Below are positions 1 to 64,000 of a stretch of DNA of 64,000 nucleotides, piece by piece. The notes under the pieces were generated by a model that did not search any database, had not been told where the DNA came from, and saw only the letters and a program-made list of their open reading frames with translations. The stretch lies in the NCBI GenBank assembly GCA_905221605.1, contig CAJNDS010002631.1:186001-250000 (forward strand). Direction: 5' to 3'. The stretch comes from Symbiodinium natans. Lineage: Eukaryota > Sar > Dinophyceae > Suessiales > Symbiodiniaceae. Position numbers and translations under genes: made by a program. Within the stretch, counting starts at the first letter, position 1, and every line of letters starts with the position of its first letter.

Positions 1-1308
1 CAGCATGCCCAGGCCGTCATTGCCAGGCTGCCCCAGGGTGAGCTGGAGCGGGCTAGGGAGAGTGACTCCCTTGAGTCCGGAGGCGAAGACTGGCCGGATG
101 CTTACAGACATTGCCCTATGTCAGAAGAGGAGGCGTTGTGCTGCCTGGTGGTGTGGTGGCACCGAGAATGGCAGGCCCCGGCATTCCAGATCTACTCCGG
201 CCTCCTTTTCGGCCTGCCTCTTGCAGTCACGTCATTCAATCGGTACAGCAGATTCAGTGAAGCTGCGTCACGTAGAGTGGCGCTCACAGTGACCTCTTCC
301 TACTTTGATGACTTCAATATGGTGGATTGGTCCTCCTCCAAAGGAAGCGGACAATGGGCAGTCGGAGAGCTCAACAAGTGTCTGGGAACGCCGTTTGCCG
401 AAGAGAAGAGGCAACCCATGGCAGTTCAAGGATCCTTCTTGGGCTTGGACCACGACCTTTCCGAAGCCTTGCAGAGGGGGTTCGTCACCTTTTGGGCGAG
501 AGAACGCCTGTTCACCAAAATGTCCGACCTCATCGAGCAATCCGAGACTGCGTCTTCGCTCAAGGCCGGGCTTGCTGCGAAGATGTTTGGCCTGATGAAC
601 TTCTTGGAGCAGGGCATGTATGGACGAGTCGGATGCGGTGGCCTCGCTGCTCTGTGTGACAGGCAGCGCAGCAAAGAATCCGACCTCTCGCCGGACATCC
701 TCCAGACGTTTCAGCTTATTCGCGCACTCCTAAAATTTCGTCCTGAGAGGCGCTTTTGGGTGTCCAACCCACCAGTGCAACGCTTCATAGCTGCGAGTGA
801 CGCAGCAGAGGAGAAGCCTCAAGCCGGAACCGGAGGTTTCCTCTTGATTTGGCAGCAAGGTGCGAGCCAGGTCCGAGAGGGTTTTGTCGCGGCATGTCCG
901 GAGGAGCTTTATGCCCTTTGGGGACCGGGCGACAAGAAAATTGCACAGCTGGAGCTCAGCATGGTGCTTTTCGCTCTGGTGGCTCGGCCTGCAAGATTTC
1001 GCATGAGGCGCGGAATCTGGTACATCGACAACACTGCGGCATTGATGGCCCTCATCCGTGGGAGGTCCGACAACTCTGATTTGTCCCGCCTGGCGCAGTT
1101 GATACATTTGTGTCTCTTTGTCTTCCAAACCTGGATATATTGGGAATGGGTGCCGTCCAAATCCAATTGGAGCGACGCCATTAGCAGGCTGGGAGTCGAC
1201 GACGAATGGCATCAGTCGCACTCCTTCTCCACTAGTTTAGCTTTCTTCCCATTTCAGCTCTGGGCGTTACCGCTGGAAGCAGCTATCCGGGTGTTCGAGT
1301 ACTTGTAG
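1..1308 (+). CDS. Retroelement reverse transcriptase/RNase H polyprotein, 5' end outside window
   Basis: The frame is open from base 1 to a TAG at 1306-1308 (435 codons), so the start lies upstream. RT-like blocks appear in order: DAYRHCP (about residues 32-38), LLFGLPLAVTSFNR, and the catalytic YFDD box at 301-312. A C-terminal RNase H domain follows, with candidate acidic residues in ASDAA, QLELS, YIDNTAAL and NWSDAISR; the last resembles the ADxLSR motif of DIRS and related elements. The enzyme would copy element RNA to cDNA and degrade the RNA strand. A split-direct-repeat arrangement begins 25 bp after the stop, which favours a DIRS/PAT-like element over an LTR or LINE element. No tyrosine recombinase is visible. 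The preserved frame suggests a young copy. The RT/RNase H call is firm; the superfamily is inferred. Confidence 0.85.
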   Translation, partial: QHAQAVIARLPQGELERARESDSLESGGEDWPDAYRHCPMSEEEALCCLVVWWHREWQAPAFQIYSGLLFGLPLAVTSFNRYSRFSEAASRRVALTVTSSYFDDFNMVDWSSSKGSGQWAVGELNKCLGTPFAEEKRQPMAVQGSFLGLDHDLSEALQRGFVTFWARERLFTKMSDLIEQSETASSLKAGLAAKMFGLMNFLEQGMYGRVGCGGLAALCDRQRSKESDLSPDILQTFQLIRALLKFRPERRFWVSNPPVQRFIAASDAAEEKPQAGTGGFLLIWQQGASQVREGFVAACPEELYALWGPGDKKIAQLELSMVLFALVARPARFRMRRGIWYIDNTAALMALIRGRSDNSDLSRLAQLIHLCLFVFQTWIYWEWVPSKSNWSDAISRLGVDDEWHQSHSFSTSLAFFPFQLWALPLEAAIRVFEYL

Positions 1309-1333
1309 TGAAGTGCATTGGGGTGAGTGCCTT

Positions 1334-1545
1334 GGGAGCGTGAGGGTCACCTGAAGGAATCAGGCGTTTCTGACCCGGCTACCGTGGGACCCGGAAGCGG
1401 TCCGGATGTTGCCAATGCAATTACCTCCTGTGTGTCAGGAGCTGTTCACTAGAACTCAGACTCGGAATTGCCCACAGCTGTGAAGACAAGAAAATACGGA
1501 GTGGATGCGAAGTGCTCGTATTGAGTATATGCTCCTTCGGAATGT
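1334..1545 (+). repeat. Direct repeat, copy 1 (candidate B1 of split direct repeat)
   Basis: This 212-bp block recurs without a mismatch at 1778-1989. It starts just after the RT/RNase H stop codon. In DIRS/PAT-type elements the 3' end is ordered B1-A2-B2; this block would be B1. Confidence 0.9.
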
Positions 1546-1777
1546 GCACATGCATTGAGTTAGGCAGGCCTTGGGTGTGCATGTTTCATTTTGAGGATGC
1601 AATGTACCGGCTTGCTACATTTTGGCTTAAGACTTGGCTAGAGCCAAACTGGCAAGCTGGAACATTTCTTTTCTCCCACCCGCCCACCCTGAGACACCGA
1701 GCTCCCGTGGAGTCATCCGTGTCTTGGGAAGTACCATCCTTCGGAGGTACAGGGGCTGCATGAGAGTCATGCGTCCC
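1546..1777 (+). repeat. Spacer between the direct repeats (candidate A2)
   Basis: A 232-bp segment lies exactly between the two identical repeats, where A2 sits in a split-direct-repeat element. The matching A1 would be at the element's 5' end, outside the window, so the assignment is untested. At 1614-1631 it contains a string close to the 3' part of the dinoflagellate spliced leader. Confidence 0.5.
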
Positions 1778-1989
1778 GGGAGCGTGAGGGTCACCTGAAG
1801 GAATCAGGCGTTTCTGACCCGGCTACCGTGGGACCCGGAAGCGGTCCGGATGTTGCCAATGCAATTACCTCCTGTGTGTCAGGAGCTGTTCACTAGAACT
1901 CAGACTCGGAATTGCCCACAGCTGTGAAGACAAGAAAATACGGAGTGGATGCGAAGTGCTCGTATTGAGTATATGCTCCTTCGGAATGT
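1778..1989 (+). repeat. Direct repeat, copy 2 (candidate B2, element 3' end)
   Basis: Identical over 212 bp to 1334-1545, offset 444 bp. The absence of mismatches implies recent insertion or ongoing homogenisation. The element probably ends near 1989. Confidence 0.9.
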
Positions 1990-2621
1990 TTTTCTAATCT
2001 CAGGGTTATGGTTTCGCTTCAGTTGCTCTGAAGACCCCAATGTCAAAGCTTGCGGACCCTCAGCCTTCCCATTGAGTTGAGATGGGCCACATCGGGCTCG
2101 AACATCGGCTCTGCCAAGCCCTGCACATTGTCAGACTGGCCGGTTCTGAGGCACGCTCCAGGGAGGGGGTTTAGGGGTTTTTAGGGGTTTTAGGGGGTTC
2201 TTAAGGGTTGGCAGGGGGCAGGCCTGAAGAGGTGTGAAGATGTATGGCTTTGAATTTCAAGGCTGTTGCAGCTCAGCTTGTCGTTGTTAAGTGTAGCCGC
2301 GTGGGTATGGTTCGCATGGGACATCTGGCAGCTACCGTAAAATGCTTTGGGTTGTACTGTATCGGTCCAGAGTACCACTTATTGGTTTGGGGGAGTCTTT
2401 CGAAAGGTCCTTGAAAGCCGAGCTCAGTTTGAAAGGGGCAGTCTTTATGTGTCATTCCGATACACCAGACTCTCCGCCCAAGTCTTCGAGCAATCCGTCA
2501 AGCCCAGAACAGGCCCTTCAGTGGCACCTTTCAATAAACAAGCCCTCAGTTCGGAGCCTAAACGTCTGAGTCGACATGGAAACCTACTCTTCAGATGATG
2601 AGGCCTCTTCCCGCAGCCACA
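1990..2621. other. Intergenic stretch, no gene recognised
   Basis: Only short overlapping open frames. At 2168-2215 there is a decayed G-rich repeat of the TTTAGGGG type. This should contain the PRK promoter and transcription start if L1 is the first exon; no motif could be assigned. Confidence 0.4.
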
Positions 2622-2660
2622 ATGGTGCGCCGTTCAACTTCCTCTGCCCTGCCCGCGGTG
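2622..2660 (+). CDS. Likely PRK leader exon L1 (start codon)
   Basis: The ATG at 2622 opens MVRRSTSSALPAV, a basic then hydrophobic N-terminus. A GC donor at 2661 would join in phase 0 to L2 at 3822, giving a signal-peptide-like core that runs into ALVALYACRAFVG. Peridinin dinoflagellates import nuclear-encoded plastid proteins with a signal peptide followed by an FVAP-like phenylalanine motif, which this resembles. The link to PRK rests on position, phase and leader character, not on homology. Confidence 0.45.
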
Positions 2661-3029
2661 GCGGCACCTCGGCGCTTGAATCCCTGAGGAATCCCTGTCT
2701 CCCTTTGTCTGCTGCACGAATAATTAGGACTCAATGGGCTTGGGGTTTTGACGATTGTCCACAAACTTTTTGCCCAGAAAGTCAGGAAACAAAACTAACC
2801 TGAGAAATATCTGAATTTCTGCTCCAGCAATGCAGCGAGAGCAGTATCCACACCGGAATATGACGTTCTGTGCATTTGTCAGCATGCAAAGCGTCACAAT
2901 CGTCACCAGTAGTACGGCCGAAGCAAGGCATCGTTTCTGTCAGAAAGTAGTTGATACGATCATGGGGTCGCCTTCCTGAGGGGTATTGATAGAGAGCCTA
3001 TCAGATTGTCTTGGCGGTCAAGATCCCGT

Positions 3030-3800
3030 TGCTGTGTCCTAGGCCCTAGTCCTAGGCTCTTGCTTGTAGTGTCGTGGTCACACACACACACTCGTGCCCT
3101 GTGCTGTCGGTGGCTGTTGCATCGGTCACATTGTTTTGGGCTCCTTCGTGTTGGTGTCACGTGGTCGCAATCCCGTGTCCTGTACCGTCTTTCGGATACT
3201 TTGTCATATGGTCACCCCGCCCCCCCCCCCCCAGTGCAGTCTTCTGCCTGCTATGATCCCTGTGCTTGGCTCTGCATCGTGCAGTCACGCGCCCGTGAAC
3301 GGGGCTCTTGCTTGTTGTCGGTCCTGTGGTTCCTGTGTCCTTGGCTCGTCCTTGTTTTTTTGTGTCTTGTTGTCATGCTTGTTTTCTCGTCGTGTGATCA
3401 AGTTCACGTGTCCTGGGTTCTTAGACTTGCTTGTTTTGTGTCATGTGGTCACACTCCTGTCTCCTGAACACTCGTTCGGCTGGTGTGTCAAGCGACTGTG
3501 TCCTCGGTTCTTGCTTGCCTTGTGCTGTCCCGGCAGCCTTGTGGCTGTTAATCATTTTTCATTTTTGTTTAAATAAAACCCAAGAGGATACTAAACATAT
3601 TAGTTTGTTTAAGGTTCTAAGGGGAGTATCGTTGTGTCATGTCGCACCCACAGCCACACGACTGTCTCCTGTGCACTCGTTTGGATGTGTTGTCACGTGG
3701 CGCTCCTGTGTCCTGGACTCTTGCTTGTTTTGTGTACTGTGGTCATGCTCCTGTGTGTTTAGCTCTTGCTTGTTGTGTGTGATGTGGTCATACGCCTAAA
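3030..3800 (+). repeat. Degenerate minisatellite
   Basis: Diverged units of roughly 65-75 bp share the cores CTTGCTTGTT, TGTGTCCT and TGTGGTCAC. The tract is interrupted by a MITE-like element at 3552-3630. It lies in the presumed first intron of PRK. Confidence 0.6.
3552..3630 (+). mobile_element. MITE family 1 copy, 5' end lost
   Basis: Shares AAACCCAAGAGGATA, an AAACATAT core and the 3' terminus AAGGTTCTAAGGGGAGTAT with the copies at 32,006, 33,971, 39,995 and 55,461. The left inverted repeat is missing and the last bases are changed, so this is the most decayed copy. Confidence 0.7.
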
Positions 3801-3821
3801 CCCTAAATCCTAAACCCTGAG

Positions 3822-3890
3822 GCCCTGGTGGCCCTCTACGCCTGCCGTGCCTTTGTGGGCGTTTCTCCGGCCTCACGCACGCCGAGCGTG
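3822..3890 (+). CDS. Likely PRK leader exon L2
   Basis: After an AG|G acceptor supplied by a telomere-like CCCTAAA/CCCTGAG tract, the frame reads ALVALYACRAFVG and then a Ser/Thr/Arg-rich stretch (VSPASRTPSVTRFGG) typical of a transit peptide. Phase 0 fits L1. The 3' border is not determined, and one or more exons must lie between this and E1. Confidence 0.45.
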
Positions 3891-5899
3891 ACACGCTTTG
3901 GTGGTTGGGGCCTCGATGCCAAGTGGCACGGGGTTGCAGGCTCGACTTTTGGGTTGGTGCTGCAAAGGGCTCCTGTTCTTCATCCTCCAGTAGAGGACGC
4001 TGTTGATTGGAGAAGTCTCTTTGGCATGGATTTGCACGATTTGTTTTTAAGAGCGTGGGCCACAATTGACAATCCCAGCCAGGCCCTCCCCTCATTCCAC
4101 GAATGATTCAGGCTCAGCATCTAAAGACTAGACTTTGACTGTATAGCGCCTGTAGCGCCCTTGCGCACAGTGTTTCTGCAATCCATCTTGCCTCTCTTGG
4201 CACCTTGTGTGTGATTTTCCCAAAAATCAATGCGCTGAGCTGCTCAAGCTACCAAGGCGGTGAGAGTGTGCCCACCGGCCTTGTTTGGCCTTCTCCTGAG
4301 GCGCCAAACGGGGCAGTCCCAATGTAGGCAAGTGCGTGAACCTTTTTCAGGGTTTTGAGAGCATGGAATCCTCGCTCGCAAGCAGCATAAAGCCTACATC
4401 TGGACAGCCCTGCATAAAAGGTGTAGGAACTTGTAGGATTTCTGGCATTCACCGGTTGCCGAAAGCATAAAGCCCACCTTCGACTAGCTGACTCCTGTTG
4501 CAAGTCTTGTAAGGGGCGCATCTTCACGAAGCGACAACTTTGGACCGTGAGGTGAATGTTGGTTCGGGGTGTTTCCTTGGCTGCGTACTGTGCAGGGAGC
4601 TTTGTACAGCTGGTACCCGCCTCCAAACCTCTACACATTGCTGGCCCAAAGGCCGAGGAGAAGCTGCGCGAGGCTGGAAGTCATGGGTCGGGCCCGAAAG
4701 ACTCCGTGTAAGGTGGTTTTTAACAGTATAACAGTATGCTTGCGGTCATGTGCAAAGCCTGCTGGCTCTGGGTGCAACGGGGTGCTGGCAAGGCCGTTCA
4801 ATATCTAAAGTGTCAAGGGCTGCTTCACGACGGATGCTTGTTGGGCCTCTGGTTTGCAGTTTCGGGACGTGCGGGCCTTTGCCCTGGACTCGTCCGCCAA
4901 ACCCGAAGCATGTGCAGCTTCATTCCTTTGCTGCCTCCACTTGTTGTCCAACTCATACTGTATTATAACTTGTGCAATTGCCGTTGTGGTAGAGATGAGC
5001 CGCCCCGCTGTCCACACAGTCTGACAGGTTGATGGCATCAAGCTTTATCCAACCCATGCCTGGAAGCTTGGCTGCCATAAACTACCCTACTCACAGAAAA
5101 CATGGTTCGCGGAGCGTTTTCAAGCTTCACAGAAGTAAATTGTACCCCCTGTGATAGCAAAGCTCGAGCCTCAAAGAAAACTTTCAAGCTTTAAGCAACC
5201 ACATGTAAGCTTTCCTGATGCCTGCAGCGCCATCACAGACTCACTGGTTGAGTTCGCAATGACACACATGACGTCATGGAACTGGTTCTTGTTTCGATCA
5301 GGTGAGGAATGCCCGCCCTAGGTTTGCGCAAGGTCCCAGCCTCCTCCACGATAGCCCAGCACTAGGCGTCAGCACCTTCGATCCCAGACTATGAAACTTT
5401 TCTTCTGGAGTTCGCTAACATCACAAAGCCCTCAAGCGTACGACGCTGGGCAAAGACTTGGGCCTTGCCCCACAACACCAGTGTAAAGGGAAAAGCTTTG
5501 GAGCTGGGAGGTGAGCCTTTGGTCGGCTGGGCTGGGGCCAAACTTCTACCCGGCCATACTCAGACTTGACCTGTGCATTGCAGCCCCCGCCTTTCTCCGA
5601 AGCCAACAAACTGAGCCACAAAAGGCCCGAAGGCCAAACCTGTGACATCTCCGAAAGACCAGGAAGGATGACATGGACCCAATTGTGAGCTCCAAGGTGG
5701 AGCTGGAGGCTGCCGTGCGCTTTTGGGCTTGGCGCATGTTGTCTTCTTGTCGGTTCCGGGTGGCATATTGCAAGATCTTGCAAGGGCCTTCAGCAGTCTC
5801 ACAAGTGACAAGTTCCCCCAATAAAAGGGTTCAAGGCTTGGAGCTGAGGCCTAATCTCCAGAGCTCCTGTGCTTCTCAGTAAGCCCCAGTTGATTGTAG
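3891..5899. other. Presumed PRK intron region with undetermined leader exons
   Basis: No exon could be fixed. Coding-like pieces are a helical KAEEKLREAG segment near 4649-4680 and a 69-codon frame at 5673-5882 starting MDPIVSSKVELEAAV. Neither joins demonstrably to E1. Confidence 0.35.
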
Positions 5900-5946
5900 G
5901 ACACCCCGGTGATTGTGGGTGTCGCTGCCGACTCCGGCTGTGGAAA
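5900..5946 (+). CDS. PRK: PRK exon E1, P-loop
   Basis: Reads DTPVIVGVAADSGCGK. The Walker A motif and the first regulatory Cys are here. Acceptor GTAG|GAC; GC donor at 5947 splits the codon of the P-loop Lys, with Ser following. Confidence 0.92.
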
Positions 5947-8900
5947 GCGCCTCGGATGTCATAGTGTCTTCAGGAAATCCTGTAGTCTAGCACGCCCCAA
6001 GGGTCTGCTGGGCCATGGGCTCTGAACAAGTAAATATAGATATTGAAGCTGTAACGTGGAGTATCGTTGAGAACCCTACTGTAAACCCTCAACCCTCAAC
6101 CATCAACCCTCAACCCTGAACCCTCAACCCTGAACCCTGAACCCTGTTGTAGCTTCTACCACAAAGCAGGAAACTCTGAGGTCCACCTTCCTGCGCCGCA
6201 TCCTTGGGGCCCTGGGCACCGAGGTCGCGCCAGGGCCTGGGGCTCAGCTTGGGGGAGCTACTTGAGGTTTAGGGTTTAGGGTTTAGGGTTTAGGGTTTAG
6301 GGTTTAGGGTGCATTGGGGTTGTAGCGGTATGTAGTGCTTGGGTTTATGAATTCTTGAGATGAGTTTAGGGGGTTTGGAGGGGGACGGTGCAAGAAGTTT
6401 GGAGTTTTGGCTCCAGGGCTAGAGGTTTTCAGGTTTTCGAGATGTGACACCTTGGATCGATGGTTGTTGCATTTGGACGAACCCAAGCGGGCTCATGATA
6501 TTCAGGGTCCAAGATACCAAGAGAATAGCCTCGGCTATCTTTGGCTAAGTGACCGAGCAACACCAGCTCCTGTGTTCTCTAGGCACACGGCCATCGGCGA
6601 CATGATGACCGTGACTCGTCTGCACCTGCCTCTAAAGGAGCTTCCCCGTGCAGAGGCAGCTATAGGGGCAACACGACGATGCGGCCCAGCATAGCTTGGA
6701 CCACCTAGGCTTCCACGTGCAAAGCAAAGGCCTGGAGGTTGCCTTGCGCAGGTTTAGGGTTTAGGGTTTAGGGTTTAGGGTTTAGGGTTTAGGGTTTAGG
6801 GTTTAGGGTTTAGGGTTTAGGGTTTAGGGTTAAGGGTTTAGGGTTTAGGGTTGCAGTATAGCCATGTATAGCCCAGGTGATCTGCCTCGACGACTACCAC
6901 ACCAACGACCGTGCCGGACGCAAGGCCATCAGCGGGACTTTGGGTTCACAGTGTATGGTGGAGATTGAACTGTGTAGCATGTGCGAAGTCGATTGGTTGC
7001 TTGCTTACTTGAATTCAAGGGCTGCCCCGCTCACGTTCACAAGTCTGGTTGCATCCGCTCTTTATGGAGCTTGCAGCTGTACTGTAGATCCTAGCTTCAG
7101 CGATGTGGACTGAATAGCTCTGGACGATGGGCTCTACAGTCCTGTATTGCCGGCTTGTCAGCCGCTGAATTCCTTACAACTCCTCCAGTTTGGTCGGAAT
7201 GTGACTGTGCAAAAAATACTATCCCCGAACATCAAAGCTGAAGGCAACTGGTCTCACGGCTCTGGATGCACGTGAGCCACCTGTCAGAGATGATGCTTAG
7301 CTTGGGGCTTTTGTGTTTCGGAGTCCGCTTCAGCAGCGAAAGGGCTTTGGGAATGCCATGGAGGCCAAACGGAGATGGCAACCTGCGATAAACAGATCTC
7401 TGTATCTATCGGCAACTCAGGTGCTAGCTAATATAGCTGTTTTCATGCTTCTTTCAGGCTTTGGGTTGAGCTGAACACGCAATGAGCTCTGGACCAGGAG
7501 TCGGCGAGGCTTTCCCACATTGCGTCAGATACCAGACCAGTGCCACTGCCATTTAAATCACTACTGTCAGGTTTCATTGCGCAAGCGCGTTGTCAACAAC
7601 AGCAACACGACAGCCAAAGGTCCGACGTAGTCCGACCCTTTGCAGTTCTGGTCTTCCAAAGGCTACTGCAAAACTGTCGACCCAAAGACTCGACAAATCC
7701 CTGTAAAGCCGCGAAGCTGCTCAAAGCCGTCTCCCTAAACCCTAAATCCTAAACCCTGAACCCTAAGCCCAAAACCCCAGCATTGAAGGAACGACTTCGC
7801 GTTGATGGGCGTCCAGATCGAGGCCCTGAAGACCGGCAGCTGGGGCAGAAATTCTTGGGCCCGGTGCGCTGGGAATTGGGGGGGGGGGGAGGAATCGGAG
7901 CTTTGGTTTCGGGCTTAGGGTTTAGGGTTGAGGGTTTAGGGTTTAGGGTTTAGTGCTTTCAGAACCTGGCTTTCGACCGGACCATGGTCGTTCCCGACTT
8001 AAAAGCGGAGTTAAGAGCCCGGAACCTTGAACAGTCGAAGCGTGCAGATGTTTTGAGCGGTGGCTTTGACTGCAACACGTTGGGCGTTTTTGTTTGCAGC
8101 GTGCAGTGCACATGCACATGTGTGCGGCATGTTCCATTCTGCCAAGGGTTGGTTAAGGGTTCCTGGCAGCACGCAAAAGCCATTCCATGTGCACGAGCGT
8201 AAGGCAAGGCAGTGTACAAGCCGATCTACAACCACGACACCGGCAACAAGGAGAGCAGCTGCTAAAACCCAAAGGGTCCGTTTCAGGTAGGCAGATCGGG
8301 CAGTGACTGCATGCATACGACTTCACACGTTCTCGCATCTTGCGCCAGATCTTGCAGGACCCCCCTGAGTTGATCGAGCCGAACAAGGTCATGGTCTTCG
8401 AGGGCCTGCATCCCATCTACGACGAGAAGGCCCACGGATTCCTGAAGCCTGAAAGCCCCAAGCAAAGTCTTTTTGTTGGTGGTTTTTGGGTTTTGAAGGC
8501 TCGATTTTCGAGAGACGGGGTGGGGGGGGGGGGGGTGGTGGGGGGGAGGTTGCATAATTGGGGGTGGGGGATTGGTGGATACTCAACCGTAGCTTATCTT
8601 TTGAGAGGCGGCCGGTTGTAGGGTTTAGGGTTTAGGGTTCAGGGAGGCCAGGGCAAGCACGTTGCGTTGACACTTAGACTTTTTGTTGGCACAGCTGCTT
8701 TTGGCGACAGGCCCGTTCCCAGCTCGACCTTGCGATCTACATCGACATCGTGACTTTCGGCTTTGCTTTGGACTTCGCCTTTGTATGAAGTAGGGTTTAT
8801 ATTCCTGTTTTTGGTGAGTGTATATAAGGTTCCTTTTTAATATTGGTGAGTGTATATATGGGGTGTCCTTTTAGGGATACAAGCAATATATACCCTACTT

Positions 8901-11900
8901 CGTATGATGTCAAGCCGAAGATTAACTGGACATTGCTCAAGTCCCCAAGTATGTCCCAACACACCTTCCCAAACCTGCCCCCCCCCCCCCCCCAGGTTGC
9001 TCAGTAGTTTGGGAGTCTGGGCGACATCATGCAGCTTAGGGTTTAGGGTTTAGGGGTTTAGGGGTTAGGGGGTTAGGGTTTAGGGTTAGGGTGTGTAACG
9101 CTCAGTACATTCCGTCCTCCCGGAAGCCTTGAAACTCAGACCACAGGAACGACGTCAAGTTTGCATGGAAGGCGCGTGCTGAATTCAGGGGTTTTTTGTG
9201 CGCAGCCAAGTGGGCCCATGCTGTTTGGCAATTGTTTTGCAGCCAGTCCTGTTAGCCAACTACTGCGGGACCCAGGGTTTAGCTTTAAGCGTGCTGGCAG
9301 GCTCACCTTACACCTAGATGTGCAAATATCCCGCAACATACTGAACTGTTGAGCCTTGTTCCTGCTAAGTGTAGTGACTTTCGGATGCACATGGTCTGTT
9401 GGGCTCCCCGTCCGACACTGCGGAAGTTGGCGCCAGGTGCAGCGCGACGTTGCTGAGCGTGGCTGGACGGAGGAGCAGGTCCGACTTCTTTTTGTTGTGC
9501 AAGTCTGACTCTATGCAGAACACCGCGCCCAAGCCCGAGAGCATGTATGGCGTACATTCTGCAGTAAGGGACTTGGGGTTCAGGATTCTCGAGGCTGGAG
9601 GTCACATTTTGCCAAAACGGCTCAAGCGCCTTAGCTTGATTCCAAGTTTGGAATTCACACAGCTGCAATCACCCGGTGATTCCTCCCGTGCTCATCGTCA
9701 ACTACCTGCAGATGATCCTTACAGTGGCCAATCCAGATGATCCTTGGGGCCACCCTTTGGCCCTTAATCACCCCCACCCCTCATCGCTTCCTGGAATGCC
9801 AGCGGGTAAATTTCATGCACGCCGTATTAATATTATGAGCGTGAAATGTTTAATGGGGCGAAAGGGGCAGTTATTCAGTCACCAGTGCGTTCATTACATT
9901 CACTGCGCTTATAATATTAAAATCACATGCGCATTCGCTTGCCATTTGAATATTCATAAAGCGTGTGAATACAATGAACACAGGCCCAGAGAACTTACCT
10001 GTCATTCTGTTCACCCGTACCATCATGAGTCTTTCTGCGTGACAGGAACTCTCTTGACAAGGAACCCCCAGCCCCAGTAGCTTAGGGAGATCTTCTAATG
10101 AAGACTCTTGACTTCGCACCCAGTGATTCCTCCCGTGCACATCCTCCACTAGGCTTCACAAGCTTCAAGCATTCTGGTAGATTCGGACAACTCGTCTGCA
10201 AATTTTCGCTGCGAGAAGGCAATGTTGGAAGGCCTCAACACTTTTTAAAAGGTAGTCCAGGTCGCATTGGCCGATAGTGCGCGCCACTGCGGCCTGCGGG
10301 AACATAAGCCAGCCCCCCCCCCCCGCCCCCCTCCCCCTCTCTGTTCAATGGCCCCTCCCCCCCCCCCTACCCCCCCCCCTCCCCCCCCCTTTGTTCAAGG
10401 GGGGGGGGGGGGGGCCCCCCCCCCCCCTTGGTCAATAACAGTGTTCTTAATAGGGTTTCACTTGATTTTAATTAACGTTTTAATAGGACTTCTTTTGATT
10501 CTAATCGGGTTTTTGTTACTTTTGAAAGATTTCTAATAATATGAATGAGATTTTTATCCCTTCTAATAAGATTTGTATTAGGTTTAACGGGATTCGTATT
10601 GAAATAATAGAAATCCTTGTCGAATTAAGTTCAACTCCTATTACAATTGATTGAACTGCTATTAAAATTAGTAGAAGTCCGATTAGAAATGCTACGAAAA
10701 AAGAAGGCAAATAGAAATCTTGTTACATTAATAGAAATCCTCTTGAAATTAGAAGGATTCCGAATAAAAAGCAATAGGAATCCTACCAAACATGGCAGAG
10801 GAAATGTGGAATTGAGCATGGGGGGGGGGGGGGGGCCCCCCCTTTCTTTGTAGGGAGGGGGGGGGGGGGGGGGGGGAGGGGGAGGGGGGTTTGTTGGGTG
10901 AAGGGGGGGGGGGGGGGGGGGGAGGGGGGGGGGGGGGGGGGGGGGGGGTTGCCTTGAATATCCGCAGGCCTCTTTTTGACGCACTCTCCATTGGCCTCCA
11001 TCTTGTCCGATGTAGCCCGAAGTCAAAAATCTACATGACAGAAGATCGCCCTAAGCTACTGGGAGTGGGCACTCAAGGAAGCGATGAGGGATGGGGGCGA
11101 TTAAGGGCCAAAGGGTGGCCGCGCCAAGGATCATCTGGGTTGGCATCTGCAGGTAAAACCATCACCCTAAGATTGCGACGAGGTCCGCGAGGACATTGAG
11201 AAGCGTCTTCCAGACTTCTCCAAGTACGTGGACCCCCAGAAGGCAAGGGTCTTAGCGGTTTAGGTCCAGGGGTTGGCTCTGCAGATATGGAGGTTTACGC
11301 AAATAAGGGACCCCTATTAATCTAGACCCCAAAATAGTAGCATTCCCTTAGAATAAGGACAAGGTACCCCTAATTTCGGAAACCAACGACCCCAATAAGG
11401 TACCCCTAATTTCGGAAACCCCCATATGAACCCAGACGTGTTGTCACATCTGGAACCCGGCTAATGTGTAGGCTCTGTTTTGAATCTGACAATGAGGTCT
11501 ATCTGGTGCGAGGGCTTAGCAATTCAGAGTTTAGGTTGTCAAATTCACGAGCTCTCAGTGGGTAGACATGCGTTTTGGGATGCTGAAATGCCCTGAAGCC
11601 CCCTGCGAGAACTCAGCCCAACCTGTTTAAGCCCTAAGGTCCTGGGTCTTGGCATTCTGTTGCAGCTTTTTTTGACACATTCTTGGGAGACCTGTCGGCT
11701 AGCTGCAGCAGCTATTTAGGGTTTAGGGTTTAGGGTTGTAGGGCTTGGCAGAGCCAGAGCCAGAATCCTCAGAACAGAGTCTGTGCCAAGTTTTGCATCG
11801 CCTGACAAACAATATGAGACTTTCGATTTCAGGGTACCCCCGACGCTTCGCCTATCTGAGCCTTCCTGCGGACTTAGGCCAACGCCGATGTCGTGCTCCG

Positions 11901-14900
11901 TCCGGAATCCCAGTGGCGGAGACAGTGCATGCTCCACTGAAATGTCCGGATAAGGGATTTTGGCTAGATGCCCGAAAGGTTTCTCAGACCTTTCTTGCAC
12001 CCAGCCGATCGTCTTGAGGTCAGGTAGGGCCACGGGAGGCTTCCGCATGGTCCGGCTGCAGGTTGTACGTCCAGACCTTCGGCATAGGGCTTAGGGTTTT
12101 TTGATTGTTTTGGGTATAGGGTTGCGGGCCAGGACCTGAAACCAAACCTCAGACCCCTAAGATCCCCCAAGCCCCTGCCCCCCTCTCCCGAACAAAGCAT
12201 CGCCCTCTGAACTTACACTTTGAGAACCCAGGGCGTTGTTTGAGAATGGGCCCCCACTTACACGGGGCGGCATCATGAGTCTTGAGGCTACGAGCCCTCT
12301 GACAAGGGCCTGCCCTTCCTCAAGGCAAGGGTGGGTCTGCAGCCTTTGTTGCGGTTGCTTGAGATTGTATGCTACAATCGGCAAGGAGCTCTCTGAACCT
12401 CATAGGAGCCACAGGAAGCCGCCACCAAAGCCTCCCGAGACCATAATAGATAACTCTCAGCTCATTTGGAGGTTTACGATACTAGGGGGGGGGGGGGGGG
12501 TACCTTATTGGGGTCCTTGTGAAAAGGGGATCCTACTATTTGGGGGGGGGCTATCTTACGGCCTTAGGGCTCCCTTATTGGGGTCCTTAGTACAAGGGGA
12601 TCCTGCCATTTGGGGGGTCTACCTTAGGGCCCCCTTATGTTCGTATACCCCCCCCATGTTGCGCAGGTCAAGCTGATCCAGAAGAAGGACCTCGGGCTCG
12701 TGCAGTCCCTTCAGCTAGAATCCCCCCGGCACTTAGGTTCCTAAACCCTAAACCCTAAAGCTTAAACCCTAAACCCTGAACCCGAGGTTCCTAAACCCGA
12801 ATTGCGATTTCGGGGTTTCAGCGTTCAGGCTCAAGGCTTTGCATTTTTGGGGGCTCAGGGGTTTGAATCCTGAACCTTGGGCCGTTTTTGCCGCCTGGCC
12901 TTCAGAGTCAGCTCTTTTCTTCGAGGAAGCAGATCGAACTCTTAGGTATTCTGAGAACCCAGCTATGCCATGATAGCTGTTGAAGAAACTTATAGTCATG
13001 AGACCTTCCGAGTTGGATGTACCTATCCTGAATGCGGGTTGATGGGCCAACTCAGTCCGCAAGTAGCTCTTTGACTCGGAAGAGGGCATCCAGCATGCCA
13101 CCACATGTGGGCCCCCAAGCTCCAAGGTCAGATCACCAAAGCTTGAACCCTACTTATACACTGAGTTTTCTTGCGCTTGCCTGGAGGCGGTTGTTCTCGT
13201 TGCGGTGCAGAGGTCCTTGGGTCGTTTTGGGGGAGTCCCTGAACTCCCAAAATGTCTCTGGAACTCCACATGCTGTCTAGATGCCCCAAGATTGCGACTA
13301 CCATGGCAGGATGGCAAGTTCCCGATGGTCACCCTCAAGAAGGACCTGAGCCTGTCGGGCAGCGAGTCATGGGCCAAGTAGGGGCATGCTTGGGGTTTAG
13401 GGTTTAGGGTTCAGGGTTTGGGGCTTAGGGCTTGGGGTTAGGGGGAGCATGTTTTAGTGGCTGGCGCGAGTTCCTTGAGGCGTAGAAGGTTCCCGCAGAG
13501 CCCTAAACCAGGAAAACTTGGTCAATGCTAGGTTTTGCTTTTTGCCTTGGGCCCTGGCACTTGCCGAACGTCCAGGAGCTGAGATGCTACGAAAAGGTTT
13601 GCTGCACGTTCTCACGTTCTCAGGCCCCAAAGCTTGAAACAGAATCTCAGAATAAGTATGGAGCTCGCCTTACAGGTCGCAGTGTTGCACGGCCTCCAGT
13701 CAGCCCTGTTGGAAGTAAGAAACCTCACAAGGCACACTCTTTTGAGATGGGATTTCATGGATTTTTCTCATCATCTACTGCTTGAATTTTGTCAGTCTTC
13801 CTAGGGGAACCCCCACGCGAGACCTATGCATGGGGCTGCCCGGACTTTCAGGCCAGGAGCGGTCCTGAAGATGTATGACGACGAGTGGCGATTCGGCTGC
13901 ACATGTGCAGCGGGTGTAGCACGGTTTAGCCGGGCAAAGGATCAGCCGAAGGTGTTGAGGTCTCTCTGCAATCTGAAATCTGAGTGCTGCCGAGCGAAAA
14001 GAGGGAAGATAGCTCTGAGATGCTTGATGTTGTCTATCTGTGTCTATGATTGCCTCCTTTGTTATCTTCGCAAGGCTGATGATGTGCTGGCCGGTCCTGC
14101 TTTTGGTTAAGCGGTTTAGGCTTTGAGTTTCTCATGCTTTCAAGCTGTGATCTAGAGATATCTGTTCAGGAGGGTCCGAGCCTTCAGAGAAACATGAGCA
14201 TCAGTCTTCATTGCACTGGTTAGAGGTTCGTGGGTTGGAAAGGGGTTGGAAGTACCTTAGTTCTGCATGAGCTGGCTTCAGGGTTTAGGGCTGAGGGAAT
14301 CCTCAACAGTTTCCACGAGAGTTTCGTCCCATGAATGGATTCATGCTGGAAGGGGGCGGGGGGGGGGGGGGGGGGGGGGCGGGGGCCGCTGTGAATCGGT
14401 CTTGCGCTTGGACATGGTCTGCCGCGACGGTGCAAGGGCTTTCTCTCACTCAGACTGAGTGAGAGAAAGTCCTTGCACCGTCGCGGCAGAATATGAGGAG
14501 CTGGTCAGACAGCTTTTGCAACGCAAGGGGCGCCCAGTCCTTCTGGGGAGCCGACCTCCGCAAAACCTACTACAGAAGCTGAGGGCGTCGCGTGATCTAC
14601 GAGAAGCCCATCGCGTTGCCCCCGGACGTCGTTCTCATGTTGACAGCTCAAGGCATGGGAGAGGGCTCTGCATCCGTGAGTTTGCCCATCACTTGCGAGG
14701 GCCTCACCGCGCACCAGAACATCGAAGTTGCCAGGCTGCTGGAGCAGAGCTTGAGAGCCTGCAAGGTCATCAAGCTTTGGGAGCCGAATCAGGCTCAGAC
14801 AACTTTTCCTCGAATAGCAGTCAAGAAGGGCGAGGCAGTGTACCACTGCTACATAGACGTCTTTGCGGAGACATCGGGCCTTCTCACATGGAACAAGGAG

Positions 14901-16944
14901 TTTGTCGTGGACACAACATCTCTTCATCGAGGACAAGGATAGCAAACACACCAGCCAGTACTTCAAATCAGGGCGACTGGATGCTGGATACCCGGTCCTG
15001 GGATGAGCCCTTCGATTGGCGCGCCACACCCCCGCTACATGCTGAGCGTCGCAACCAGGTGCCCCTTGGGCCGAAGAGGCTGCTTCGCAACATGAAGCCC
15101 GTGAACTTCTCCGGGATGAGGACCCGCGAGCTGAAACAGCATTGCAGAAAGCAAGGATTCCGGCTCCTGTCTCGCCAGCACATGCCGGAAGCACTGAACC
15201 CGGGGCACTTCACACGCCACGATTACAGCGACAATCTGACAATCTGCACTCGTTTCTTCGGCCTGTGGGGCATCGGATCTGAGTTCGCCAGGGCCGGGAC
15301 TCGAAAACCTTGGCCCGATTGCGACTTGGACTTCCGGCACACTTGTGTGCCAGCAAGATGGAGGTCTCCATAACCGACACGGACAAGGAAAAAGGTCATC
15401 TTCAAGCTGGAGCTAACAGGGGCCGTTAAGCCGAAACGGGGGACCATTAAAGTCTCTTAACCTGTAGGTTCAAGGAGCAGCGCTTGCACCATCACTCCCA
15501 ACTCCTCAATTGGCCTGAACTAGCAGCATAAGTGCTACACGCCCCACCCTCCCCCCCCCTCCGCTAACATGATGCGGCTGAGTTCACATAAGAGCTGGCT
15601 CTCGTGTTGGGGTTTGGGCTGGAGGTTGAGTGTGGTGCTGTTGGGGTTCACGACTAGCACTCCTTACTTGCACGATAGGCGTTGTCCAGTATCCCAGCGC
15701 CGCATGTCCCTTAAATCTGGAGTCTGAGGACCTGGAGCAAATCCGTTCCAAATCCAGCAAACTTGTCAGCGAGGTTTGGCAATGACGTCACCGTCGTGGA
15801 GATGGATGGTGAGATCGACATGGACAACATGGAGAGCCAGCTGAAGGACTGTCCGGTATCGGTCCCCAAGCTACAAACACAAGCTACAAGGGCCCGACTT
15901 GATGGTCAGTGTCTGCAATCTGAGATTACAAGGAATATGAAGGCAACCGTGTTGCCTGAAAACTGCCAGGCATGTGTGGCGAACGGCTAATCGGGGATTG
16001 CAGCGACTAGGACACTACATGGACAACAGCAATGATGTTGGTGCCATGTGGTGTACAACGAATGGTGGTCACGGCACAATGCAGTTAGGTAAATCTGGCG
16101 TTACAGAGTTGTATATATATATACATATACATCTACAGTGTATACAGCAAGGCGCACTGGCTCCCTGCTGACTGTTGAAATGCAGGCATGACATCAGATC
16201 GTCGTTTAACATCATCGTGCGGATGTGCCCCTCCCCCCCCCCCCCCCCCAAAAAAAAAAAAACACACACACACACACACTCTGACACACTGACTGCTTGA
16301 TGCCCTTGACTTCTGAACCCAAGCCCATGCCATGCAAAGCCTTGCAACCTTGAGGAGATTGAGGACAACCTCGAGGGCCTAGGAGCCAAGTCATCTGGCG
16401 AGCTCACGGAGGCCCTCAGGGGCTTGAGTGGCGATGTTTCGGGGGGGGGGGGGAGGGGTTCAGGGACTGGGGACTTACTTTCTTCTTTCTGAACGATGCG
16501 CGACGTAGAATTGGGGCATCTGCTCCGAAAGGACTTGCGCTCAACCCAAAAACACGACGCACGCGGATGTGAGGCGATGGTGGGCCTCAAGTCCTCTCCG
16601 GGCTCACAGAATGGCACTGGTCTCTTGCAGACGGTGATCGCCATGAAGGCCTTCATGGGTTTAGGGTTGAGGGTTTAGGGTTGTTACGGCGATGTCCATG
16701 GAACTTGGGAACCCAGACAGTCTGTTCTGAGCCGTGCCCGCTGGCTTATGTCGCGGTTCTTGTAAAGATGGGAATCCCTGGTAATGCACTTAACTTTCAG
16801 GACATAAGAACCCCAGAAGCCCTGTGTCTTGAGGTGCGTGAGATCTACGAGAAGATTACCGGCAAGGAGCTCCTTGCACTCGCGGGTGGTTCGTTTAGTG
16901 CTTCGGCTGTTTGGGGCTTGTGTTCGGAGACTGCGGTTCAGTAG
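5900..16944 (+). CDS. PRK: Phosphoribulokinase, plastid-targeted, 21 recognised exons (gene span)
   Basis: PRK phosphorylates ribulose 5-phosphate with ATP to ribulose 1,5-bisphosphate, the Calvin-cycle step that feeds Rubisco, in the plastid stroma. Compared with chloroplast PRK as I know it, the exons give in order: P-loop VAADSGCGKS; VICLDDYH with the catalytic Asp region; KPIYNHDTG; KVMVFEGLHPIYDE; LDLAIYIDI; KFAWKVQRDVAERG; RLPDFSKYVDPQK; VTVVEMDG; and SPGSQNGTGLLQTVIAMK. E1-E20 total 930 nt, 310 codons, with every junction in frame and no internal stop. The regulatory cysteines SGC and VIC, the light/thioredoxin pair in plants, are both present. The plant C-terminal CGRKLTC pair is absent. 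All acceptors are AG|G; donors are GC (11), GA (5) and GT (4). Coding density is about 10%. The final stop is less certain: the last exon stays open to TAG at 16,942. Confidence 0.93.
6080..6147 (-). repeat. Degenerate CCCTNAA array in PRK intron 1
   Basis: Units read CCCTCAA and CCCTGAA rather than CCCTAAA, so this is a mutated telomere-type array. Confidence 0.8.
6181..6234 (+). CDS. PRK: PRK exon E2
   Basis: Completes the P-loop as S-T-F-L-R-R and continues ILGALGTEVAPG. Acceptor TGAG|GTCC, GC donor. The loop between the two regulatory cysteines is about 7 residues shorter than in spinach. Confidence 0.92.
6268..6309 (+). repeat. TTTAGGG array in PRK intron 2
   Basis: Six perfect units. 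Confidence 0.95.
6583..6610 (+). CDS. PRK: PRK exon E3 (28 nt)
   Basis: Reads HTAIGDMMT. Acceptor TCTAG|GCAC and one of only four GT donors in the gene. Confidence 0.88.
6753..6852 (+). repeat. TTTAGGG array in PRK intron 3
   Basis: About 14 units with one TTAAGGG variant; ends about 25 bp before exon E4. Confidence 0.95.
6877..6924 (+). CDS. PRK: PRK exon E4, second regulatory Cys
   Basis: VICLDDYHTNDRAGRK matches the VICLDDFH block of chloroplast PRK. Acceptor CCCAG|GTG, GC donor. A telomere-type array ends about 25 bp upstream of the acceptor. Confidence 0.93.
7244..7275 (+). CDS. PRK: PRK exon E5 (32 nt)
   Basis: ATGLTALDARE corresponds to the LTALxPxE segment. Acceptor GAAG|GCA, GC donor. 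Confidence 0.87.
7789..7835 (+). CDS. PRK: PRK exon E6
   Basis: NDFALMGVQIEALKT corresponds to NDFDLMxEQxxALK of the family. Acceptor TGAAG|GAAC, GC donor. Confidence 0.9.
7914..7954 (+). repeat. TTTAGGG array in PRK intron 6
   Basis: About five units, one TTGAGGG. A CCCTAAA-orientation partner lies at 7734-7770 in intron 5. Confidence 0.9.
8204..8250 (+). CDS. PRK: PRK exon E7
   Basis: GKAVYKPIYNHDTGNK, the conserved KPIYNH block. Acceptor GTAAG|GCAAG, GA donor. Confidence 0.93.
8358..8429 (+). CDS. PRK: PRK exon E8, EGLHP motif
   Basis: DPPELIEPNKVMVFEGLHP and then IYDEK, the most diagnostic PRK block. Acceptor TGCAG|GAC, GC donor. Confidence 0.95.
8711..8751 (+). CDS. PRK: PRK exon E9
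   Basis: ARSQLDLAIYIDI matches LLDFSIYLDI. Acceptor GACAG|GCC, GA donor inside the following Val codon. Confidence 0.92.
8784..8905. mobile_element. MITE-like element in PRK intron 9
   Basis: Ends are inverted: TATGAAGTAGGGTTTATAT at the left matches, in reverse complement, ATATATACCCTACTTCGTA at the right. Two internal direct copies of TTGGTGAGTGTATATA. Single copy in the window. Confidence 0.75.
9037..9090 (+). repeat. TTTAGGG array, degenerate, PRK intron 9
   Basis: Units vary between TTTAGGG, TTTAGGGG and TTAGGGG. Confidence 0.85.
9147..9171 (+). CDS. PRK: PRK exon E10 (25 nt)
   Basis: NDVKFAWK matches the invariant VKFAWK. Acceptor CACAG|GAAC, GC donor. Confidence 0.93.
9437..9478 (+). 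CDS. PRK: PRK exon E11
   Basis: VQRDVAERGWTEEQ corresponds to the IQRDMAERG block. Acceptor GCCAG|GTG, GT donor. Confidence 0.93.
9702..11160. mobile_element. Foldback element in PRK intron 11
   Basis: Outer arms 9708-9793 and 11,076-11,153 are inverted copies (core GGCCACCCTTTGGCCCTTAA). Further inward the blocks 10,076-10,096/11,041-11,060 (AGTAGCTTAGGGAGATCTTC) and, weakly, 10,266-10,300/10,960-10,998 also pair. Inside these are a C-rich arm and a G-rich arm around an AT-rich core. The left arm carries about 280 extra bp (9796-10,075). No coding capacity was recognised, so any transposition would be non-autonomous. Confidence 0.75.
10313..10948. repeat. Homopolymer C/G arms around an AT-rich core
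   Basis: 10,313-10,432 is almost pure C with one G-run; 10,819-10,948 is almost pure G with one C-run; the two are inverted relative to each other. The core 10,440-10,800 is AT-rich with degenerate AATAGAAATCC-like motifs whose orientation flips near its middle. It is the inner part of the foldback. Confidence 0.8.
11183..11242 (+). CDS. PRK: PRK exon E12
   Basis: VREDIEKRLPDFSKYVDPQK matches ARKPDFDAYIDPQK. It follows a 1.7-kb intron that carries the foldback element. GC donor. Confidence 0.95.
11288..11424. mobile_element. MITE family 2 copy in PRK intron 12
   Basis: Termini TGGAGGTTTACG and GGAAACCCCCA are inverted, flanked on each side by TA (target-site duplication). The 3' half is internally duplicated (AAGGTACCCCTAATTTCGG twice). 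Confidence 0.8.
11878..11899 (+). CDS. PRK: PRK exon E13 (22 nt)
   Basis: ANADVVL plus the first base of an Arg codon. Acceptor TTAG|GCC, GT donor. Placed because it alone supplies the ADVV segment in the right phase between E12 and E14. Confidence 0.82.
12287..12324 (+). CDS. PRK: PRK exon E14
   Basis: YEPSDKGLPFLK after completion of the split Arg codon. Acceptor TTGAG|GCTAC, GC donor. Confidence 0.82.
12467..12656. mobile_element. MITE family 2 copy, expanded, PRK intron 14
   Basis: Starts TTTGGAGGTTTACGA and ends TTCGTATACCCCCCCCA. Contains two copies of the TATTGGGGTCCT unit, so it is longer than the other members. Confidence 0.7.
12667..12687 (+). CDS. PRK: PRK exon E15 (21 nt)
   Basis: Only seven codons, VKLIQKK, matching VRxIQKE of chloroplast PRK. 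Acceptor CGCAG|GTC, GA donor. Confidence 0.87.
12742..12781 (-). repeat. CCCTAAA array, PRK intron 15
   Basis: About five units, two variant. Confidence 0.85.
13310..13377 (+). CDS. PRK: PRK exon E16
   Basis: DGKFPMVTLKKDLSLSGSES and then WAK. It replaces the plant segment that contains CGRKLTC. Acceptor GGCAG|GAT, GT donor. Phase fits both neighbours. Confidence 0.83.
13393..13442 (+). repeat. Degenerate TTTAGGG array, PRK intron 16
   Basis: Mix of TTTAGGG, TTCAGGG and TTGGGG-like units. Confidence 0.8.
13852..13887 (+). CDS. PRK: PRK exon E17
   Basis: PGAVLKMYDDEW aligns with PGIKFSYGPDTF of spinach PRK. Acceptor TTCAG|GCCA, GC donor. Confidence 0.87.
14418..14490. repeat. Near-perfect hairpin in PRK intron 17
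   Basis: Arms 14,418-14,452 and 14,456-14,490 are 35 bp with a single mismatch, separated by GAC. The arm sequence begins TCTGCCGCGACGGTGCAAGG. It sits immediately upstream of the open-frame block at 14,493-15,460. Confidence 0.9.
14493..15460 (+). pseudogene. Decayed coding-like block inside PRK intron 17
   Basis: A plausible protein frame begins near 14,493 (MRSWSDSF), has an in-frame TGA at 14,580 and continues VIYEKPIALPPDVVLML and HQNIEVARLLEQSLRACK to a TAG at 14,940. Another frame is open for 304 codons over 14,459-15,373, and a third is open on the minus strand. The block has no telomere-type repeats, unlike most of the intron sequence. It looks like an intronless copy of another gene inserted here and losing its frame; family not recognised. 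A nested gene with real splice sites is possible. Confidence 0.4.
15774..15846 (+). CDS. PRK: PRK exon E18
   Basis: FGNDVTVVEMDGEIDMDNME and then SQLK, matching YGNEVTVVEMDG. Acceptor GCGAG|GTTT, GA donor. It follows the longest intron between recognised exons (1,886 nt). Confidence 0.94.
16088..16290. repeat. Simple-sequence tracts in PRK intron 18
   Basis: A TA-rich stretch near 16,110-16,130, then a C-run, A-run and (CA)n at 16,230-16,280. Confidence 0.85.
16355..16408 (+). CDS. PRK: PRK exon E19
   Basis: EIEDNLEGLGAKSSGELT corresponds to the ESHLSNLSTKFYGEVT block. Acceptor TTGAG|GAG. The GA donor after Thr is the choice that keeps phase with E20; coding sequence could run a few codons further. 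Confidence 0.85.
16574..16648 (+). CDS. PRK: PRK exon E20
   Basis: AMVGLKSSPGSQNGTGLLQT and then VIAMK, matching PGSNNGTGFFQTIIGLK. Acceptor TGAG|GCG, GC donor. A short telomere-type array follows within 12 bp. Confidence 0.93.
16834..16944 (+). CDS. PRK: PRK exon E21, C-terminus
   Basis: VREIYEKITGKELLAL corresponds to IRDLFEQL. The frame continues 20 residues to TAG at 16,942-16,944; a splice after GKE or GKELL to a further short exon cannot be excluded. Acceptor TTGAG|GTG. Confidence 0.82.
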   Translation: MREIYEKITGKELLALAGGSFSASAVWGLCSETAVQ

Positions 16945-17739
16945 GGGTGTTCGCTTGCAGGGTACCTAAGTGCTTGTACTTCCGGTAGCCAGCCGGAATA
17001 CCCTTGTCCCTGACGAATTTAAACCTTGCAAAGCTCGACAAACCTGATAGAACTCGAGTGTCTTGCAAATCGAAGCCTGGTTGATCCTTTCTGTACTTCC
17101 TTAAGCAAAAGTCAACCGTTGATAATGTGCAAGTTGTTGTTGTTTTATGGTCCTTGATTGCTCTACCTCTTTTCTAGACTAGAGAAGTTGCTGCTGAGAA
17201 ATTGAGATCCCATCTGAGATGCTTTAAGACTCGAACCCTAAGCCCAAATAGTCTGTGCTGGCTTGCACATGTAAACCCTGCAAATCCTAGTTTCCCGCAG
17301 CGCGAGGAAGCATGAGTATGCCAACCGCGACAAGTGACTCTAGAAATGGCAAGTGCAGTCAGGGCAGCCGTTTAGATTGTCGGCGCCTTGTTGGGTAGCG
17401 TTGTGAAGCACCAGCCGGCGAAAACAAGCATGATCACCACAAACACCTTGCGAAAGTCTCATGGGCCCTCACTTGTGCATTGCAAGTTGCAAGCTTTACC
17501 CGACAAGGCGCGGCAGTTCGATCATTATTTTCACAGGAGGTGCTGCGCGACTGTCGCGACTCTCACTCAACTAGTGTCGACAAGCCTATGCTTTAAGAAG
17601 CTCAACCTGAGCCATGGGTTCGGCCAGGCAGCTGCTACCTATGAGCAATCCATCCGTGAACTTAAGCCTAAAATCTTAGCCAGTTCAAAGTTCAAAGGTT
17701 TATCCTGGATGAACTGGAGCTGAACACACTCTATGCTGA
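16945..17739. other. Post-PRK region, no gene fixed
   Basis: Should hold the PRK 3' UTR. A KHEYANRDK segment after CCCGCAG at 17,300 is exon-like. A 111-codon frame at 17,388-17,723 has no recognisable family. No telomere-type arrays. Confidence 0.35.
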
Positions 17740-17877
17740 AAGCTAGACGCTCGGGACCTCAACTCTAAGTTCCTGGCCTTCATGCTCTGGGCCACCTCCC
17801 AAATGGTCGAAATTCTCCGCACCCAATCTGAGGGTGCAGGGCCGCAGCGTGATCTGGCAGCTGTCCTTTGGAAGTAG
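17740..17877 (+). CDS. Coding-like segment, unknown protein
   Basis: Open frame reading FLAFMLWATSQMVEILRTQS and ending DLAAVLWK, then TAG. Composition is protein-like and the segment is free of repeats. No family recognised and splice borders not fixed. Confidence 0.35.
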   Translation, partial: KLDARDLNSKFLAFMLWATSQMVEILRTQSEGAGPQRDLAAVLWK

Positions 17878-17953
17878 TTGGTTCAGGTCTGGGGGCCACA
17901 AGCTCAAGGAGTAGATAGAGGGCTGGGTTGCAGCCTAATTCAAAACTGACTTA

Positions 17954-18066
17954 CTAGGATGCCCAGTACCACCCTTATTCCCTTTTTGGGGGGTTTAGGT
18001 TCCCTTATGAACCCCTTTAAGCAAAAAAGGGCACCCTTTTTAAGCCTTGGTTACTGGGCAGCCTAG
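17954..18066. mobile_element. MITE-like element with 4-bp target-site duplication
   Basis: Inverted termini CTAGGATGCCCAGTA / CTAGGCTGCCCAGTA, flanked by CTTA at 17,950-17,953 and 18,067-18,070. The interior is made of CCCTT/AAGGG-rich sequence. Confidence 0.88.
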
Positions 18067-18206
18067 CTTAGAGGTTGTTCAGAGCCAAGTTTCATGTTAA
18101 GTGGCAGCCCCAAGTTCAGCTTTGCCACTCCGGATCTCGCACGGCCGATACGCCGTAGGATGCGCGAAAGGCGAGCAAAAGTGCAACATGCTGTTACTTT
18201 TCACAT

Positions 18207-18257
18207 TTTTTGGGTTTAGGGTTTATTAGGGTTTAGGGTTTAGGGTTTAGGGTTTAC
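18207..18257 (+). repeat. TTTAGGG array
   Basis: About six units with one TTATTAGGG interruption. Confidence 0.92.
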
Positions 18258-18279
18258 TGTCCCATTGCTGAGGACTTCG

Positions 18280-18350
18280 ACGCCCCGGACCTCCCAGAAA
18301 ACCAAGCTCAATCGGATCCTTACCAAGATGCGGCCTGTTTGATATGTAAA
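18280..18350 (+). CDS. Coding-like segment between telomere-type arrays
   Basis: IAEDFDAPDLPENQAQSDPY in an open frame after GCTGAG|GAC. No family recognised. Confidence 0.3.
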
Positions 18351-18375
18351 GTCATGCAAACATACGAGGTGCCCA

Positions 18376-18486
18376 ACAACCCTAAACCCCAAACCCCAAA
18401 CCCTAAACCCTAAACCCTAAACCCTAGACCCTAAACCCTAAACCCTAAACCCTAAACCCCAAACCCCAGACCCCAGACCCCAAACC
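18376..18486 (-). repeat. CCCTAAA array with CCCCAAA and CCCCAGA variants
   Basis: Clean CCCTAAA units are flanked by blocks of variants, showing local spread of point changes. Confidence 0.92.
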
Positions 18487-18492
18487 CGGCAG

Positions 18493-18590
18493 CAACCTTG
18501 CGGGGAGCTCTTGCTGAGGCGGTAGCGGCCCGCGAGGCCGCCCCTTGCCGGACGAAGGCCCGGGAGGCCTGGGTGGATGACCCTGGTGTC
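18493..18590 (+). CDS. Coding-like segment, Ala/Arg-rich
   Basis: Frame ALAEAVAAREAAPCRTKARE and then AWVDDPG between arrays of opposite orientation. No family recognised. Confidence 0.3.
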
Positions 18591-18598
18591 GGGGGATG

Positions 18599-18678
18599 GG
18601 TTTAGGGTTTAGGGTTTAGGGTTTGGGGTTTGGGGTTTGGGGTTTGGGGTTTGGGGTTTAGGGTTTGGGGTTTGGGGC
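18599..18678 (+). repeat. TTTAGGG/TTTGGGG array
   Basis: Several consecutive TTTGGGG units within TTTAGGG, a blockwise variant. Confidence 0.92.
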
Positions 18679-19660
18679 TTTCAGGGCTTGCAACAGCTTC
18701 AGGGGTTTCTGTGGCTTTGTGGCCTTAAAGGGCTTGGCCCCCTGAACCTGCAGCTCTGGCTTGGGTTAAGGGCAGGTATGGAAGGGGATTTCAAAGCCGA
18801 ACTCAAAGCGTGCACTCGCGCTACCAGCACCCAGGGCAAAGCTTGTAGAGATCGTAGAGCCTGGGCTAAGAGGGCCTAAGAATTCTTAAAGCCAAGTCGA
18901 CAGCCAAACTTGCGAGCCCTCTTCCGCAAAGCACGAGGCTCCGCCCACGCAGCAAGTGGGCCCTGCAATGAAGGTCGGCGCAGCCCGCCCTGCCACAATC
19001 TTGGCAAGGGCGCTCGAGCTTTGCACCCCTAAAGTGAGCCAAGCCATGGTCCTGGAAATCCCATGTTGGTGTGCCCCCAAAACCTTAAATCTATTGACAG
19101 CTCGCGCTTGCACATGAGCACTCCCTGCCAATTTGTCGCTGTACAGGCATTTCCTCCGCAGCATGTCACTCCACATCGTTGGCAGAGGAACTGACAGAGC
19201 TGCCCCGGAAGCTTATATCAAACAATCAACCTCCACACGTACACGGCACTTTTTAAAAAAGCAAAAACTATCCAGCAAAGACATAATAAGCAGAAGCGAC
19301 AAGATGCAACTGAGGTGGGTACCCTCACGGCCGTGGCTTCTGAAAGCCGACTCGGCGCCGCACGGCCTCCACAGGCGTGGAATTGTGGAGGATTTGCTTT
19401 GAGGAAGCGACGGAAGCGTCTACTTTTTTTGGTCCCAGATTCAAGGGTTCGAGCTTCTTGGTTGGAGGCTCATCGTTGCGTTCGCAGGGCAAAGTCGACC
19501 CATGTTCACAGACCCGTTCCGAGCCTTCTACAGTAGAAGCCGCATGCCATTTGCCGAAGTTCAAGTTCGTGTCTGTTGAACATCAAAGAGCAGCCAAGAG
19601 GATCCTCACAACAGCCTGCGGAGAGCCTGACGCTGACATTCGAACTGAAGACCCTTCATA

Positions 19661-19767
19661 TGGGGGGTGTACGAAAATAGGGAAGACCCCCAAGATAGAT
19701 CCCCGAATAGTAGGATTCCCTTATAGTAAGGACCCCCCATAAGATGCCCTAACTTGGGAGACCCCCA
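19661..19767. mobile_element. MITE family 2 copy
   Basis: Termini TGGGGGGTGTACGAAAATAG and GGGAGACCCCCA, flanked by TA on each side. Confidence 0.8.
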
Positions 19768-19806
19768 TATATGGCTGTTTCCCAGTTCGAATCTCAAGTT
19801 GGAAGC

Positions 19807-19890
19807 TTTAGGGTTTAGGGTTTTGGGGTTTAGGGTTTAGGGTTTAGGGTTTAGGGGTTTAGGGTTTACGGTTTAGGGTTTAGGGTTTAC
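19807..19890 (+). repeat. TTTAGGG array
   Basis: About 12 units with TTTACGG and TTTTGGGG variants. Confidence 0.92.
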
Positions 19891-20164
19891 GCTGGAATAC
19901 ACCTGCCTGTTGCCAAGGGCTCGCCGCCCCCAAGGTGGGCGAACGCACTCGAGAGCTTTGGGGTTTCGGGTGTTTTTCTTATGGAGATTCCAGGCATGAA
20001 GCCCGGGCTTCTAGCGAGTGTACCTGGGTGCTCTAAACCCTAAACCCTAAACCCTAAACTCTCAAGTGGCACGATCTTTACACTGCTAGATCGACCTAAG
20101 TTGTGCTTCGCTCCGGTGCTGGTCTTTTTTTCCAGCGCCGAAACCCATAGCCACATTACTCATC

Positions 20165-20556
20165 AGCGATTATTACCCATTATTTCTATAATGATAATAG
20201 TAATAATAATCATCATAATCATGAAAATCATAATTTGGAGTATTATTGTTATTCTTATTCTTATTATTCTGAACACTCTACACTGCCATGCCAGAACTCA
20301 TCATCCGAACACAAGTCCTTAGGCAGTGCGCCGGCGTACTGAGGCAACCCCAGAGATGAAGCCACCGCAAGCCCTTGACCCTTATTATTATGACTTATTA
20401 TTAGTATTCTTATGATTATTACTAGTATTATTATAACTACTATTTTTATTGGTATTATTATCACTATGATGATTATTGCTATTATGATTACTATGATGAT
20501 TGTTGTTATAATTATTCTGAATATGATTATGATTATTATTAATTATGGCGATTATA
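20165..20556. repeat. Two ATT/ATG-rich tracts
   Basis: 20,165-20,275 and 20,383-20,556 consist of imperfect ATT, ATA and ATG triplets around a normal-composition insert. Confidence 0.85.
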
Positions 20557-20653
20557 AGGCCTAAACCCGGAACACTCAAACCTTCCCCACCCTCTCTAGG
20601 CACAATCTCGAAGCTTGCACGCGTAGCTTTCGGCATCGCTCAGCCTTCGGGCT

Positions 20654-20950
20654 GTGAGGTCAGTAACGTGCCGTGGTGTAGCCTTCCGTGCACGATCGTT
20701 TTTCAAGACCATCTGTGATCTCTGCCGATGCAAGCCAGCAACGTGCTTAGCATGCTTTGAAGCCGCACAAAGCACGAAGCGCCGTGTGACCGGCATCAAC
20801 GTCGAAGGTATCGAACCACGCCAGGCCCCCGCGTACCAGGCCGCCATGTGTCTGGGTGATTTACGGAAAGTTTGCGTCTGCAGAACCATGCCACACCTTG
20901 ACCCGTACGGTCTTGAAGCTATGAATGGGGATCCAGGCCCATGGTCTTGA
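20654..20950 (+). CDS. Hypothetical Cys-rich frame
   Basis: 98 codons containing CDLCRCKPATCLACF. Overlaps a 34-bp tandem duplication at its 3' end. No family recognised; it may be a chance frame or part of an exon. Confidence 0.25.
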   Translation: MRSVTCRGVAFRARSFFKTICDLCRCKPATCLACFEAAQSTKRRVTGINVEGIEPRQAPAYQAAMCLGDLRKVCVCRTMPHLDPYGLEAMNGDPGPWS

Positions 20951-20970
20951 AGCTATGAATTGGGATCCAG
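20909..20970 (+). repeat. 34-bp-period tandem duplication
   Basis: GGTCTTGAAGCTATGAAT occurs at 20,909 and 20,943 with the same following GGGATCCAG. Confidence 0.9.
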
Positions 20971-21197
20971 CCCTCAAGTTCCACAACACAAGCAGGTTTA
21001 GGGCATGAAGGTTGAGTTTAGCAGTTTTAGGACCGTAGGATTGAGTGGTTCTGTTGCCACCTTGAACTGCACATGAAGGTCGCCATATGTATGCCATGTT
21101 GTACCATTGCAATGCCTTGGGTTGGTTTGCTGGTCGTATCCTACTGGTTGGGCATGACCGACGGAACGTTCATGTTTGCTGCTAATGTGATCTTGAT

Positions 21198-21246
21198 ACA
21201 TATATATATATGTGTATATATATATGTATATATATATATATATATT
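21198..21246. repeat. (TA)n microsatellite
   Basis: TA/TG dinucleotides, followed by a CTCTCTTTCC-rich tract to 21,302. Confidence 0.95.
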
Positions 21247-22171
21247 GCATATTTCCAATGCTCTGCTCTCTCTCTTTCCCTCTCTTTCCCTCTCTCTCCT
21301 TCTGTAGACGTATGCTATTGTTTTGCTCGTGGCAGCTTTGCAGGTAACCGTAGGCTCTGCACGGGCATTTGTCCAAGAAGTGCCCCCACAAAGTTTCGGG
21401 TTGGAGGTTGAAGGAGCGGTTGAAGCGTTGATAGCGTTGTCTGGCTCTTCCTGTGAGGCCGTCCGAATCATGATAAAGTATGATCCATACATGAGCATAG
21501 CCTGGACGGACTAAACTACAGTTTTGGGGTTTGGGGTTATAGGCGCTTCTTTGGCGGAAGGCGGCTCGATGACTGTTGGCCCAGGCACGACTTGTCAAAG
21601 CGATTTGGTGTGCATGATCGTAAAGTAACTGCTTGAACATCCAAATGCTTGAGTAGCTGGCTGCATAACTCGAAAAACAAGTTTCTCCTGGACGACACTG
21701 TGGTCGCAAGTCCCCCACGGGGCTTTGTGCATTTCATTGTTCGTTGCCATACAGGTTTAAAATGTCTACATTTTGTAGGTCGTGGGGCAGGGCTGGCCAA
21801 CAAATGGGATCCCAAGCTCTTGCAAGCTAGATGGGCATGTAAACCTTCACCTGGCCTAAGCCTACCCGAACCCTCCAACAGAAATCTCTTCAATGTCATT
21901 GCTACAAGTATATCTTCCCCCTCCTCCCCCCCCCCCCCCCCCCCCCCCCCCACTGCAGGAAGTTCAGACGATGTCAGAAGGCTTCTAATTCTAAGGAAGC
22001 CGATTCAACACTACCAGGGCTGACCGCGTACGTACGGTTAAGGCCCCTTAAGATCGCAGCATATCGCAGCACGCAACTCGCTCTCCGTCCTGATCTCCCA
22101 AGACCCGACACCCAATGTCAGGCAATCCCGAAGCGCATGTCTAAGGTGTCGGAATCAGGATACTAGAGCGT

Positions 22172-22247
22172 TTTAGGGTTTAGGGTTTAGGGACCCTAAA
22201 CCTCTAAACCCTAAACCACGAAGCCCTATGCCCCTAAACCCTAAACA
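22172..22247. repeat. Head-to-head telomere-type arrays
   Basis: TTTAGGG units run directly into CCCTAAA units at about 22,191, an inverted junction. Confidence 0.88.
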
Positions 22248-22402
22248 GATGTTCGGAGCTCCCAGGTGGAATTGGTTCCCTCCCTAAACCTTGCCAAAAT
22301 CATTGGCCTTGAAAGGTTGTGGTGGTAGCCTTCAGCTGATTCCGGCCACAGCCGCACAGGTAGGATCTTGCCTTGGGGTCTTGATTGGTTCGGCTTTGGA
22401 AC

Positions 22403-22403
<1 letters not shown>

Positions 22404-22433
<30 letters not shown>

Positions 22434-22508
22434 AGTAGGAGTAGGTAGGAGTAGGAGTAGGAGTAGGAGTAGGAGTAGTAGTAGTAGTAGTCGTAGGAGT
22501 AGGAGTAG

Positions 22509-22595
<87 letters not shown>

Positions 22596-22660
22596 AGTAG
22601 GAGTAGGAGTAGTAGTAGTAGTAGTAGTTAATTTGGGCAAAAGAAGAAGAAGAAGTAGTT

Positions 22661-22714
<54 letters not shown>

Positions 22715-22715
22715 C

Positions 22716-22797
<82 letters not shown>

Positions 22798-22985
22798 GGT
22801 CGTCGTCGTCGTCATCGTCGTCGTCCTCGTTTTAGTGCATGCTCGGCTCGTCGTGTCGTGTCGTGTCGTGTCGTCGCGTAGCGTCACGTCACGTCACGTC
22901 ACGTCGCCATCGTCGTCGTCGTCGTCGTCGTCGTCGGACGACGACGGCGACGACGACGACTACGACGACGACGACAACGACTACG
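22404..22985. repeat. Compound triplet/hexamer satellite
   Basis: Ordered blocks: (GTC)n, (GTA)n with GGAGTA variants, (GGTCGT)n, (CGT)n, (GTGTC)n, (GTCAC)n, (CGT)n, then (GAC)n in inverted sense. The long open frames over it (Ser, Thr or Val runs) are products of the repeat, not genes. Confidence 0.95.
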
Positions 22986-23045
22986 ACTTTCAGTGCTTGT
23001 ATGATGCTCTTTGGCAGGGTTGGACATCTGAACATACTATTTAGT

Positions 23046-23665
23046 ACTGTGTGTCATCATCGTTAACATATCCAGGCACCTATGGCTACAAGTTGTCTTG
23101 TAAATGATTGAAATTAGAGTTTCGGTTATAAGACATCTAGTTTTTAACCAGACTGATAAGTATGAATGTTAACCAGTTAGTTAACCAGTTAGAAGTAATC
23201 AGTGCCGTCGTCGGTAGTGGTAATTAGTGGCATTGCAACCGCGCAATGTAACCATCAAGGTCATTCATTCTCACGTCCAGAAACTTGAGCCTGGAAGCGA
23301 AAACCCTGCAACTATCAACGCAACATGCCGCCCAGATGGGCAGCCACGGCAGCCCCATCGCTGGCTTAAGGAGCTACGGTCTGTGGATGTTGTTGTTGGG
23401 TGCTTTGATTGAGTACAACTTGACATAACGTGGCAATAAGTCCGTTTCGACGTTCAAGTTTGTAGTGCGATGTTTGAGGGTTGTGGACTGGCATTGGCGC
23501 AGCGCATTGAGTGGGTGTGCCTGGCGGCTCCAGCCTGAAGTTTGTTCGCGGCTTCTGACCGTTCAAAGTTCCATGAATCTTCTGTCTGTGACCCAGCAGA
23601 AGTTTCGGTCCAAGGGCGCTGTCACAGAAGCGAACGGTTCGTGGCAGGAACAATGTCAGATAAAC

Positions 23666-23697
<32 letters not shown>

Positions 23698-24940
23698 GTC
23701 GGCCTTTCGAGGCCAAGGTAAAACTGAGTAGTAGGTAGGCGTTGGCGTCTTTCGGTCAGCAATTTGGACTTGCTTGAGTCCTACATTGCAAGCCTTCATC
23801 TACAACAACGGTACCCAGAACGAAGTCTACTTCAAGTCGAAAAGCGAGCTAGAACATTAATTGACAACTACCTCTTGGCTTGGCTACTGGCGGGTGTATG
23901 AAGAATGGTTGCCTTGTATTGCGAACTGAGAATGATTGCCTCCGTGTCACGTATTCATCCGGCCAGTTCCATCCTACGCTCATGCAAAAATGTTGATGCT
24001 TGTGTCGAGCTTTCTCTGAAAGACAGGACCTGCCAGCATGGGCTACTAGGCCATATAATCCCCTTAGCCAACCCTATACCGGGGGCCTTTGTTTAAGAGG
24101 TTAAAAGGGTACAATGGCCCATGTAGGTGAAGCCGTCCATGCCAAGACATAGCAACTGTCAGCTATCGACAGGACGGCAACGCCGAACCGGGCGGCGATG
24201 TCTCCTGTGCCCCCTCCTGGGCAATAATATTGTGGGTATTATTAGTAATAAAAGCAATAAAAACAAGATGGTATAGATAGTATAAAGAATACAAATATAA
24301 GGGAAACAATATATAAGTATAAGCACTGAAAGTTAATTGGCTGAACCATACAAGAATATAACTAGTACGAATAATATAGATCACAAAAACAACACAGGTA
24401 TAATGTAAATAATGTAAATCATCTGGCCCTTCCCATCGGAAGCGCGAGTTCTTCAAGTAAGCCATGAGTTAGGTGTAAGAAGAAAGACGTGTTGTGTAGC
24501 TTTCTGCCAGTGACAACATGATAGATAAGTCAGTAGAAGATGCCATCGGCAAGTTTTCCCAACACGGAAATGGCCAGAACCGTCAGGGCTTTAGCACTGA
24601 TAAATTTAGGCTCAGTCTGGACATTCAGGGCATAGAATGCTGATGCTAGCATGCAGCTCGACGAACGGCGACTGACAAGCTAGGGGTGCTTAGTGATGCC
24701 GCGATCTCTCCCCTCACCTGTACCTAATTTGACAAAGAACATACCTTCAAACCCAGCAGTGGAATCCATTGCAGTGGTACTCTGAAGGCCCTGAGCCATC
24801 CAATCTTCATCTCACCCTTGGGAAATTGCAATGCGTCAACTCCAGTTCCTGAGCTGGACAGGTGCTGATGACTCGGACCTTGTCCACAACGGTCCCGGCC
24901 CTGGTGTGATGCGCGCTCTGCCATGACAGGGCTTTTTATT
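23046..24940. other. Low-feature stretch
   Basis: Contains a TA-rich tract at 23,668-23,698, a possible small inverted element at 24,044-24,126 (GGCCATATAATCCCCTTA against GGCCATTGTACCCTTTTA) and an AT-rich block at 24,220-24,420. No exon fixed. Confidence 0.4.
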
Positions 24941-24951
24941 GCATACCCCTT

Positions 24952-25004
24952 TTAGGGTTTAGGGTTTAGGGTTCAGGGTTCAGGGTTCAGGGTTCAGGGT
25001 TTAG
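24952..25004 (+). repeat. TTTAGGG/TTCAGGG array
   Basis: Two TTTAGGG units then consecutive TTCAGGG units. Confidence 0.9.
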
Positions 25005-25007
25005 TGT

Positions 25008-28000
25008 ATGTCAAAAAAACAAGCCCTCGAAGTGAGGACCCCTCAGGGCACTTGGCTGCCCACGTGGAGTCTATATTCCTACCCGACCGATGCAAGATAT
25101 GGCCTTGAGCAAGACACGGCCGTGGTTAGTCATGCGGAGAAGGTTCAAAGCTGTGCCAAAGTTCTCAAGGCAAAGGTGAGATTGCCCCATTGTTACCAGG
25201 AAAGCGACAACAGGAAAGTCTGAAACATGGGACCTTCAGGGTTGCCAACTTTTTTGTTTAAATATGCCCAGCACCTGATCACTTAACCTTAGTTTGAAGG
25301 TTTGCTTTGGAAGAACATTTTCTGGGCGCAGTCTGACCACCTTGCTGTACGCTAAGATCGGGGGCGGCACACAACATAGCGTGTCTTTTTTGGGGGAGGG
25401 GGTGGGGGAGGGGGTGGGGGAGGGGGTGGGGGGGGGGTGGGGGTGGGGGCTGTAGCTGAGCACGGGGGGGGTGATGGGATAGCAGTTTTGAACATGCTGT
25501 GGGCTGCATACAGGTATATGATGCGCTGATGCCGTAATACAAGCAAAGGGTATGGCCGCAGAAATGTCACGATGCATGACAGCAGGTATTTGCCGGTTAC
25601 CATGGGGACGAGTGGGAGTCGCAAGAATCTTCTGAACTACGCAACGCATCCAAGACAAAATTTCTGGGTTGCTGAAACCTGTGCGAAATTGCGGTGCTGC
25701 GTGACTTTTACCTTCATTTGCCTCGGCTTGAGTTGCTGAGGCTGTGCGCAACCCTGCAGCGCCGAAGGCTGGGACGGCCTATAGAGTCTATGCTTGAGTC
25801 TATGGCTGCTATAGCCTTCAATGTCCAGCGCGGCTAAACTTCAGTCAAGTCTTATTTGGTTTTAAACCAAGAGTATTTGAGTATGGATGCAAGTGGGATT
25901 CCTTTCCATGCCAAATCTGCGAACGCGTGGCGTAGCACATCGGTGCATGTTGCGTGAGTGCCTGGAATCACGATGACAGGCCCACATGTTATCCCTTCAT
26001 GGCTTGAGCTGAGGTTTCCACGTCTGAAAGCAGCGCTCAGCTGCCCCGAGGATACACTCCTACTCGTACAGCAGTCATGCGCATTCACTCTTAATTACCT
26101 TAATCCAAAGCCACGGGATCATATCCATCCCCTTCCGCCCCCTGCCCCTGCCCTAAGAGTCCAGTTCAGGCACCCGCGCCCAGCCCGGAAATTCCCAACC
26201 GCCCAGGGCTCAGCTATGCCCAGCTCTGCCCAGCTGAACCTAAGCCCAGAACCTCAATGAACTTCAAAAGTGTGACTTCAGGCCTTTGACGGGCTGACAG
26301 TTTAGTTTTCAAAGTTGGGAGTTTCAAGACTTCAATAGTGCTGGTTTTGGAATGCCTTGGCCAAGGGCTATTTCGGGGATTGGGGGAATGACGGCATGAA
26401 GGTCTTGAGAGTATTGCTAGCCGACAGTGGCTCGATTCTGAACAGTTTTCGCTTCGGTGTTGACCGCTGTCAGATGTCAAGACTCTCACGATGGGCCACA
26501 GAGCACATATGCCAAAGAGGACTAGGGCACTACTCGTTCTGGTGGAGCTCACACTTGGGGAAAAAGCGTGCGGTGGGCGATTACTAGCTAACCCGGCGGT
26601 ACTTAAGAAACGAGAAGATTGCCTTAGATGCCTGTCCCATACTTGGAACAAAGCTCCCCGCGAACAAGGAAAAGATGAACTTAGATGCCTTCAACACCCT
26701 CCATTCGAAGCAAACACCTTCAACACCCGCAAAGCATACTTGTCAAACAGGAGGTCACTTGCTTGGCTGGGAGCTCGCAAGTTAGCCACATGTACACCGT
26801 GGACATGTCAAACAGGATTGGGTTCTGTGGAAGTTCACAGTGCGCACAAGCATGGCCGGTGGGGAGCGGGGGGGGGGGGGGGGAGGGGGGGGGGATGGGG
26901 AAGGGAGGGGGCAACAACCTCAAATCCCAAATCCTGAGTCCTTGCGGGCTAAACCTAAGTTCATCATTCCAAGCCTTCAAAAGTGTGAGCTTGAGGCACG
27001 CTCGCCCACCACACGGCCGCACCTGCGGTGCTGCGTGGCTGTCGCTCTGCCGGGACCCACAGCAGAGGAAGCCGATTGATCTTTCGTGGCTCGAACTTGT
27101 ACTTTGAACTAAGTTTAAGCTGCGTACGGCATGCAACAAGAGTTTAGTGTAGTGTTCATGGCGGGTTGAGAGGGGTTAGCTGACGCCCCGGCCTCATGTT
27201 GAAGTTGCGGAAAGCTGTGGAATTCTACCCCACTTTGCAGCAAGTGCGCGTTAGAGGCCTCCTGCGTTGCTTACACTTATGAAACGCACCTGCTGCATTT
27301 CGCAGATTCATTTTCGGTTTTTGTTTCGTGTTGTTTTGACTATGCTGGCAAGACCAGCTTCTGAATGCCTGCAATCTGTGCTTTTGCGGGCTCAGGGTTG
27401 ACATCTATGCAAAGGACCTTTACCGCGGGAGCTCATGTTTTGGAAGGTGGGGGTGGACATGCACCATTGCGGGCGCTTTGAGACGTCCTCTTTTCACCTC
27501 AAGCAGCGCGAGTGCAGCTTTTTGATGGGCGGGGTGCTTGCAAAGCTCTTTTGAATCAAAAAAGTGTACATTTTCATTCCTGGGTTAGCAAAGCTAGACT
27601 AGGAGCAACACGCCAGTTTGAGGGGGCATGTGTCAGGCTCTGAAACGCATACCAAAGCTGGCAGTTAGCTAAAGTGTGTTACCGGTTGCTTGCTTGTTGT
27701 TGCTCCCTTTTGCTGCGAAATCTTCAGCAGCATCCTCGCGCAGACAAAGTATGATTTAACAAAACACCTGTATGCATTGAGTTGAGAACCGTCCACCTGG
27801 AAAGTGCCCCCCCCCCCGTCCGGAAGACCGTTTTGACTGTTGTCAATCCAATTTAGTCAGAGGGTCCAATTCAGGGCCCTAACCTTGAAGCTTCAACTTC
27901 TTTTGTTTTTGGGTTTAGACCTTGGGGGCTTGCCGGCGAAAGGATGTGGACTGAAAAAGCTCATCCTTTCCTAGCTTCTCACATGTAATCCGAGGCTTTC

Positions 28001-28180
28001 ACTTATCAACCTTTACATCTGGCTTGGGATTGCAGGCGCGCGAAATGATAAGAGAGCGTCGCTCAACAAGAAAATGTTTGAATGAACAAGCCATTAAAAA
28101 GATGAATAAGCACACTAACGCGCGATGCAATTTCTATCATTCGCTTTATTGGGGGTCGGACGGTGCTTGCAAAGCGTTGA
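25008..28180. other. Low-feature stretch
   Basis: G-rich minisatellite (GGGGGAGGGGGT)n at 25,393-25,440 and a G-run at 26,868-26,892. No telomere-type arrays and no exon that I can support, a contrast with the flanks. Confidence 0.4.
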
Positions 28181-28182
28181 AC

Positions 28183-28232
28183 AACCCTAGACCCTAAACC
28201 CTAAACCCGAAACCCTAAACCCTAAACCCTAA
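28183..28232 (-). repeat. CCCTAAA array
   Basis: About six units; borders a family 3 element. Confidence 0.92.
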
Positions 28233-28236
28233 AGTT

Positions 28237-28330
28237 CCCAGAGAGCCCAATACCCCTTAATTCAGGAATAGAGCTTAAATTATAAAGGGATCCTTACTAT
28301 GATTTTAGGAATATTCCTTAATCAAGGGGT
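28237..28330. mobile_element. MITE family 3 copy
   Basis: Left end CCCAGAGAGCCCAATACCCC is intact. The right end AATCAAGGGGT merges into a TTTAGGG array, so the terminal repeat is lost or overwritten by telomere-type sequence. Confidence 0.82.
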
Positions 28331-28376
28331 TTAGGGTTTAGGGTTTAGGGTTTAGGGTTTAGGGTTTAGGGTTTAG
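28327..28376 (+). repeat. TTTAGGG array
   Basis: Seven units starting inside the end of the family 3 element. Confidence 0.95.
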
Positions 28377-28473
28377 TCTTTGGGTTCCTTTCACCGCGCA
28401 AGCCACGAGGCCGGAGAGCTGCCGCGGGGTCCTCATGCCTGGGCAGCCCCGGCGCCGAATGGCCACTGAGGTA

Positions 28474-28557
28474 GGTTTAGTTAGGGTTTAGGGTTTAGGG
28501 TTTAGGGTTTAGGGTTTAGGGTTTAGGGTTTAGGGTTTAGGGTTTAGGGTTTAGGGC
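28474..28557 (+). repeat. TTTAGGG array
   Basis: About 11 units. The 28,385-28,470 gap to the previous array holds a GC-rich exon-like piece of unclear frame. Confidence 0.95.
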
Positions 28558-29051
28558 TCATTCGATTTTAGGTTTCAAAGTGCTGGGCTGATACGGCAGC
28601 CGTTGGCGTCATGGTTTGGGGTGGCGGGGTTTGCATGCAAATGCAGCCAAGTGCTCAGCAGTTCATTCGATTCCCTACCTCAGTGGCTCGACCAAGTTCC
28701 GGCGTAAGGATGGTGGTCGACCGAACTGTTTCCACAGAGCACCGGCGACTGGTGTTGTTTGGCCTGGTGCCGGGGTTGCAGGTTCGAGGTCAGGGGGTCA
28801 AAGATTGTAAGGCTCATTTTTCCTGAGATGTGATCGAAAAGAACTGCAATGTGGCCTAAGCAGCACAGAACGTACTCTCCTGGACCCCAAGTTAGGGCCG
28901 TATGTGCTTAAATTGAGACACGACCAAGAAGTGTTCGTAGTTACGTTCTGGCATCTTCGTAAGCTGTAGCAGCCAAAGTTCCCTCATCAAACCAGGGCGC
29001 AAGGCGCTGTCCTCAGCCACACATAGAAGTACTCCAAGGTTGTTCCCGTAA

Positions 29052-29118
29052 TGAAGGAATATTCCTTAAATCATAATAAGGATCCCCTTATAATCTAAGG
29101 GGTATTGGGCTCTCTGGG
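29052..29118. mobile_element. MITE family 3 copy, one end deleted
   Basis: AAGGAATATTCCTTAAATCA through AAGGGGTATTGGGCTCTCT; the left terminal repeat is gone. Confidence 0.78.
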
Positions 29119-29195
29119 TTAAGCCATAGGCACCTTGTTCAAACAGCAACAAGCCAAGAGTGTTCGAACTTGCCAGACCCGCCTTGCAAACCGTA

Positions 29196-29299
29196 AGGGG
29201 GTTACCATAATCAGGGACCCCTAAAATAGACCCCCCAAATAGTAGGATCTCCTTATAATAAGGACCCAATAAAGTACCCCAATATCGTAAACCTCCCCA
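29196..29299. mobile_element. MITE family 2 copy
   Basis: Ends AGGGGGTTACC and ATCGTAAACCTCCCCA with TA on both sides; internal AAATAGTAGGATCTCCTTAT. Confidence 0.82.
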
Positions 29300-30720
29300 T
29301 AACAAAGCGAATCGCCTGAAGCGTCTCTCGGCCGACTGCCTTCTTCGGCCACCAGTGCCGAGCGCCGACAATTCAGAACCGCACCAAGAACTCGCGGAAC
29401 AGACTTGGGCTGGCCACGATGATTCTTCAGTGAAAGTTTTAGGGCTTACTCGTTTCAAGGGCTCTTGAGGCTGAATCCTATCTTGGTGCAGCTCCTTCCG
29501 TGTTGCTACCGTATCCTTGCTTGCTTTCTAGTATTTTCAGGGGTTGTATTCCAGTAGGCTGTTATGACAGATCATCCACTAGCATTTTTCTTCTTCTTTG
29601 GATTGGCCTTGACATTTTTCACGATTAGTAATCGTAATACAAGGGTCTGTAAGCGACTCTTTGCGTATGATCGCTGTTGCCGATAAAGTGTTTTGGACTG
29701 CTTTGATCTGCCTTGCTGTTGAACGTCATCTTTGCAAATGGTGGCTCCTTCACAGCTTTCCAAAGATCTTTCGCAAGAGTCTGTCTATTGAATACGAGGC
29801 CAGTGACCATCGTCCGAGAGAGTCTCAAGCTTCTGGGGTCATTCTGGCGGGCAGCTTCTTCTTCGTCATCTCTAGTCATCTATCCAACATCACCGGCGCC
29901 ACAAAACCCCCAGCCCCAAAGCTCAGGTCTTACTGAAAGAGGTCTAGACATAGAGAAACATGCACTTTAAGATGATGCTGTTCGGTGTCAAAACTGACTT
30001 GTGCGGCAGATGCCTTTGCCCAGACTGCGCAGCGATCCCGATGACCCCCCCCCCCCAACCCGTTTCGAGTCGTCTCGAGGTCAGCGCAGCCTTGCCGGCA
30101 ATCAAGTATCTAAAGCATTTAAATGGGATTTGGGGTCGTATTTGGGTCCTTCCCCCTGCTCGGCATCAGACTCTGCTTCAGTCACATCTGAGCATCGCGT
30201 AGAGCAGGAGAAAGCTCCCGTCCCAGCTATGTGTAGTGGAGATCTTTGTTCAGTGTTGTGAGAGGAGACGATAAGCTAGTTTGCGTTTTGTCAACGTGAA
30301 GCCCACGAGCAAGAATGCATGCTACTACGTACTGCTGCAACCAGCTCCCAAAACAGAAGCACCTTCATCAAAGAAGGTCGGATAACTCGAGACCATGGGA
30401 GTAGTTGAGTGATTTGATCGGCTGCGCGGCGACCTTGAGTGTACTGTTTCCGGCTAAGATTCAGATCCTGGACGCTTGCCACTGCCCGGCATGAAGCCCA
30501 ACTCGGCTTCAGAGTGGCTCAACTGACCCTCAACCCTAAACCCTAAACCCTAAACCCTAAACACTCTCAGTGCTGTTTACTGTTTGCGCTCTTGGGGCTC
30601 CACAGATCAGATCTGGATTCCGAAGCCTTTGCACGGAGCACACTCCGAGCAGAGAGGGAGATGTTTATGTTCCCAACGCGGCGTTGAATGTCAAAAGCTT
30701 GCTTGGGGGTACCTTCTTCT

Positions 30721-30790
30721 GGCTCTCTTAAACAGGGACCTTATTCAGAGGGTCTATATCCCCAAGGGTCCCCCTAATCCTATCCCCTAT
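30721..30790. mobile_element. Short dispersed element, family 5
   Basis: About 70 bp nearly identical to 34,504-34,577 (AAACAGGGACCTTATTCAGA, AGGGTCCCCCTAATCCTATC). Confidence 0.75.
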
Positions 30791-32005
30791 TTAATTGACA
30801 GAAGAGCTTGTTCAGCGATTTCTGACAGACCCGGTAAGCGTCGTGCCGCCTTCTTCTGATTCGGGTGATTCGGGTTGTAGCTGTAGGATGCCTTGCATGC
30901 TGAGTTAGGGTTCATTCTGCAAGTTCCATATCAGTTGACCTCCCTGATAAGGGAAATGAAACGGGTTGCAAAATGATGACCTCAGTAATGATCTCATGCC
31001 CATTATTCATATGAATATTATTACATAGGAAATACAAATACTATGTGAACATCTTTATTCTTAAGTATTTATTGAGAGCCTTTGGGGTGGAGGCTCGAGG
31101 CTTGATGCAGTTGCTTTGGTCTTGCCTTGACGCCACGTGGTCGTTTTGTCCTCCCTGTCCTCTCGTCCTTACATCCTCTGGTCCCAGAGCTACTATTGCT
31201 ACTAGGGTTTAGGGTTTAGGGTTTAGGGTTTAGGGTTTAGGGTTTAGGGTGCTACTGTGCTGTCAATGGCTCGTCAATGGGCATTGGTTCAAAGTCCAAA
31301 GATTCCTTAACAAACCCATCATACGAGCCTTGTGCTTGCCAACGGCGCAGGGGGCTTCGTCCCCCAAGTCCCCCACTCCTTTAAGCTATAAAGAGCTTGC
31401 TTCCAAGAATGTCGTGCCATCAATCAGCTTTAACTCAGAGAGAACGAGTCGAAAGTGCTGACAGTTACCGGGCTCTGCCCGAGGGGAGAAGAAAAACACA
31501 AGCGAAAAACACAATTGACAGCGAGAGCAAAAGCTCCATCCTTTCCAAGCCTTCATACGAGCAGTGTGATTAGAAGTGGGGTGTGTGAACAGATGTTTAA
31601 CCAGGCATGTTGCAGCAGCCCAGGCAAGACTACAAGAACTGTTGTAATTTTGCAGCATTTGGAGCTTTTGAACAACCACAAAAGTTGTTATTTACGACGT
31701 TTGAGCTTATGAACTCCAGATGCTGTGACTTGCAGTATCTTGTATCTTTAGCTAACGATTGTACAGCATCCGAAGCCCGTGAACAGTCAGAAGAGCTGTA
31801 GTTGAGATTTACTTGGAGTGCAACCTGACCATGGAGGTACATTGCCCGATGGTGCAACATAGGTTAAAACCATTCCAACGCGTCGCCAAGCGCTCATTCT
31901 GATGCCAAAGACTCAGGGCGAAGGTTTCGTTCTTTGGTGGCGCTGGAGCTCTAAAGCGCTTTTGTTGGTTGGGGCTGGAGCTTGAGCACCCCCGAAATCA
32001 GAATC

Positions 32006-32101
32006 CTATATCCCCCTTGAGAATTTTTTTGTTTTTGTTTATTTAAACCCCAAGAGGATAGTAAACATATTATTTTTATTAAGGTTCTAAGGGGAGTATA
32101 G
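32006..32101. mobile_element. MITE family 1 copy, 96 bp, TSD AATC
   Basis: Starts CTATATCCCCCTTGAG and ends CTAAGGGGAGTATAG (inverted). AATC lies directly on each side. Confidence 0.9.
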
Positions 32102-32531
32102 AATCCCTACCATCCCGCACCTGAAACCGATTCCCCATGAGGGTTCTAACGCTGATGGCTTGGGCTCACAGCTTGGCGTGTTTAGTTCCGGAACTATCGT
32201 TGGCATTGATCGCTGCTGTGCTGAGCGGCTATGACAACGGAGGTCGGGGAGCTTGGCAGAGTTTGGGTCGTAGACCCTAAACCCTAAACCCTAAACCCTA
32301 AACCCTAAACCCTAGGGTCGGAAGTTAAGGTTGCTTCTTCTGGTATTTAGAGGTTGTAGTGGGATCTTCTCTCAAGAACTCGAGATCTAGGAGGCCCCTA
32401 AACACGCAATTGTTTCCTTCCAGAAATCCGAAGACCAGCAATACACGCCTTTCACGGCGTACTGTTCGGTTCCTAAGCTGAACCCCAAAACCTCAACGCA
32501 CCATACAGGGATTTAGGGTTTAGGGTTTTAC

Positions 32532-32921
32532 TTGCGCAAGAGTGCTCAGTCCCCGAGCAGCTTTTGGTTCAGCATCCTTGGGGTTAAAAGTGGCTGGGAG
32601 CTTGGGTGGGTCGAGGGGGTTTATAAGGAGCTGAAGACAGAAGCACTTGTGGAGCGATGGCTTGAAGGTGCACTTTGTACCTTTCGAAGCCGAGAAGAGC
32701 TGTCCGAGCATGTGTTTGCGCAATTCCATCACATGCTGCGGACTACACTGCTGCGCACTGCTGGGCTTGCTTGCCAGGAGTGTGCGCCAGCCGATGCTGA
32801 TTCCGGCGCGGGTGCGCAGGCTTCTTTCCGCGCAGGGTTTAGGGACGACGGACTCCAGCGGTGTTGCATTGGAGGTTTTCAAGAACCTGAGGCCAATCTT
32901 TTGGGTTCAGGCATCGTGTGA
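32532..32921 (+). CDS. Coding-like frame, unknown protein
   Basis: Open for about 129 codons with protein-like helical composition: GVYKELKTEALVERWLEGAL and EELSEHVFAQFHHMLRTTLL, then a Cys/Ala/Asp-rich stretch. Follows a short TTTAGGG tract at 32,511-32,528. It may be one longer exon; family not recognised. Confidence 0.4.
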   Translation: MRKSAQSPSSFWFSILGVKSGWELGWVEGVYKELKTEALVERWLEGALCTFRSREELSEHVFAQFHHMLRTTLLRTAGLACQECAPADADSGAGAQASFRAGFRDDGLQRCCIGGFQEPEANLLGSGIV

Positions 32922-33342
32922 GTTTGATCGAAGTTCATAGCTTGAGAGGCCGGGGCAGTTTGGGTGTTGGGTTTGCGGTCTGTGCCCTCACAACCCCATT
33001 GACTGACTCGCCTTTTGCTTCCTCTTCCTCGGCAGTCGACGGCCAACACCAAACCATGCGAAGTCCAGTTTCCATGGCCTATCAAGAAACACTCGATGAT
33101 TTGGCGTCCTCTTCACCCGACGGGTGTAAGATTGCTGCGGCGGGTGCCAGGCCTTGTCGGTCCAGTGCACACTAAACACTCGTTGATAGCCTAAACGGGG
33201 TGCAACATGGAACCCGAGACACTTGAACTTTCGACTGCTAAAACAAAGGGCAACGGAATACCATGGATCAATCATTCAAGCGATATGCTCCTCCATATTC
33301 TCCCTTCGGTTAAGCCCATGTACAGGCTTCGCACTCTGGTTA

Positions 33343-33395
33343 AACCCTAAACCCTAAACCCTAAACCCTAAACCCTAAACCCTAAACCCTAAACT
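33343..33395 (-). repeat. CCCTAAA array
   Basis: Seven to eight perfect units. Confidence 0.95.
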
Positions 33396-33785
33396 CAGTC
33401 CCACGTTCGAGGGACCTTGGGCTTTGAGAAGCTGAATTGCTGCACCACATGGTCTCGACACTCCCATTGAGCATAGGCTTGCAACAAGTGTTTTCCCTGT
33501 TGCTGTCCCAAAAAACAAAGCAAAGCCACTGAGCACAAACACAGAAATCATGTCCCAACGGTTTTTCGTTGGAGGGTTTCGGGGGATGGTTTCCAAGTCA
33601 TGCTTGAGTAGCCTCATCTGTCTTGGCATGATCTTGTTTGCTGGGCTTGTTTCGATTACCCCCCCCCAACACAAGCAGCATGGATCTTGGCTACAGGACT
33701 GGATCTTCGTAAGGGGGGCTTGTGGGATAATGTACTATGCAGGCAGAGTATGGACGAAGGTCTCTAGGGTTGCAAGGCCGGTAAT

Positions 33786-33868
33786 GATTAGGGTTTGGGG
33801 TTCAGGGTTTTGGGTTTAGGGCTTAGGGCTTAGGGTTTAGGGTTTAGGGTTTTGGGTTTAGGGTTCGG
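33786..33868 (+). repeat. Degenerate TTTAGGG array
   Basis: Units vary among TTTAGGG, TTTGGG, GCTTAGGG and TTTTGGG. Confidence 0.85.
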
Positions 33869-33906
33869 GACCCCCAAAACCCAAAAGGCCGCCAAGAACT
33901 CCCTCG

Positions 33907-33967
33907 TCAGGCCCTGCAGGAGGCCTCTCAAGAGGCCACCCAGGGCGATGAGAAGTGCGAGACCCAG
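33907..33967 (+). CDS. Exon-like segment, unknown gene
   Basis: After CGTCAG|GCC the frame reads ALQEASQEATQGDEKCETQ. Lies between a telomere-type array and a family 1 MITE. Confidence 0.4.
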
Positions 33968-33970
33968 TTT

Positions 33971-34064
33971 CTACATCCCCCTTGGGAATGAGTTTTTTGC
34001 TAATATAAAACCCCAGAGGATATTAAACATATTGTTTTTTATGAAGGTTCTACGGGGAGTATAG
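33971..34064. mobile_element. MITE family 1 copy, 94 bp
   Basis: CTACATCCCCCTTGGG ... CTACGGGGAGTATAG, flanked by GTTT and GTTC (duplication with one change). Confidence 0.88.
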
Positions 34065-34139
34065 GTTCTGCAGCATTTTACGGGGAGCTTCGTGCTGTCT
34101 TGTTGGAGAACTGGTTTGAAGCCATACGCAAGGCTGGGC

Positions 34140-34188
34140 CCAAAGCCCTAAGCCCTAAGCCCTAAGGCCCTAAGCCCTAGGGCCCTAA
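34140..34188 (-). repeat. CCCTAAG-type array
   Basis: CCCTAAG replaces CCCTAAA in every unit, so a variant unit was amplified. Confidence 0.85.
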
Positions 34189-34503
34189 ATGAGGTTTTCT
34201 GCCTCAGCTTAGTCGAAGCATAGCAGCTTCTTGGCTCCCACTGTCGAATACCGAGGCCATTAATTGAGCCTGTCGCAGAGACGAAGGCACCGACGTTCCT
34301 GCGTGGTGTTTGGGGTTTCAGGAGCCCGAGTTATAGAGTACTTTTGGCTGAGGCGGGCTTTGAGAGGCGGTTGCTGCTTAAACATGTCGTGCTCTAAGAG
34401 ACACTTCGCCCCTCCAGGTGCCAAGCACTAGAGCTGCCACATCCTAATTCCCCTAGGTGGGAGAAGGGGGACCCTTAGAAGGGAACCCTTCTTCACCTTG
34501 TGC

Positions 34504-34577
34504 TGGCTCTATTAAACAGGGACCTTATTCAGAGGGTCTATATCCCCAAAAGGGTCCCCCTAATCCTATCCCCTACC
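34504..34577. mobile_element. Short dispersed element, family 5
   Basis: Second copy of the 30,721 element. GGGGGACCCTT at 34,472 is inverted relative to AAGGGTCCCCC in the element, suggesting the full unit starts near 34,440. Confidence 0.72.
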
Positions 34578-34903
34578 TAAAAAATCGTGAATAATCTCAA
34601 CCCTGGTTGCTTGCTCCACCGGCAGCTGGTTCCGCCTTCCCAAAAAAGGGGACCGACTCGCCTAAAGAAGTCCTGGAACTCTCCGCCTTCCTCAAGCCCG
34701 GATTCCTAACCCCGTGGTATGTAGCTGTGCAAAAGTGCTGTACCAAAAAAGCCCTAAATTTCAACAGATCTCACACATGGCGAATTGGATTCATGACATG
34801 GCGCTACATGCATCCGGTTGCATCTCGAATCCAGACCTGGAGTGTGTAAGAGCATGCCCCTAAAGTTCGCGCTGCGCCACAACGTAGCGATGGCACGCCG
34901 CAG

Positions 34904-34973
34904 GCCGAAGAGGAAGAGCCAGCTGCTGACGATGCAGCCGCTGGTGAAAAAGGCCCGACTACGCCAACCAAGG
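34904..34973 (+). CDS. Exon of an unidentified gene (acidic, Ala/Pro-rich)
   Basis: AEEEEPAADDAAAGEKGPTT then PTK. Acceptor CGCAG|GCC; GC donor in phase 1 that joins exactly to 35,112. Low-complexity linker type. Confidence 0.6.
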
Positions 34974-35111
34974 GCAACTTCAGAAGTTGAACCATGAGTT
35001 GTTCGGGCTTGCCTTCATGCTTTTTGTTTTTTAAGGAGGACGTGTGGGGCCTGGGGCCATGTACCGAGTCAACTCATGCCAGGTCAATATTGAGGACTTG
35101 TGGCTTCAAAG

Positions 35112-35174
35112 GCTCAAAGACATCGAAAGCGACGGACGCGGGCCCGTTGACCCCGAAGCCAGACGAAACAGCAC
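35112..35174 (+). CDS. Exon of the same unidentified gene
   Basis: GSKTSKATDAGPLTPKPDET then A. Acceptor CAAAG|GCTC; GT donor in phase 1 compatible with the exon at 35,833. Polar and Pro/Thr-rich like its neighbour. Confidence 0.6.
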
Positions 35175-35712
35175 GTGAAAGTCGAAACGCTAAACCCGCA
35201 CTTGCTTTGGCCACAGTCTTGCCGAGGGGCTAAGGATGGGTTTCAGGTGGGTCATTCAAGGTTTAGGCGATGTGTGGACAGGCTCAGGCCTGACAACAAT
35301 GGGCTTCAAGGATTTAGGGTTCGGGGTTTCAAGGATTGCAGGGTTTCGGCTCTGAATGTTCAGTGACTCAATGATTTCATTTATTCATCTATTCAAAAAG
35401 CCTTTGGGTGGCCCAAGCTGCCCAAAGGCGCGGCTGATCTTTGGGTTTTGCTCTGAAGGAAATCTGTCGATGTACAGCTCGCGCTTCTGCACCTGGTTTT
35501 CGAGTTCCCCTGTGGCCCTGTCAAGTCTTCAAGACTTAGGGACGAAGCTCGTAATTTCCATTCAAGAGGCCTGTAGAGCCCAGGGTTCAAAATCTCACAA
35601 GCCCGCAGAGAGCTCCCACCTAAACCCTGGAGCCATTCATATTCCGCCTATCTGCAAGCTGCACTTGAGCTGCGCTTGAGAAGGATCAGAGGCCAGAAGT
35701 TCCAGAGCTAAG

Positions 35713-35803
35713 GTTTAGGGTTTAGGGTTTAGGGTTTAGGGTTTAGGGTTTAGGGTTTAGGGTTTAGGGTTTAGGGTTTAGGGTTTAGGGTTTAGGGTTT
35801 AGG
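35713..35803 (+). repeat. TTTAGGG array, 13 perfect units
   Basis: No variant unit over 91 bp, among the cleanest arrays in the window. Confidence 0.97.
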
Positions 35804-35832
35804 GCTCCAACCAGTCCTCTTGATCTGACAAG

Positions 35833-35893
35833 GCAAAGGCAGCGGATCTGCGCCTGAGGCCGACGTGGAAGGCTCCTTCGATCAGTTGTCCCG
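35833..35893 (+). CDS. Exon of the same unidentified gene
   Basis: GKGSGSAPEADVEGSFDQLS. Acceptor ACAAG|GC and GT donor. With 34,904 and 35,112 it makes three consecutive phase-matched joins. Confidence 0.58.
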
Positions 35894-35920
35894 GTGTTGT
35901 CCCAGTGCTGTCCCAAAATG

Positions 35921-35966
35921 GGGGTTTAGGGTTTAGGGTTTAGGGTTTAGGTTTAGGGTTTAGGGG
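35921..35966 (+). repeat. TTTAGGG array
   Basis: Abuts the family 2 element that follows. Confidence 0.92.
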
Positions 35967-36049
35967 TACCTTCTTGGGGTCCTTACCATAAGGGAATCCT
36001 ACTATTTGGGGGTCAAGATTAGGGGTCCCTTATTTTTCGTAAACCCCCA
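35963..36049. mobile_element. MITE family 2 copy, left end eroded
   Basis: GGGGTACCTTCTTGGGGTCC through TTTTTCGTAAACCCCC; the left terminus is lost into the array. Confidence 0.78.
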
Positions 36050-36291
36050 AAATGAGCGTGCGGTGCATGAGTTTTTCGTTCCCCCCTGAAATCCTTTACC
36101 ATCAAGGTGTAATGATGCAATAAGGCAAAGCCATTGATTTTCCCTTGTTTCTTTTGAATTTCGCTTGTTTTTTTTCACTAGTTGAAATCTGTCATCATCA
36201 AGGCTTAGCAATTTATTCTCCAAACCGCGCTGTTTGGGTCCTCTCCTCAGAAAACAAGAGGAACGAGCCTGGCTGGATGGATGTATCGCAG

Positions 36292-36568
36292 GTTCCGGAG
36301 CGGGGGTGCCGCGGTTTGGCTGGGCGGAGCCTCCCAAATCTTTACGTCCACGCCACCTTTGGGGTTTCTAATAACCAGGCTCCAATCAACAACCCGAACA
36401 CCCGAACGGGAAAGCCGAAAGGAGGCGGCAAGGGCATTTCCGGCGGCCCTTGCGACGGAGAAGGCTAAGCACGAAGCTGGCCTTGCCTTTGCGGAGAGGC
36501 GCGGGAGTGTTTGCCTGAGGCACATCCAGAGCGCTGCGCAAGAGGCTTCAGCTGGGCGACCGCTGTAG
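36292..36568 (+). CDS. Coding-like segment, helical
   Basis: From TCGCAG|GTTCC the frame is open to TAG at 36,566-36,568 and includes ERESRKEAARAFPAALATEK and AKHEAGLAFAERR. Its phase fits the exon ending at 35,893. It may contain an unrecognised intron. Family not recognised. Confidence 0.42.
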
Positions 36569-36614
36569 CTTCCGGATAAGAGTTTCATTCAGATCTGCTT
36601 ACCTGCGCGAAAAG

Positions 36615-36710
36615 GCAATTTCGGCGGATGCCAGTGGACATTCTGCCGCTGGCCCTGGCTGAGGACAGCCAACCGCTGGTACGCCTCATGAACAGGATGA
36701 TGGTGGATGC
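36615..36710 (+). CDS. Exon-like segment
   Basis: QFRRMPVDILPLALAEDSQP then LVRLMNRMMVDAW. A GA donor after GCGTG joins in phase to 36,957. Strong protein character, no family recognised. Confidence 0.5.
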
Positions 36711-36956
36711 GTGGATTTCGGGTGACCCGCCGGATGACACCTGACAAAGATCATACAGGCGTCGAAGTTGACGGACGTCAGGCTGGGGACCTCCCATTTG
36801 TGGCCATGGACTTTGGGCTGCGATCGGTTGACCGAGAAAAAGGAGCGTAAAGCGCCAGGAAAGCTGAGCGCAACTCAAAGCGGGTACCCTGTTGCTGTGT
36901 CACGTTTCCTTGCGTTTCTGCTGAGTTTGGGGAAGCCCTACCCCCAACAGCTTTAG

Positions 36957-37006
36957 GATGCTTGACATGGGTGTGTCGGAATTCATGAAGGCGCCGTGGG
37001 AAGATG
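36957..37006 (+). CDS. Exon-like segment
   Basis: MLDMGVSEFMKAPWEDG after TTTAG|G. The next coding-like piece is ELVAAVLGMGARG at 37,222-37,260 after CCCAG|G. Confidence 0.48.
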
Positions 37007-37221
37007 GTGACCCGAATTAGCCTATGCAGTTCATCCTGGCGGTCAGTGTAGTGCTATTCAGCCCTCCCCCGTTTTCCCGCCCCTTGCACCCTTTTCAGCC
37101 TTCCTGACCTTGCCGGAGCAGCTACAGTTTCGCGTTGCCGATTGAGCGAGGTGGATGCCAGGTTGTTTGAAGTGTTGACCTCTGTGGGGGGTGGCTGAGC
37201 TCTCGTCTTGCCCGTCCCCAG

Positions 37222-37260
37222 GAATTGGTGGCAGCCGTATTGGGCATGGGTGCCCGTGGG
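37222..37260 (+). CDS. Exon-like segment
   Basis: ELVAAVLGMGARG after TCCCCAG|GAA. Short; phase can match the previous segment with a GA donor. Confidence 0.4.
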
Positions 37261-37845
37261 GTTGGTTTTGCATTTCTGTGTTCACTCTTTCACTGAACCA
37301 ATGCACTTTCTAGCTCGTGCGTTAAAACAAGTGCCGGGAGTTTGGAGCACGATTAAGAATAGCTCGAAAAGCTTGAATGACAGTCCCAAATTAGTTTTTA
37401 CAATGTTTTTTCTCCAAAGGCCCTTTGATTTGTTTTTTGTAATGAGGCATGGGGCAGAGGTTAAATCCTAAATGGCAAAGTGCTCAACAACGAAGACAGA
37501 AGGGTCGTTAATATTAACCATCTGAACATGGGAGCTGAGCTTCAAGGTCGTGTTTGCTGTCGGTTAGGACATTCGCCGGGCCGGTCTGGAAGTGTGATAC
37601 GGATCTGCCGTGTTCCATCCACACTGAATCCACACTGTCATAACTCAAGCGCGTTTCAAGGTTTAGGGGTTTGGTAGGAAGTTTAGGGTGCCGTTTCAGG
37701 ATGCCCTGAAGCCTTGAACATGTGCGACCCGCCTCAAAAGCCAAACGCGTACCCGAACTTTTGTCTTGAATGATGCGCAAACCCCCCAGCATCCGGACAA
37801 ATGGTGCCGTAACATAGCTCAGCATCCGAGCCTCAAACCCTGACG

Positions 37846-37890
37846 GCAGGCACGGCACCTGCGCGGGCACCGGCGGTTAGCAAGCCGCAT
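37846..37890 (+). CDS. Exon-like segment, Ala/Pro-rich
   Basis: TAPARAPAVSKPHAEA after CGGCAG|GCACG. Linker-like composition. Confidence 0.38.
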
Positions 37891-38047
37891 GCCGAGGCAT
37901 GTTGGGTGCCCCCTGAGACCGGAGCCACAATGATGACTCCACCCAACCGTTTCCGAGCCCCCAAAACATATGTATGCCTTCGGCATCTTCGGCCCTCAGC
38001 CCCTAAGCCACACTGTCGTGAACCTCGAAGCCCAAAGAAAAATGTAG

Positions 38048-38125
38048 CATGCACGCCCCCCAGGGTGGCCTCGGGCTTGATGAGGACTGTGATGACCTGG
38101 CGCAACTTTTGGCACGTGGTTCCCA
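38048..38125 (+). CDS. Exon-like segment
   Basis: MHAPQGGLGLDEDCDDLAQL then LARGS in an open frame; borders not fixed. Confidence 0.35.
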
Positions 38126-38695
38126 TACGATCACGGTTTAGGGGAAGAAGCCCTTAGCTGTTGATGTCATGATCAGCGAGAATGTCAAAAGCGCATATCT
38201 TAAGATATCTTAAGACTCCGATGATTTCAGCTCGTAGGCTGAAACCTTGAAAGGTTCAAAACTCTTTGGTTCGACCATTCTGGAAACCTGCGAGGCAGCT
38301 ACGCAGGCAGATGAAAAGCAAGCAAAGCAGGCAACAATGACAAGAGCACGTGTGGCAGACTTTTGAGGTGTAAGTGTTCGAAGCAGGTCTCTAGTAGCAT
38401 GTCAGGGCATATGAGCTTGTCGAGACAAGGGCTTCGGACTTGGAAAGTTCGAAGCTGAACAGCATATATGACCCTGAGTCAGGCCGGAAGCCTTTGGAGC
38501 TGGCATACATCCTTGAACCTGAAAGCTTATAGACTTGCAGCACACCTTGCCCAAAAACCATAAAGTCCGAAAGCTGACATGCTGGGGCGTTTTGGGCCTA
38601 TTGAGAGGATGACAGCATGCCCACACCTACGACGCTGCCGAAGGCCCTGAGCCGGCTGTCCGTTTGAATGTGATTTTCTGGCTGAAGCTGGTAGG

Positions 38696-38732
38696 GGTTT
38701 AGGGTTTAGGGTTTAGGGTTTAGGGTTTAGGG
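38696..38732 (+). repeat. TTTAGGG array
   Basis: Five units. Confidence 0.93.
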
Positions 38733-38987
38733 TCGGGACACCAAATGCTGCAAAGGGTTTGGGAGACGGAACTTGAGGGTCTCGTGTGCCCGTTCAGCAC
38801 ACAAGCCCGAACATTCGCCAGCCTCCAAACGCATCAACACCTTGGCCGTTGAGCGGATTGAGAAGCAACGTGTCACAGCGAACATGTCCCTTCAAGTAGG
38901 CCCTTCAAGCACAGATTTTTGGATAGACTTCAGGCGGCGTGCCGGGTCAAGCAGCTCATGCCGGCTTCTAAACAGCCCTACACAGAA

Positions 38988-39062
38988 ACCCTAAATCCTA
39001 AACCCTAAAACCCTAAATCCTAAACCCTAAACCCTAAATCCTAAACCCTAAACCCTAAAACC
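38988..39062 (-). repeat. CCCTAAA array with CCTAAATC variants
   Basis: About ten units, every second or third one carrying TCCTAAA. Confidence 0.92.
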
Positions 39063-39078
39063 ATCGCAAAGCCTGCAG

Positions 39079-39138
39079 GCCATGTCCCCGGGCGACACGC
39101 TGAAAGGGGAGCTTCAGGCCGAAGCAAAGAGTGAGGCG
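39079..39138 (+). CDS. Exon-like segment between opposite arrays
   Basis: AMSPGDTLKGELQAEAKSE after CTGCAG|GCC, held between a CCCTAAA array and a TTTAGGG array. Confidence 0.45.
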
Positions 39139-39170
39139 GGCTCAGGGTTGCCGACCCAGGGCTTCCATTG

Positions 39171-39235
39171 GGTTTAGGGTTTAGGGTTTAGGGTTTAGGG
39201 TTTAGGGTTTAGGGTTTAGGGTTTAGGGTTTGGGG
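39171..39235 (+). repeat. TTTAGGG array
   Basis: Nine units, the last TTTGGGG. Confidence 0.95.
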
Positions 39236-39596
39236 TTGAAACTCATTTTTTTTTGGGGGGGGGGAGGGGGGGTCATATTTCATCCACCTTCTGTGTCGCT
39301 TTTCGTCCCAAGGCTCTTTGCATCCCTTTGCCAAGAGCTCATCAGGCTATGCCAGTGCACTCGTCTGGAAGCTCCGTCACCCCGATATGCATTAATTGTG
39401 CTCCCAATAATATCAGTTTGGGCTGCCTCCTTGGGACTTGGCTACGATAGACAGAACACCTGAACTTGTTGGGGTTTGAAGTGTCATTCGATCTGACACT
39501 TTCGATTTACGGGGTAGGTCCATAAATCCTGTACTTCCCGGTTCCTTACACATGACGATCTGGGGATGTCCTGGGCTGCTCGTTATTCAGCTGCAG

Positions 39597-39668
39597 GCTG
39601 CTTTGTCCGCGCCTCCGCCCAGACCAAAAGGTGCGGGCGTGCCGGTGGGAGGGCCGCTTCCGCAGCAC
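39597..39668 (+). CDS. Exon-like segment, Pro/Gly-rich
   Basis: AALSAPPPRPKGAGVPVGGP after CTGCAG|GCT. Confidence 0.35.
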
Positions 39669-39994
39669 CTAATTTCTCTTCAAATTCATCGAGGGTTCTT
39701 TGAGGTTGTGCAGGTGCTATGACCTTAGAGTATTGGTTGTGGATTTTGGCGGTTTGAGGTTCTGGGCCGAAACCAGCATTCCCAACATCGATGCCATGTG
39801 AATCAGAAGCATGAAGGCCGAATCACTCGAACCAAGTGCTGCTGCGAAACCGTCTGCGCTGGTTTGCTTTGGGTTGTGTTCAACACCGCTGGCATCGTTT
39901 TCGGGATGCTTTTTCATTCCCTAATCGCCCTGCACCGTGCTCTGCTGTTCGACGGTTCTGGCAGGCTTCGACACCAAAACCCTTAACCCTAATC

Positions 39995-40093
39995 CTATAT
40001 CCCCCTTGGGAATTCCTTTTTTATTTTTGTTTATATAAAACCCAAGAGGATATTAAACATACCATTTCTATTGAGGATCTAAGGGGAGTATAG
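39995..40093. mobile_element. MITE family 1 copy, 99 bp, TSD AATC
   Basis: CTATATCCCCCTTGGG ... CTAAGGGGAGTATAG with AATC on both sides. Confidence 0.92.
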
Positions 40094-40810
40094 AATCTGC
40101 TTGTAATGGGCAGTGGACCCAAAACAGTGCCCCAAGACGCCACGGATTCGGGCCAGTTGTGCAAACTTGGGACATTCTGCGTCCAACAAAGATTTGTAGT
40201 TCGAGGTAGAGGTGGGCCACTAGGATTTCAGCATTGAGGGTTTTATGGATGCTCACAGCAGTGGCAGCTAGCTGCAGCCATGTCCCAGGTACAAGGATGC
40301 TATTTGTAATTCGGATATCAAGAGTATGCTGCTTGAATCCAAGCAACCACGAACCCACACCAACACTGCAAAACTGCATGTGCGCCCAAGGAAAGGAAAA
40401 GGAAAGTCTGTGGCGGGACGCTTAGAAAGAGCTGTCTGGAAGAGGGAGAGCCCCCACAAAACCCTATAGAGCCCTAAATTGTGGCTAGGGAGGGCACAAG
40501 TTGAGGACAGCTTGTACGGCCCAAGGGTGGCATCACTTTTCCATTGCTTTCGCTTCGCTCCGGTTTCTGGCATTAGAGAGAGGCACCCTTACCCAGTTTG
40601 AAGTCTTGTTGGCTGCGTACCACTCTTTGCCACCCCACGCTGCGACTTGGAGATACCTGTGACGTTGTACTTGTTCCTCTCAGGGTCCCCATCCCTTGTA
40701 AGATCTCAAGCCCCAGAAGCACCGAGCCCACAATTAGTTGCAAGACACTTGCTGCAGAACACTTTGAAATCTGATGCCATAGTACGCATTGCATGTTATC
40801 GGCTCATTTA

Positions 40811-40812
40811 GA

Positions 40813-40859
<47 letters not shown>
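40811..40859 (+). repeat. (GA)n microsatellite
   Basis: About 24 GA units. Confidence 0.97.
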
Positions 40860-40862
<3 letters not shown>

Positions 40863-41029
40863 CGAGGGGGGTAGCATTTGGGGAGATCATTGCTGAATAC
40901 TCGGGGGAAACCGCACACCTCGCGATCAGAGGGGGGCTACGAAAACCGTGGCCCTTCCGAACAAACTGACCAGTGGACTTCGCGCGCCCCTTGGGGCAGC
41001 CTTCCCTTCGGGGGGGGCTAAGCGTGCAG

Positions 41030-41232
41030 GAGAGAGAGAGAGAGAGAGAGACAGAGAGACAGAGAGACAGAGAGACAGAGAGACAGAGAGACAGAGAGAC
41101 AGAGAGACAGAGAGACAGAGAGACAGAGAGACAGAGAGACAGAGAGACAGAGAGCGAGAGGGAGGGGGAGGGGGAGGGGGAGGGGGAGAGGGAGAGACAG
41201 AGACAGAGAGAGAGAGAGAGAGAGCGAGAGTG
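41030..41232 (+). repeat. (GAGAGACA)n satellite
   Basis: About 15 octamer units between (GA)n ends, with a GGGGGA stretch at 41,161-41,188. Long frames across it are repeat artefacts. Confidence 0.97.
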
Positions 41233-41432
41233 AGCCAAGTTCGATTTGCCGCCGTTGCGTGGATGAACATGGAGCAGCCATTCCTTTTGGACTGATGGGT
41301 CGTACGCTACTGATGGAGTCTTCGTATTTCGCGAGCCAGTAGTCCATCAGCCCCATGAAGCTGAAAAAAAAATCTTCGTGCCCAAGCCGAACAAACACCG
41401 TGAAACCTGAAAACACCCAGATCCTTGCATTG

Positions 41433-41477
41433 GCAGGCCAAAGGTGGCGGCAAGGATGGTGCCAAGGCCCACATTCA
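41433..41477 (+). CDS. Exon-like segment, Gly/Lys-rich
   Basis: AKGGGKDGAKAHIQ after TGGCAG|GCC. Confidence 0.35.
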
Positions 41478-41855
41478 GGGCATTTATAGAGCTGGCGATA
41501 GAATGGACAGAGTGGACAGGGAGTGGACAGAGAGGACAGAGTGGACAGAGGCGGACAGGCAGGGCCGTAGACGTTCGACATGCAAATTCAGATGTTTTTG
41601 TCTGTAGTCCTGCATGGTGTTTGGGCTTGACGGGCTGCCGAACTCATGCAGTCTTGGGTCTTGTGATGCCAGGCTTTGCAGATTAGGATGTGCCGACGAT
41701 TTCCCAAAATCGGCACCTCTCCCAATGCAGCCTCTAGGCATTCAACAAGGGAGCGACGCAAATGCTCTCAAGTCAAAGGCAAGCCAGGTAGACTAGCCTT
41801 CGGAACCCCGCAGTCTCCAGGCGGAAGCTGAAAACCCGAAATCTGGAAAGCAGAG

Positions 41856-41938
41856 AAACCCTAAACCCTAAACCCTAAGCCCTAAGCCCTAAACCCTAAG
41901 CCCTAAACCCTAAACCCTAAACCCTAAACCCTAAACCC
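41856..41938 (-). repeat. CCCTAAA/CCCTAAG array
   Basis: About 12 units with alternating AAA and AAG types. Confidence 0.95.
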
Positions 41939-42047
41939 GCAAGCCAGCCATCTGCACAAAGATCAGGGGGCGGTAGACGGCGCACCAGGGCGTCAGGATC
42001 CTGGTCTCTGGATCTTTTTTCCGTGTTTTTATTCTTGAGCATGGGTG

Positions 42048-42106
42048 TAGGGTTTAGGGTTTAGGGTTTAGGGTTTAGGGTTTAGGGTTTAGGGTTTAGG
42101 GTTTAG
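42048..42106 (+). repeat. TTTAGGG array
   Basis: Eight units. The 41,940-42,000 gap to the previous array has an exon-like frame (ASHLHKDQGAVDGAPGRQDP). Confidence 0.95.
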
Positions 42107-42696
42107 AGTATGGACCCCAAACTGCAACTCCTCAAGACGGGCTCTCGTATTTGGATCCTGCCTTGTCCCCTCAGAACCGAAAAACTCAGCAACGGAATGC
42201 CGGGGAAGGCTTTGGTCTCGTACACCACTTTTTGAAATTGTATCGCAGGCTGTGCTGCTTGGCAGCCACTACTCAGCCCAAACCATTTACCAACCTAGTC
42301 CTCCTAATCCCAAACCCACATCTCCCACCCCTGACTTTCTATGTCTCCTAATCCTGAGTGCCTGAAGTTTATCGGGCTGCAGGTGTTCCAAGAGTAGGCG
42401 TTGCACAGTTCAGCTGCCTCGAAGAGAAGCACTAAGCATCACAAAGCCCCCCGCCCCACAGCCCCCGTGCAACCTGCGTTGCAACAAGACCACCCGTTTC
42501 CCACCGAGTCAAGTTTCTTCTTGTATGCAAATTGAAGACACGAATCATTTCTGCGAGACGTGCCCCCGCTTTGGTTTTTTGAAATATTCCAACCACAATG
42601 AGGACAGACTCGGATAGATGCATGTCCTCTTAAGCACTGAACCCTCGGAAGTCTCGAGATCCCCACGAATGACCCCCCAACACCCCCAAAAAACAC

Positions 42697-42749
42697 TAAA
42701 CCCTAAACCCTAAACCCTAAACCCTAAACCCTAAACCCTAAACCCTAAA
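42697..42749 (-). repeat. CCCTAAA array
   Basis: Seven to eight perfect units, followed directly by an exon-like AALKLIFPRGPL. Confidence 0.95.
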
Positions 42750-43288
42750 GCGGCCCTGAAGCTAATCTTCCCACGTGGTCCTCTGAGGTGCGGCAGTGAA
42801 CATGGAGCAGGCACCCACGCTTCGTTGGCGGCTGTGGGAAGAATTCTTCATGTGGGACTGCTGCGATCTACAGCCTTGTGCTTCGGGGGTGTCTGGTCGA
42901 GTTCAGGGTCGAGGGTGTGTTTCGGTTATGTGGATGCTGGCTCTGAGGTGCAGGGAGGCTCTTTGAGCCCAATCTGTTGCAAGTATCTGCCGAGAATTGG
43001 CGTCCGTCACGGGGGCCCTAAACCCCCGCCACACCAGATTTACTTCGCCGCTTTGTGGTAGGTACCCCAGGCGAAGTCGACCTATCGCGAGGCCCGTTTG
43101 ACTGGTTAGTCACGGGGATCCTGGGGTTGGTTGTGGTGTCCAGCTTCTGAGGCCATCAAAGAGACAGCATGCGACACCGCCAAAACGAGTTCTGTTGTGC
43201 ACACACCCATCTCAGAATCTGCAAAGAACTGGACATGAGAGTCCTCACCCGAACCACACACTTAATGGTAGGTTCGATACCCAGAAAG

Positions 43289-43346
43289 CCCTAAACCCTA
43301 AACCCTAAACCCTAAACCCTAAACCCTAAACCTCAAACCTCAAACC
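43289..43346 (-). repeat. CCCTAAA array
   Basis: Last units degrade to CCTCAAA. Confidence 0.93.
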
Positions 43347-43355
43347 CCAGCCCAG

Positions 43356-43418
43356 GGCGGCCTTCGAACCACAGTGAACACCCCGGAGACGCTGGTCACC
43401 GAGGTGGAAGCCGAAGAG
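43356..43418 (+). CDS. Exon-like segment
   Basis: GGLRTTVNTPETLVTEVEAE then E after GCCCAG|GGC; directly follows an array. Confidence 0.45.
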
Positions 43419-43474
43419 GCGAGGGGGGCTTTAAGGCTTGGTAGCCTTTTCGGTCTAGGTTCTGGAGGATTGGA

Positions 43475-43518
43475 GCCCTAAACCCTAAACCCTAAACCCT
43501 AAACCCTAAACCCTAAAC
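43475..43518 (-). repeat. CCCTAAA array
   Basis: Six units. Confidence 0.94.
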
Positions 43519-45405
43519 TGGAGGCCTTGGGCTGTGAGGAAGCAGGGTTTTGGGATTTGCGGCTTTCCTGCTTGAGGGTTTAGCGGGTTCAGTGGGGGCT
43601 GTCAGGGTGCATAGGCAGGTTGTGGATTCTGGATTTGTAGATTTCTCTGGATATGGTATTAACCTCTTAAACTTCAGGGTTGCTTTTTGGACTCTAAAGC
43701 CTAAGCCTGAAGAGGGTGAGTCTTTGGCACTCTGCTGATTTTGAAGAACTCGGGTTGTCCAACGGTTCTGCGGGTGTTGAGCTTTCACTTTCGGCTTTTG
43801 GTCTCTAAGTTGTGCGTAGCCAAAATGTGTGGATGTAGCTATTACAGTAGTTGGGTGAGTGCTACCGCGCTTTCATCATGTCTGTGCTGAGTGGAAACCC
43901 TTCGTCACTTCTCATGAACATTCAAGACTGTATGCATCCATAAAACGAAAGATGCACTTCCTGGAAATACCTTAGGCTTCTGAAACGCGCTTTCAATGTA
44001 CTGGCCAGTAGAGTGGAGAAGCAGCGCAGTTTGCTCGGTGCAACTCAGGTGATCGAGCCAGAGCACTACATGTACTACGCAGGTTCCTCAGTCCTGGTTT
44101 CGGGCCTTTCCGGCCAGTCCCTGCGCTCGAGTGTAAGGCTTGAGCAGGATTCTTAGGTGTGCTGAGGGACGGCCGAAGCCTGCACAACCTCCAAAACCCG
44201 CGACAGCCCGTCGTGACATGTCCGTCCATCTTGAGACCCTACCTCCCATCTTGTTCCCTGTCCCCTTGCAGTATACCATAGAGAAAACGAGAGAGTTCAT
44301 GAAATCGTGAGGGAGAAAAAGGCTGGGAGAGCGAGGAGACATGAAGGATTTTTGCTAGGGTATCCGATGGGAAAGTCGCTCCTGAGAGCATGGACTTCGC
44401 TAGTACGAAAGTACATGTGAATAGTGTGAATGGGCTTATTCTCGGAGACTTAGTAGGGTAGCGAGGGATACAGCACCCACAAGCGGTGTCCTTGCGAAAG
44501 TGCTGCGGTGGCCTTGGGGCCGGGGGGTAACACGCGGGCTCTGTCATGGCCATTCGGGTCTAAAGGCTGAGATGAACGTTAAAAAAGTGTAATAGTTTAG
44601 TATGGCATGCAAGGTAACAGGTTGGGAGTTGAAAAAGCTCGTGCTCGAACTTCGCAACACAAAATCCTGTAGTTCAATCTGCGATTGCCTCTGATAAGTT
44701 TAGGGGGCAGTTTCGGGACCAAGGGCTCTGGGTCAAGTGGGCCCAGGCGCAGCAGTACGCGGCATTGGCTCAGCAGTGACCCCATGTGCGGGAAACCATC
44801 TCTGTCACAACCTTGACGAATCTAAGCCTTCCAAAACTCAGTGCTTATGCCTTCCTGGGTTGCTTGTTAAGTGCGGACCTGCCTTAGCCAATCCCTCAAT
44901 TCTTGGGTTCAAAGGGGGTTTTCCCCACCCAGATTTCGGCCCCATTGTTCTGAGTCCTATGCAGCTGTGGCGTGTGGGGTTTAGGGCTTCCAGGTATCGG
45001 CGTGTAGGGCATAGGGCTTGTGCACCGCCTTATAAGCATGGCTTAACCGCAATCCCGAAAAGCCGTGATCCGAATCGTACGGCTGCTGGTCCAGGAAGCC
45101 CCACTGTATGTGCACCGAATCGCAGTCGTGGATCTGAATCGGACGGTGGGCTGATCCGAGTACCGCGAGCCTGTTCACGGGACCCCATGATCCGAAATCA
45201 CTGAGCTGAATCGTTGCTGACACCACCTCACTTCAACCTGCCAACCCTCGCACCCCTCCTGCCCCCCCCTCCCATTCCCCATTCCCTGTTTGCGACGTCA
45301 AACTCGAAAAGTATCTCTCTTCCTCTCTCTTCCTGTCCTCTTCTGTGTCTAGACTGCATTTCGGATTTGGGGCAACTCTCTACAAGAATATTCTTCCACG
45401 TCCAG

Positions 45406-45450
45406 GTACGCAGCATACGCCCAGTACTGCGCGCAGTTTGCGCCGCAGGC
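45406..45450 (+). CDS. Exon of an unidentified Tyr/Ala/Gln-rich protein
   Basis: YAAYAQYCAQFAPQ after GTCCAG|G. The GC donor joins in phase to 45,556. Repeats of this type occur in low-complexity tails of RNA-binding proteins, but no domain is visible here. Confidence 0.5.
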
Positions 45451-45555
45451 TTGCTGCCTGTTTTTGCAGCTGCTGCCGGGCAATGAGCCAAGAGCCCCGA
45501 AGCCATGAAGAACTCGAATCCTGCAGAACCACAAGCCTCCTGACCGGCACCGAAG

Positions 45556-45612
45556 GCGCAGCAAGCTGCAGCTGCAGCTGCTGAGCGTGGTTCCGGAACC
45601 CGATCCGAGAGT
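45556..45612 (+). CDS. Exon of the same unidentified protein
   Basis: AQQAAAAAAERGSGTRSES after CGAAG|GCG, in phase with the previous exon. Confidence 0.48.
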
Positions 45613-45847
45613 GAGAGTGGCTTCGAATAGTTTGAGAAGGGTTAGCCGGTCAGTCTTGTCGCTTGATTCTGCAGTTTCGGCTTGCCCCTTGTTGCGATAT
45701 CTGTGAGGTGAAGGTGGGTCGGTTGAGCTAAACAGCCGGTGCCCACGTTGAGTTTGTTTTTGGATGGGCCCTATGTATGGGCTGTCCTCATCTGTTCGAA
45801 CGGAGCTTTGGGTGCTGCGTTCTGCAAAGGGCCCATGGAAATATCTA

Positions 45848-46024
45848 CTATTTGCTTAAGAACCCCAAAAGAATAGAAAATAGTCATCCCTGTATTACCC
45901 TTACTAAGGAAGAATAGTTTTTAGGGTTCTTAAGCAACTAGTAGACACCTAAAGAATGGAAAATAGTCATCCCTGTATTACCCTTACTAAGGAAGAATAG
46001 TTTTTTGGGTTCTTAAGCAACTAA
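45848..46024. mobile_element. MITE family 4, full copy plus a partial tandem copy
   Basis: Terminal repeats CTATTTGCTTAAGAACCC and its inverse GGGTTCTTAAGCAACTAG bound 45,848-45,941. The right half (AGTCATCCCTGTATTACCC onward) is repeated at 45,955-46,024. Confidence 0.85.
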
Positions 46025-46046
46025 TTAGTAGACACCTAGTATTCGC

Positions 46047-46142
46047 AGCTCCAGGAGCCCCAGCAGCGACGTCGGCCAACAAGGCGGCGGTAGCACCAGC
46101 CGCGCCGCAGCAGCAACAGCAGCAGGCCTTTGAGCTCAGGGT
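46047..46142 (+). CDS. Exon-like segment, Ala/Pro then poly-Gln
   Basis: APGAPAATSANKAAVAPAAP followed by six Gln and AFELR. Probably belongs with the 45.4-45.6 kb exons; reading frame ambiguous because of the repeat. Confidence 0.42.
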
Positions 46143-46146
46143 TCGG

Positions 46147-46230
46147 CCCTAAACCCTAAACCCTAAACCCTAAACCCCAAACCCTAAACCCTAAACCCCA
46201 AACCCCAAACCCTAAACCCTAAACCCTAAA
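46147..46230 (-). repeat. CCCTAAA/CCCCAAA array
   Basis: About 12 units, three CCCCAAA. Confidence 0.95.
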
Positions 46231-46332
46231 CGGACTACGTTGGTCGATACTAGAATCTTGAAAGCCTGGTAAGATCGCGCCGCGGAAGCTTGGCTTGCAA
46301 GATTTCAGTTGAAGGCCCGGAAGGTCACATGA

Positions 46333-46391
46333 GGGTTTAGGGTTTAGGGTTTAGGGTTGAGGGTTTAGGGTTTAGGGTTTAGGGTTTGAGG
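46333..46391 (+). repeat. TTTAGGG array
   Basis: Eight units with one TTGAGGG. Confidence 0.93.
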
Positions 46392-46887
46392 GTCGTTCTT
46401 CTTCTCTTGCCAAGACCTCAAGCAGTCTGGAACTTCTGCGTGGCATGTGGAGATCCTTCAGTAGACAGCCGTATTGCTTAAGAACCTGACGTACCGCCGG
46501 TAAATGCCCCAAGCAACAAATTCGTTCTGGTCCGCCAGACAGGTTATTGCGCAGGCTGGCAGAGGATGTGTCAAATCGAACATCTGGTTTATGGTTTTGA
46601 GGTGTTTGGGTACAGGTTTCAAGCTTCTGGGTTCAACTTTCAGACAAGGGAGTTGGGCGGAGGCGCAGCAGAAGAACACACCCATCATGGTGACACCGTG
46701 CCCAGCTCCGATGTCGGCTTCTTGACGTCGCAGTGAGGGTTGTGAAGGAGTTTGCTGTCGTTGTGTGCGGGCAGAAATGCTTTGCTGACCGTACAGTAAC
46801 AGGATGCCGCCGCATTTCTCGACGCACATGCGAGCACGATCACACACACACACGCTCACACACGTATGAAAAAAACTAATCTACTGT

Positions 46888-46997
46888 ATTTGCTTAAGAA
46901 CCCCAAAAGAATAAAACGAAATCATAATCCCTATATATTACCCCTTAATAAGGAAGATTTTTTTGTTTTAGGGGGGAGGGGGTTCTTTCGCAATTAG
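46888..46997. mobile_element. MITE family 4 copy
   Basis: TTGCTTAAGAACCCCAAAAG at the left and GGGGGTTCTTTCGCAATTAG at the right; the middle has diverged and gained a G-run. Confidence 0.8.
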
Positions 46998-47844
46998 TCG
47001 TCTGGGGCCCTAGAATACCGAGTCGCGTATGTAGGGGGTCCAGCAAGGTCCAGTCACCGTTCCACACTTCACGTGTCGCATTCGCTGAGTGAAAGCAGAA
47101 ACTCACCAAAAACATGGCCACCCAATGCCTCAAGATGACCAATTGGTTGCGGCTGCAGACTCCGTGCTGAGGACCAGCTGTGGCAAGGGGCCCCCTTCGC
47201 AAGATGCAGGTACTACCTACAAGAGCTTTACTGTAAAATCATGCACAATCTCGCAGCTCAAAGCCTAAACCCTAAACCCTAAACCCTAAACCTTAAACCC
47301 AGAGACTGTTCCAGGTACCGACACAATTGGCTGATCAGCGGCAGCCATCGTGGCAACCAAGACGTGCAGCAGACATGAGCTTGGGTCAAAGGCTTCATTC
47401 TTTAGGGTTTAGGGTTTAGAGTTTCGATTGCATTCACTCAAAGTCAACGCTCTACGCCATCATGAGCCGGAGGTCTTAAACACCACAGTTGCTTCAGTTG
47501 AGGCTGTGGGTCTAACTGTTCTCCAACGGTGCCCTAAGCTGTGCGTCATGTAACTGGTTGGGCGTGGAGGTTTAGAGTTCAGCCAACCGTTGTTCGGATG
47601 TAAGCTGGGGGACTGGGTGTCTTTGCCAGATTCTGCTCTCCAAACAAGTACTACGTCAAGCCCAAACTCCGGAGTTGAACTGTCTTCTTGCAGCGCTTTC
47701 AGGTTCAGTATTGCATCCCAAAGTCTGTGCAAATGTCTTCGAGAGTTCGAGGCCTGCAACCTGGGACATAGATTCGAATATCAGGGGCAAACCGATCAGG
47801 ACGGCGTATGGGGGCGGATGGCACACAGCCTTCGGCAAAGGCCG

Positions 47845-48115
47845 TCGAACTCTCCTAGCCTTCGTCGAAACTCTTGGCCTTCGTCGAACCCCCCTCCCGG
47901 CCCTTGTGGCCTTCGTCGAACCTCCGGCCTTCATTTAGCCTTCGTCGAACCTTCGCGTTTTTTTTCGGCTTTGTCTTGGCCTTTTGTATCGGTCTTCGTC
48001 GAACCCCCTCCCCCTTCGTCGAACCTCCCGGCCTTCGTCGAACCTTCGCTCGGCCCCCCGGCCTTCGTCGAACTTCGTCTCGGCCCGTTGGTATCCCGAG
48101 TCTTCGTCGAAGTTC
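47845..48115. repeat. Interspersed CTTCGTCGAA minisatellite
   Basis: About nine copies of CTTCGTCGAA with variable CCGGCC-rich spacers of 15-45 bp; the core TTCGTCGAA is palindromic except its centre. All six frames are largely open across it, so the frames are not evidence of a gene. Confidence 0.88.
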
Positions 48116-48232
48116 CCCGGCCATCCTGCTCTTCGGCCATCCTGATGTGTTTTCCCCTTAGAATAGCCTCTGGCACGATGCAACAGCCAGCAGCCGGAAG
48201 TTTGAAGTTTATGAGGGATGCGTCATCGCCAG

Positions 48233-48302
48233 GGCGCGTGGTATGATGCCATCAAGGGGGACATCATGAAGGCCACTGACAATTTGAGGACTCTGTCGGC
48301 AT
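48233..48302 (+). CDS. Exon-like segment
   Basis: GAWYDAIKGDIMKATDNLRT then LSA after CGCCAG|GGC; good protein character, family not recognised. Confidence 0.45.
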
Positions 48303-48977
48303 GCAGAGTGGAAAACTGCGTTGGGGCAACTTTTTAGGTGACAAATGCACTGCAAGCTATACGGCCTTAACTAACGTTTAAGGGTTTGGGATCTTTCTGT
48401 GCCTTAGCTGTTGCAGGGATCCAGTAATACTGTGCACATGTCGAATCCTGAAAAATATGTTAACCTTCAACATCGCATCTGTTTCTGCTGTATTCAACGC
48501 CAATCGGATAGGGAAAGGAATTAAGTTCGAGGCCAGAAAACCAGAAGAGCTGTACGGACTTCACGGTAGCTGCCCTCCTCCGTCAGGTGCCCTGAAAAGA
48601 ATCGAACTTTCTGTTGTCCGAAGCCCTGTCAATACTTAGCCCCCTGAACATCCCTTCACCCTGTCTTGGAACAGACATTCGGCGCTGTGTCGCGCTTCGT
48701 CGGGGGCTGCCGTGCGTGCGCCCCTGTGCTCGGAACCCGGTGAATTTGGGACCAGTCACTTGAGACCTAACTGTAGCTGCAAGAAGTAACATGTGGTAGC
48801 TAGAAGGGTGTGAATCTTGTCACATCGGGCCTTCCTATTTCCCCCCCCCCCCCAGCTGAACCACAACTGTGTTCTCTGCTCTGGCAGGTGATTGACTCTG
48901 GGCCTCGTAGGATGTGGGAGCATCTTGTTGCATGACGCCCGCTTCCCAAAGCCCACATGTCAGGGCAAGGCACAGCA

Positions 48978-49037
48978 AACCCTCAACCCACAACCCTAAA
49001 CCCTGAACCCTGAACCCTAAACCCTAAACCCTAAACC
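48978..49037 (-). repeat. CCCTAAA array, degenerate
   Basis: Mix of CCCTCAA, CCCTGAA and CCCTAAA. Confidence 0.9.
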
Positions 49038-49355
49038 CCCGAAGGGTAAACCCAGGGCTTGGGAGTTCAGATTGAGTTCGCAAGGCCATGGCAAGAGTGA
49101 GTGACGGAGCCCGCAAGGGACCGGTTCTGTCGCGGTAGCTGCGGGCGTCCTGGGCTGTGCCCAGGCTAGGCCCAGCCAGCACTCGAATATTCCCTTATAC
49201 TATAATACCCCCCAAAAAACCCTGTTCTAATTATTAAGGCCCCTATGCTAGACCACAGCTCAAAAACCCAAAGCCCGGGCTAGCTCAGCACTGAAAGAAA
49301 AAGGACGGCGTTAGGCAGACCCAAGACCATGCTAGCGAAGCCGCAGAGCGGAACT

Positions 49356-49396
49356 AGGGTTTAGGGTTTAGGGTTTAGGGTTTAGGGTTTAGGGTT
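49356..49396 (+). repeat. TTTAGGG array
   Basis: Six units. Confidence 0.94.
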
Positions 49397-49468
49397 GCAT
49401 CCTTCAACCTATGAGATCCACCCCGAGAACCAATGAATATCATCCCAGGGTCTGCCGAGACCTTATCT

Positions 49469-49575
49469 GGGTGCTTGTCAAAATTATGGTTTTCTTTTTG
49501 GGGTCCCTTTTGTAATAATACGGCACCTAATATTTCGGGTAACCCAAAATGGGATCATAATTTTGACAACCACCC
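49469..49575. mobile_element. MITE-like element
   Basis: Inverted ends GGGTGCTTGTCAAAATTATG and GGGTGGTTGTCAAAATTATG (one difference over 20 bp). Interior TTTGGGGTCCCTTTTG resembles no other family here. Confidence 0.85.
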
Positions 49576-49731
49576 ATGTGTTAAGTGAGCAATCCCTGCA
49601 CCCTGGGCCCCTGGCCGTCCCAGCAGCCGCTTTAATGCCAGCTTCCCGTCAATAGCTCGCAGAACGTTCGGAAGGGCAGCCGATCACACAACGCTGTTCA
49701 ATCGCCGTTGGTGTTTTGGGATGGCCAAGGA

Positions 49732-49842
49732 CCCAAAAAGCCCAATACCCCTTGATTAAGGAACGTAGCTTAAATTATAAAGGGATCCTCATTATAATTT
49801 TTAAGCTATATTCCTTGATTCAGGGGTATTGAGCTCTCTGGG
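49732..49842. mobile_element. MITE family 3 copy, complete
   Basis: CCCAAAAAGCCCAATACCCC ... GGGGTATTGAGCTCTCTGGG, palindromic arms around AAATTATAAAGGGATCC. Confidence 0.85.
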
Positions 49843-49844
49843 GA

Positions 49845-51190
49845 TGGGTGAAGGGATGCTCAGTCTCCTTGGCTTGTCAGGGCCCTGAAATCCTTCACGA
49901 AAAGCCATCGGCCGGAAGCCCTGAACTACCAGACCATCACGGCTTCTGCTAGGCGCTCGCCGTTACCTTGAGGTGGGTGTTTAGGGTCAAGCGCTTTGCA
50001 GCAAATCGTGCTAAGTTGTGCTTTGCTCGATCGGGAAGTAGCAGCATGAAGCACATCGAAACAACACAACGAAGCTCGAGTGATCAGCAGCCGCTTCTGC
50101 AGCAGCCTCATGGCATCACCGGATGGGCCGGCTGTTACAAATTCACAGGTTTGAGACGAAGCTCGTTGCTCTCAAGATCTTCAATTGCAGGGCACGACCC
50201 TTATCTTGATCGGAGCACGTCTGAACCTGTGGCGGAATGCCGTGGCTGACGCATGCTGCTTGCATGCTACTCGGACATATGTCTCATGAGGACGCAACCC
50301 AGTGCTAAAACAAACCTTGAATCCTGAATCACGCCCCCCTTCCTTCAAAGGGCCCCAATGCCGGTCTCTCTGGATCTGAAAACTCCGTAGAAACAGCATT
50401 GTCATGCCTTGCACGGACCATCTTGCGGGGGACCAGATCCTTCGCGCGCGATGCACTGCAGTTCTGACTGAGATTGGAGTTTTGGGGCTTTACACATGTC
50501 TCGCAATGCCATCAACAGAGTTCAAAGCTCAGCTTACGTTTCAACGCCCTGCCCAAGCAATCTTTTCCTATCTTTTCCTTTGGACGTATCATTAAGGTCC
50601 CCTTCCCAGGAACCCACGTGGGCGTGCAAGCAGCCTCAAGCAGCAGAAGAGCTGGAGGTTGTCAAAGACGTGGAGGTTTTTGGAAGCCCTTTTGCCAAAA
50701 AGGCAATAAGTACAATGTATTTCTTGTTTACGGGTTTAGGGTTTAGGGACTTCCTGACGAAAGCTCCCCGGCATAGGACAGTCATCCGGACGCCCTGTAA
50801 ACCCTTTCAGAGACCGCCACTTTGACGAGCAATCCATTTGGGAAGCTCAGCCGGAGGCGACTCCGGCAATTAGCCGTTGCAGCGCAGGTGCTCTTGATGG
50901 CATTGGGCTGCAAAGCCTGGGGGTGCCCGACAAGTTAGCAACGGTTAGCAGCACAAAAACTCCCTAAAGCCCATACCGCCCACAACCGGACAGACCTTTC
51001 ACCTGCAGCCAAACAGCAAGAGGACCACCCAACAACTCTGAACCCCAAAACTTCTTCGCCCAATGCAAGAAGAACTACCAAAAACAAGCCGCACAGCACG
51101 CTGAAGAACCAACAATGTCCAGGGTCATCGCCAGAGCTCTGATAACGAAGTCAAGCCCTGGGGCTCCGGATCGTTCTGCGCTTTTTAGGT
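49845..51190. other. No gene fixed
   Basis: Overlapping short frames only; a few coding-like stretches (for example near 49,968-50,249 and 50,474-50,825) have no recognisable family or clear splice sites. Confidence 0.35.
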
Positions 51191-51505
51191 TGCGTCGGGT
51201 TTAGGGTTTAGGCTTTAGGCTTTAGGGTTTAGGATCATGGGAGCATGGGTGGCAGGCTTTCGTGTGTTCGGGCTGCGAGGTGCGGGATTGCACAGGTAAG
51301 GGAATGCGCGCGGTTTAGGGAAATCGTTTTCCAAAATCCGATTGAATACTGGATCTTGGTTTGTTGGTACCCTTTTGTGGACCTTCATGTGAGACATTGC
51401 CTAGCAACTTAGAGTGAAGAGTTGCGAAGCTTCCGTTTTGTACCAAATCAGACGGTCACAGAAGTGCCACTTAGTCACTTGGTTCAGGAAGGTTGCAGAA
51501 GAGTG

Positions 51506-51600
51506 AGGGTTTAGGGTTTAGGGTTTAGGGTTTAGGGTGTAGGGTTTAGGGTTTAGGGTTTAGGGTTTAGGGTTTAGGGTTTAGGGTTTAGGGTTTAGGG
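51506..51600 (+). repeat. TTTAGGG array
   Basis: 13 units, one GTGTAGGG variant. Confidence 0.96.
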
Positions 51601-51752
51601 ATCCAGGTTGCAAGAGCTTTGCGATCGTTAGGCAGCTTGGGGGTTTTGCAAGTTTTGCCCGGCTCACCAGGGCCCTGGATCCGGAGTCCTGACTCGGGGT
51701 AGCAGCAAAAATCTGCGGATGATTCAAAGCCCGCATCGCTGAAGCGAGTCAC

Positions 51753-51813
51753 AGGGTTCAGGGTTCAGGGTTTAGGGTTTAGGGTTTAGGGTTTAGGGTT
51801 TAGGGTTTAGGGT
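51753..51813 (+). repeat. TTCAGGG/TTTAGGG array
   Basis: Two TTCAGGG units then seven TTTAGGG. Confidence 0.95.
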
Positions 51814-52168
51814 CATGTCTCTGGGTTGACGCTACTTAGGGTCTCGACCAGTTTCTCCGGAGCTGCGCAACATCGGGCTTTGAAAGTTTCTGTCTTCATG
51901 CGTGCTGGAAGATCACGCTGTCGTCGAAGGAAACGATCATGCTCATGGTGCATCCAAACCTGGAGCATTCGATCCTAGAGCCCTGCACCCAGTTCACCCT
52001 CAGTCCTTGACCTCGGCCGCGAACGACTACCATCACCCACCGTCAGCTATCGAAGGCCAACCACGGTTTTCGGTTTTGGTGTTCAGGTAGTTCCGGCCAG
52101 GGGCGAAGGAAGGAATGTTACAGGTTGCCGCTGATCTTTGCGGTTTGACCCCCCAAATAGAGGTTCGA

Positions 52169-52213
52169 ACCCTAAACCCTAAACCCCAAACCCTAAACCC
52201 TAAACCCTAAACC
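52169..52213 (-). repeat. CCCTAAA array
   Basis: Six units, one CCCCAAA. Confidence 0.94.
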
Positions 52214-52579
52214 GCGGCCATGAGTTCGCAGTCCAGCTTGTCTGCAGCCCAGTTTTGTTGAGCTCTGCGTCATTGTGAGGCGCACTGGGCTGCCTTTGCC
52301 CAACGTTCCCCAATGTCCGAGCCCTCAACCCTTGACTCAACTGAAGCCATGAAGCTGATGGACTTTATATGGTTTAGGGTTTAGGGTTTAGGGTTTAGGG
52401 TCTTTATGCTCCCAAGACCCAAGTCGACCCAAACCCCAAAGCCAAACAAACCGCCCAGCTTTGCCCCCTCCCATGGCCAAGCATCGCTAGCAGCTGCGAG
52501 CACTGCCCAGCATTGCTGGGAACTGCAATGTGTGACGAGGCGCCCCCTTGAGAGTGACAATGCTTGCAAGTCTTGCTGA

Positions 52580-52696
52580 GGGTTCAGGGTTTAGGGTTTA
52601 GGGTTTAGGGTTTAGGGTTTAGGGTTTAGGGTTTAGGGTTTAGGGTTTAGGGTTTAGGGTTTAGGGTTAGGGTTTAGGGTTTAGGGTTTAGGGTTA
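52580..52696 (+). repeat. TTTAGGG array, longest of this region
   Basis: About 16 units with one 6-bp TTAGGG unit; a second smaller array lies at 52,371-52,400. Confidence 0.97.
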
Positions 52697-52759
52697 GACT
52701 CGCTTTGGCTCTGCTTCTCTTGGGCCCAATGGGTGTTGGAAGGAAGATGCGGCCTTGAG

Positions 52760-52802
52760 CCCCAAACCCCAAACCCCAAACCCCAAACCCTAAACCCTAA
52801 AC
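52760..52802 (-). repeat. CCCCAAA/CCCTAAA array
   Basis: First four units CCCCAAA, then CCCTAAA. Followed by an exon-like APSPQTLVRQRIEAGTEP at 52,819-52,872. Confidence 0.93.
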
Positions 52803-52818
52803 TTGAAACCCAAAAGCG

Positions 52819-52872
52819 CCCCGTCACCCCAAACCCTGGTGAGGCAGAGGATCGAGGCGGGCACTGAGCCGT
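52819..52872 (+). CDS. Exon-like segment
   Basis: APSPQTLVRQRIEAGTEP in an open frame ending in TGA at 52,873; borders not fixed. Confidence 0.35.
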
Positions 52873-52916
52873 GAGCGCTTATCAGACGATTGAAAGCATT
52901 CATAATTGTAAAGGGT

Positions 52917-52995
52917 TTGGGGTTGAGGGTTTAGGGTTTACAGCATTTAGGGTTTAGGGTTTAGGGTTTAGGGTTTAGGGTTTAGGGTTTAGGGT
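52917..52995 (+). repeat. TTTAGGG array, interrupted
   Basis: Two blocks separated by TTTACAGCA. Confidence 0.93.
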
Positions 52996-53368
52996 GATTT
53001 TAGGTTTCAACTTGCTTTTCGAGCAGGAGGTGGTTTCAGTGGCGTCAGTGGTTCCACAGCTTCAACAGCAGCTCTTTTGCTGAGGGTCGCTTGAGTCTTG
53101 GGGTGCTCGTACTCCGGGCAGAACCAACATGTGGCAGGTCCCTAAACAGTCTTCAACCGCTGCACTCCTGCAAAACTCTGTAAAAGATGACGCGGGGCTT
53201 GGGCGTAGGTGTGCTGCGTACCTGCAGCATGTCACGGTTGTTGGGTCACTCAGTTGTTTTGCGTCCCGGATGTCATGGCTCTAGGGCTCTAAGAATTCAA
53301 GGCCTTGAGGTGACAGGTTATCTTATCGCTTTACTTCAGCCGGAGTTCACCACATTCCCAGCATTCCT

Positions 53369-53719
53369 GTGGCTCCAAATCACAAGTTTGGCGACTCATG
53401 GACAAAGGCAGCGCGAAATCCTAAGCCAGAGGTCTCTTCTTCTCAGCACCATTGTGCCGATTTCTTCTCATCTCCCGGCAGCAGGCAGGGCACCAGCAGC
53501 AGCTTGTTTTTCATGGCTTGCAAGATCTGCTTGGCCAGCAAGCAAGCACCACAAGACGCTTGTGAAGCAGCCATGTCGCTTTCACCTAAAGCGACTCAGT
53601 CACTGTACCCACCATACCAAGTGTGCGAACAGGTTGAGGACAGATCCCCCGATGAAGGCACTGCTGATGTGCCACGGTTTGAGACCTGCGAGAACTTGTC
53701 TTGGGATGTGGCAGTTTAG
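53369..53719 (+). CDS. Hypothetical open frame
   Basis: About 116 codons, Ser/Cys-rich: CADFFSSPGSRQGTSSSLFF, CKICLASKQAPQDACEAAMS and PRFETCENLSWDVAV before TAG. Protein-like but no domain recognised. A second frame overlaps it (53,187-53,726), so coding status is open. Confidence 0.32.
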   Translation: MAPNHKFGDSWTKAARNPKPEVSSSQHHCADFFSSPGSRQGTSSSLFFMACKICLASKQAPQDACEAAMSLSPKATQSLYPPYQVCEQVEDRSPDEGTADVPRFETCENLSWDVAV

Positions 53720-54349
53720 ACTGTAGGATCGAGGTTTGAGCACGTCAAGAGGTTCAGTTGCTATTTTCTAACAGTGGCAGAAGTTCATTTCAGAAGTCTG
53801 GGAGAAGATACAAGGCAACTGTGCTTCACAGTGCACCTCGGTTCAAAGCGCAAGCAAATCGGAGCCTCCCACCTCCCCCCCCCCACCCACTTCCGCCACC
53901 ACATGACGGGTTGCTTTCCTCGAAAATCGAGCTGCCGGGTCTCCGAAGTCGCATCATCTCAAAGACAACCGAGATGTCGGAAGGGCAACGAAGCAACCAT
54001 TTTGTGTTCAGCCGAAGCCCAAGCCCTCGATGTCCGTGAGCAGTATAGCTTCGTTTCGAGGGCCCCTGCTTGCAAAGCAGAAAAGCTAGCCAAGGTGCCT
54101 GCTGACGCCCTGCACACGCCCAAGACCACGGAGGTCGAAAAGGAGCCCTTTCTTTCAGACCCTATACTTCCCCCCCCCCCCATACACAACCTGCCGGAAT
54201 GGATTCTTGTCTGTACCTGATCGATGGCGGGCTTGCGCCTTCTGCATGAATCGGTAGCCGCACCTAGTCATGTCTCAAACAGGTGCGCTTTGGTGAGTGG
54301 GCCTTAGGCCTTAGACCATTCAAATCCTCAAGCTGGAAGTTGATTCACA

Positions 54350-54456
54350 TGGGGGTTTACGAAGATAGGGGACCCCCAAAACAGACCCGCAAGTAGTAGG
54401 ATACCCTGAAAATAAGGACGCCAAAAAAAAGGTACCCGGAGTATCGTAAATCCCCA
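54350..54456. mobile_element. MITE family 2 copy
   Basis: TGGGGGTTTACGAAGATAGG ... TATCGTAAATCCCCA. TA follows on the right, CA precedes on the left. Confidence 0.83.
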
Positions 54457-54671
54457 TATGTCAGCTGCAAGGATTTTTGGGCTGCGGCTGGGGTTAGGGC
54501 AGTCAAGACTTGCTGTCGTTCCATGTCTAGTTTCTGAGTCGGGGGCACGTGCATGCACGTTTCTGGGCCCGGAAGCATGAACCATCGGCTAGTAGCTGAA
54601 TGAGTACACTTTACACTGTTTGGGATACCATAATCCCCAAAAGAAGACCCTAAACCCTAAACCCGAAAACA

Positions 54672-54734
54672 CCTAGACCCTGAGCCGACCGAGGAGGCCT
54701 ACCGAGAGGAAGGCCGGCTGCCTTTGAACCAGCT
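54672..54734 (+). CDS. Exon-like segment
   Basis: DPEPTEEAYREEGRLPLNQL then T after a short CCCTAAA tract. Confidence 0.38.
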
Positions 54735-55257
54735 GACACTTGAATTTAAAGGCTTACGGTTTGCGGACTAAGGTGTAGGGTTTAGGATATAGGGTTTTGA
54801 GTTTTAGGACTTGGGTTTGCTTCTCAGAAACTTGCGACATAGCTTGAGGCAAAAACCCTAAACCCGAAAGGATATTATTGGAATCTTGAAGTGCAGGTGC
54901 TCTCCGGCATTGCTGCGAGCGAGCTTTTGACCTCGCAGACTTTGCACGCTCGCTAGGCCCAGAGGGGTGGGAAGGTAGCTAGGCAGTCCAGGACTATTCT
55001 TTTGTTTTCTAAACCCTAAACTCAGGGCCTACTCCCTGAAACTGCCTCAGTTTTTAGAAGTGGGCTGTTGTCTGAGTTTAGGCCTAAACCCTAAAAGGAA
55101 TAGGTTTGGGTGGCTTTGCCGCCTTGGACGGCGTGGGGTGGAGAAAAGTGTTAGATGGCCCTCCACAATCGGGCCAATGCTGCTTTTCGCACCTCACGAA
55201 GCTTTCGAGCTTGTTCCGAAACCTAACCTTCACAGCATCTACGCCCTATCACAGCAA

Positions 55258-55332
55258 GCCCTAAACCCTAAACCCTAAACCCTAATTAGCCCTAAGCCCT
55301 AAACCCTAAACCCTAAACCTTAAACCCTAATT
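55258..55332 (-). repeat. CCCTAAA array
   Basis: About ten units with CCCTAAG and CCTTAAA variants and an ATTAG interruption. Confidence 0.93.
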
Positions 55333-55460
55333 CTAACTTTTTTTTTCTGTTGATTTTTTGCTTTCCTCGAAAATTCAGCTCCGTGGCTTCAGGCTTCAGG
55401 GGCATGGCGGTCGGATTCGGGCCTGTAGTCTAGCCATGTTTGGCCTGGGGTTTAGGGTTT

Positions 55461-55555
55461 CTATATCCCCCTTGGCTTTTTTTTATTTTTGCTTATATAA
55501 AACCCAAGAGGATATTAAAAAGATTGTTTTTAATAAGGTTCTAAGGGGAGTATAG
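55461..55555. mobile_element. MITE family 1 copy inserted in a telomere-type array, TSD GTTT
   Basis: The left flank TTTAGGGTTT and the right flank GTTTAGGG show that the target was TTTAGGG DNA. Ends CTATATCCCCCTTGG and CTAAGGGGAGTATAG. Confidence 0.93.
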
Positions 55556-56216
55556 GTTTAGGGTTGAGGGTTGAGGCTTGAGGCTTGAGGGTTGAGGCTC
55601 CAGGGTTGAGGGTTACCCATCGAGTGTTCGGGAAGTCCGCTAGCCTCAGCCTGTCTCTCAGCTGAGGGGTACAGAGTGACAAACGCTACTACGGTCCTAT
55701 CGGGGTCGGAATATAATTACTGATGGTATTCTCTTGTGGTCCCTTTTATAATTGTACTACAATAACCACCCCCAAAAAAAAGGCCCCTATATTACAGGTC
55801 TGAAGCCTGGCCCCCTGGCCTCAGCGGCCTCCGCAGCCTGAGTCTTCACAAACACGAATTCGCGAGCGCATCCCTCGTTCACTTGCAACACATGTCGGGC
55901 CTTCATGCATGCGGCTTTTCTTCCCAAGAAATTGCAGATTCCGCAAGTTTATCACCGAGTCCTGGCATCTGAATACTGGAGAGAGCGTGAGAGAGACCTG
56001 AGGCTCCGCTGTCCACTTATAGGTTGTATCGTAGTTGTTGGGGCCATTAGCTACTTCGAGATTTTCGGCCCAAAGCCCGAAGCAGATTCTTCAGACTGGT
56101 AGCATCAGTGGCTTCTTTTGAACAGATGCTGAGCATTTCTTGCCAGGTGCTGGGACATTGCGTCTGTGGCTGCCCGAGGGCCTGGAGGCCGCTGGTGTCA
56201 GATGTCTCGGGTCCCC

Positions 56217-56266
56217 GAACCCTAAACCCTAAACCCTGAACTCTAAACCCTAAACCCTAAACCCCG
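56217..56266 (-). repeat. CCCTAAA array
   Basis: Seven units, some CCCTGAA or CTCTAAA. Confidence 0.93.
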
Positions 56267-56609
56267 AAAAGCCTGAGATCGTAAAGCTGTATAACACAAC
56301 TCTTCTTCAAGCTTCTTCCGCTGCCAATGTTTGCATCCGACAAAATCTAGCCTTTGCACTTTGGCCCCACAAAGCAAGCTTCCGGGCACCTCTCATCTAC
56401 GTGACAAGCTATTCGTACCAGAAGCTGACGCAGTTGCCAATTTAGTTCCCCTAGATCTCTAGATAGGACCTAGTCCAACACCCCTGCAAAATGCACTGAA
56501 ATCACATGCTTGAGGCTTCGGAGCCTGGAGAGTGTGCCCCAGCCGCTTGGCAAGGCTCATGCTGAGAAGCCCTCAAGCATCCTTAAGCATCCGAATGCCC
56601 ATGACTCAA

Positions 56610-56659
56610 GAACCCTAAACCCTAAACCCTATACCCTAAACCCTAAACCCTAAACCCTC
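56610..56659 (-). repeat. CCCTAAA array
   Basis: Seven units, one CCCTATA; ends 18 bp before the 56,677 exon. Confidence 0.93.
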
Positions 56660-56676
56660 AGACCATCCAAGCCGAG

Positions 56677-56777
56677 GTCTTCATGCGCTTTGACTTGGAG
56701 GACTTCTTCGGAGGGGAGGATGGTCGCAAGCCCCCGGAGGTGCGCTGGCCCGGGCTCCTGCGTTACTGGTACATCTT
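56677..56777 (+). CDS. Exon of an unidentified gene
   Basis: VFMRFDLEDFFGGEDGRKPP then EVRWPGLLRYWYI. Acceptor GCCGAG|GTC, GC donor in phase 2. The most protein-like exon of the second half; acidic-aromatic then basic-aromatic. No family recognised. Confidence 0.62.
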
Positions 56778-56787
56778 GCAGCAATTA

Positions 56788-56914
<127 letters not shown>

Positions 56915-56955
56915 CTGTTTAGAAGCTGGTGCGACAAGACGCTATGGAATATCAG

Positions 56956-57163
56956 GTGCCGAGGAAGGTGTTTCGATCGCATCATGGATTTCATGCAGCG
57001 AAATAAAGCAAACGAAAGAGCTTCAAGGAGCAAGGCGATATCGTTCAAAGAGATGAAAACGGATGTGTCACATGCCTGCCATGAAGAAGTTCTATCGTCG
57101 AAGCTGGGACCTGACTATCTTGCCATCACGTTGATCTTCATTTGTTATAGTGCTCTCGAGTAA
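56956..57163 (+). CDS. Next exon of the same unidentified gene
   Basis: Joined in phase to 56,777 it reads LCRGRCFDRIMDFMQRNKAN and then SKAISFKEMKTDVSHACHEE before a TAG at 57,161. The true 3' border may lie earlier. Acceptor TATCAG|G. Confidence 0.5.
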
Positions 57164-57266
57164 CAACAGGTTGTTCACCGGCCATTGAAGAATGGGAGAC
57201 GGGCATCGTGCTTGAACCTCATGGGCACATCCAGTCCACCAAGCTACGGAGTGTACAGCCTCCAGG

Positions 57267-57304
57267 GGTTTAGGGTTTAGGGTTTAGGGTTTAGGGTTTA
57301 GGGT
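57267..57304 (+). repeat. TTTAGGG array
   Basis: Five units. Confidence 0.94.
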
Positions 57305-58067
57305 AAGCATCCCCAAGCAAAGCCTACAAATAGCACTGCTTTTGTGAACGTGACGCATAGCTCCTTCGAGTTCCTCGTATGGATGACTAAAGTCGCTAGA
57401 GTACATGTTCTTGCTAGCTAGGTCTACAACAATCCGACCTGCTGCAAGCACGTCATGGCCGCAGCAAGGCAATCCTTCAACACCTTGGAGAGAACTTTAT
57501 GGCCGCCCATAACCGCCAGACGGCTCGACGCTTTCTGCTGCCCCCCTCGGCACATATCTTGGCTGCCTCCAGGCACGGCAGGCTGTGTTTGTAGAGGCCG
57601 TTGGGAGGTTGATTTAACTCAAGTTTTTGGGAGTGTGAAAAGTCTTGCCTAGCTGTTTTAGGAAAGCCAGGTGTTGCACTTGTGGTGCTTTCGAGCGTGC
57701 TCTGACTTGCCGGCTTCAGCCGGAGGAGGAGACTTCAGAGGGCTCCAGGTGTTTGGGCCGAACAGGTTTGCGGCTGCCTGGTCTTTACCTCAGCCTCCCC
57801 CTTTGCGAAGTTGTGCCGCCGATGGAGAGACGTTTAGGAACCCGTGTCAGGACCCCTAAGGCCCTAAGGGTTGGGGGTGTTGGGGAGTGTGCGCGGGTGT
57901 TTAATAAAGGTTTGGTTCAGATCAAGCTTGCCTTGCAGTCGTTCTCCATGAAGGGTGTCTGTAGGCTTCGGGCGTTGGAAGTGCAAAAGTTTAGGAATAC
58001 ACAGCTGCAGCAGCCTCAACCGGGTCTTTGATGCTGGAGCAGCACATGCACTTAACCCAACAGATGA

Positions 58068-58307
58068 AAGCCTACTAATTGGATCCTACACCTTGCATCC
58101 GAAACGTTGGGAGCCCTGGTGAAGACCGCGACCCCGAGTTCTCTGCGCTTCAACCCCACAGCCCTAATCCTGAAGAGCAGCCAGAATTGCAAAGAGCTTC
58201 GAAAGTCCTACCTAGCCTACATGGGTTTTTTGTTGAGGCGGTTGGTCTTCACTGCTCCGCCGGAGCTGATGTTACTGGGCGCATGGAGCGTACTGGTGAA
58301 GGCTTAG
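58068..58307 (+). CDS. Hypothetical open frame
   Basis: ASETLGALVKTATPSSLRFN, SYLAYMGFLLRRLVFTAPPE and LMLLGAWSVLVKA before TAG. Hydrophobic, possibly one membrane segment near the C-terminus. No start fixed and no family recognised. Confidence 0.32.
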   Translation, partial: KPTNWILHLASETLGALVKTATPSSLRFNPTALILKSSQNCKELRKSYLAYMGFLLRRLVFTAPPELMLLGAWSVLVKA

Positions 58308-58350
58308 GGCATCCAGTGTGGCTTCTCGCTTCGCTCTGTAGTTGGATGGT

Positions 58351-58459
58351 AGGGTTTAGGGTTTGGGGTTTGGGGTTTAGGGTTTAGGGTTTAGGGTTTA
58401 GGGTTTAGGGTTTAGGGTTAGGGTTTAGGGTTTAGGGTTTAGGGTTTAGGGTTTAGGGT
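58351..58459 (+). repeat. TTTAGGG array
   Basis: About 15 units with two TTTGGGG and one 6-bp TTAGGG unit. Confidence 0.96.
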
Positions 58460-59019
58460 GGAGGTGGAGCGATTCAAGGACCACAGTCCTTGCTGTCCCT
58501 GTCCCCTTGTCCCAGATTCCAGAGCACAGTCAAGGACTACCATGTTTCTAGCCAGGATGTTCTTTTCATCCTCACCCCGCAGACTTAGGAAGAAACCTAA
58601 GCAAAAACAGCACCCCCTCCCCTAAACAGGTCCAATCCCCGACTTGCCTGATGCTCTGCAAGTTGCTCGCTCCAACCAGCCAGCCCTGATCCCTTGTGAA
58701 CCCAAGGCGACAGTGTGGGCTGGATGGATCAGCTCAGACTGAGTCCTACTTCTGCGCAGTTCTGTTCAGCCAGGTGGGTAGGATCCAGGGGGCTGGGCTT
58801 GAATTTTGTGCGGCTTCGCCCCAGCAAAAGTCTGCGAACCCATTGATTCTGTCATAGGTTGGATGGGGGGAGGGGGGGGGATCCAGGGACAGGAAAATGA
58901 GGAGCAAAGTTGAACATGTTAGAATCAATAGTAGTAGATCGTGGGGTGGGGCGGGGGATGGGGGTATGGGAGGGTGCGTGCGAGGGAGGGGCGGATGGGA
59001 TGTTCCCTCGACATGTCAG

Positions 59020-59100
59020 GTATCCACCGGGCTCCACGATGTCGTTGCCGTGCTGCGCGAGGCCCACCCCAAACAGGACACCCTGGTCGAGAGAATGGCA
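59020..59100 (+). CDS. Exon-like segment
   Basis: VSTGLHDVVAVLREAHPKQD then TLVERMA after TGTCAG|GTA. Clear protein character; family not recognised. Confidence 0.52.
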
Positions 59101-59171
59101 GGAAGCCCTCAAGTACCGTTCTGAGCTTCATAGCTTGAGCTCCATCACTTCATCACGTAACAAACGAGAGA

Positions 59172-59288
59172 CTGACATGCATGTACGAGAGACTGACATG
59201 CATGTATGTATGCATGCGTGCATGTATGTATGTACGTACGTAGGTAGCTAGGTAGGTAGGTATGTATGTCTGTCTGTCTGTCTGTCTG
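59172..59288 (+). repeat. Tetranucleotide tract
   Basis: Blocks of ATGT, ATGC, GTAC, GTAG and TGTC tetramers, preceded by a duplicated CGAGAGACTGACATGCATGT. Confidence 0.92.
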
Positions 59289-59796
59289 CCCATGGAATTT
59301 TTCTGCCGTGTGGATTTGTGCTACGAAAACTCTAAAGTTAGACAGCTGCGTGCATTGCGAATGAGCGCAGCCAGCCCATACTCGTACCAATCGCTTGCCA
59401 AACCTCGCTTAGCCACAGGCGTGAACCCAAGCTTCGGCATTCAGAATCCATTCAGTGAAGGTTGCTACTGGTGTAAATGGTTTCGAATGCGACTCATAGC
59501 GAACGTAGCTGCATCCTCGCGCTTTTGCGGCTCTCCAGTTGTGAGCTCCCGGCGCAAGGTGTCAGGATAGCTGAGCACTGAGCCATGGTTTGCCTCCTTG
59601 CTAAGGAGTTGCTTCCAATATCTATAGGCTATATAGAATAGGAAGGGCTCATGCCGTTGGGACTTAGACAGATGTTTATGTATCTTGCTGATCGCTCTCT
59701 CAAACAGGTGGGGCATGACGTGAGCTGGGTCGCGTGTGTGGCCTCAGTGGTTCAGTGCTTTCGCCTTGCGCGGCATTTTGATTGACTGGCCGTACA

Positions 59797-59886
59797 GGGT
59801 TTAGGGTTTAGGGTTTAGGGTTTAGGGTTTAGGGTTTAGGGTTTAGGGTTTAGGGTTTAGGGTTTAGGGTTTAGGGTTTAGGGTTT
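59797..59886 (+). repeat. TTTAGGG array, 13 clean units
   Basis: No variant unit. Confidence 0.97.
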
Positions 59887-60075
59887 CCAGCCAAGTCTCA
59901 TGATGCTAATGCCATCAGCTTGCAAAGCCCTTCACCCAAAGGGGCTAAACCTGTTGACCTCGGAAGGTGCAAAGGCCTGAGGTACTTCCTGGAAATCACG
60001 GGCCTACCATCAAGTCAAGAGCAAGGGAGCCCTGAAGTCAGTCTGAAAACGACAACCCACCCCCTGAATTCCATG

Positions 60076-60118
60076 AGGGTTTAGGGTTTAGGGTTTAGGG
60101 TTTAGGGTTTAGGGTTTA
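60076..60118 (+). repeat. TTTAGGG array
   Basis: Six units; directly precedes an exon-like segment. Confidence 0.95.
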
Positions 60119-60120
60119 GA

Positions 60121-60215
60121 AAATCCCGAGCCAGAAGCGCCCCTGAGGCGTGCGGAGACGCGCTGGGCAGCTGAGAGACTAGAGGCATTGGCAGAAAAAG
60201 AAGCCCTGTCGTGTT
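60121..60215 (+). CDS. Exon-like segment, helical
   Basis: NPEPEAPLRRAETRWAAERL then EALAEKEAL. The AG|G acceptor may be at 60,146 (CCTGAG|GCG). Coiled-coil-like spacing of Ala, Leu and Glu. Confidence 0.48.
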
Positions 60216-60705
60216 CTGTTCTTTGGAGTGTTTTGGAGGCTGTCGTCGTTTCATGGTTTTGGGGCTTAAAGCGCTTCTGGACTTGGGGTCCAGTTGGGGT
60301 GTCGAGGGGGGCCGAAGGGGCTTTCGTAGGAACAGACTCCCTTCGTGAGACAACTTGGGTTCTGCGTGGCCCAAAGATGTAAATATGTGACATCATGACG
60401 TAGCTGATGTCCAAGAACTGCACGCACAATACGCACCTGCTGTTGGATAGCATGCGCTTTCCGAGATTCGAGGTTTCGCGAGCTGTGCACCCGCCAGAAG
60501 CTTTCGGGTTAAGTACGCTGATGACGAAATGCCCACAACATCCTCAGGACCCAGTATCCCAACAGCCAAAGGCACAAAGGCAGAACTTCGCAAGCCACTG
60601 AAAGAGTGATCCAAAATGAGCAGGCCCTGCAGTTCTGAGCCTCTGAGAGAAGTGAACAACACAAACAAAGCATTCCCAGCCTCAGGCACAACCCCCTGCT
60701 TCTTC

Positions 60706-60786
60706 GTAGGGAATGAGGCAGTTCGGGCCCTATACTAAACCCCTTTAAGGGATTATTATAGGGTACCTCATTCCTTCATTCCCTAC
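60706..60786. mobile_element. Small palindromic element
   Basis: GTAGGGAATGAGG at the left inverts to CATTCCCTAC at the right; interior CCCTTTAAGGGATTATTATA. Confidence 0.65.
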
Positions 60787-60804
60787 TTTAGAACCAGCCA
60801 GATG

Positions 60805-60910
60805 AGCTGAGCGCAGGAGGGGAGCCGCCACCTGGCGGGCTCCATACTCGGCATGGCGCAGGCTCGGGCGCACTGACACAATTCTTCAAGCTATTGGGGG
60901 AATTGGAGCT
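60805..60910 (+). CDS. Exon-like segment
   Basis: DELSAGGEPPPGGLHTRHGA then GSGALTQFFKLLGELELEY in one open frame; borders not fixed. Confidence 0.38.
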
Positions 60911-61047
60911 GGAATACTTCCCCTCCCCCCCCCCAAAACAAAAACAAAAAGGGCTCTAACATCACAAAAGAAGACGATTTGGAGGGCTCTGAGCCTTCTC
61001 TCGACTTGCCATGACTTGGCCGTCTTCTTGGCTTCAGGTGGCTTTGC

Positions 61048-61144
61048 GGTTTAGGGTTTAGGGTTTAGGGCTTAGCATGGCTTAGGGTTTAGGGTGTAGG
61101 GTGTAGGGTTGAGGGTTTAGGGTTTAGGGTTTAGGGTTTAGGGG
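61048..61144 (+). repeat. Degenerate TTTAGGG array
   Basis: Includes TGTAGGG, TTGAGGG and a 14-bp non-repeat interruption. Confidence 0.9.
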
Positions 61145-61226
61145 GAGAGCTTCGGCCTTTGCCGGCCGCCAGCTTCTCGGGGGTTTCTGGCTTCTTGGGT
61201 TGGCTCTGGGGCTTCGCAATGATACA

Positions 61227-61335
61227 CCCAGAGAGCCCAAGACCCCTTAACTCAGGAATATGGCTTAAGTTATAAAGGGATCCTTATTATGATTCAAGGA
61301 AGATTCCTTAATTAAGGGGTATTGGGCTCTTTGGG
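61227..61335. mobile_element. MITE family 3 copy, complete, TSD TACA
   Basis: CCCAGAGAGCCCAAGACCCC ... GGGGTATTGGGCTCTTTGGG with TACA at 61,223-61,226 and 61,336-61,339. Confidence 0.92.
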
Positions 61336-62079
61336 TACAGGCTTTTTTGCTTCTTCAATGTGGAGGAAGCAGATGAACATGTACTGAGGTGAGATGGATG
61401 ACATAGGTGTGTCCCAGGAATATTTAGAGAAGATATAGGATTCCCTGGAACTTGCAGAGGGCATCATAGTCTTCCTATTCAAGCTGCAGGGCGAGACAAG
61501 GACCCTGAGCCAATAATGGAGGCCCCAAAAACACACCCCGCGAGCCGCCTTCTCACGCACCACGAGCCACCATCTCTTGAGAGCCTTGACGCCGCCAAGC
61601 CGAAACCCCAGACACAGGACCCTAGACCCCCAGCTGAAGGCGGCTACAAATTCCATGAGTTCGTGCGATGTTGGCGATTTGTGCTGGGCTCAGAGGCCGC
61701 AAATCCGTCGCCTTGCCGCTTTGCGGCTTGAAGGGTTTATGCTGGGATGCCTGAATTCGTTGATGGAGCTTCTTTGCTGTTGGAGGGACATTCCAACCTT
61801 CCATGTGTGCAGCTGGCCGCTCAGGGCTTCAGCAATCCATGCCACAAGATGTCTTGAGGCGAAAAAAGGCCGCAACAACATCACGAAGCCAATCTTTATG
61901 AGCAGCAATCAAAACACGGGTTCAGCCACCTGGCATTCACCCATGTTCCTTGACGCTTGCCTCGAGTTTTGCAAAGTATACTCTGACCGACTCATACTGC
62001 AGACATCTTTCTAGAAGCGGTGCAATGAAGTGCTTAAAACGTACCCTAAACCCCAAGCCCTAAACCCTAAACCCTTTTT

Positions 62080-62138
62080 TGAGCTTCTCGAGCTCTCACT
62101 TAGGCTGCCCCAGGGGCGCTTCGAGGTGCGCCGGCCAT
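62080..62138 (+). CDS. Exon-like segment
   Basis: FELLELSLRLPQGRFEVRRP, then TGA, after a CCCTAAA tract at 62,043-62,074. Confidence 0.38.
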
Positions 62139-62450
62139 GAAACCCTAGGTCCAAGTGCACAGGCTTTACAAAGAGACTTTCCTCATACAAAGTCTTCTCC
62201 TCATTGTGCATAAGAATAATGATAATCATGCGAATAATACGCAGAATACTAATAGTACACATAGTACTATAGTACTAGTAATACTAATCATGCTAATGAT
62301 ACCAGTGGTACTAACTTTTCACTGAAGCTCCGTAATCCAGCACCCACTCCCCAAGACTCAGCACGCGAGTCAAGAAATAACAAATCCGCAGCTTCGTCTT
62401 CTCAACTCCTTCAACCGGCGTCTGAAAACCCATCACCTAGGCCTACACCC

Positions 62451-62505
62451 CTAAACCCTAAACCCTAAACCCTAAACCCTAAACCCTAAACCCTAAACCC
62501 TATAT
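62451..62505 (-). repeat. CCCTAAA array
   Basis: Seven to eight clean units. Confidence 0.96.
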
Positions 62506-62509
62506 ATCA

Positions 62510-62570
62510 GCGTGAACTCCCGCAGCTGCAGAATCCCAAGGGTCCGAAGCAGCCCGTTGAACTCACAAAG
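62510..62570 (+). CDS. Exon-like segment ending in TAA
   Basis: QRELPQLQNPKGPKQPVELT then KGP and TAA; could be a terminal exon. Confidence 0.35.
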
Positions 62571-62600
62571 GGCCCCTAAGAAATCACCTTTTGCCGTCCA

Positions 62601-62675
62601 CCCTAAACCCTAAACCCTAAACCCTAAACCCTAAACCCTGAAACCCTGAAACCCTGAAACCCTAAACCCTAAACT
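62601..62675 (-). repeat. CCCTAAA array with CCCTGAAA variants
   Basis: Five CCCTAAA units, three 8-bp CCCTGAAA units, then CCCTAAA. Confidence 0.95.
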
Positions 62676-62773
62676 CCAGGTTCCCGAGGCTGCCCGAGAA
62701 GTGGCTTCGGGGGCTCGCGTCGTGAGCCAGCCGGGACCTCTTTTGCTAGCTCTCTAGTCTCCCATTTAACGGG

Positions 62774-63070
62774 GGTTTAGGGTTTAGGGTTTAGAGTTTA
62801 GGGTTTAGAGTTTAGGGTTTAGGATTTAGGGTTTAGCTCTCTAGTCTCCCATGTGGGGGGGGGTTACGAAAATGGGGGTTTAGGGTTTAGGGTTTAGGGT
62901 TTAGGGTTTAGGGTTTAGGGTTCAGGGTTCAGGGTTCAGGGTTCAGGGTTCAGGGTTCAGGGTTCAGGGTTCAGGGTTCTAGTCTCCCATGTGGGTGGTT
63001 TACGAAAATGGGGGTTTAGGGTTTGGGGTTTGCGGTTTGGGGTTTGGGGTTTAGGGTTTAGGGTTGAGGG
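62774..63070 (+). repeat. Compound TTTAGGG/TTCAGGG/TTTGGGG region
   Basis: Three arrays separated by short copies of TCTCCCATGTGGG and GTTTACGAAAATGGGGG, the latter a family 2 terminus. Homogeneous TTCAGGG units occupy 62,922-62,979. Confidence 0.93.
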
Positions 63071-63180
63071 TTTGTACCCTTTTGGTGGGTTCCTTTTTTG
63101 TCAGGATTACATTATTTTGGGGTATATTCAGGGTACCCCTATTGGGGGAGATACCCATGTGCTGCAACCTCAAGAGGTTT

Positions 63181-63283
63181 GGGGGCTTTACGATATTGTG
63201 GGGTACCTTGTTGGGGTCCTACTAAGGGGATCCCACTATTTGGGGGTCTATTTTGGGGGTGCCCTATTTTTCGTAAACCCCCA
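63181..63283. mobile_element. MITE family 2 copy
   Basis: GGGGGCTTTACGATATTGTG ... TTTTTCGTAAACCCCCA. Confidence 0.8.
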
Positions 63284-63525
63284 TTTAGGGGTGTTCGGAG
63301 GGTTGGCATCGAACTACTACGAATGACAGCCGGGAAGACAATCATCTTTCGGGCTTCACAAGTTCGAGTGTCGGTCACAACGTTCTGCCACAGTTCTGTT
63401 GACGTACAGTCTCAGCCAGCCTTTCTGGACCCCGCGACAAGACGAGCAAGACTCAGATCAGCCTGTCAAAAGCCGGGCATCCCAAGCCTAAAGTGATGAC
63501 CTTCACAGATAGTGTTCCGAACATA

Positions 63526-63617
63526 GGGGGTACCTTCTTGGGGTCCCTATTTTAAGGGAATCCTACGACTGGACTGGGGGGTCCACTATAGGGGTCCCCG
63601 ATTTTCGTAAACTCCCA
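63526..63617. mobile_element. MITE family 2 copy, eroded ends
   Basis: GGGGGTACCTTCTTGGGGTC ... TTTTCGTAAACTCCC; close to the 35,963 copy. Confidence 0.78.
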
Positions 63618-63623
63618 AATACC

Positions 63624-63685
63624 CCCTAAACCCTAAACCCTAAAACCTAAACCCTAAACCCTAAACCCTAAACCCTAAACCCTAT
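63624..63685 (-). repeat. CCCTAAA array
   Basis: Eight units, one CCCTAAAA. Confidence 0.95.
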
Positions 63686-63703
63686 CTTCGTAAAATCCCA
63701 GAT

Positions 63704-63789
63704 CCATGGCCTCCTTGGCTGGACACCTGGCCTTTCGCCTGGCTTCGGTGGTGGGCCACACAGCCGCAGCCCCAGCGCCAGCTCGCAAG
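63704..63789 (+). CDS. Exon-like segment, possible N-terminus
   Basis: MASLAGHLAFRLASVVGHTA then AAPAPARK, a hydrophobic/Ala-rich start that could be a targeting sequence. No family recognised. Confidence 0.4.
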
Positions 63790-63819
63790 GGGGTTTGGGC
63801 TGTTCGTGGTCTTGCGGCG

Positions 63820-63932
63820 TTTAGGGTTTAGGGTTTAGGGTTAGGGTTTAGGGTTTAGGGTTTAGGGTTTAGGGTTTAGGGTTTAGGGTTTAGGGTTTAG
63901 GGTTTAGGGTTTAGGGTTTAGGGTTTAGGGTT
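63820..63932 (+). repeat. TTTAGGG array, about 16 units
   Basis: One 6-bp TTAGGG unit. A further array begins at 63,989 and runs off the window. Confidence 0.97.
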
Positions 63933-64000
63933 GACTCGGATGGGGTGGCGGGGGTGTTCGAGTTCAGGGTCTGGTCTTTCAGCTTACAGGGTTTAGGGTT

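Follow-up and report, generated by a model that had tools for sequence, protein, structure and literature searches.

Based on the sequences at its insertion sites, a family of short elements with five copies in the window (the whole 64-kb stretch of DNA analyzed here) and many more across the genome is very probably an introner family, i.e., a non-autonomous DNA transposon of the MITE type with imperfect 15-bp terminal inverted repeats and a 4-bp target site duplication (TSD). Introners are one of the leading explanations of intron-gain bursts. The rule suggested by our analyses is simple: the ability of a copy to serve as an intron would depend on the first two bases of its 4-bp target.

An earlier note on this DNA had listed four intact copies, starting at 32006, 33971, 39995, and 55461, with common inverted ends and the flanks AATC, GTTT(C), AATC, and GTTT. 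We found all four at these coordinates, and the flanks read AATC/AATC, GTTT/GTTC, AATC/AATC, and GTTT/GTTT. The relevant features of the window are as follows.

32006..32101, + strand, element copy 1: 96 bp; TSD AATC at 32002-32005 and 32102-32105; without coding flanks
33971..34064, + strand, element copy 2: 94 bp; flanks GTTT and GTTC, an imperfect duplication with one mismatch; without coding flanks
39995..40093, + strand, element copy 3: 99 bp; TSD AATC at 39991-39994 and 40094-40097; without coding flanks
55461..55555, + strand, element copy 4: 95 bp; TSD GTTT at 55457-55460 and 55556-55559; without coding flanks
3534..3631, + strand, element copy 5: decayed 5' end; 3' end GGTTCTAAGGGGAGTATCG; nhmmer E 1.3e-17, model positions 17-98
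8313..8447, + strand, coding exon of a phosphoribulokinase/uridine kinase family gene: codon score 11.8; Pfam PF00485, E 1.1e-5, 25.8 bits, cut-off 22

Copies 1 to 4 gave nhmmer E values of 2.2e-29 to 5.2e-26 with a model built from the same four copies, while copy 5 is additional to those listed earlier. The two ends of the element pair at 12 of 15 positions, with three mismatches, in line with the inverted ends claimed before. Allowing up to three mismatches, the window contained 9 and 8 matches to the two end patterns, some of them due to chance or to the other end of a copy already counted, versus means of 2.3 and 1.6 in shuffled sequences, and no shuffle ever attained the window counts. 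Copy 4 is surrounded by a TTTAGGG array. All five copies are on the + strand. The exon at 8313..8447 is one pointer to + strand transcription in the window and matches the direction of the element; its phosphoribulokinase domain was the one match in a Pfam scan of ten window pieces, some of only 21 to 45 residues, and the other nine had no match.

With both strands scored, none of the four intact copies had coding sequence on both sides. A TSD-derived donor at these copies was rejected, as all scores were below 3: sense scores ranged from 0.00 to 1.00 and antisense scores from 0.00 to 0.77. Copies 1 and 3 lack a donor on the + strand because their TSD is AATC; this reads GATT on the − strand, where coding flanks were absent too. 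The four intact window copies belong to the same element family but lie where no intron role is required of them. The proposal that the family is an introner is supported by family copies with a GT, GC, or GA TSD but found no support in the four copies on which it had been based (0/4 with coding flanks).

The earlier note had called for a genome-wide search and a TSD tabulation. A strict two-ended pattern had 407 matches in the genome and none in the reversed control, and the 3' end (19 nt, two mismatches at most) had 3,826 matches versus 8 in the control. Among 60 sampled copies, element length ranged from 82 to 108 bp, and the 4-bp TSD was exact in 46, comprising 38 different sequences, and lacking in exact form in 14; when TSD lengths of 3 to 8 bp were checked in the sampled copies, none but 4 bp was found. 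G was preferred at the first position (20/46) and C at the fourth (18/46). G[TCA]NN lies upstream of 129 of the 407 strict copies, as checked on the 5' side alone. The end pairs were retained in 71 to 72 of 72 copies, which had been selected by those ends. The family is, therefore, a MITE family by its short length, high copy number, terminal inverted repeats, and fixed-length TSD. The exact 19-nt 3' end had no match in viral_contigs and one in a bacterial contig, which we took as chance.

For the intron test, we scored 72 copies, of which 29 have a TSD of G[TCA] (the donor class), 27 have another exact TSD, and 16 are without an exact TSD. The join tested was that obtained by removing the 5' TSD copy together with the element, and a copy passed with a score of at least 3 in one frame on both sides, using a codon score trained on six of the tested loci. 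Coding sequence continued in one frame across the join at 16 of 29 donor-class copies and at 0/27 and 0/16 copies with another or no exact TSD, respectively (16/29 versus 0/43; Fisher, 1.6e-8); among donor-class copies outside the training set, 10 of 23 passed. Joined frames of at least 140 codons were found at 15/29, 3/27, and 3/16 copies in the same order. Median read-through without splicing was 179 codons for GT, 72 for GC, 84 for GA, and 64 for other copies; unspliced read-through ran shorter, though not in every case short. On the antisense strand, six donor-class copies also reached the threshold, one of them with a score of at least 5 and none of at least 6, and at locus L087 the antisense score (4.9) was slightly above the sense score (4.3). 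Thus, at many loci, the element plus one TSD copy appears to fill a coding gap exactly, and such copies with a GT, GC, or GA TSD would supply the AG|G acceptor that the element had been proposed to bring. Based on these joins, we infer that donor-class copies splitting coding sequence are spliced.

In the initial sample of 60 copies, to which donor-class loci were added later, 19 had both an exact TSD and a usable donor, so that this route to an intron is probably not open to the majority of copies. Flanks of 6 kb were scored around four donor-less copies: at one (L089, identical to L015), clear coding sequence in sense lies 371 bp away from the start of the element, and the other three had no coding sequence above threshold.

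Among 15 joined proteins scanned, Pfam matches spanning the junction were above the cut-off for glycosyltransferase 8 (L046) and ubiquitin (L082) and below it for an RCC1-like domain (L030) and peptidyl-tRNA hydrolase (L087); eight had no Pfam match, and the joined protein of L034 had neither a Pfam nor a PDB match. At two loci within this one genome, L030 and L003, the element is absent from adjacent repeats of the same protein, consistent with a putative intron that is missing at the equivalent paralogous position.

In the mechanism that we propose, a transposase acting in trans would insert the element through a 4-bp staggered cut at targets that, as tabulated, are varied and favor G as the first base and C as the fourth. 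Where the target is an exonic GTNN, GCNN, or GANN and the element lands in sense, the DNA data support that an intron would arise, with the 5' TSD copy as 5' splice site and the TATAG end of the element as 3' splice site. The next exon would start with the 3' TSD copy, the intron ending TATAG|G, and splicing would restore the original message. Copies outside exons would be the same element without a required intron role.

An ordinary MITE unrelated to splicing, some copies of which lie beside open frames by chance, is very unlikely to account for these data. It would fit the 43 of 72 copies without an exact TSD plus usable donor, the lack of coding flanks at all four intact window copies, and the TSD preference, which is symmetric, so that G as the first base does not by itself indicate splicing. 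Nevertheless, exon splitting was restricted to the donor class, and protein domains continue through joined sites; because the exon-splitting copies sort by TSD, chance alone is disfavored. Spread through RNA, in which an excised intron is reverse-spliced into another transcript and then reverse transcribed, would leave all copies in sense and could explain both the coherent orientation described below and the bias toward the sense strand. We regard it as hardly tenable, as the excised RNA would bring the GTNN of its own donor locus, whereas the flanking 4 bp match at each locus (46/60) and differ between loci, as after a staggered DNA cut, and terminal inverted repeats suit DNA transposition. 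Folding of the alignment predicted pairing of the ends alone, and these pairs hardly vary, so that there is no covariation signal; single-copy folds gave sense z scores of −1.5, −3.2, −1.4, and +0.5 for the four window copies and, for one of them folded in antisense, −1.2.

An introner of this kind is already known, because the same intron logic has been published for Symbiodinium microadriaticum (Gozashti et al. 2022, PMC9860276), where the 5' splice site comes from the TSD and the 3' splice site is carried by the element. Compared by description only, the two share the 4-bp TSD, the terminal inverted repeats, and the sources of the splice sites; the example shown there spans 115 bp, and the copies here span 82 to 108 bp plus 4. 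Our elements likewise resemble, by summary only, the intron-creating transposable elements of dinoflagellates of Roy et al. 2023 (Curr Biol), as summarized in PMC11453091. The introner elements of Amoebophrya (Farhat et al. 2021, PMC7789003) have inverted repeats of 8 to 20 nt and direct repeats of 3 to 5 nt, similarly placed at intron ends; however, those repeats vary, most of the splice sites are non-canonical, and an inverted repeat specific to a family was not found, whereas the one family described here combines conserved ends with a TSD of fixed length.

Less expected, and unusual for such an element, is that neighboring copies mostly point the same way. Adjacent copies less than 200 kb apart had the same orientation in 46 of 49 pairs, and a second set of adjacent pairs agreed in 10/10, including 5/5 under 200 kb. 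Adjacent copies, thus, mostly share one orientation over ~200 kb, which is the pattern expected from unidirectional gene arrays. Many copies lie outside recognizable exons, yet their orientation tracks large strand domains. In the available part of the S. microadriaticum account (PMC9860276), we found nothing said about whether copies outside genes are coherent in strand.

We lean slightly toward selection as the cause, with non-directional insertion followed by loss of antisense copies that harm transcripts. Symbiodiniaceae genes occur in unidirectional clusters according to the summary in PMC11453091, and none of the 72 copies is a clearly antisense exon-splitting copy, although six donor-class copies also score in antisense. 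Against selection, copies without a usable donor share the orientation of their nearest neighbor too (13/13), and a control repeat of similar abundance lacks the pattern (8/21 agree), with the caveat that this repeat may be tolerated differently from the element. Alternatively, and rather doubtfully, transposition itself may be directional, with the element always inserting along the direction of transcription, or along that of a co-running replication fork, so that orientation is set at insertion; such a transposon, whose integration reads the strand, would be pre-adapted to intron making. Because of the coherent orientation, insertion and selection can be tested against each other as the cause of the correct alignment of transposons that make introns. 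Should orientation follow transcription, the direction of transcription in such genomes could also be read from sequence alone. Base skew was left out as proof of transcription direction: GC skew was positive relative to element orientation in 33 of 56 sampled flanks (p 0.13, not significant), and TA skew followed element orientation in 37 of 56 (p 8e-4).

Searching the window confirmed both the existence and the positions of the four intact copies of the ~95-bp element reported in the earlier note and revealed a fifth copy; all five lie on the + strand.

Copies of the element in the window
32006, + strand, intact copy
33971, + strand, intact copy
39995, + strand, intact copy
55461, + strand, intact copy
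3534-3631, + strand, copy with a decayed 5' end

The genome searched (G000) comprises 759.4 Mb in 2543 contigs, among which the window is C2319:186001-250000, with a GC content of 47.5 to 54.8% in 4-kb steps. Genome-wide, a strict two-ended pattern gave 407 matches (200 forward and 207 reverse; reversed control, 0), while the 19-nt 3' end with ≤2 mismatches gave 3826 (control, 8), i.e., a density of ~1 per 198 kb. The five copies per 64 kb form a local cluster in the window, which was picked out by those copies. At C136:735685-736155, copies are clustered head-to-tail with a spacing of ~95 bp, and a copy at C1769:412081-412193 has a run of TTTAGGG repeats in its interior.

Target duplications (TSDs) were tabulated for 60 distinct copies, i.e., 56 fetched loci and 4 window copies; this sample omits L001, a locus duplicating a window copy, and leaves uncounted copies missed by the search expression, e.g., that at locus L005 and the fifth window copy. 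An exact 4-bp TSD was present in 46/60 copies, with 38 different sequences among the 46. The 14 copies without one include that at 33971 (flanks GTTT/GTTC), and AATC is duplicated at two of the four intact window copies. The exact TSDs favor G at position 1 (20/46) and C at position 4 (18/46), a symmetric preference for which a transposase alone could be sufficient, with no role of splicing needed. In this first sample, 19/60 copies had an exact TSD starting with GT, GC or GA (donor class).

Under the introner model tested, the intron consists of the 5' TSD plus the element, and the exon restarts with the 3' TSD. We enlarged the sample to 72 loci by deliberately adding donor-class ones, giving 29 in the donor class, 27 whose exact TSD starts otherwise, and 16 lacking an exact TSD. 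A codon score, for which six of the sampled loci served as the training set, then asked whether the sequence is coding in one frame on both sides of the site joined by removal of the 5' TSD and element. A score of ≥3 was reached at 16/29 donor-class loci, 0/27 with another exact TSD, and 0/16 without an exact TSD (16/29 versus 0/43; Fisher, 1.6e-8), and at 10/23 donor-class loci when the training loci were excluded; the same criterion held at 15% of 405 flank positions and at 2% of positions drawn randomly from the window. When read in antisense, six donor-class copies reached 3 and one reached 5, and L087 scored higher there (4.9) than in sense (4.3). Joined frames of ≥140 codons were found at 15/29, 3/27, and 3/16 loci, respectively. 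Reading through the unspliced element gave shorter, though not always short, runs (medians, 179 for GT, 72 for GC, 84 for GA, and 64 for others). The element plus TSD contained stops in all three frames at 16/18 loci inspected, while L037 and L046 each had one stop-free frame.

We scanned fifteen joined proteins (seven and eight) against Pfam; four matches that extend across the junction are listed here.

Pfam matches in joined proteins
L046, glycosyltransferase 8, residues 157-412, junction after 321, 48.1 bits (cut-off 24.3)
L082, ubiquitin, residues 19-73, junction after 55, 36.0 (cut-off 25.4)
L030, RCC1-like domain PF25390, residues 161-411, junction after 174, 128.7 (below cut-off of 150)
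L087, peptidyl-tRNA hydrolase, residues 24-92, junction after 39, 21.2 (below cut-off of 27)

In L030, the RCC1 repeat model PF13540 scored above its own cut-off. The Asp/Asn hydroxylase domain of L055 stops short of the junction, an NCD3G match in L047 spans it below the cut-off, and L088 had only weak matches; no Pfam match was found in 8/15 proteins (L003, L034, L045, L074, L078, L080, L084, and L086). Against PDB, L046 matched glycogenin with the junction segment aligned gap-free at 3.2 bits only, and L034 gave no match. L030 and L003 encode repeat proteins in which adjacent repeats are uninterrupted, the element being absent at the equivalent point; these repeats represent an empty site inside the same gene.

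Judged on DNA, the family works like an introner and displays the introner features testable at that level. The introner proposal of the earlier note is supported for the family by the coding sequence split in 16/29 versus 0/43 loci. Coding sequence on both sides was found for none of the four intact window copies (scores, 0.00 to 1.00 sense and 0.00 to 0.77 antisense); these copies belong to the introner family but need not be introns themselves. The mechanism is not new because the Fig. 2B legend of Gozashti et al. 2022 (PMC9860276) gives the same splice logic for S. microadriaticum introners.

Neighboring copies share their orientation. Using the strict and 3'-end matches listed, together with some from a further genome search (196 places after merging, window contig left out), we compared adjacent copies on the same contig and found the same orientation in 46/49 pairs <200 kb apart among the matches listed, such pairs being not fully independent. 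Among these matches, agreement was 6/7 at <10 kb, 12/13 at 10-50 kb, 13/13 at 50-100 kb, and 15/16 at 100-200 kb, and 40/42 without the <10-kb pairs, which include the C136 tandem cluster; at longer range, it was 8/11 at 200-400 kb and 8/14 at 400 kb to 1 Mb. In a second set from later contigs (89 places among the matches listed), which is mostly donor class because it was drawn from a search for such copies, 10/10 pairs agreed, including 5/5 at <200 kb. As a control, we used a second window family of ~90 bp (11288, 12497, 12564, 19656, 29197, 35963, 54349, 63200, and 63527), the core of which has 3351 genome matches and which is mixed in orientation within the window; here, 8/21 pairs up to 201 kb apart agreed among the matches listed (Fisher, 1.6e-6 versus 46/49 for the element). 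Of the sampled copies that lacked a usable donor or an exact TSD, 13/13 had the orientation of their nearest neighbor within ≤250 kb among the matches listed, in a hand-assembled list in which four of the 13 rows are mutual or shared neighbors.

The simplest reading is that element orientation follows transcription. The summed coding score nearby was higher in sense at 30/37 copies without a donor; among the 12 donor-less copies with a sum >9, 9 were sense and 3 antisense (9.3 to 10.8), and L007, L015, L017, and L051, which have no donor and strong coding sequence close by, were all sense. For untrained copies with a G-starting TSD, the sense score was higher in only 8/13. The window has 22 segments scoring >8 for codon use on its + strand and 6 on its - strand, simple repeats counted among them; a phosphoribulokinase exon, the only piece to match a gene in Pfam, also lies on the + strand. 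Genes of Symbiodiniaceae have been described as clustered unidirectionally (PMC11453091). In the searched passages of Gozashti et al. 2022 (PMC9860276) and in the section dealing with insertion preference, we found no statement on orientation outside genes; a literature search on orientation returned nothing on point among the matches listed, and we do not claim novelty for this result.

The window also contains many interstitial, telomere-like TTTAGGG/CCCTAAA arrays in both orientations (e.g., 6268-6310, 6753-6850, 18398-18460, and 35718-35800), a repeat family matching itself on both strands (28237-28336, 49731-49842, and 61226-61335), and a perfect 212-bp direct repeat (1334-1545 and 1778-1989). 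A 433-residue open frame at 7-1305 on the + strand had no match in a Pfam scan; judged by a motif, it resembles a reverse transcriptase. A 73-bp palindrome at 14418-14490, 96% identical to its own complement, lies beside a coding-like frame.
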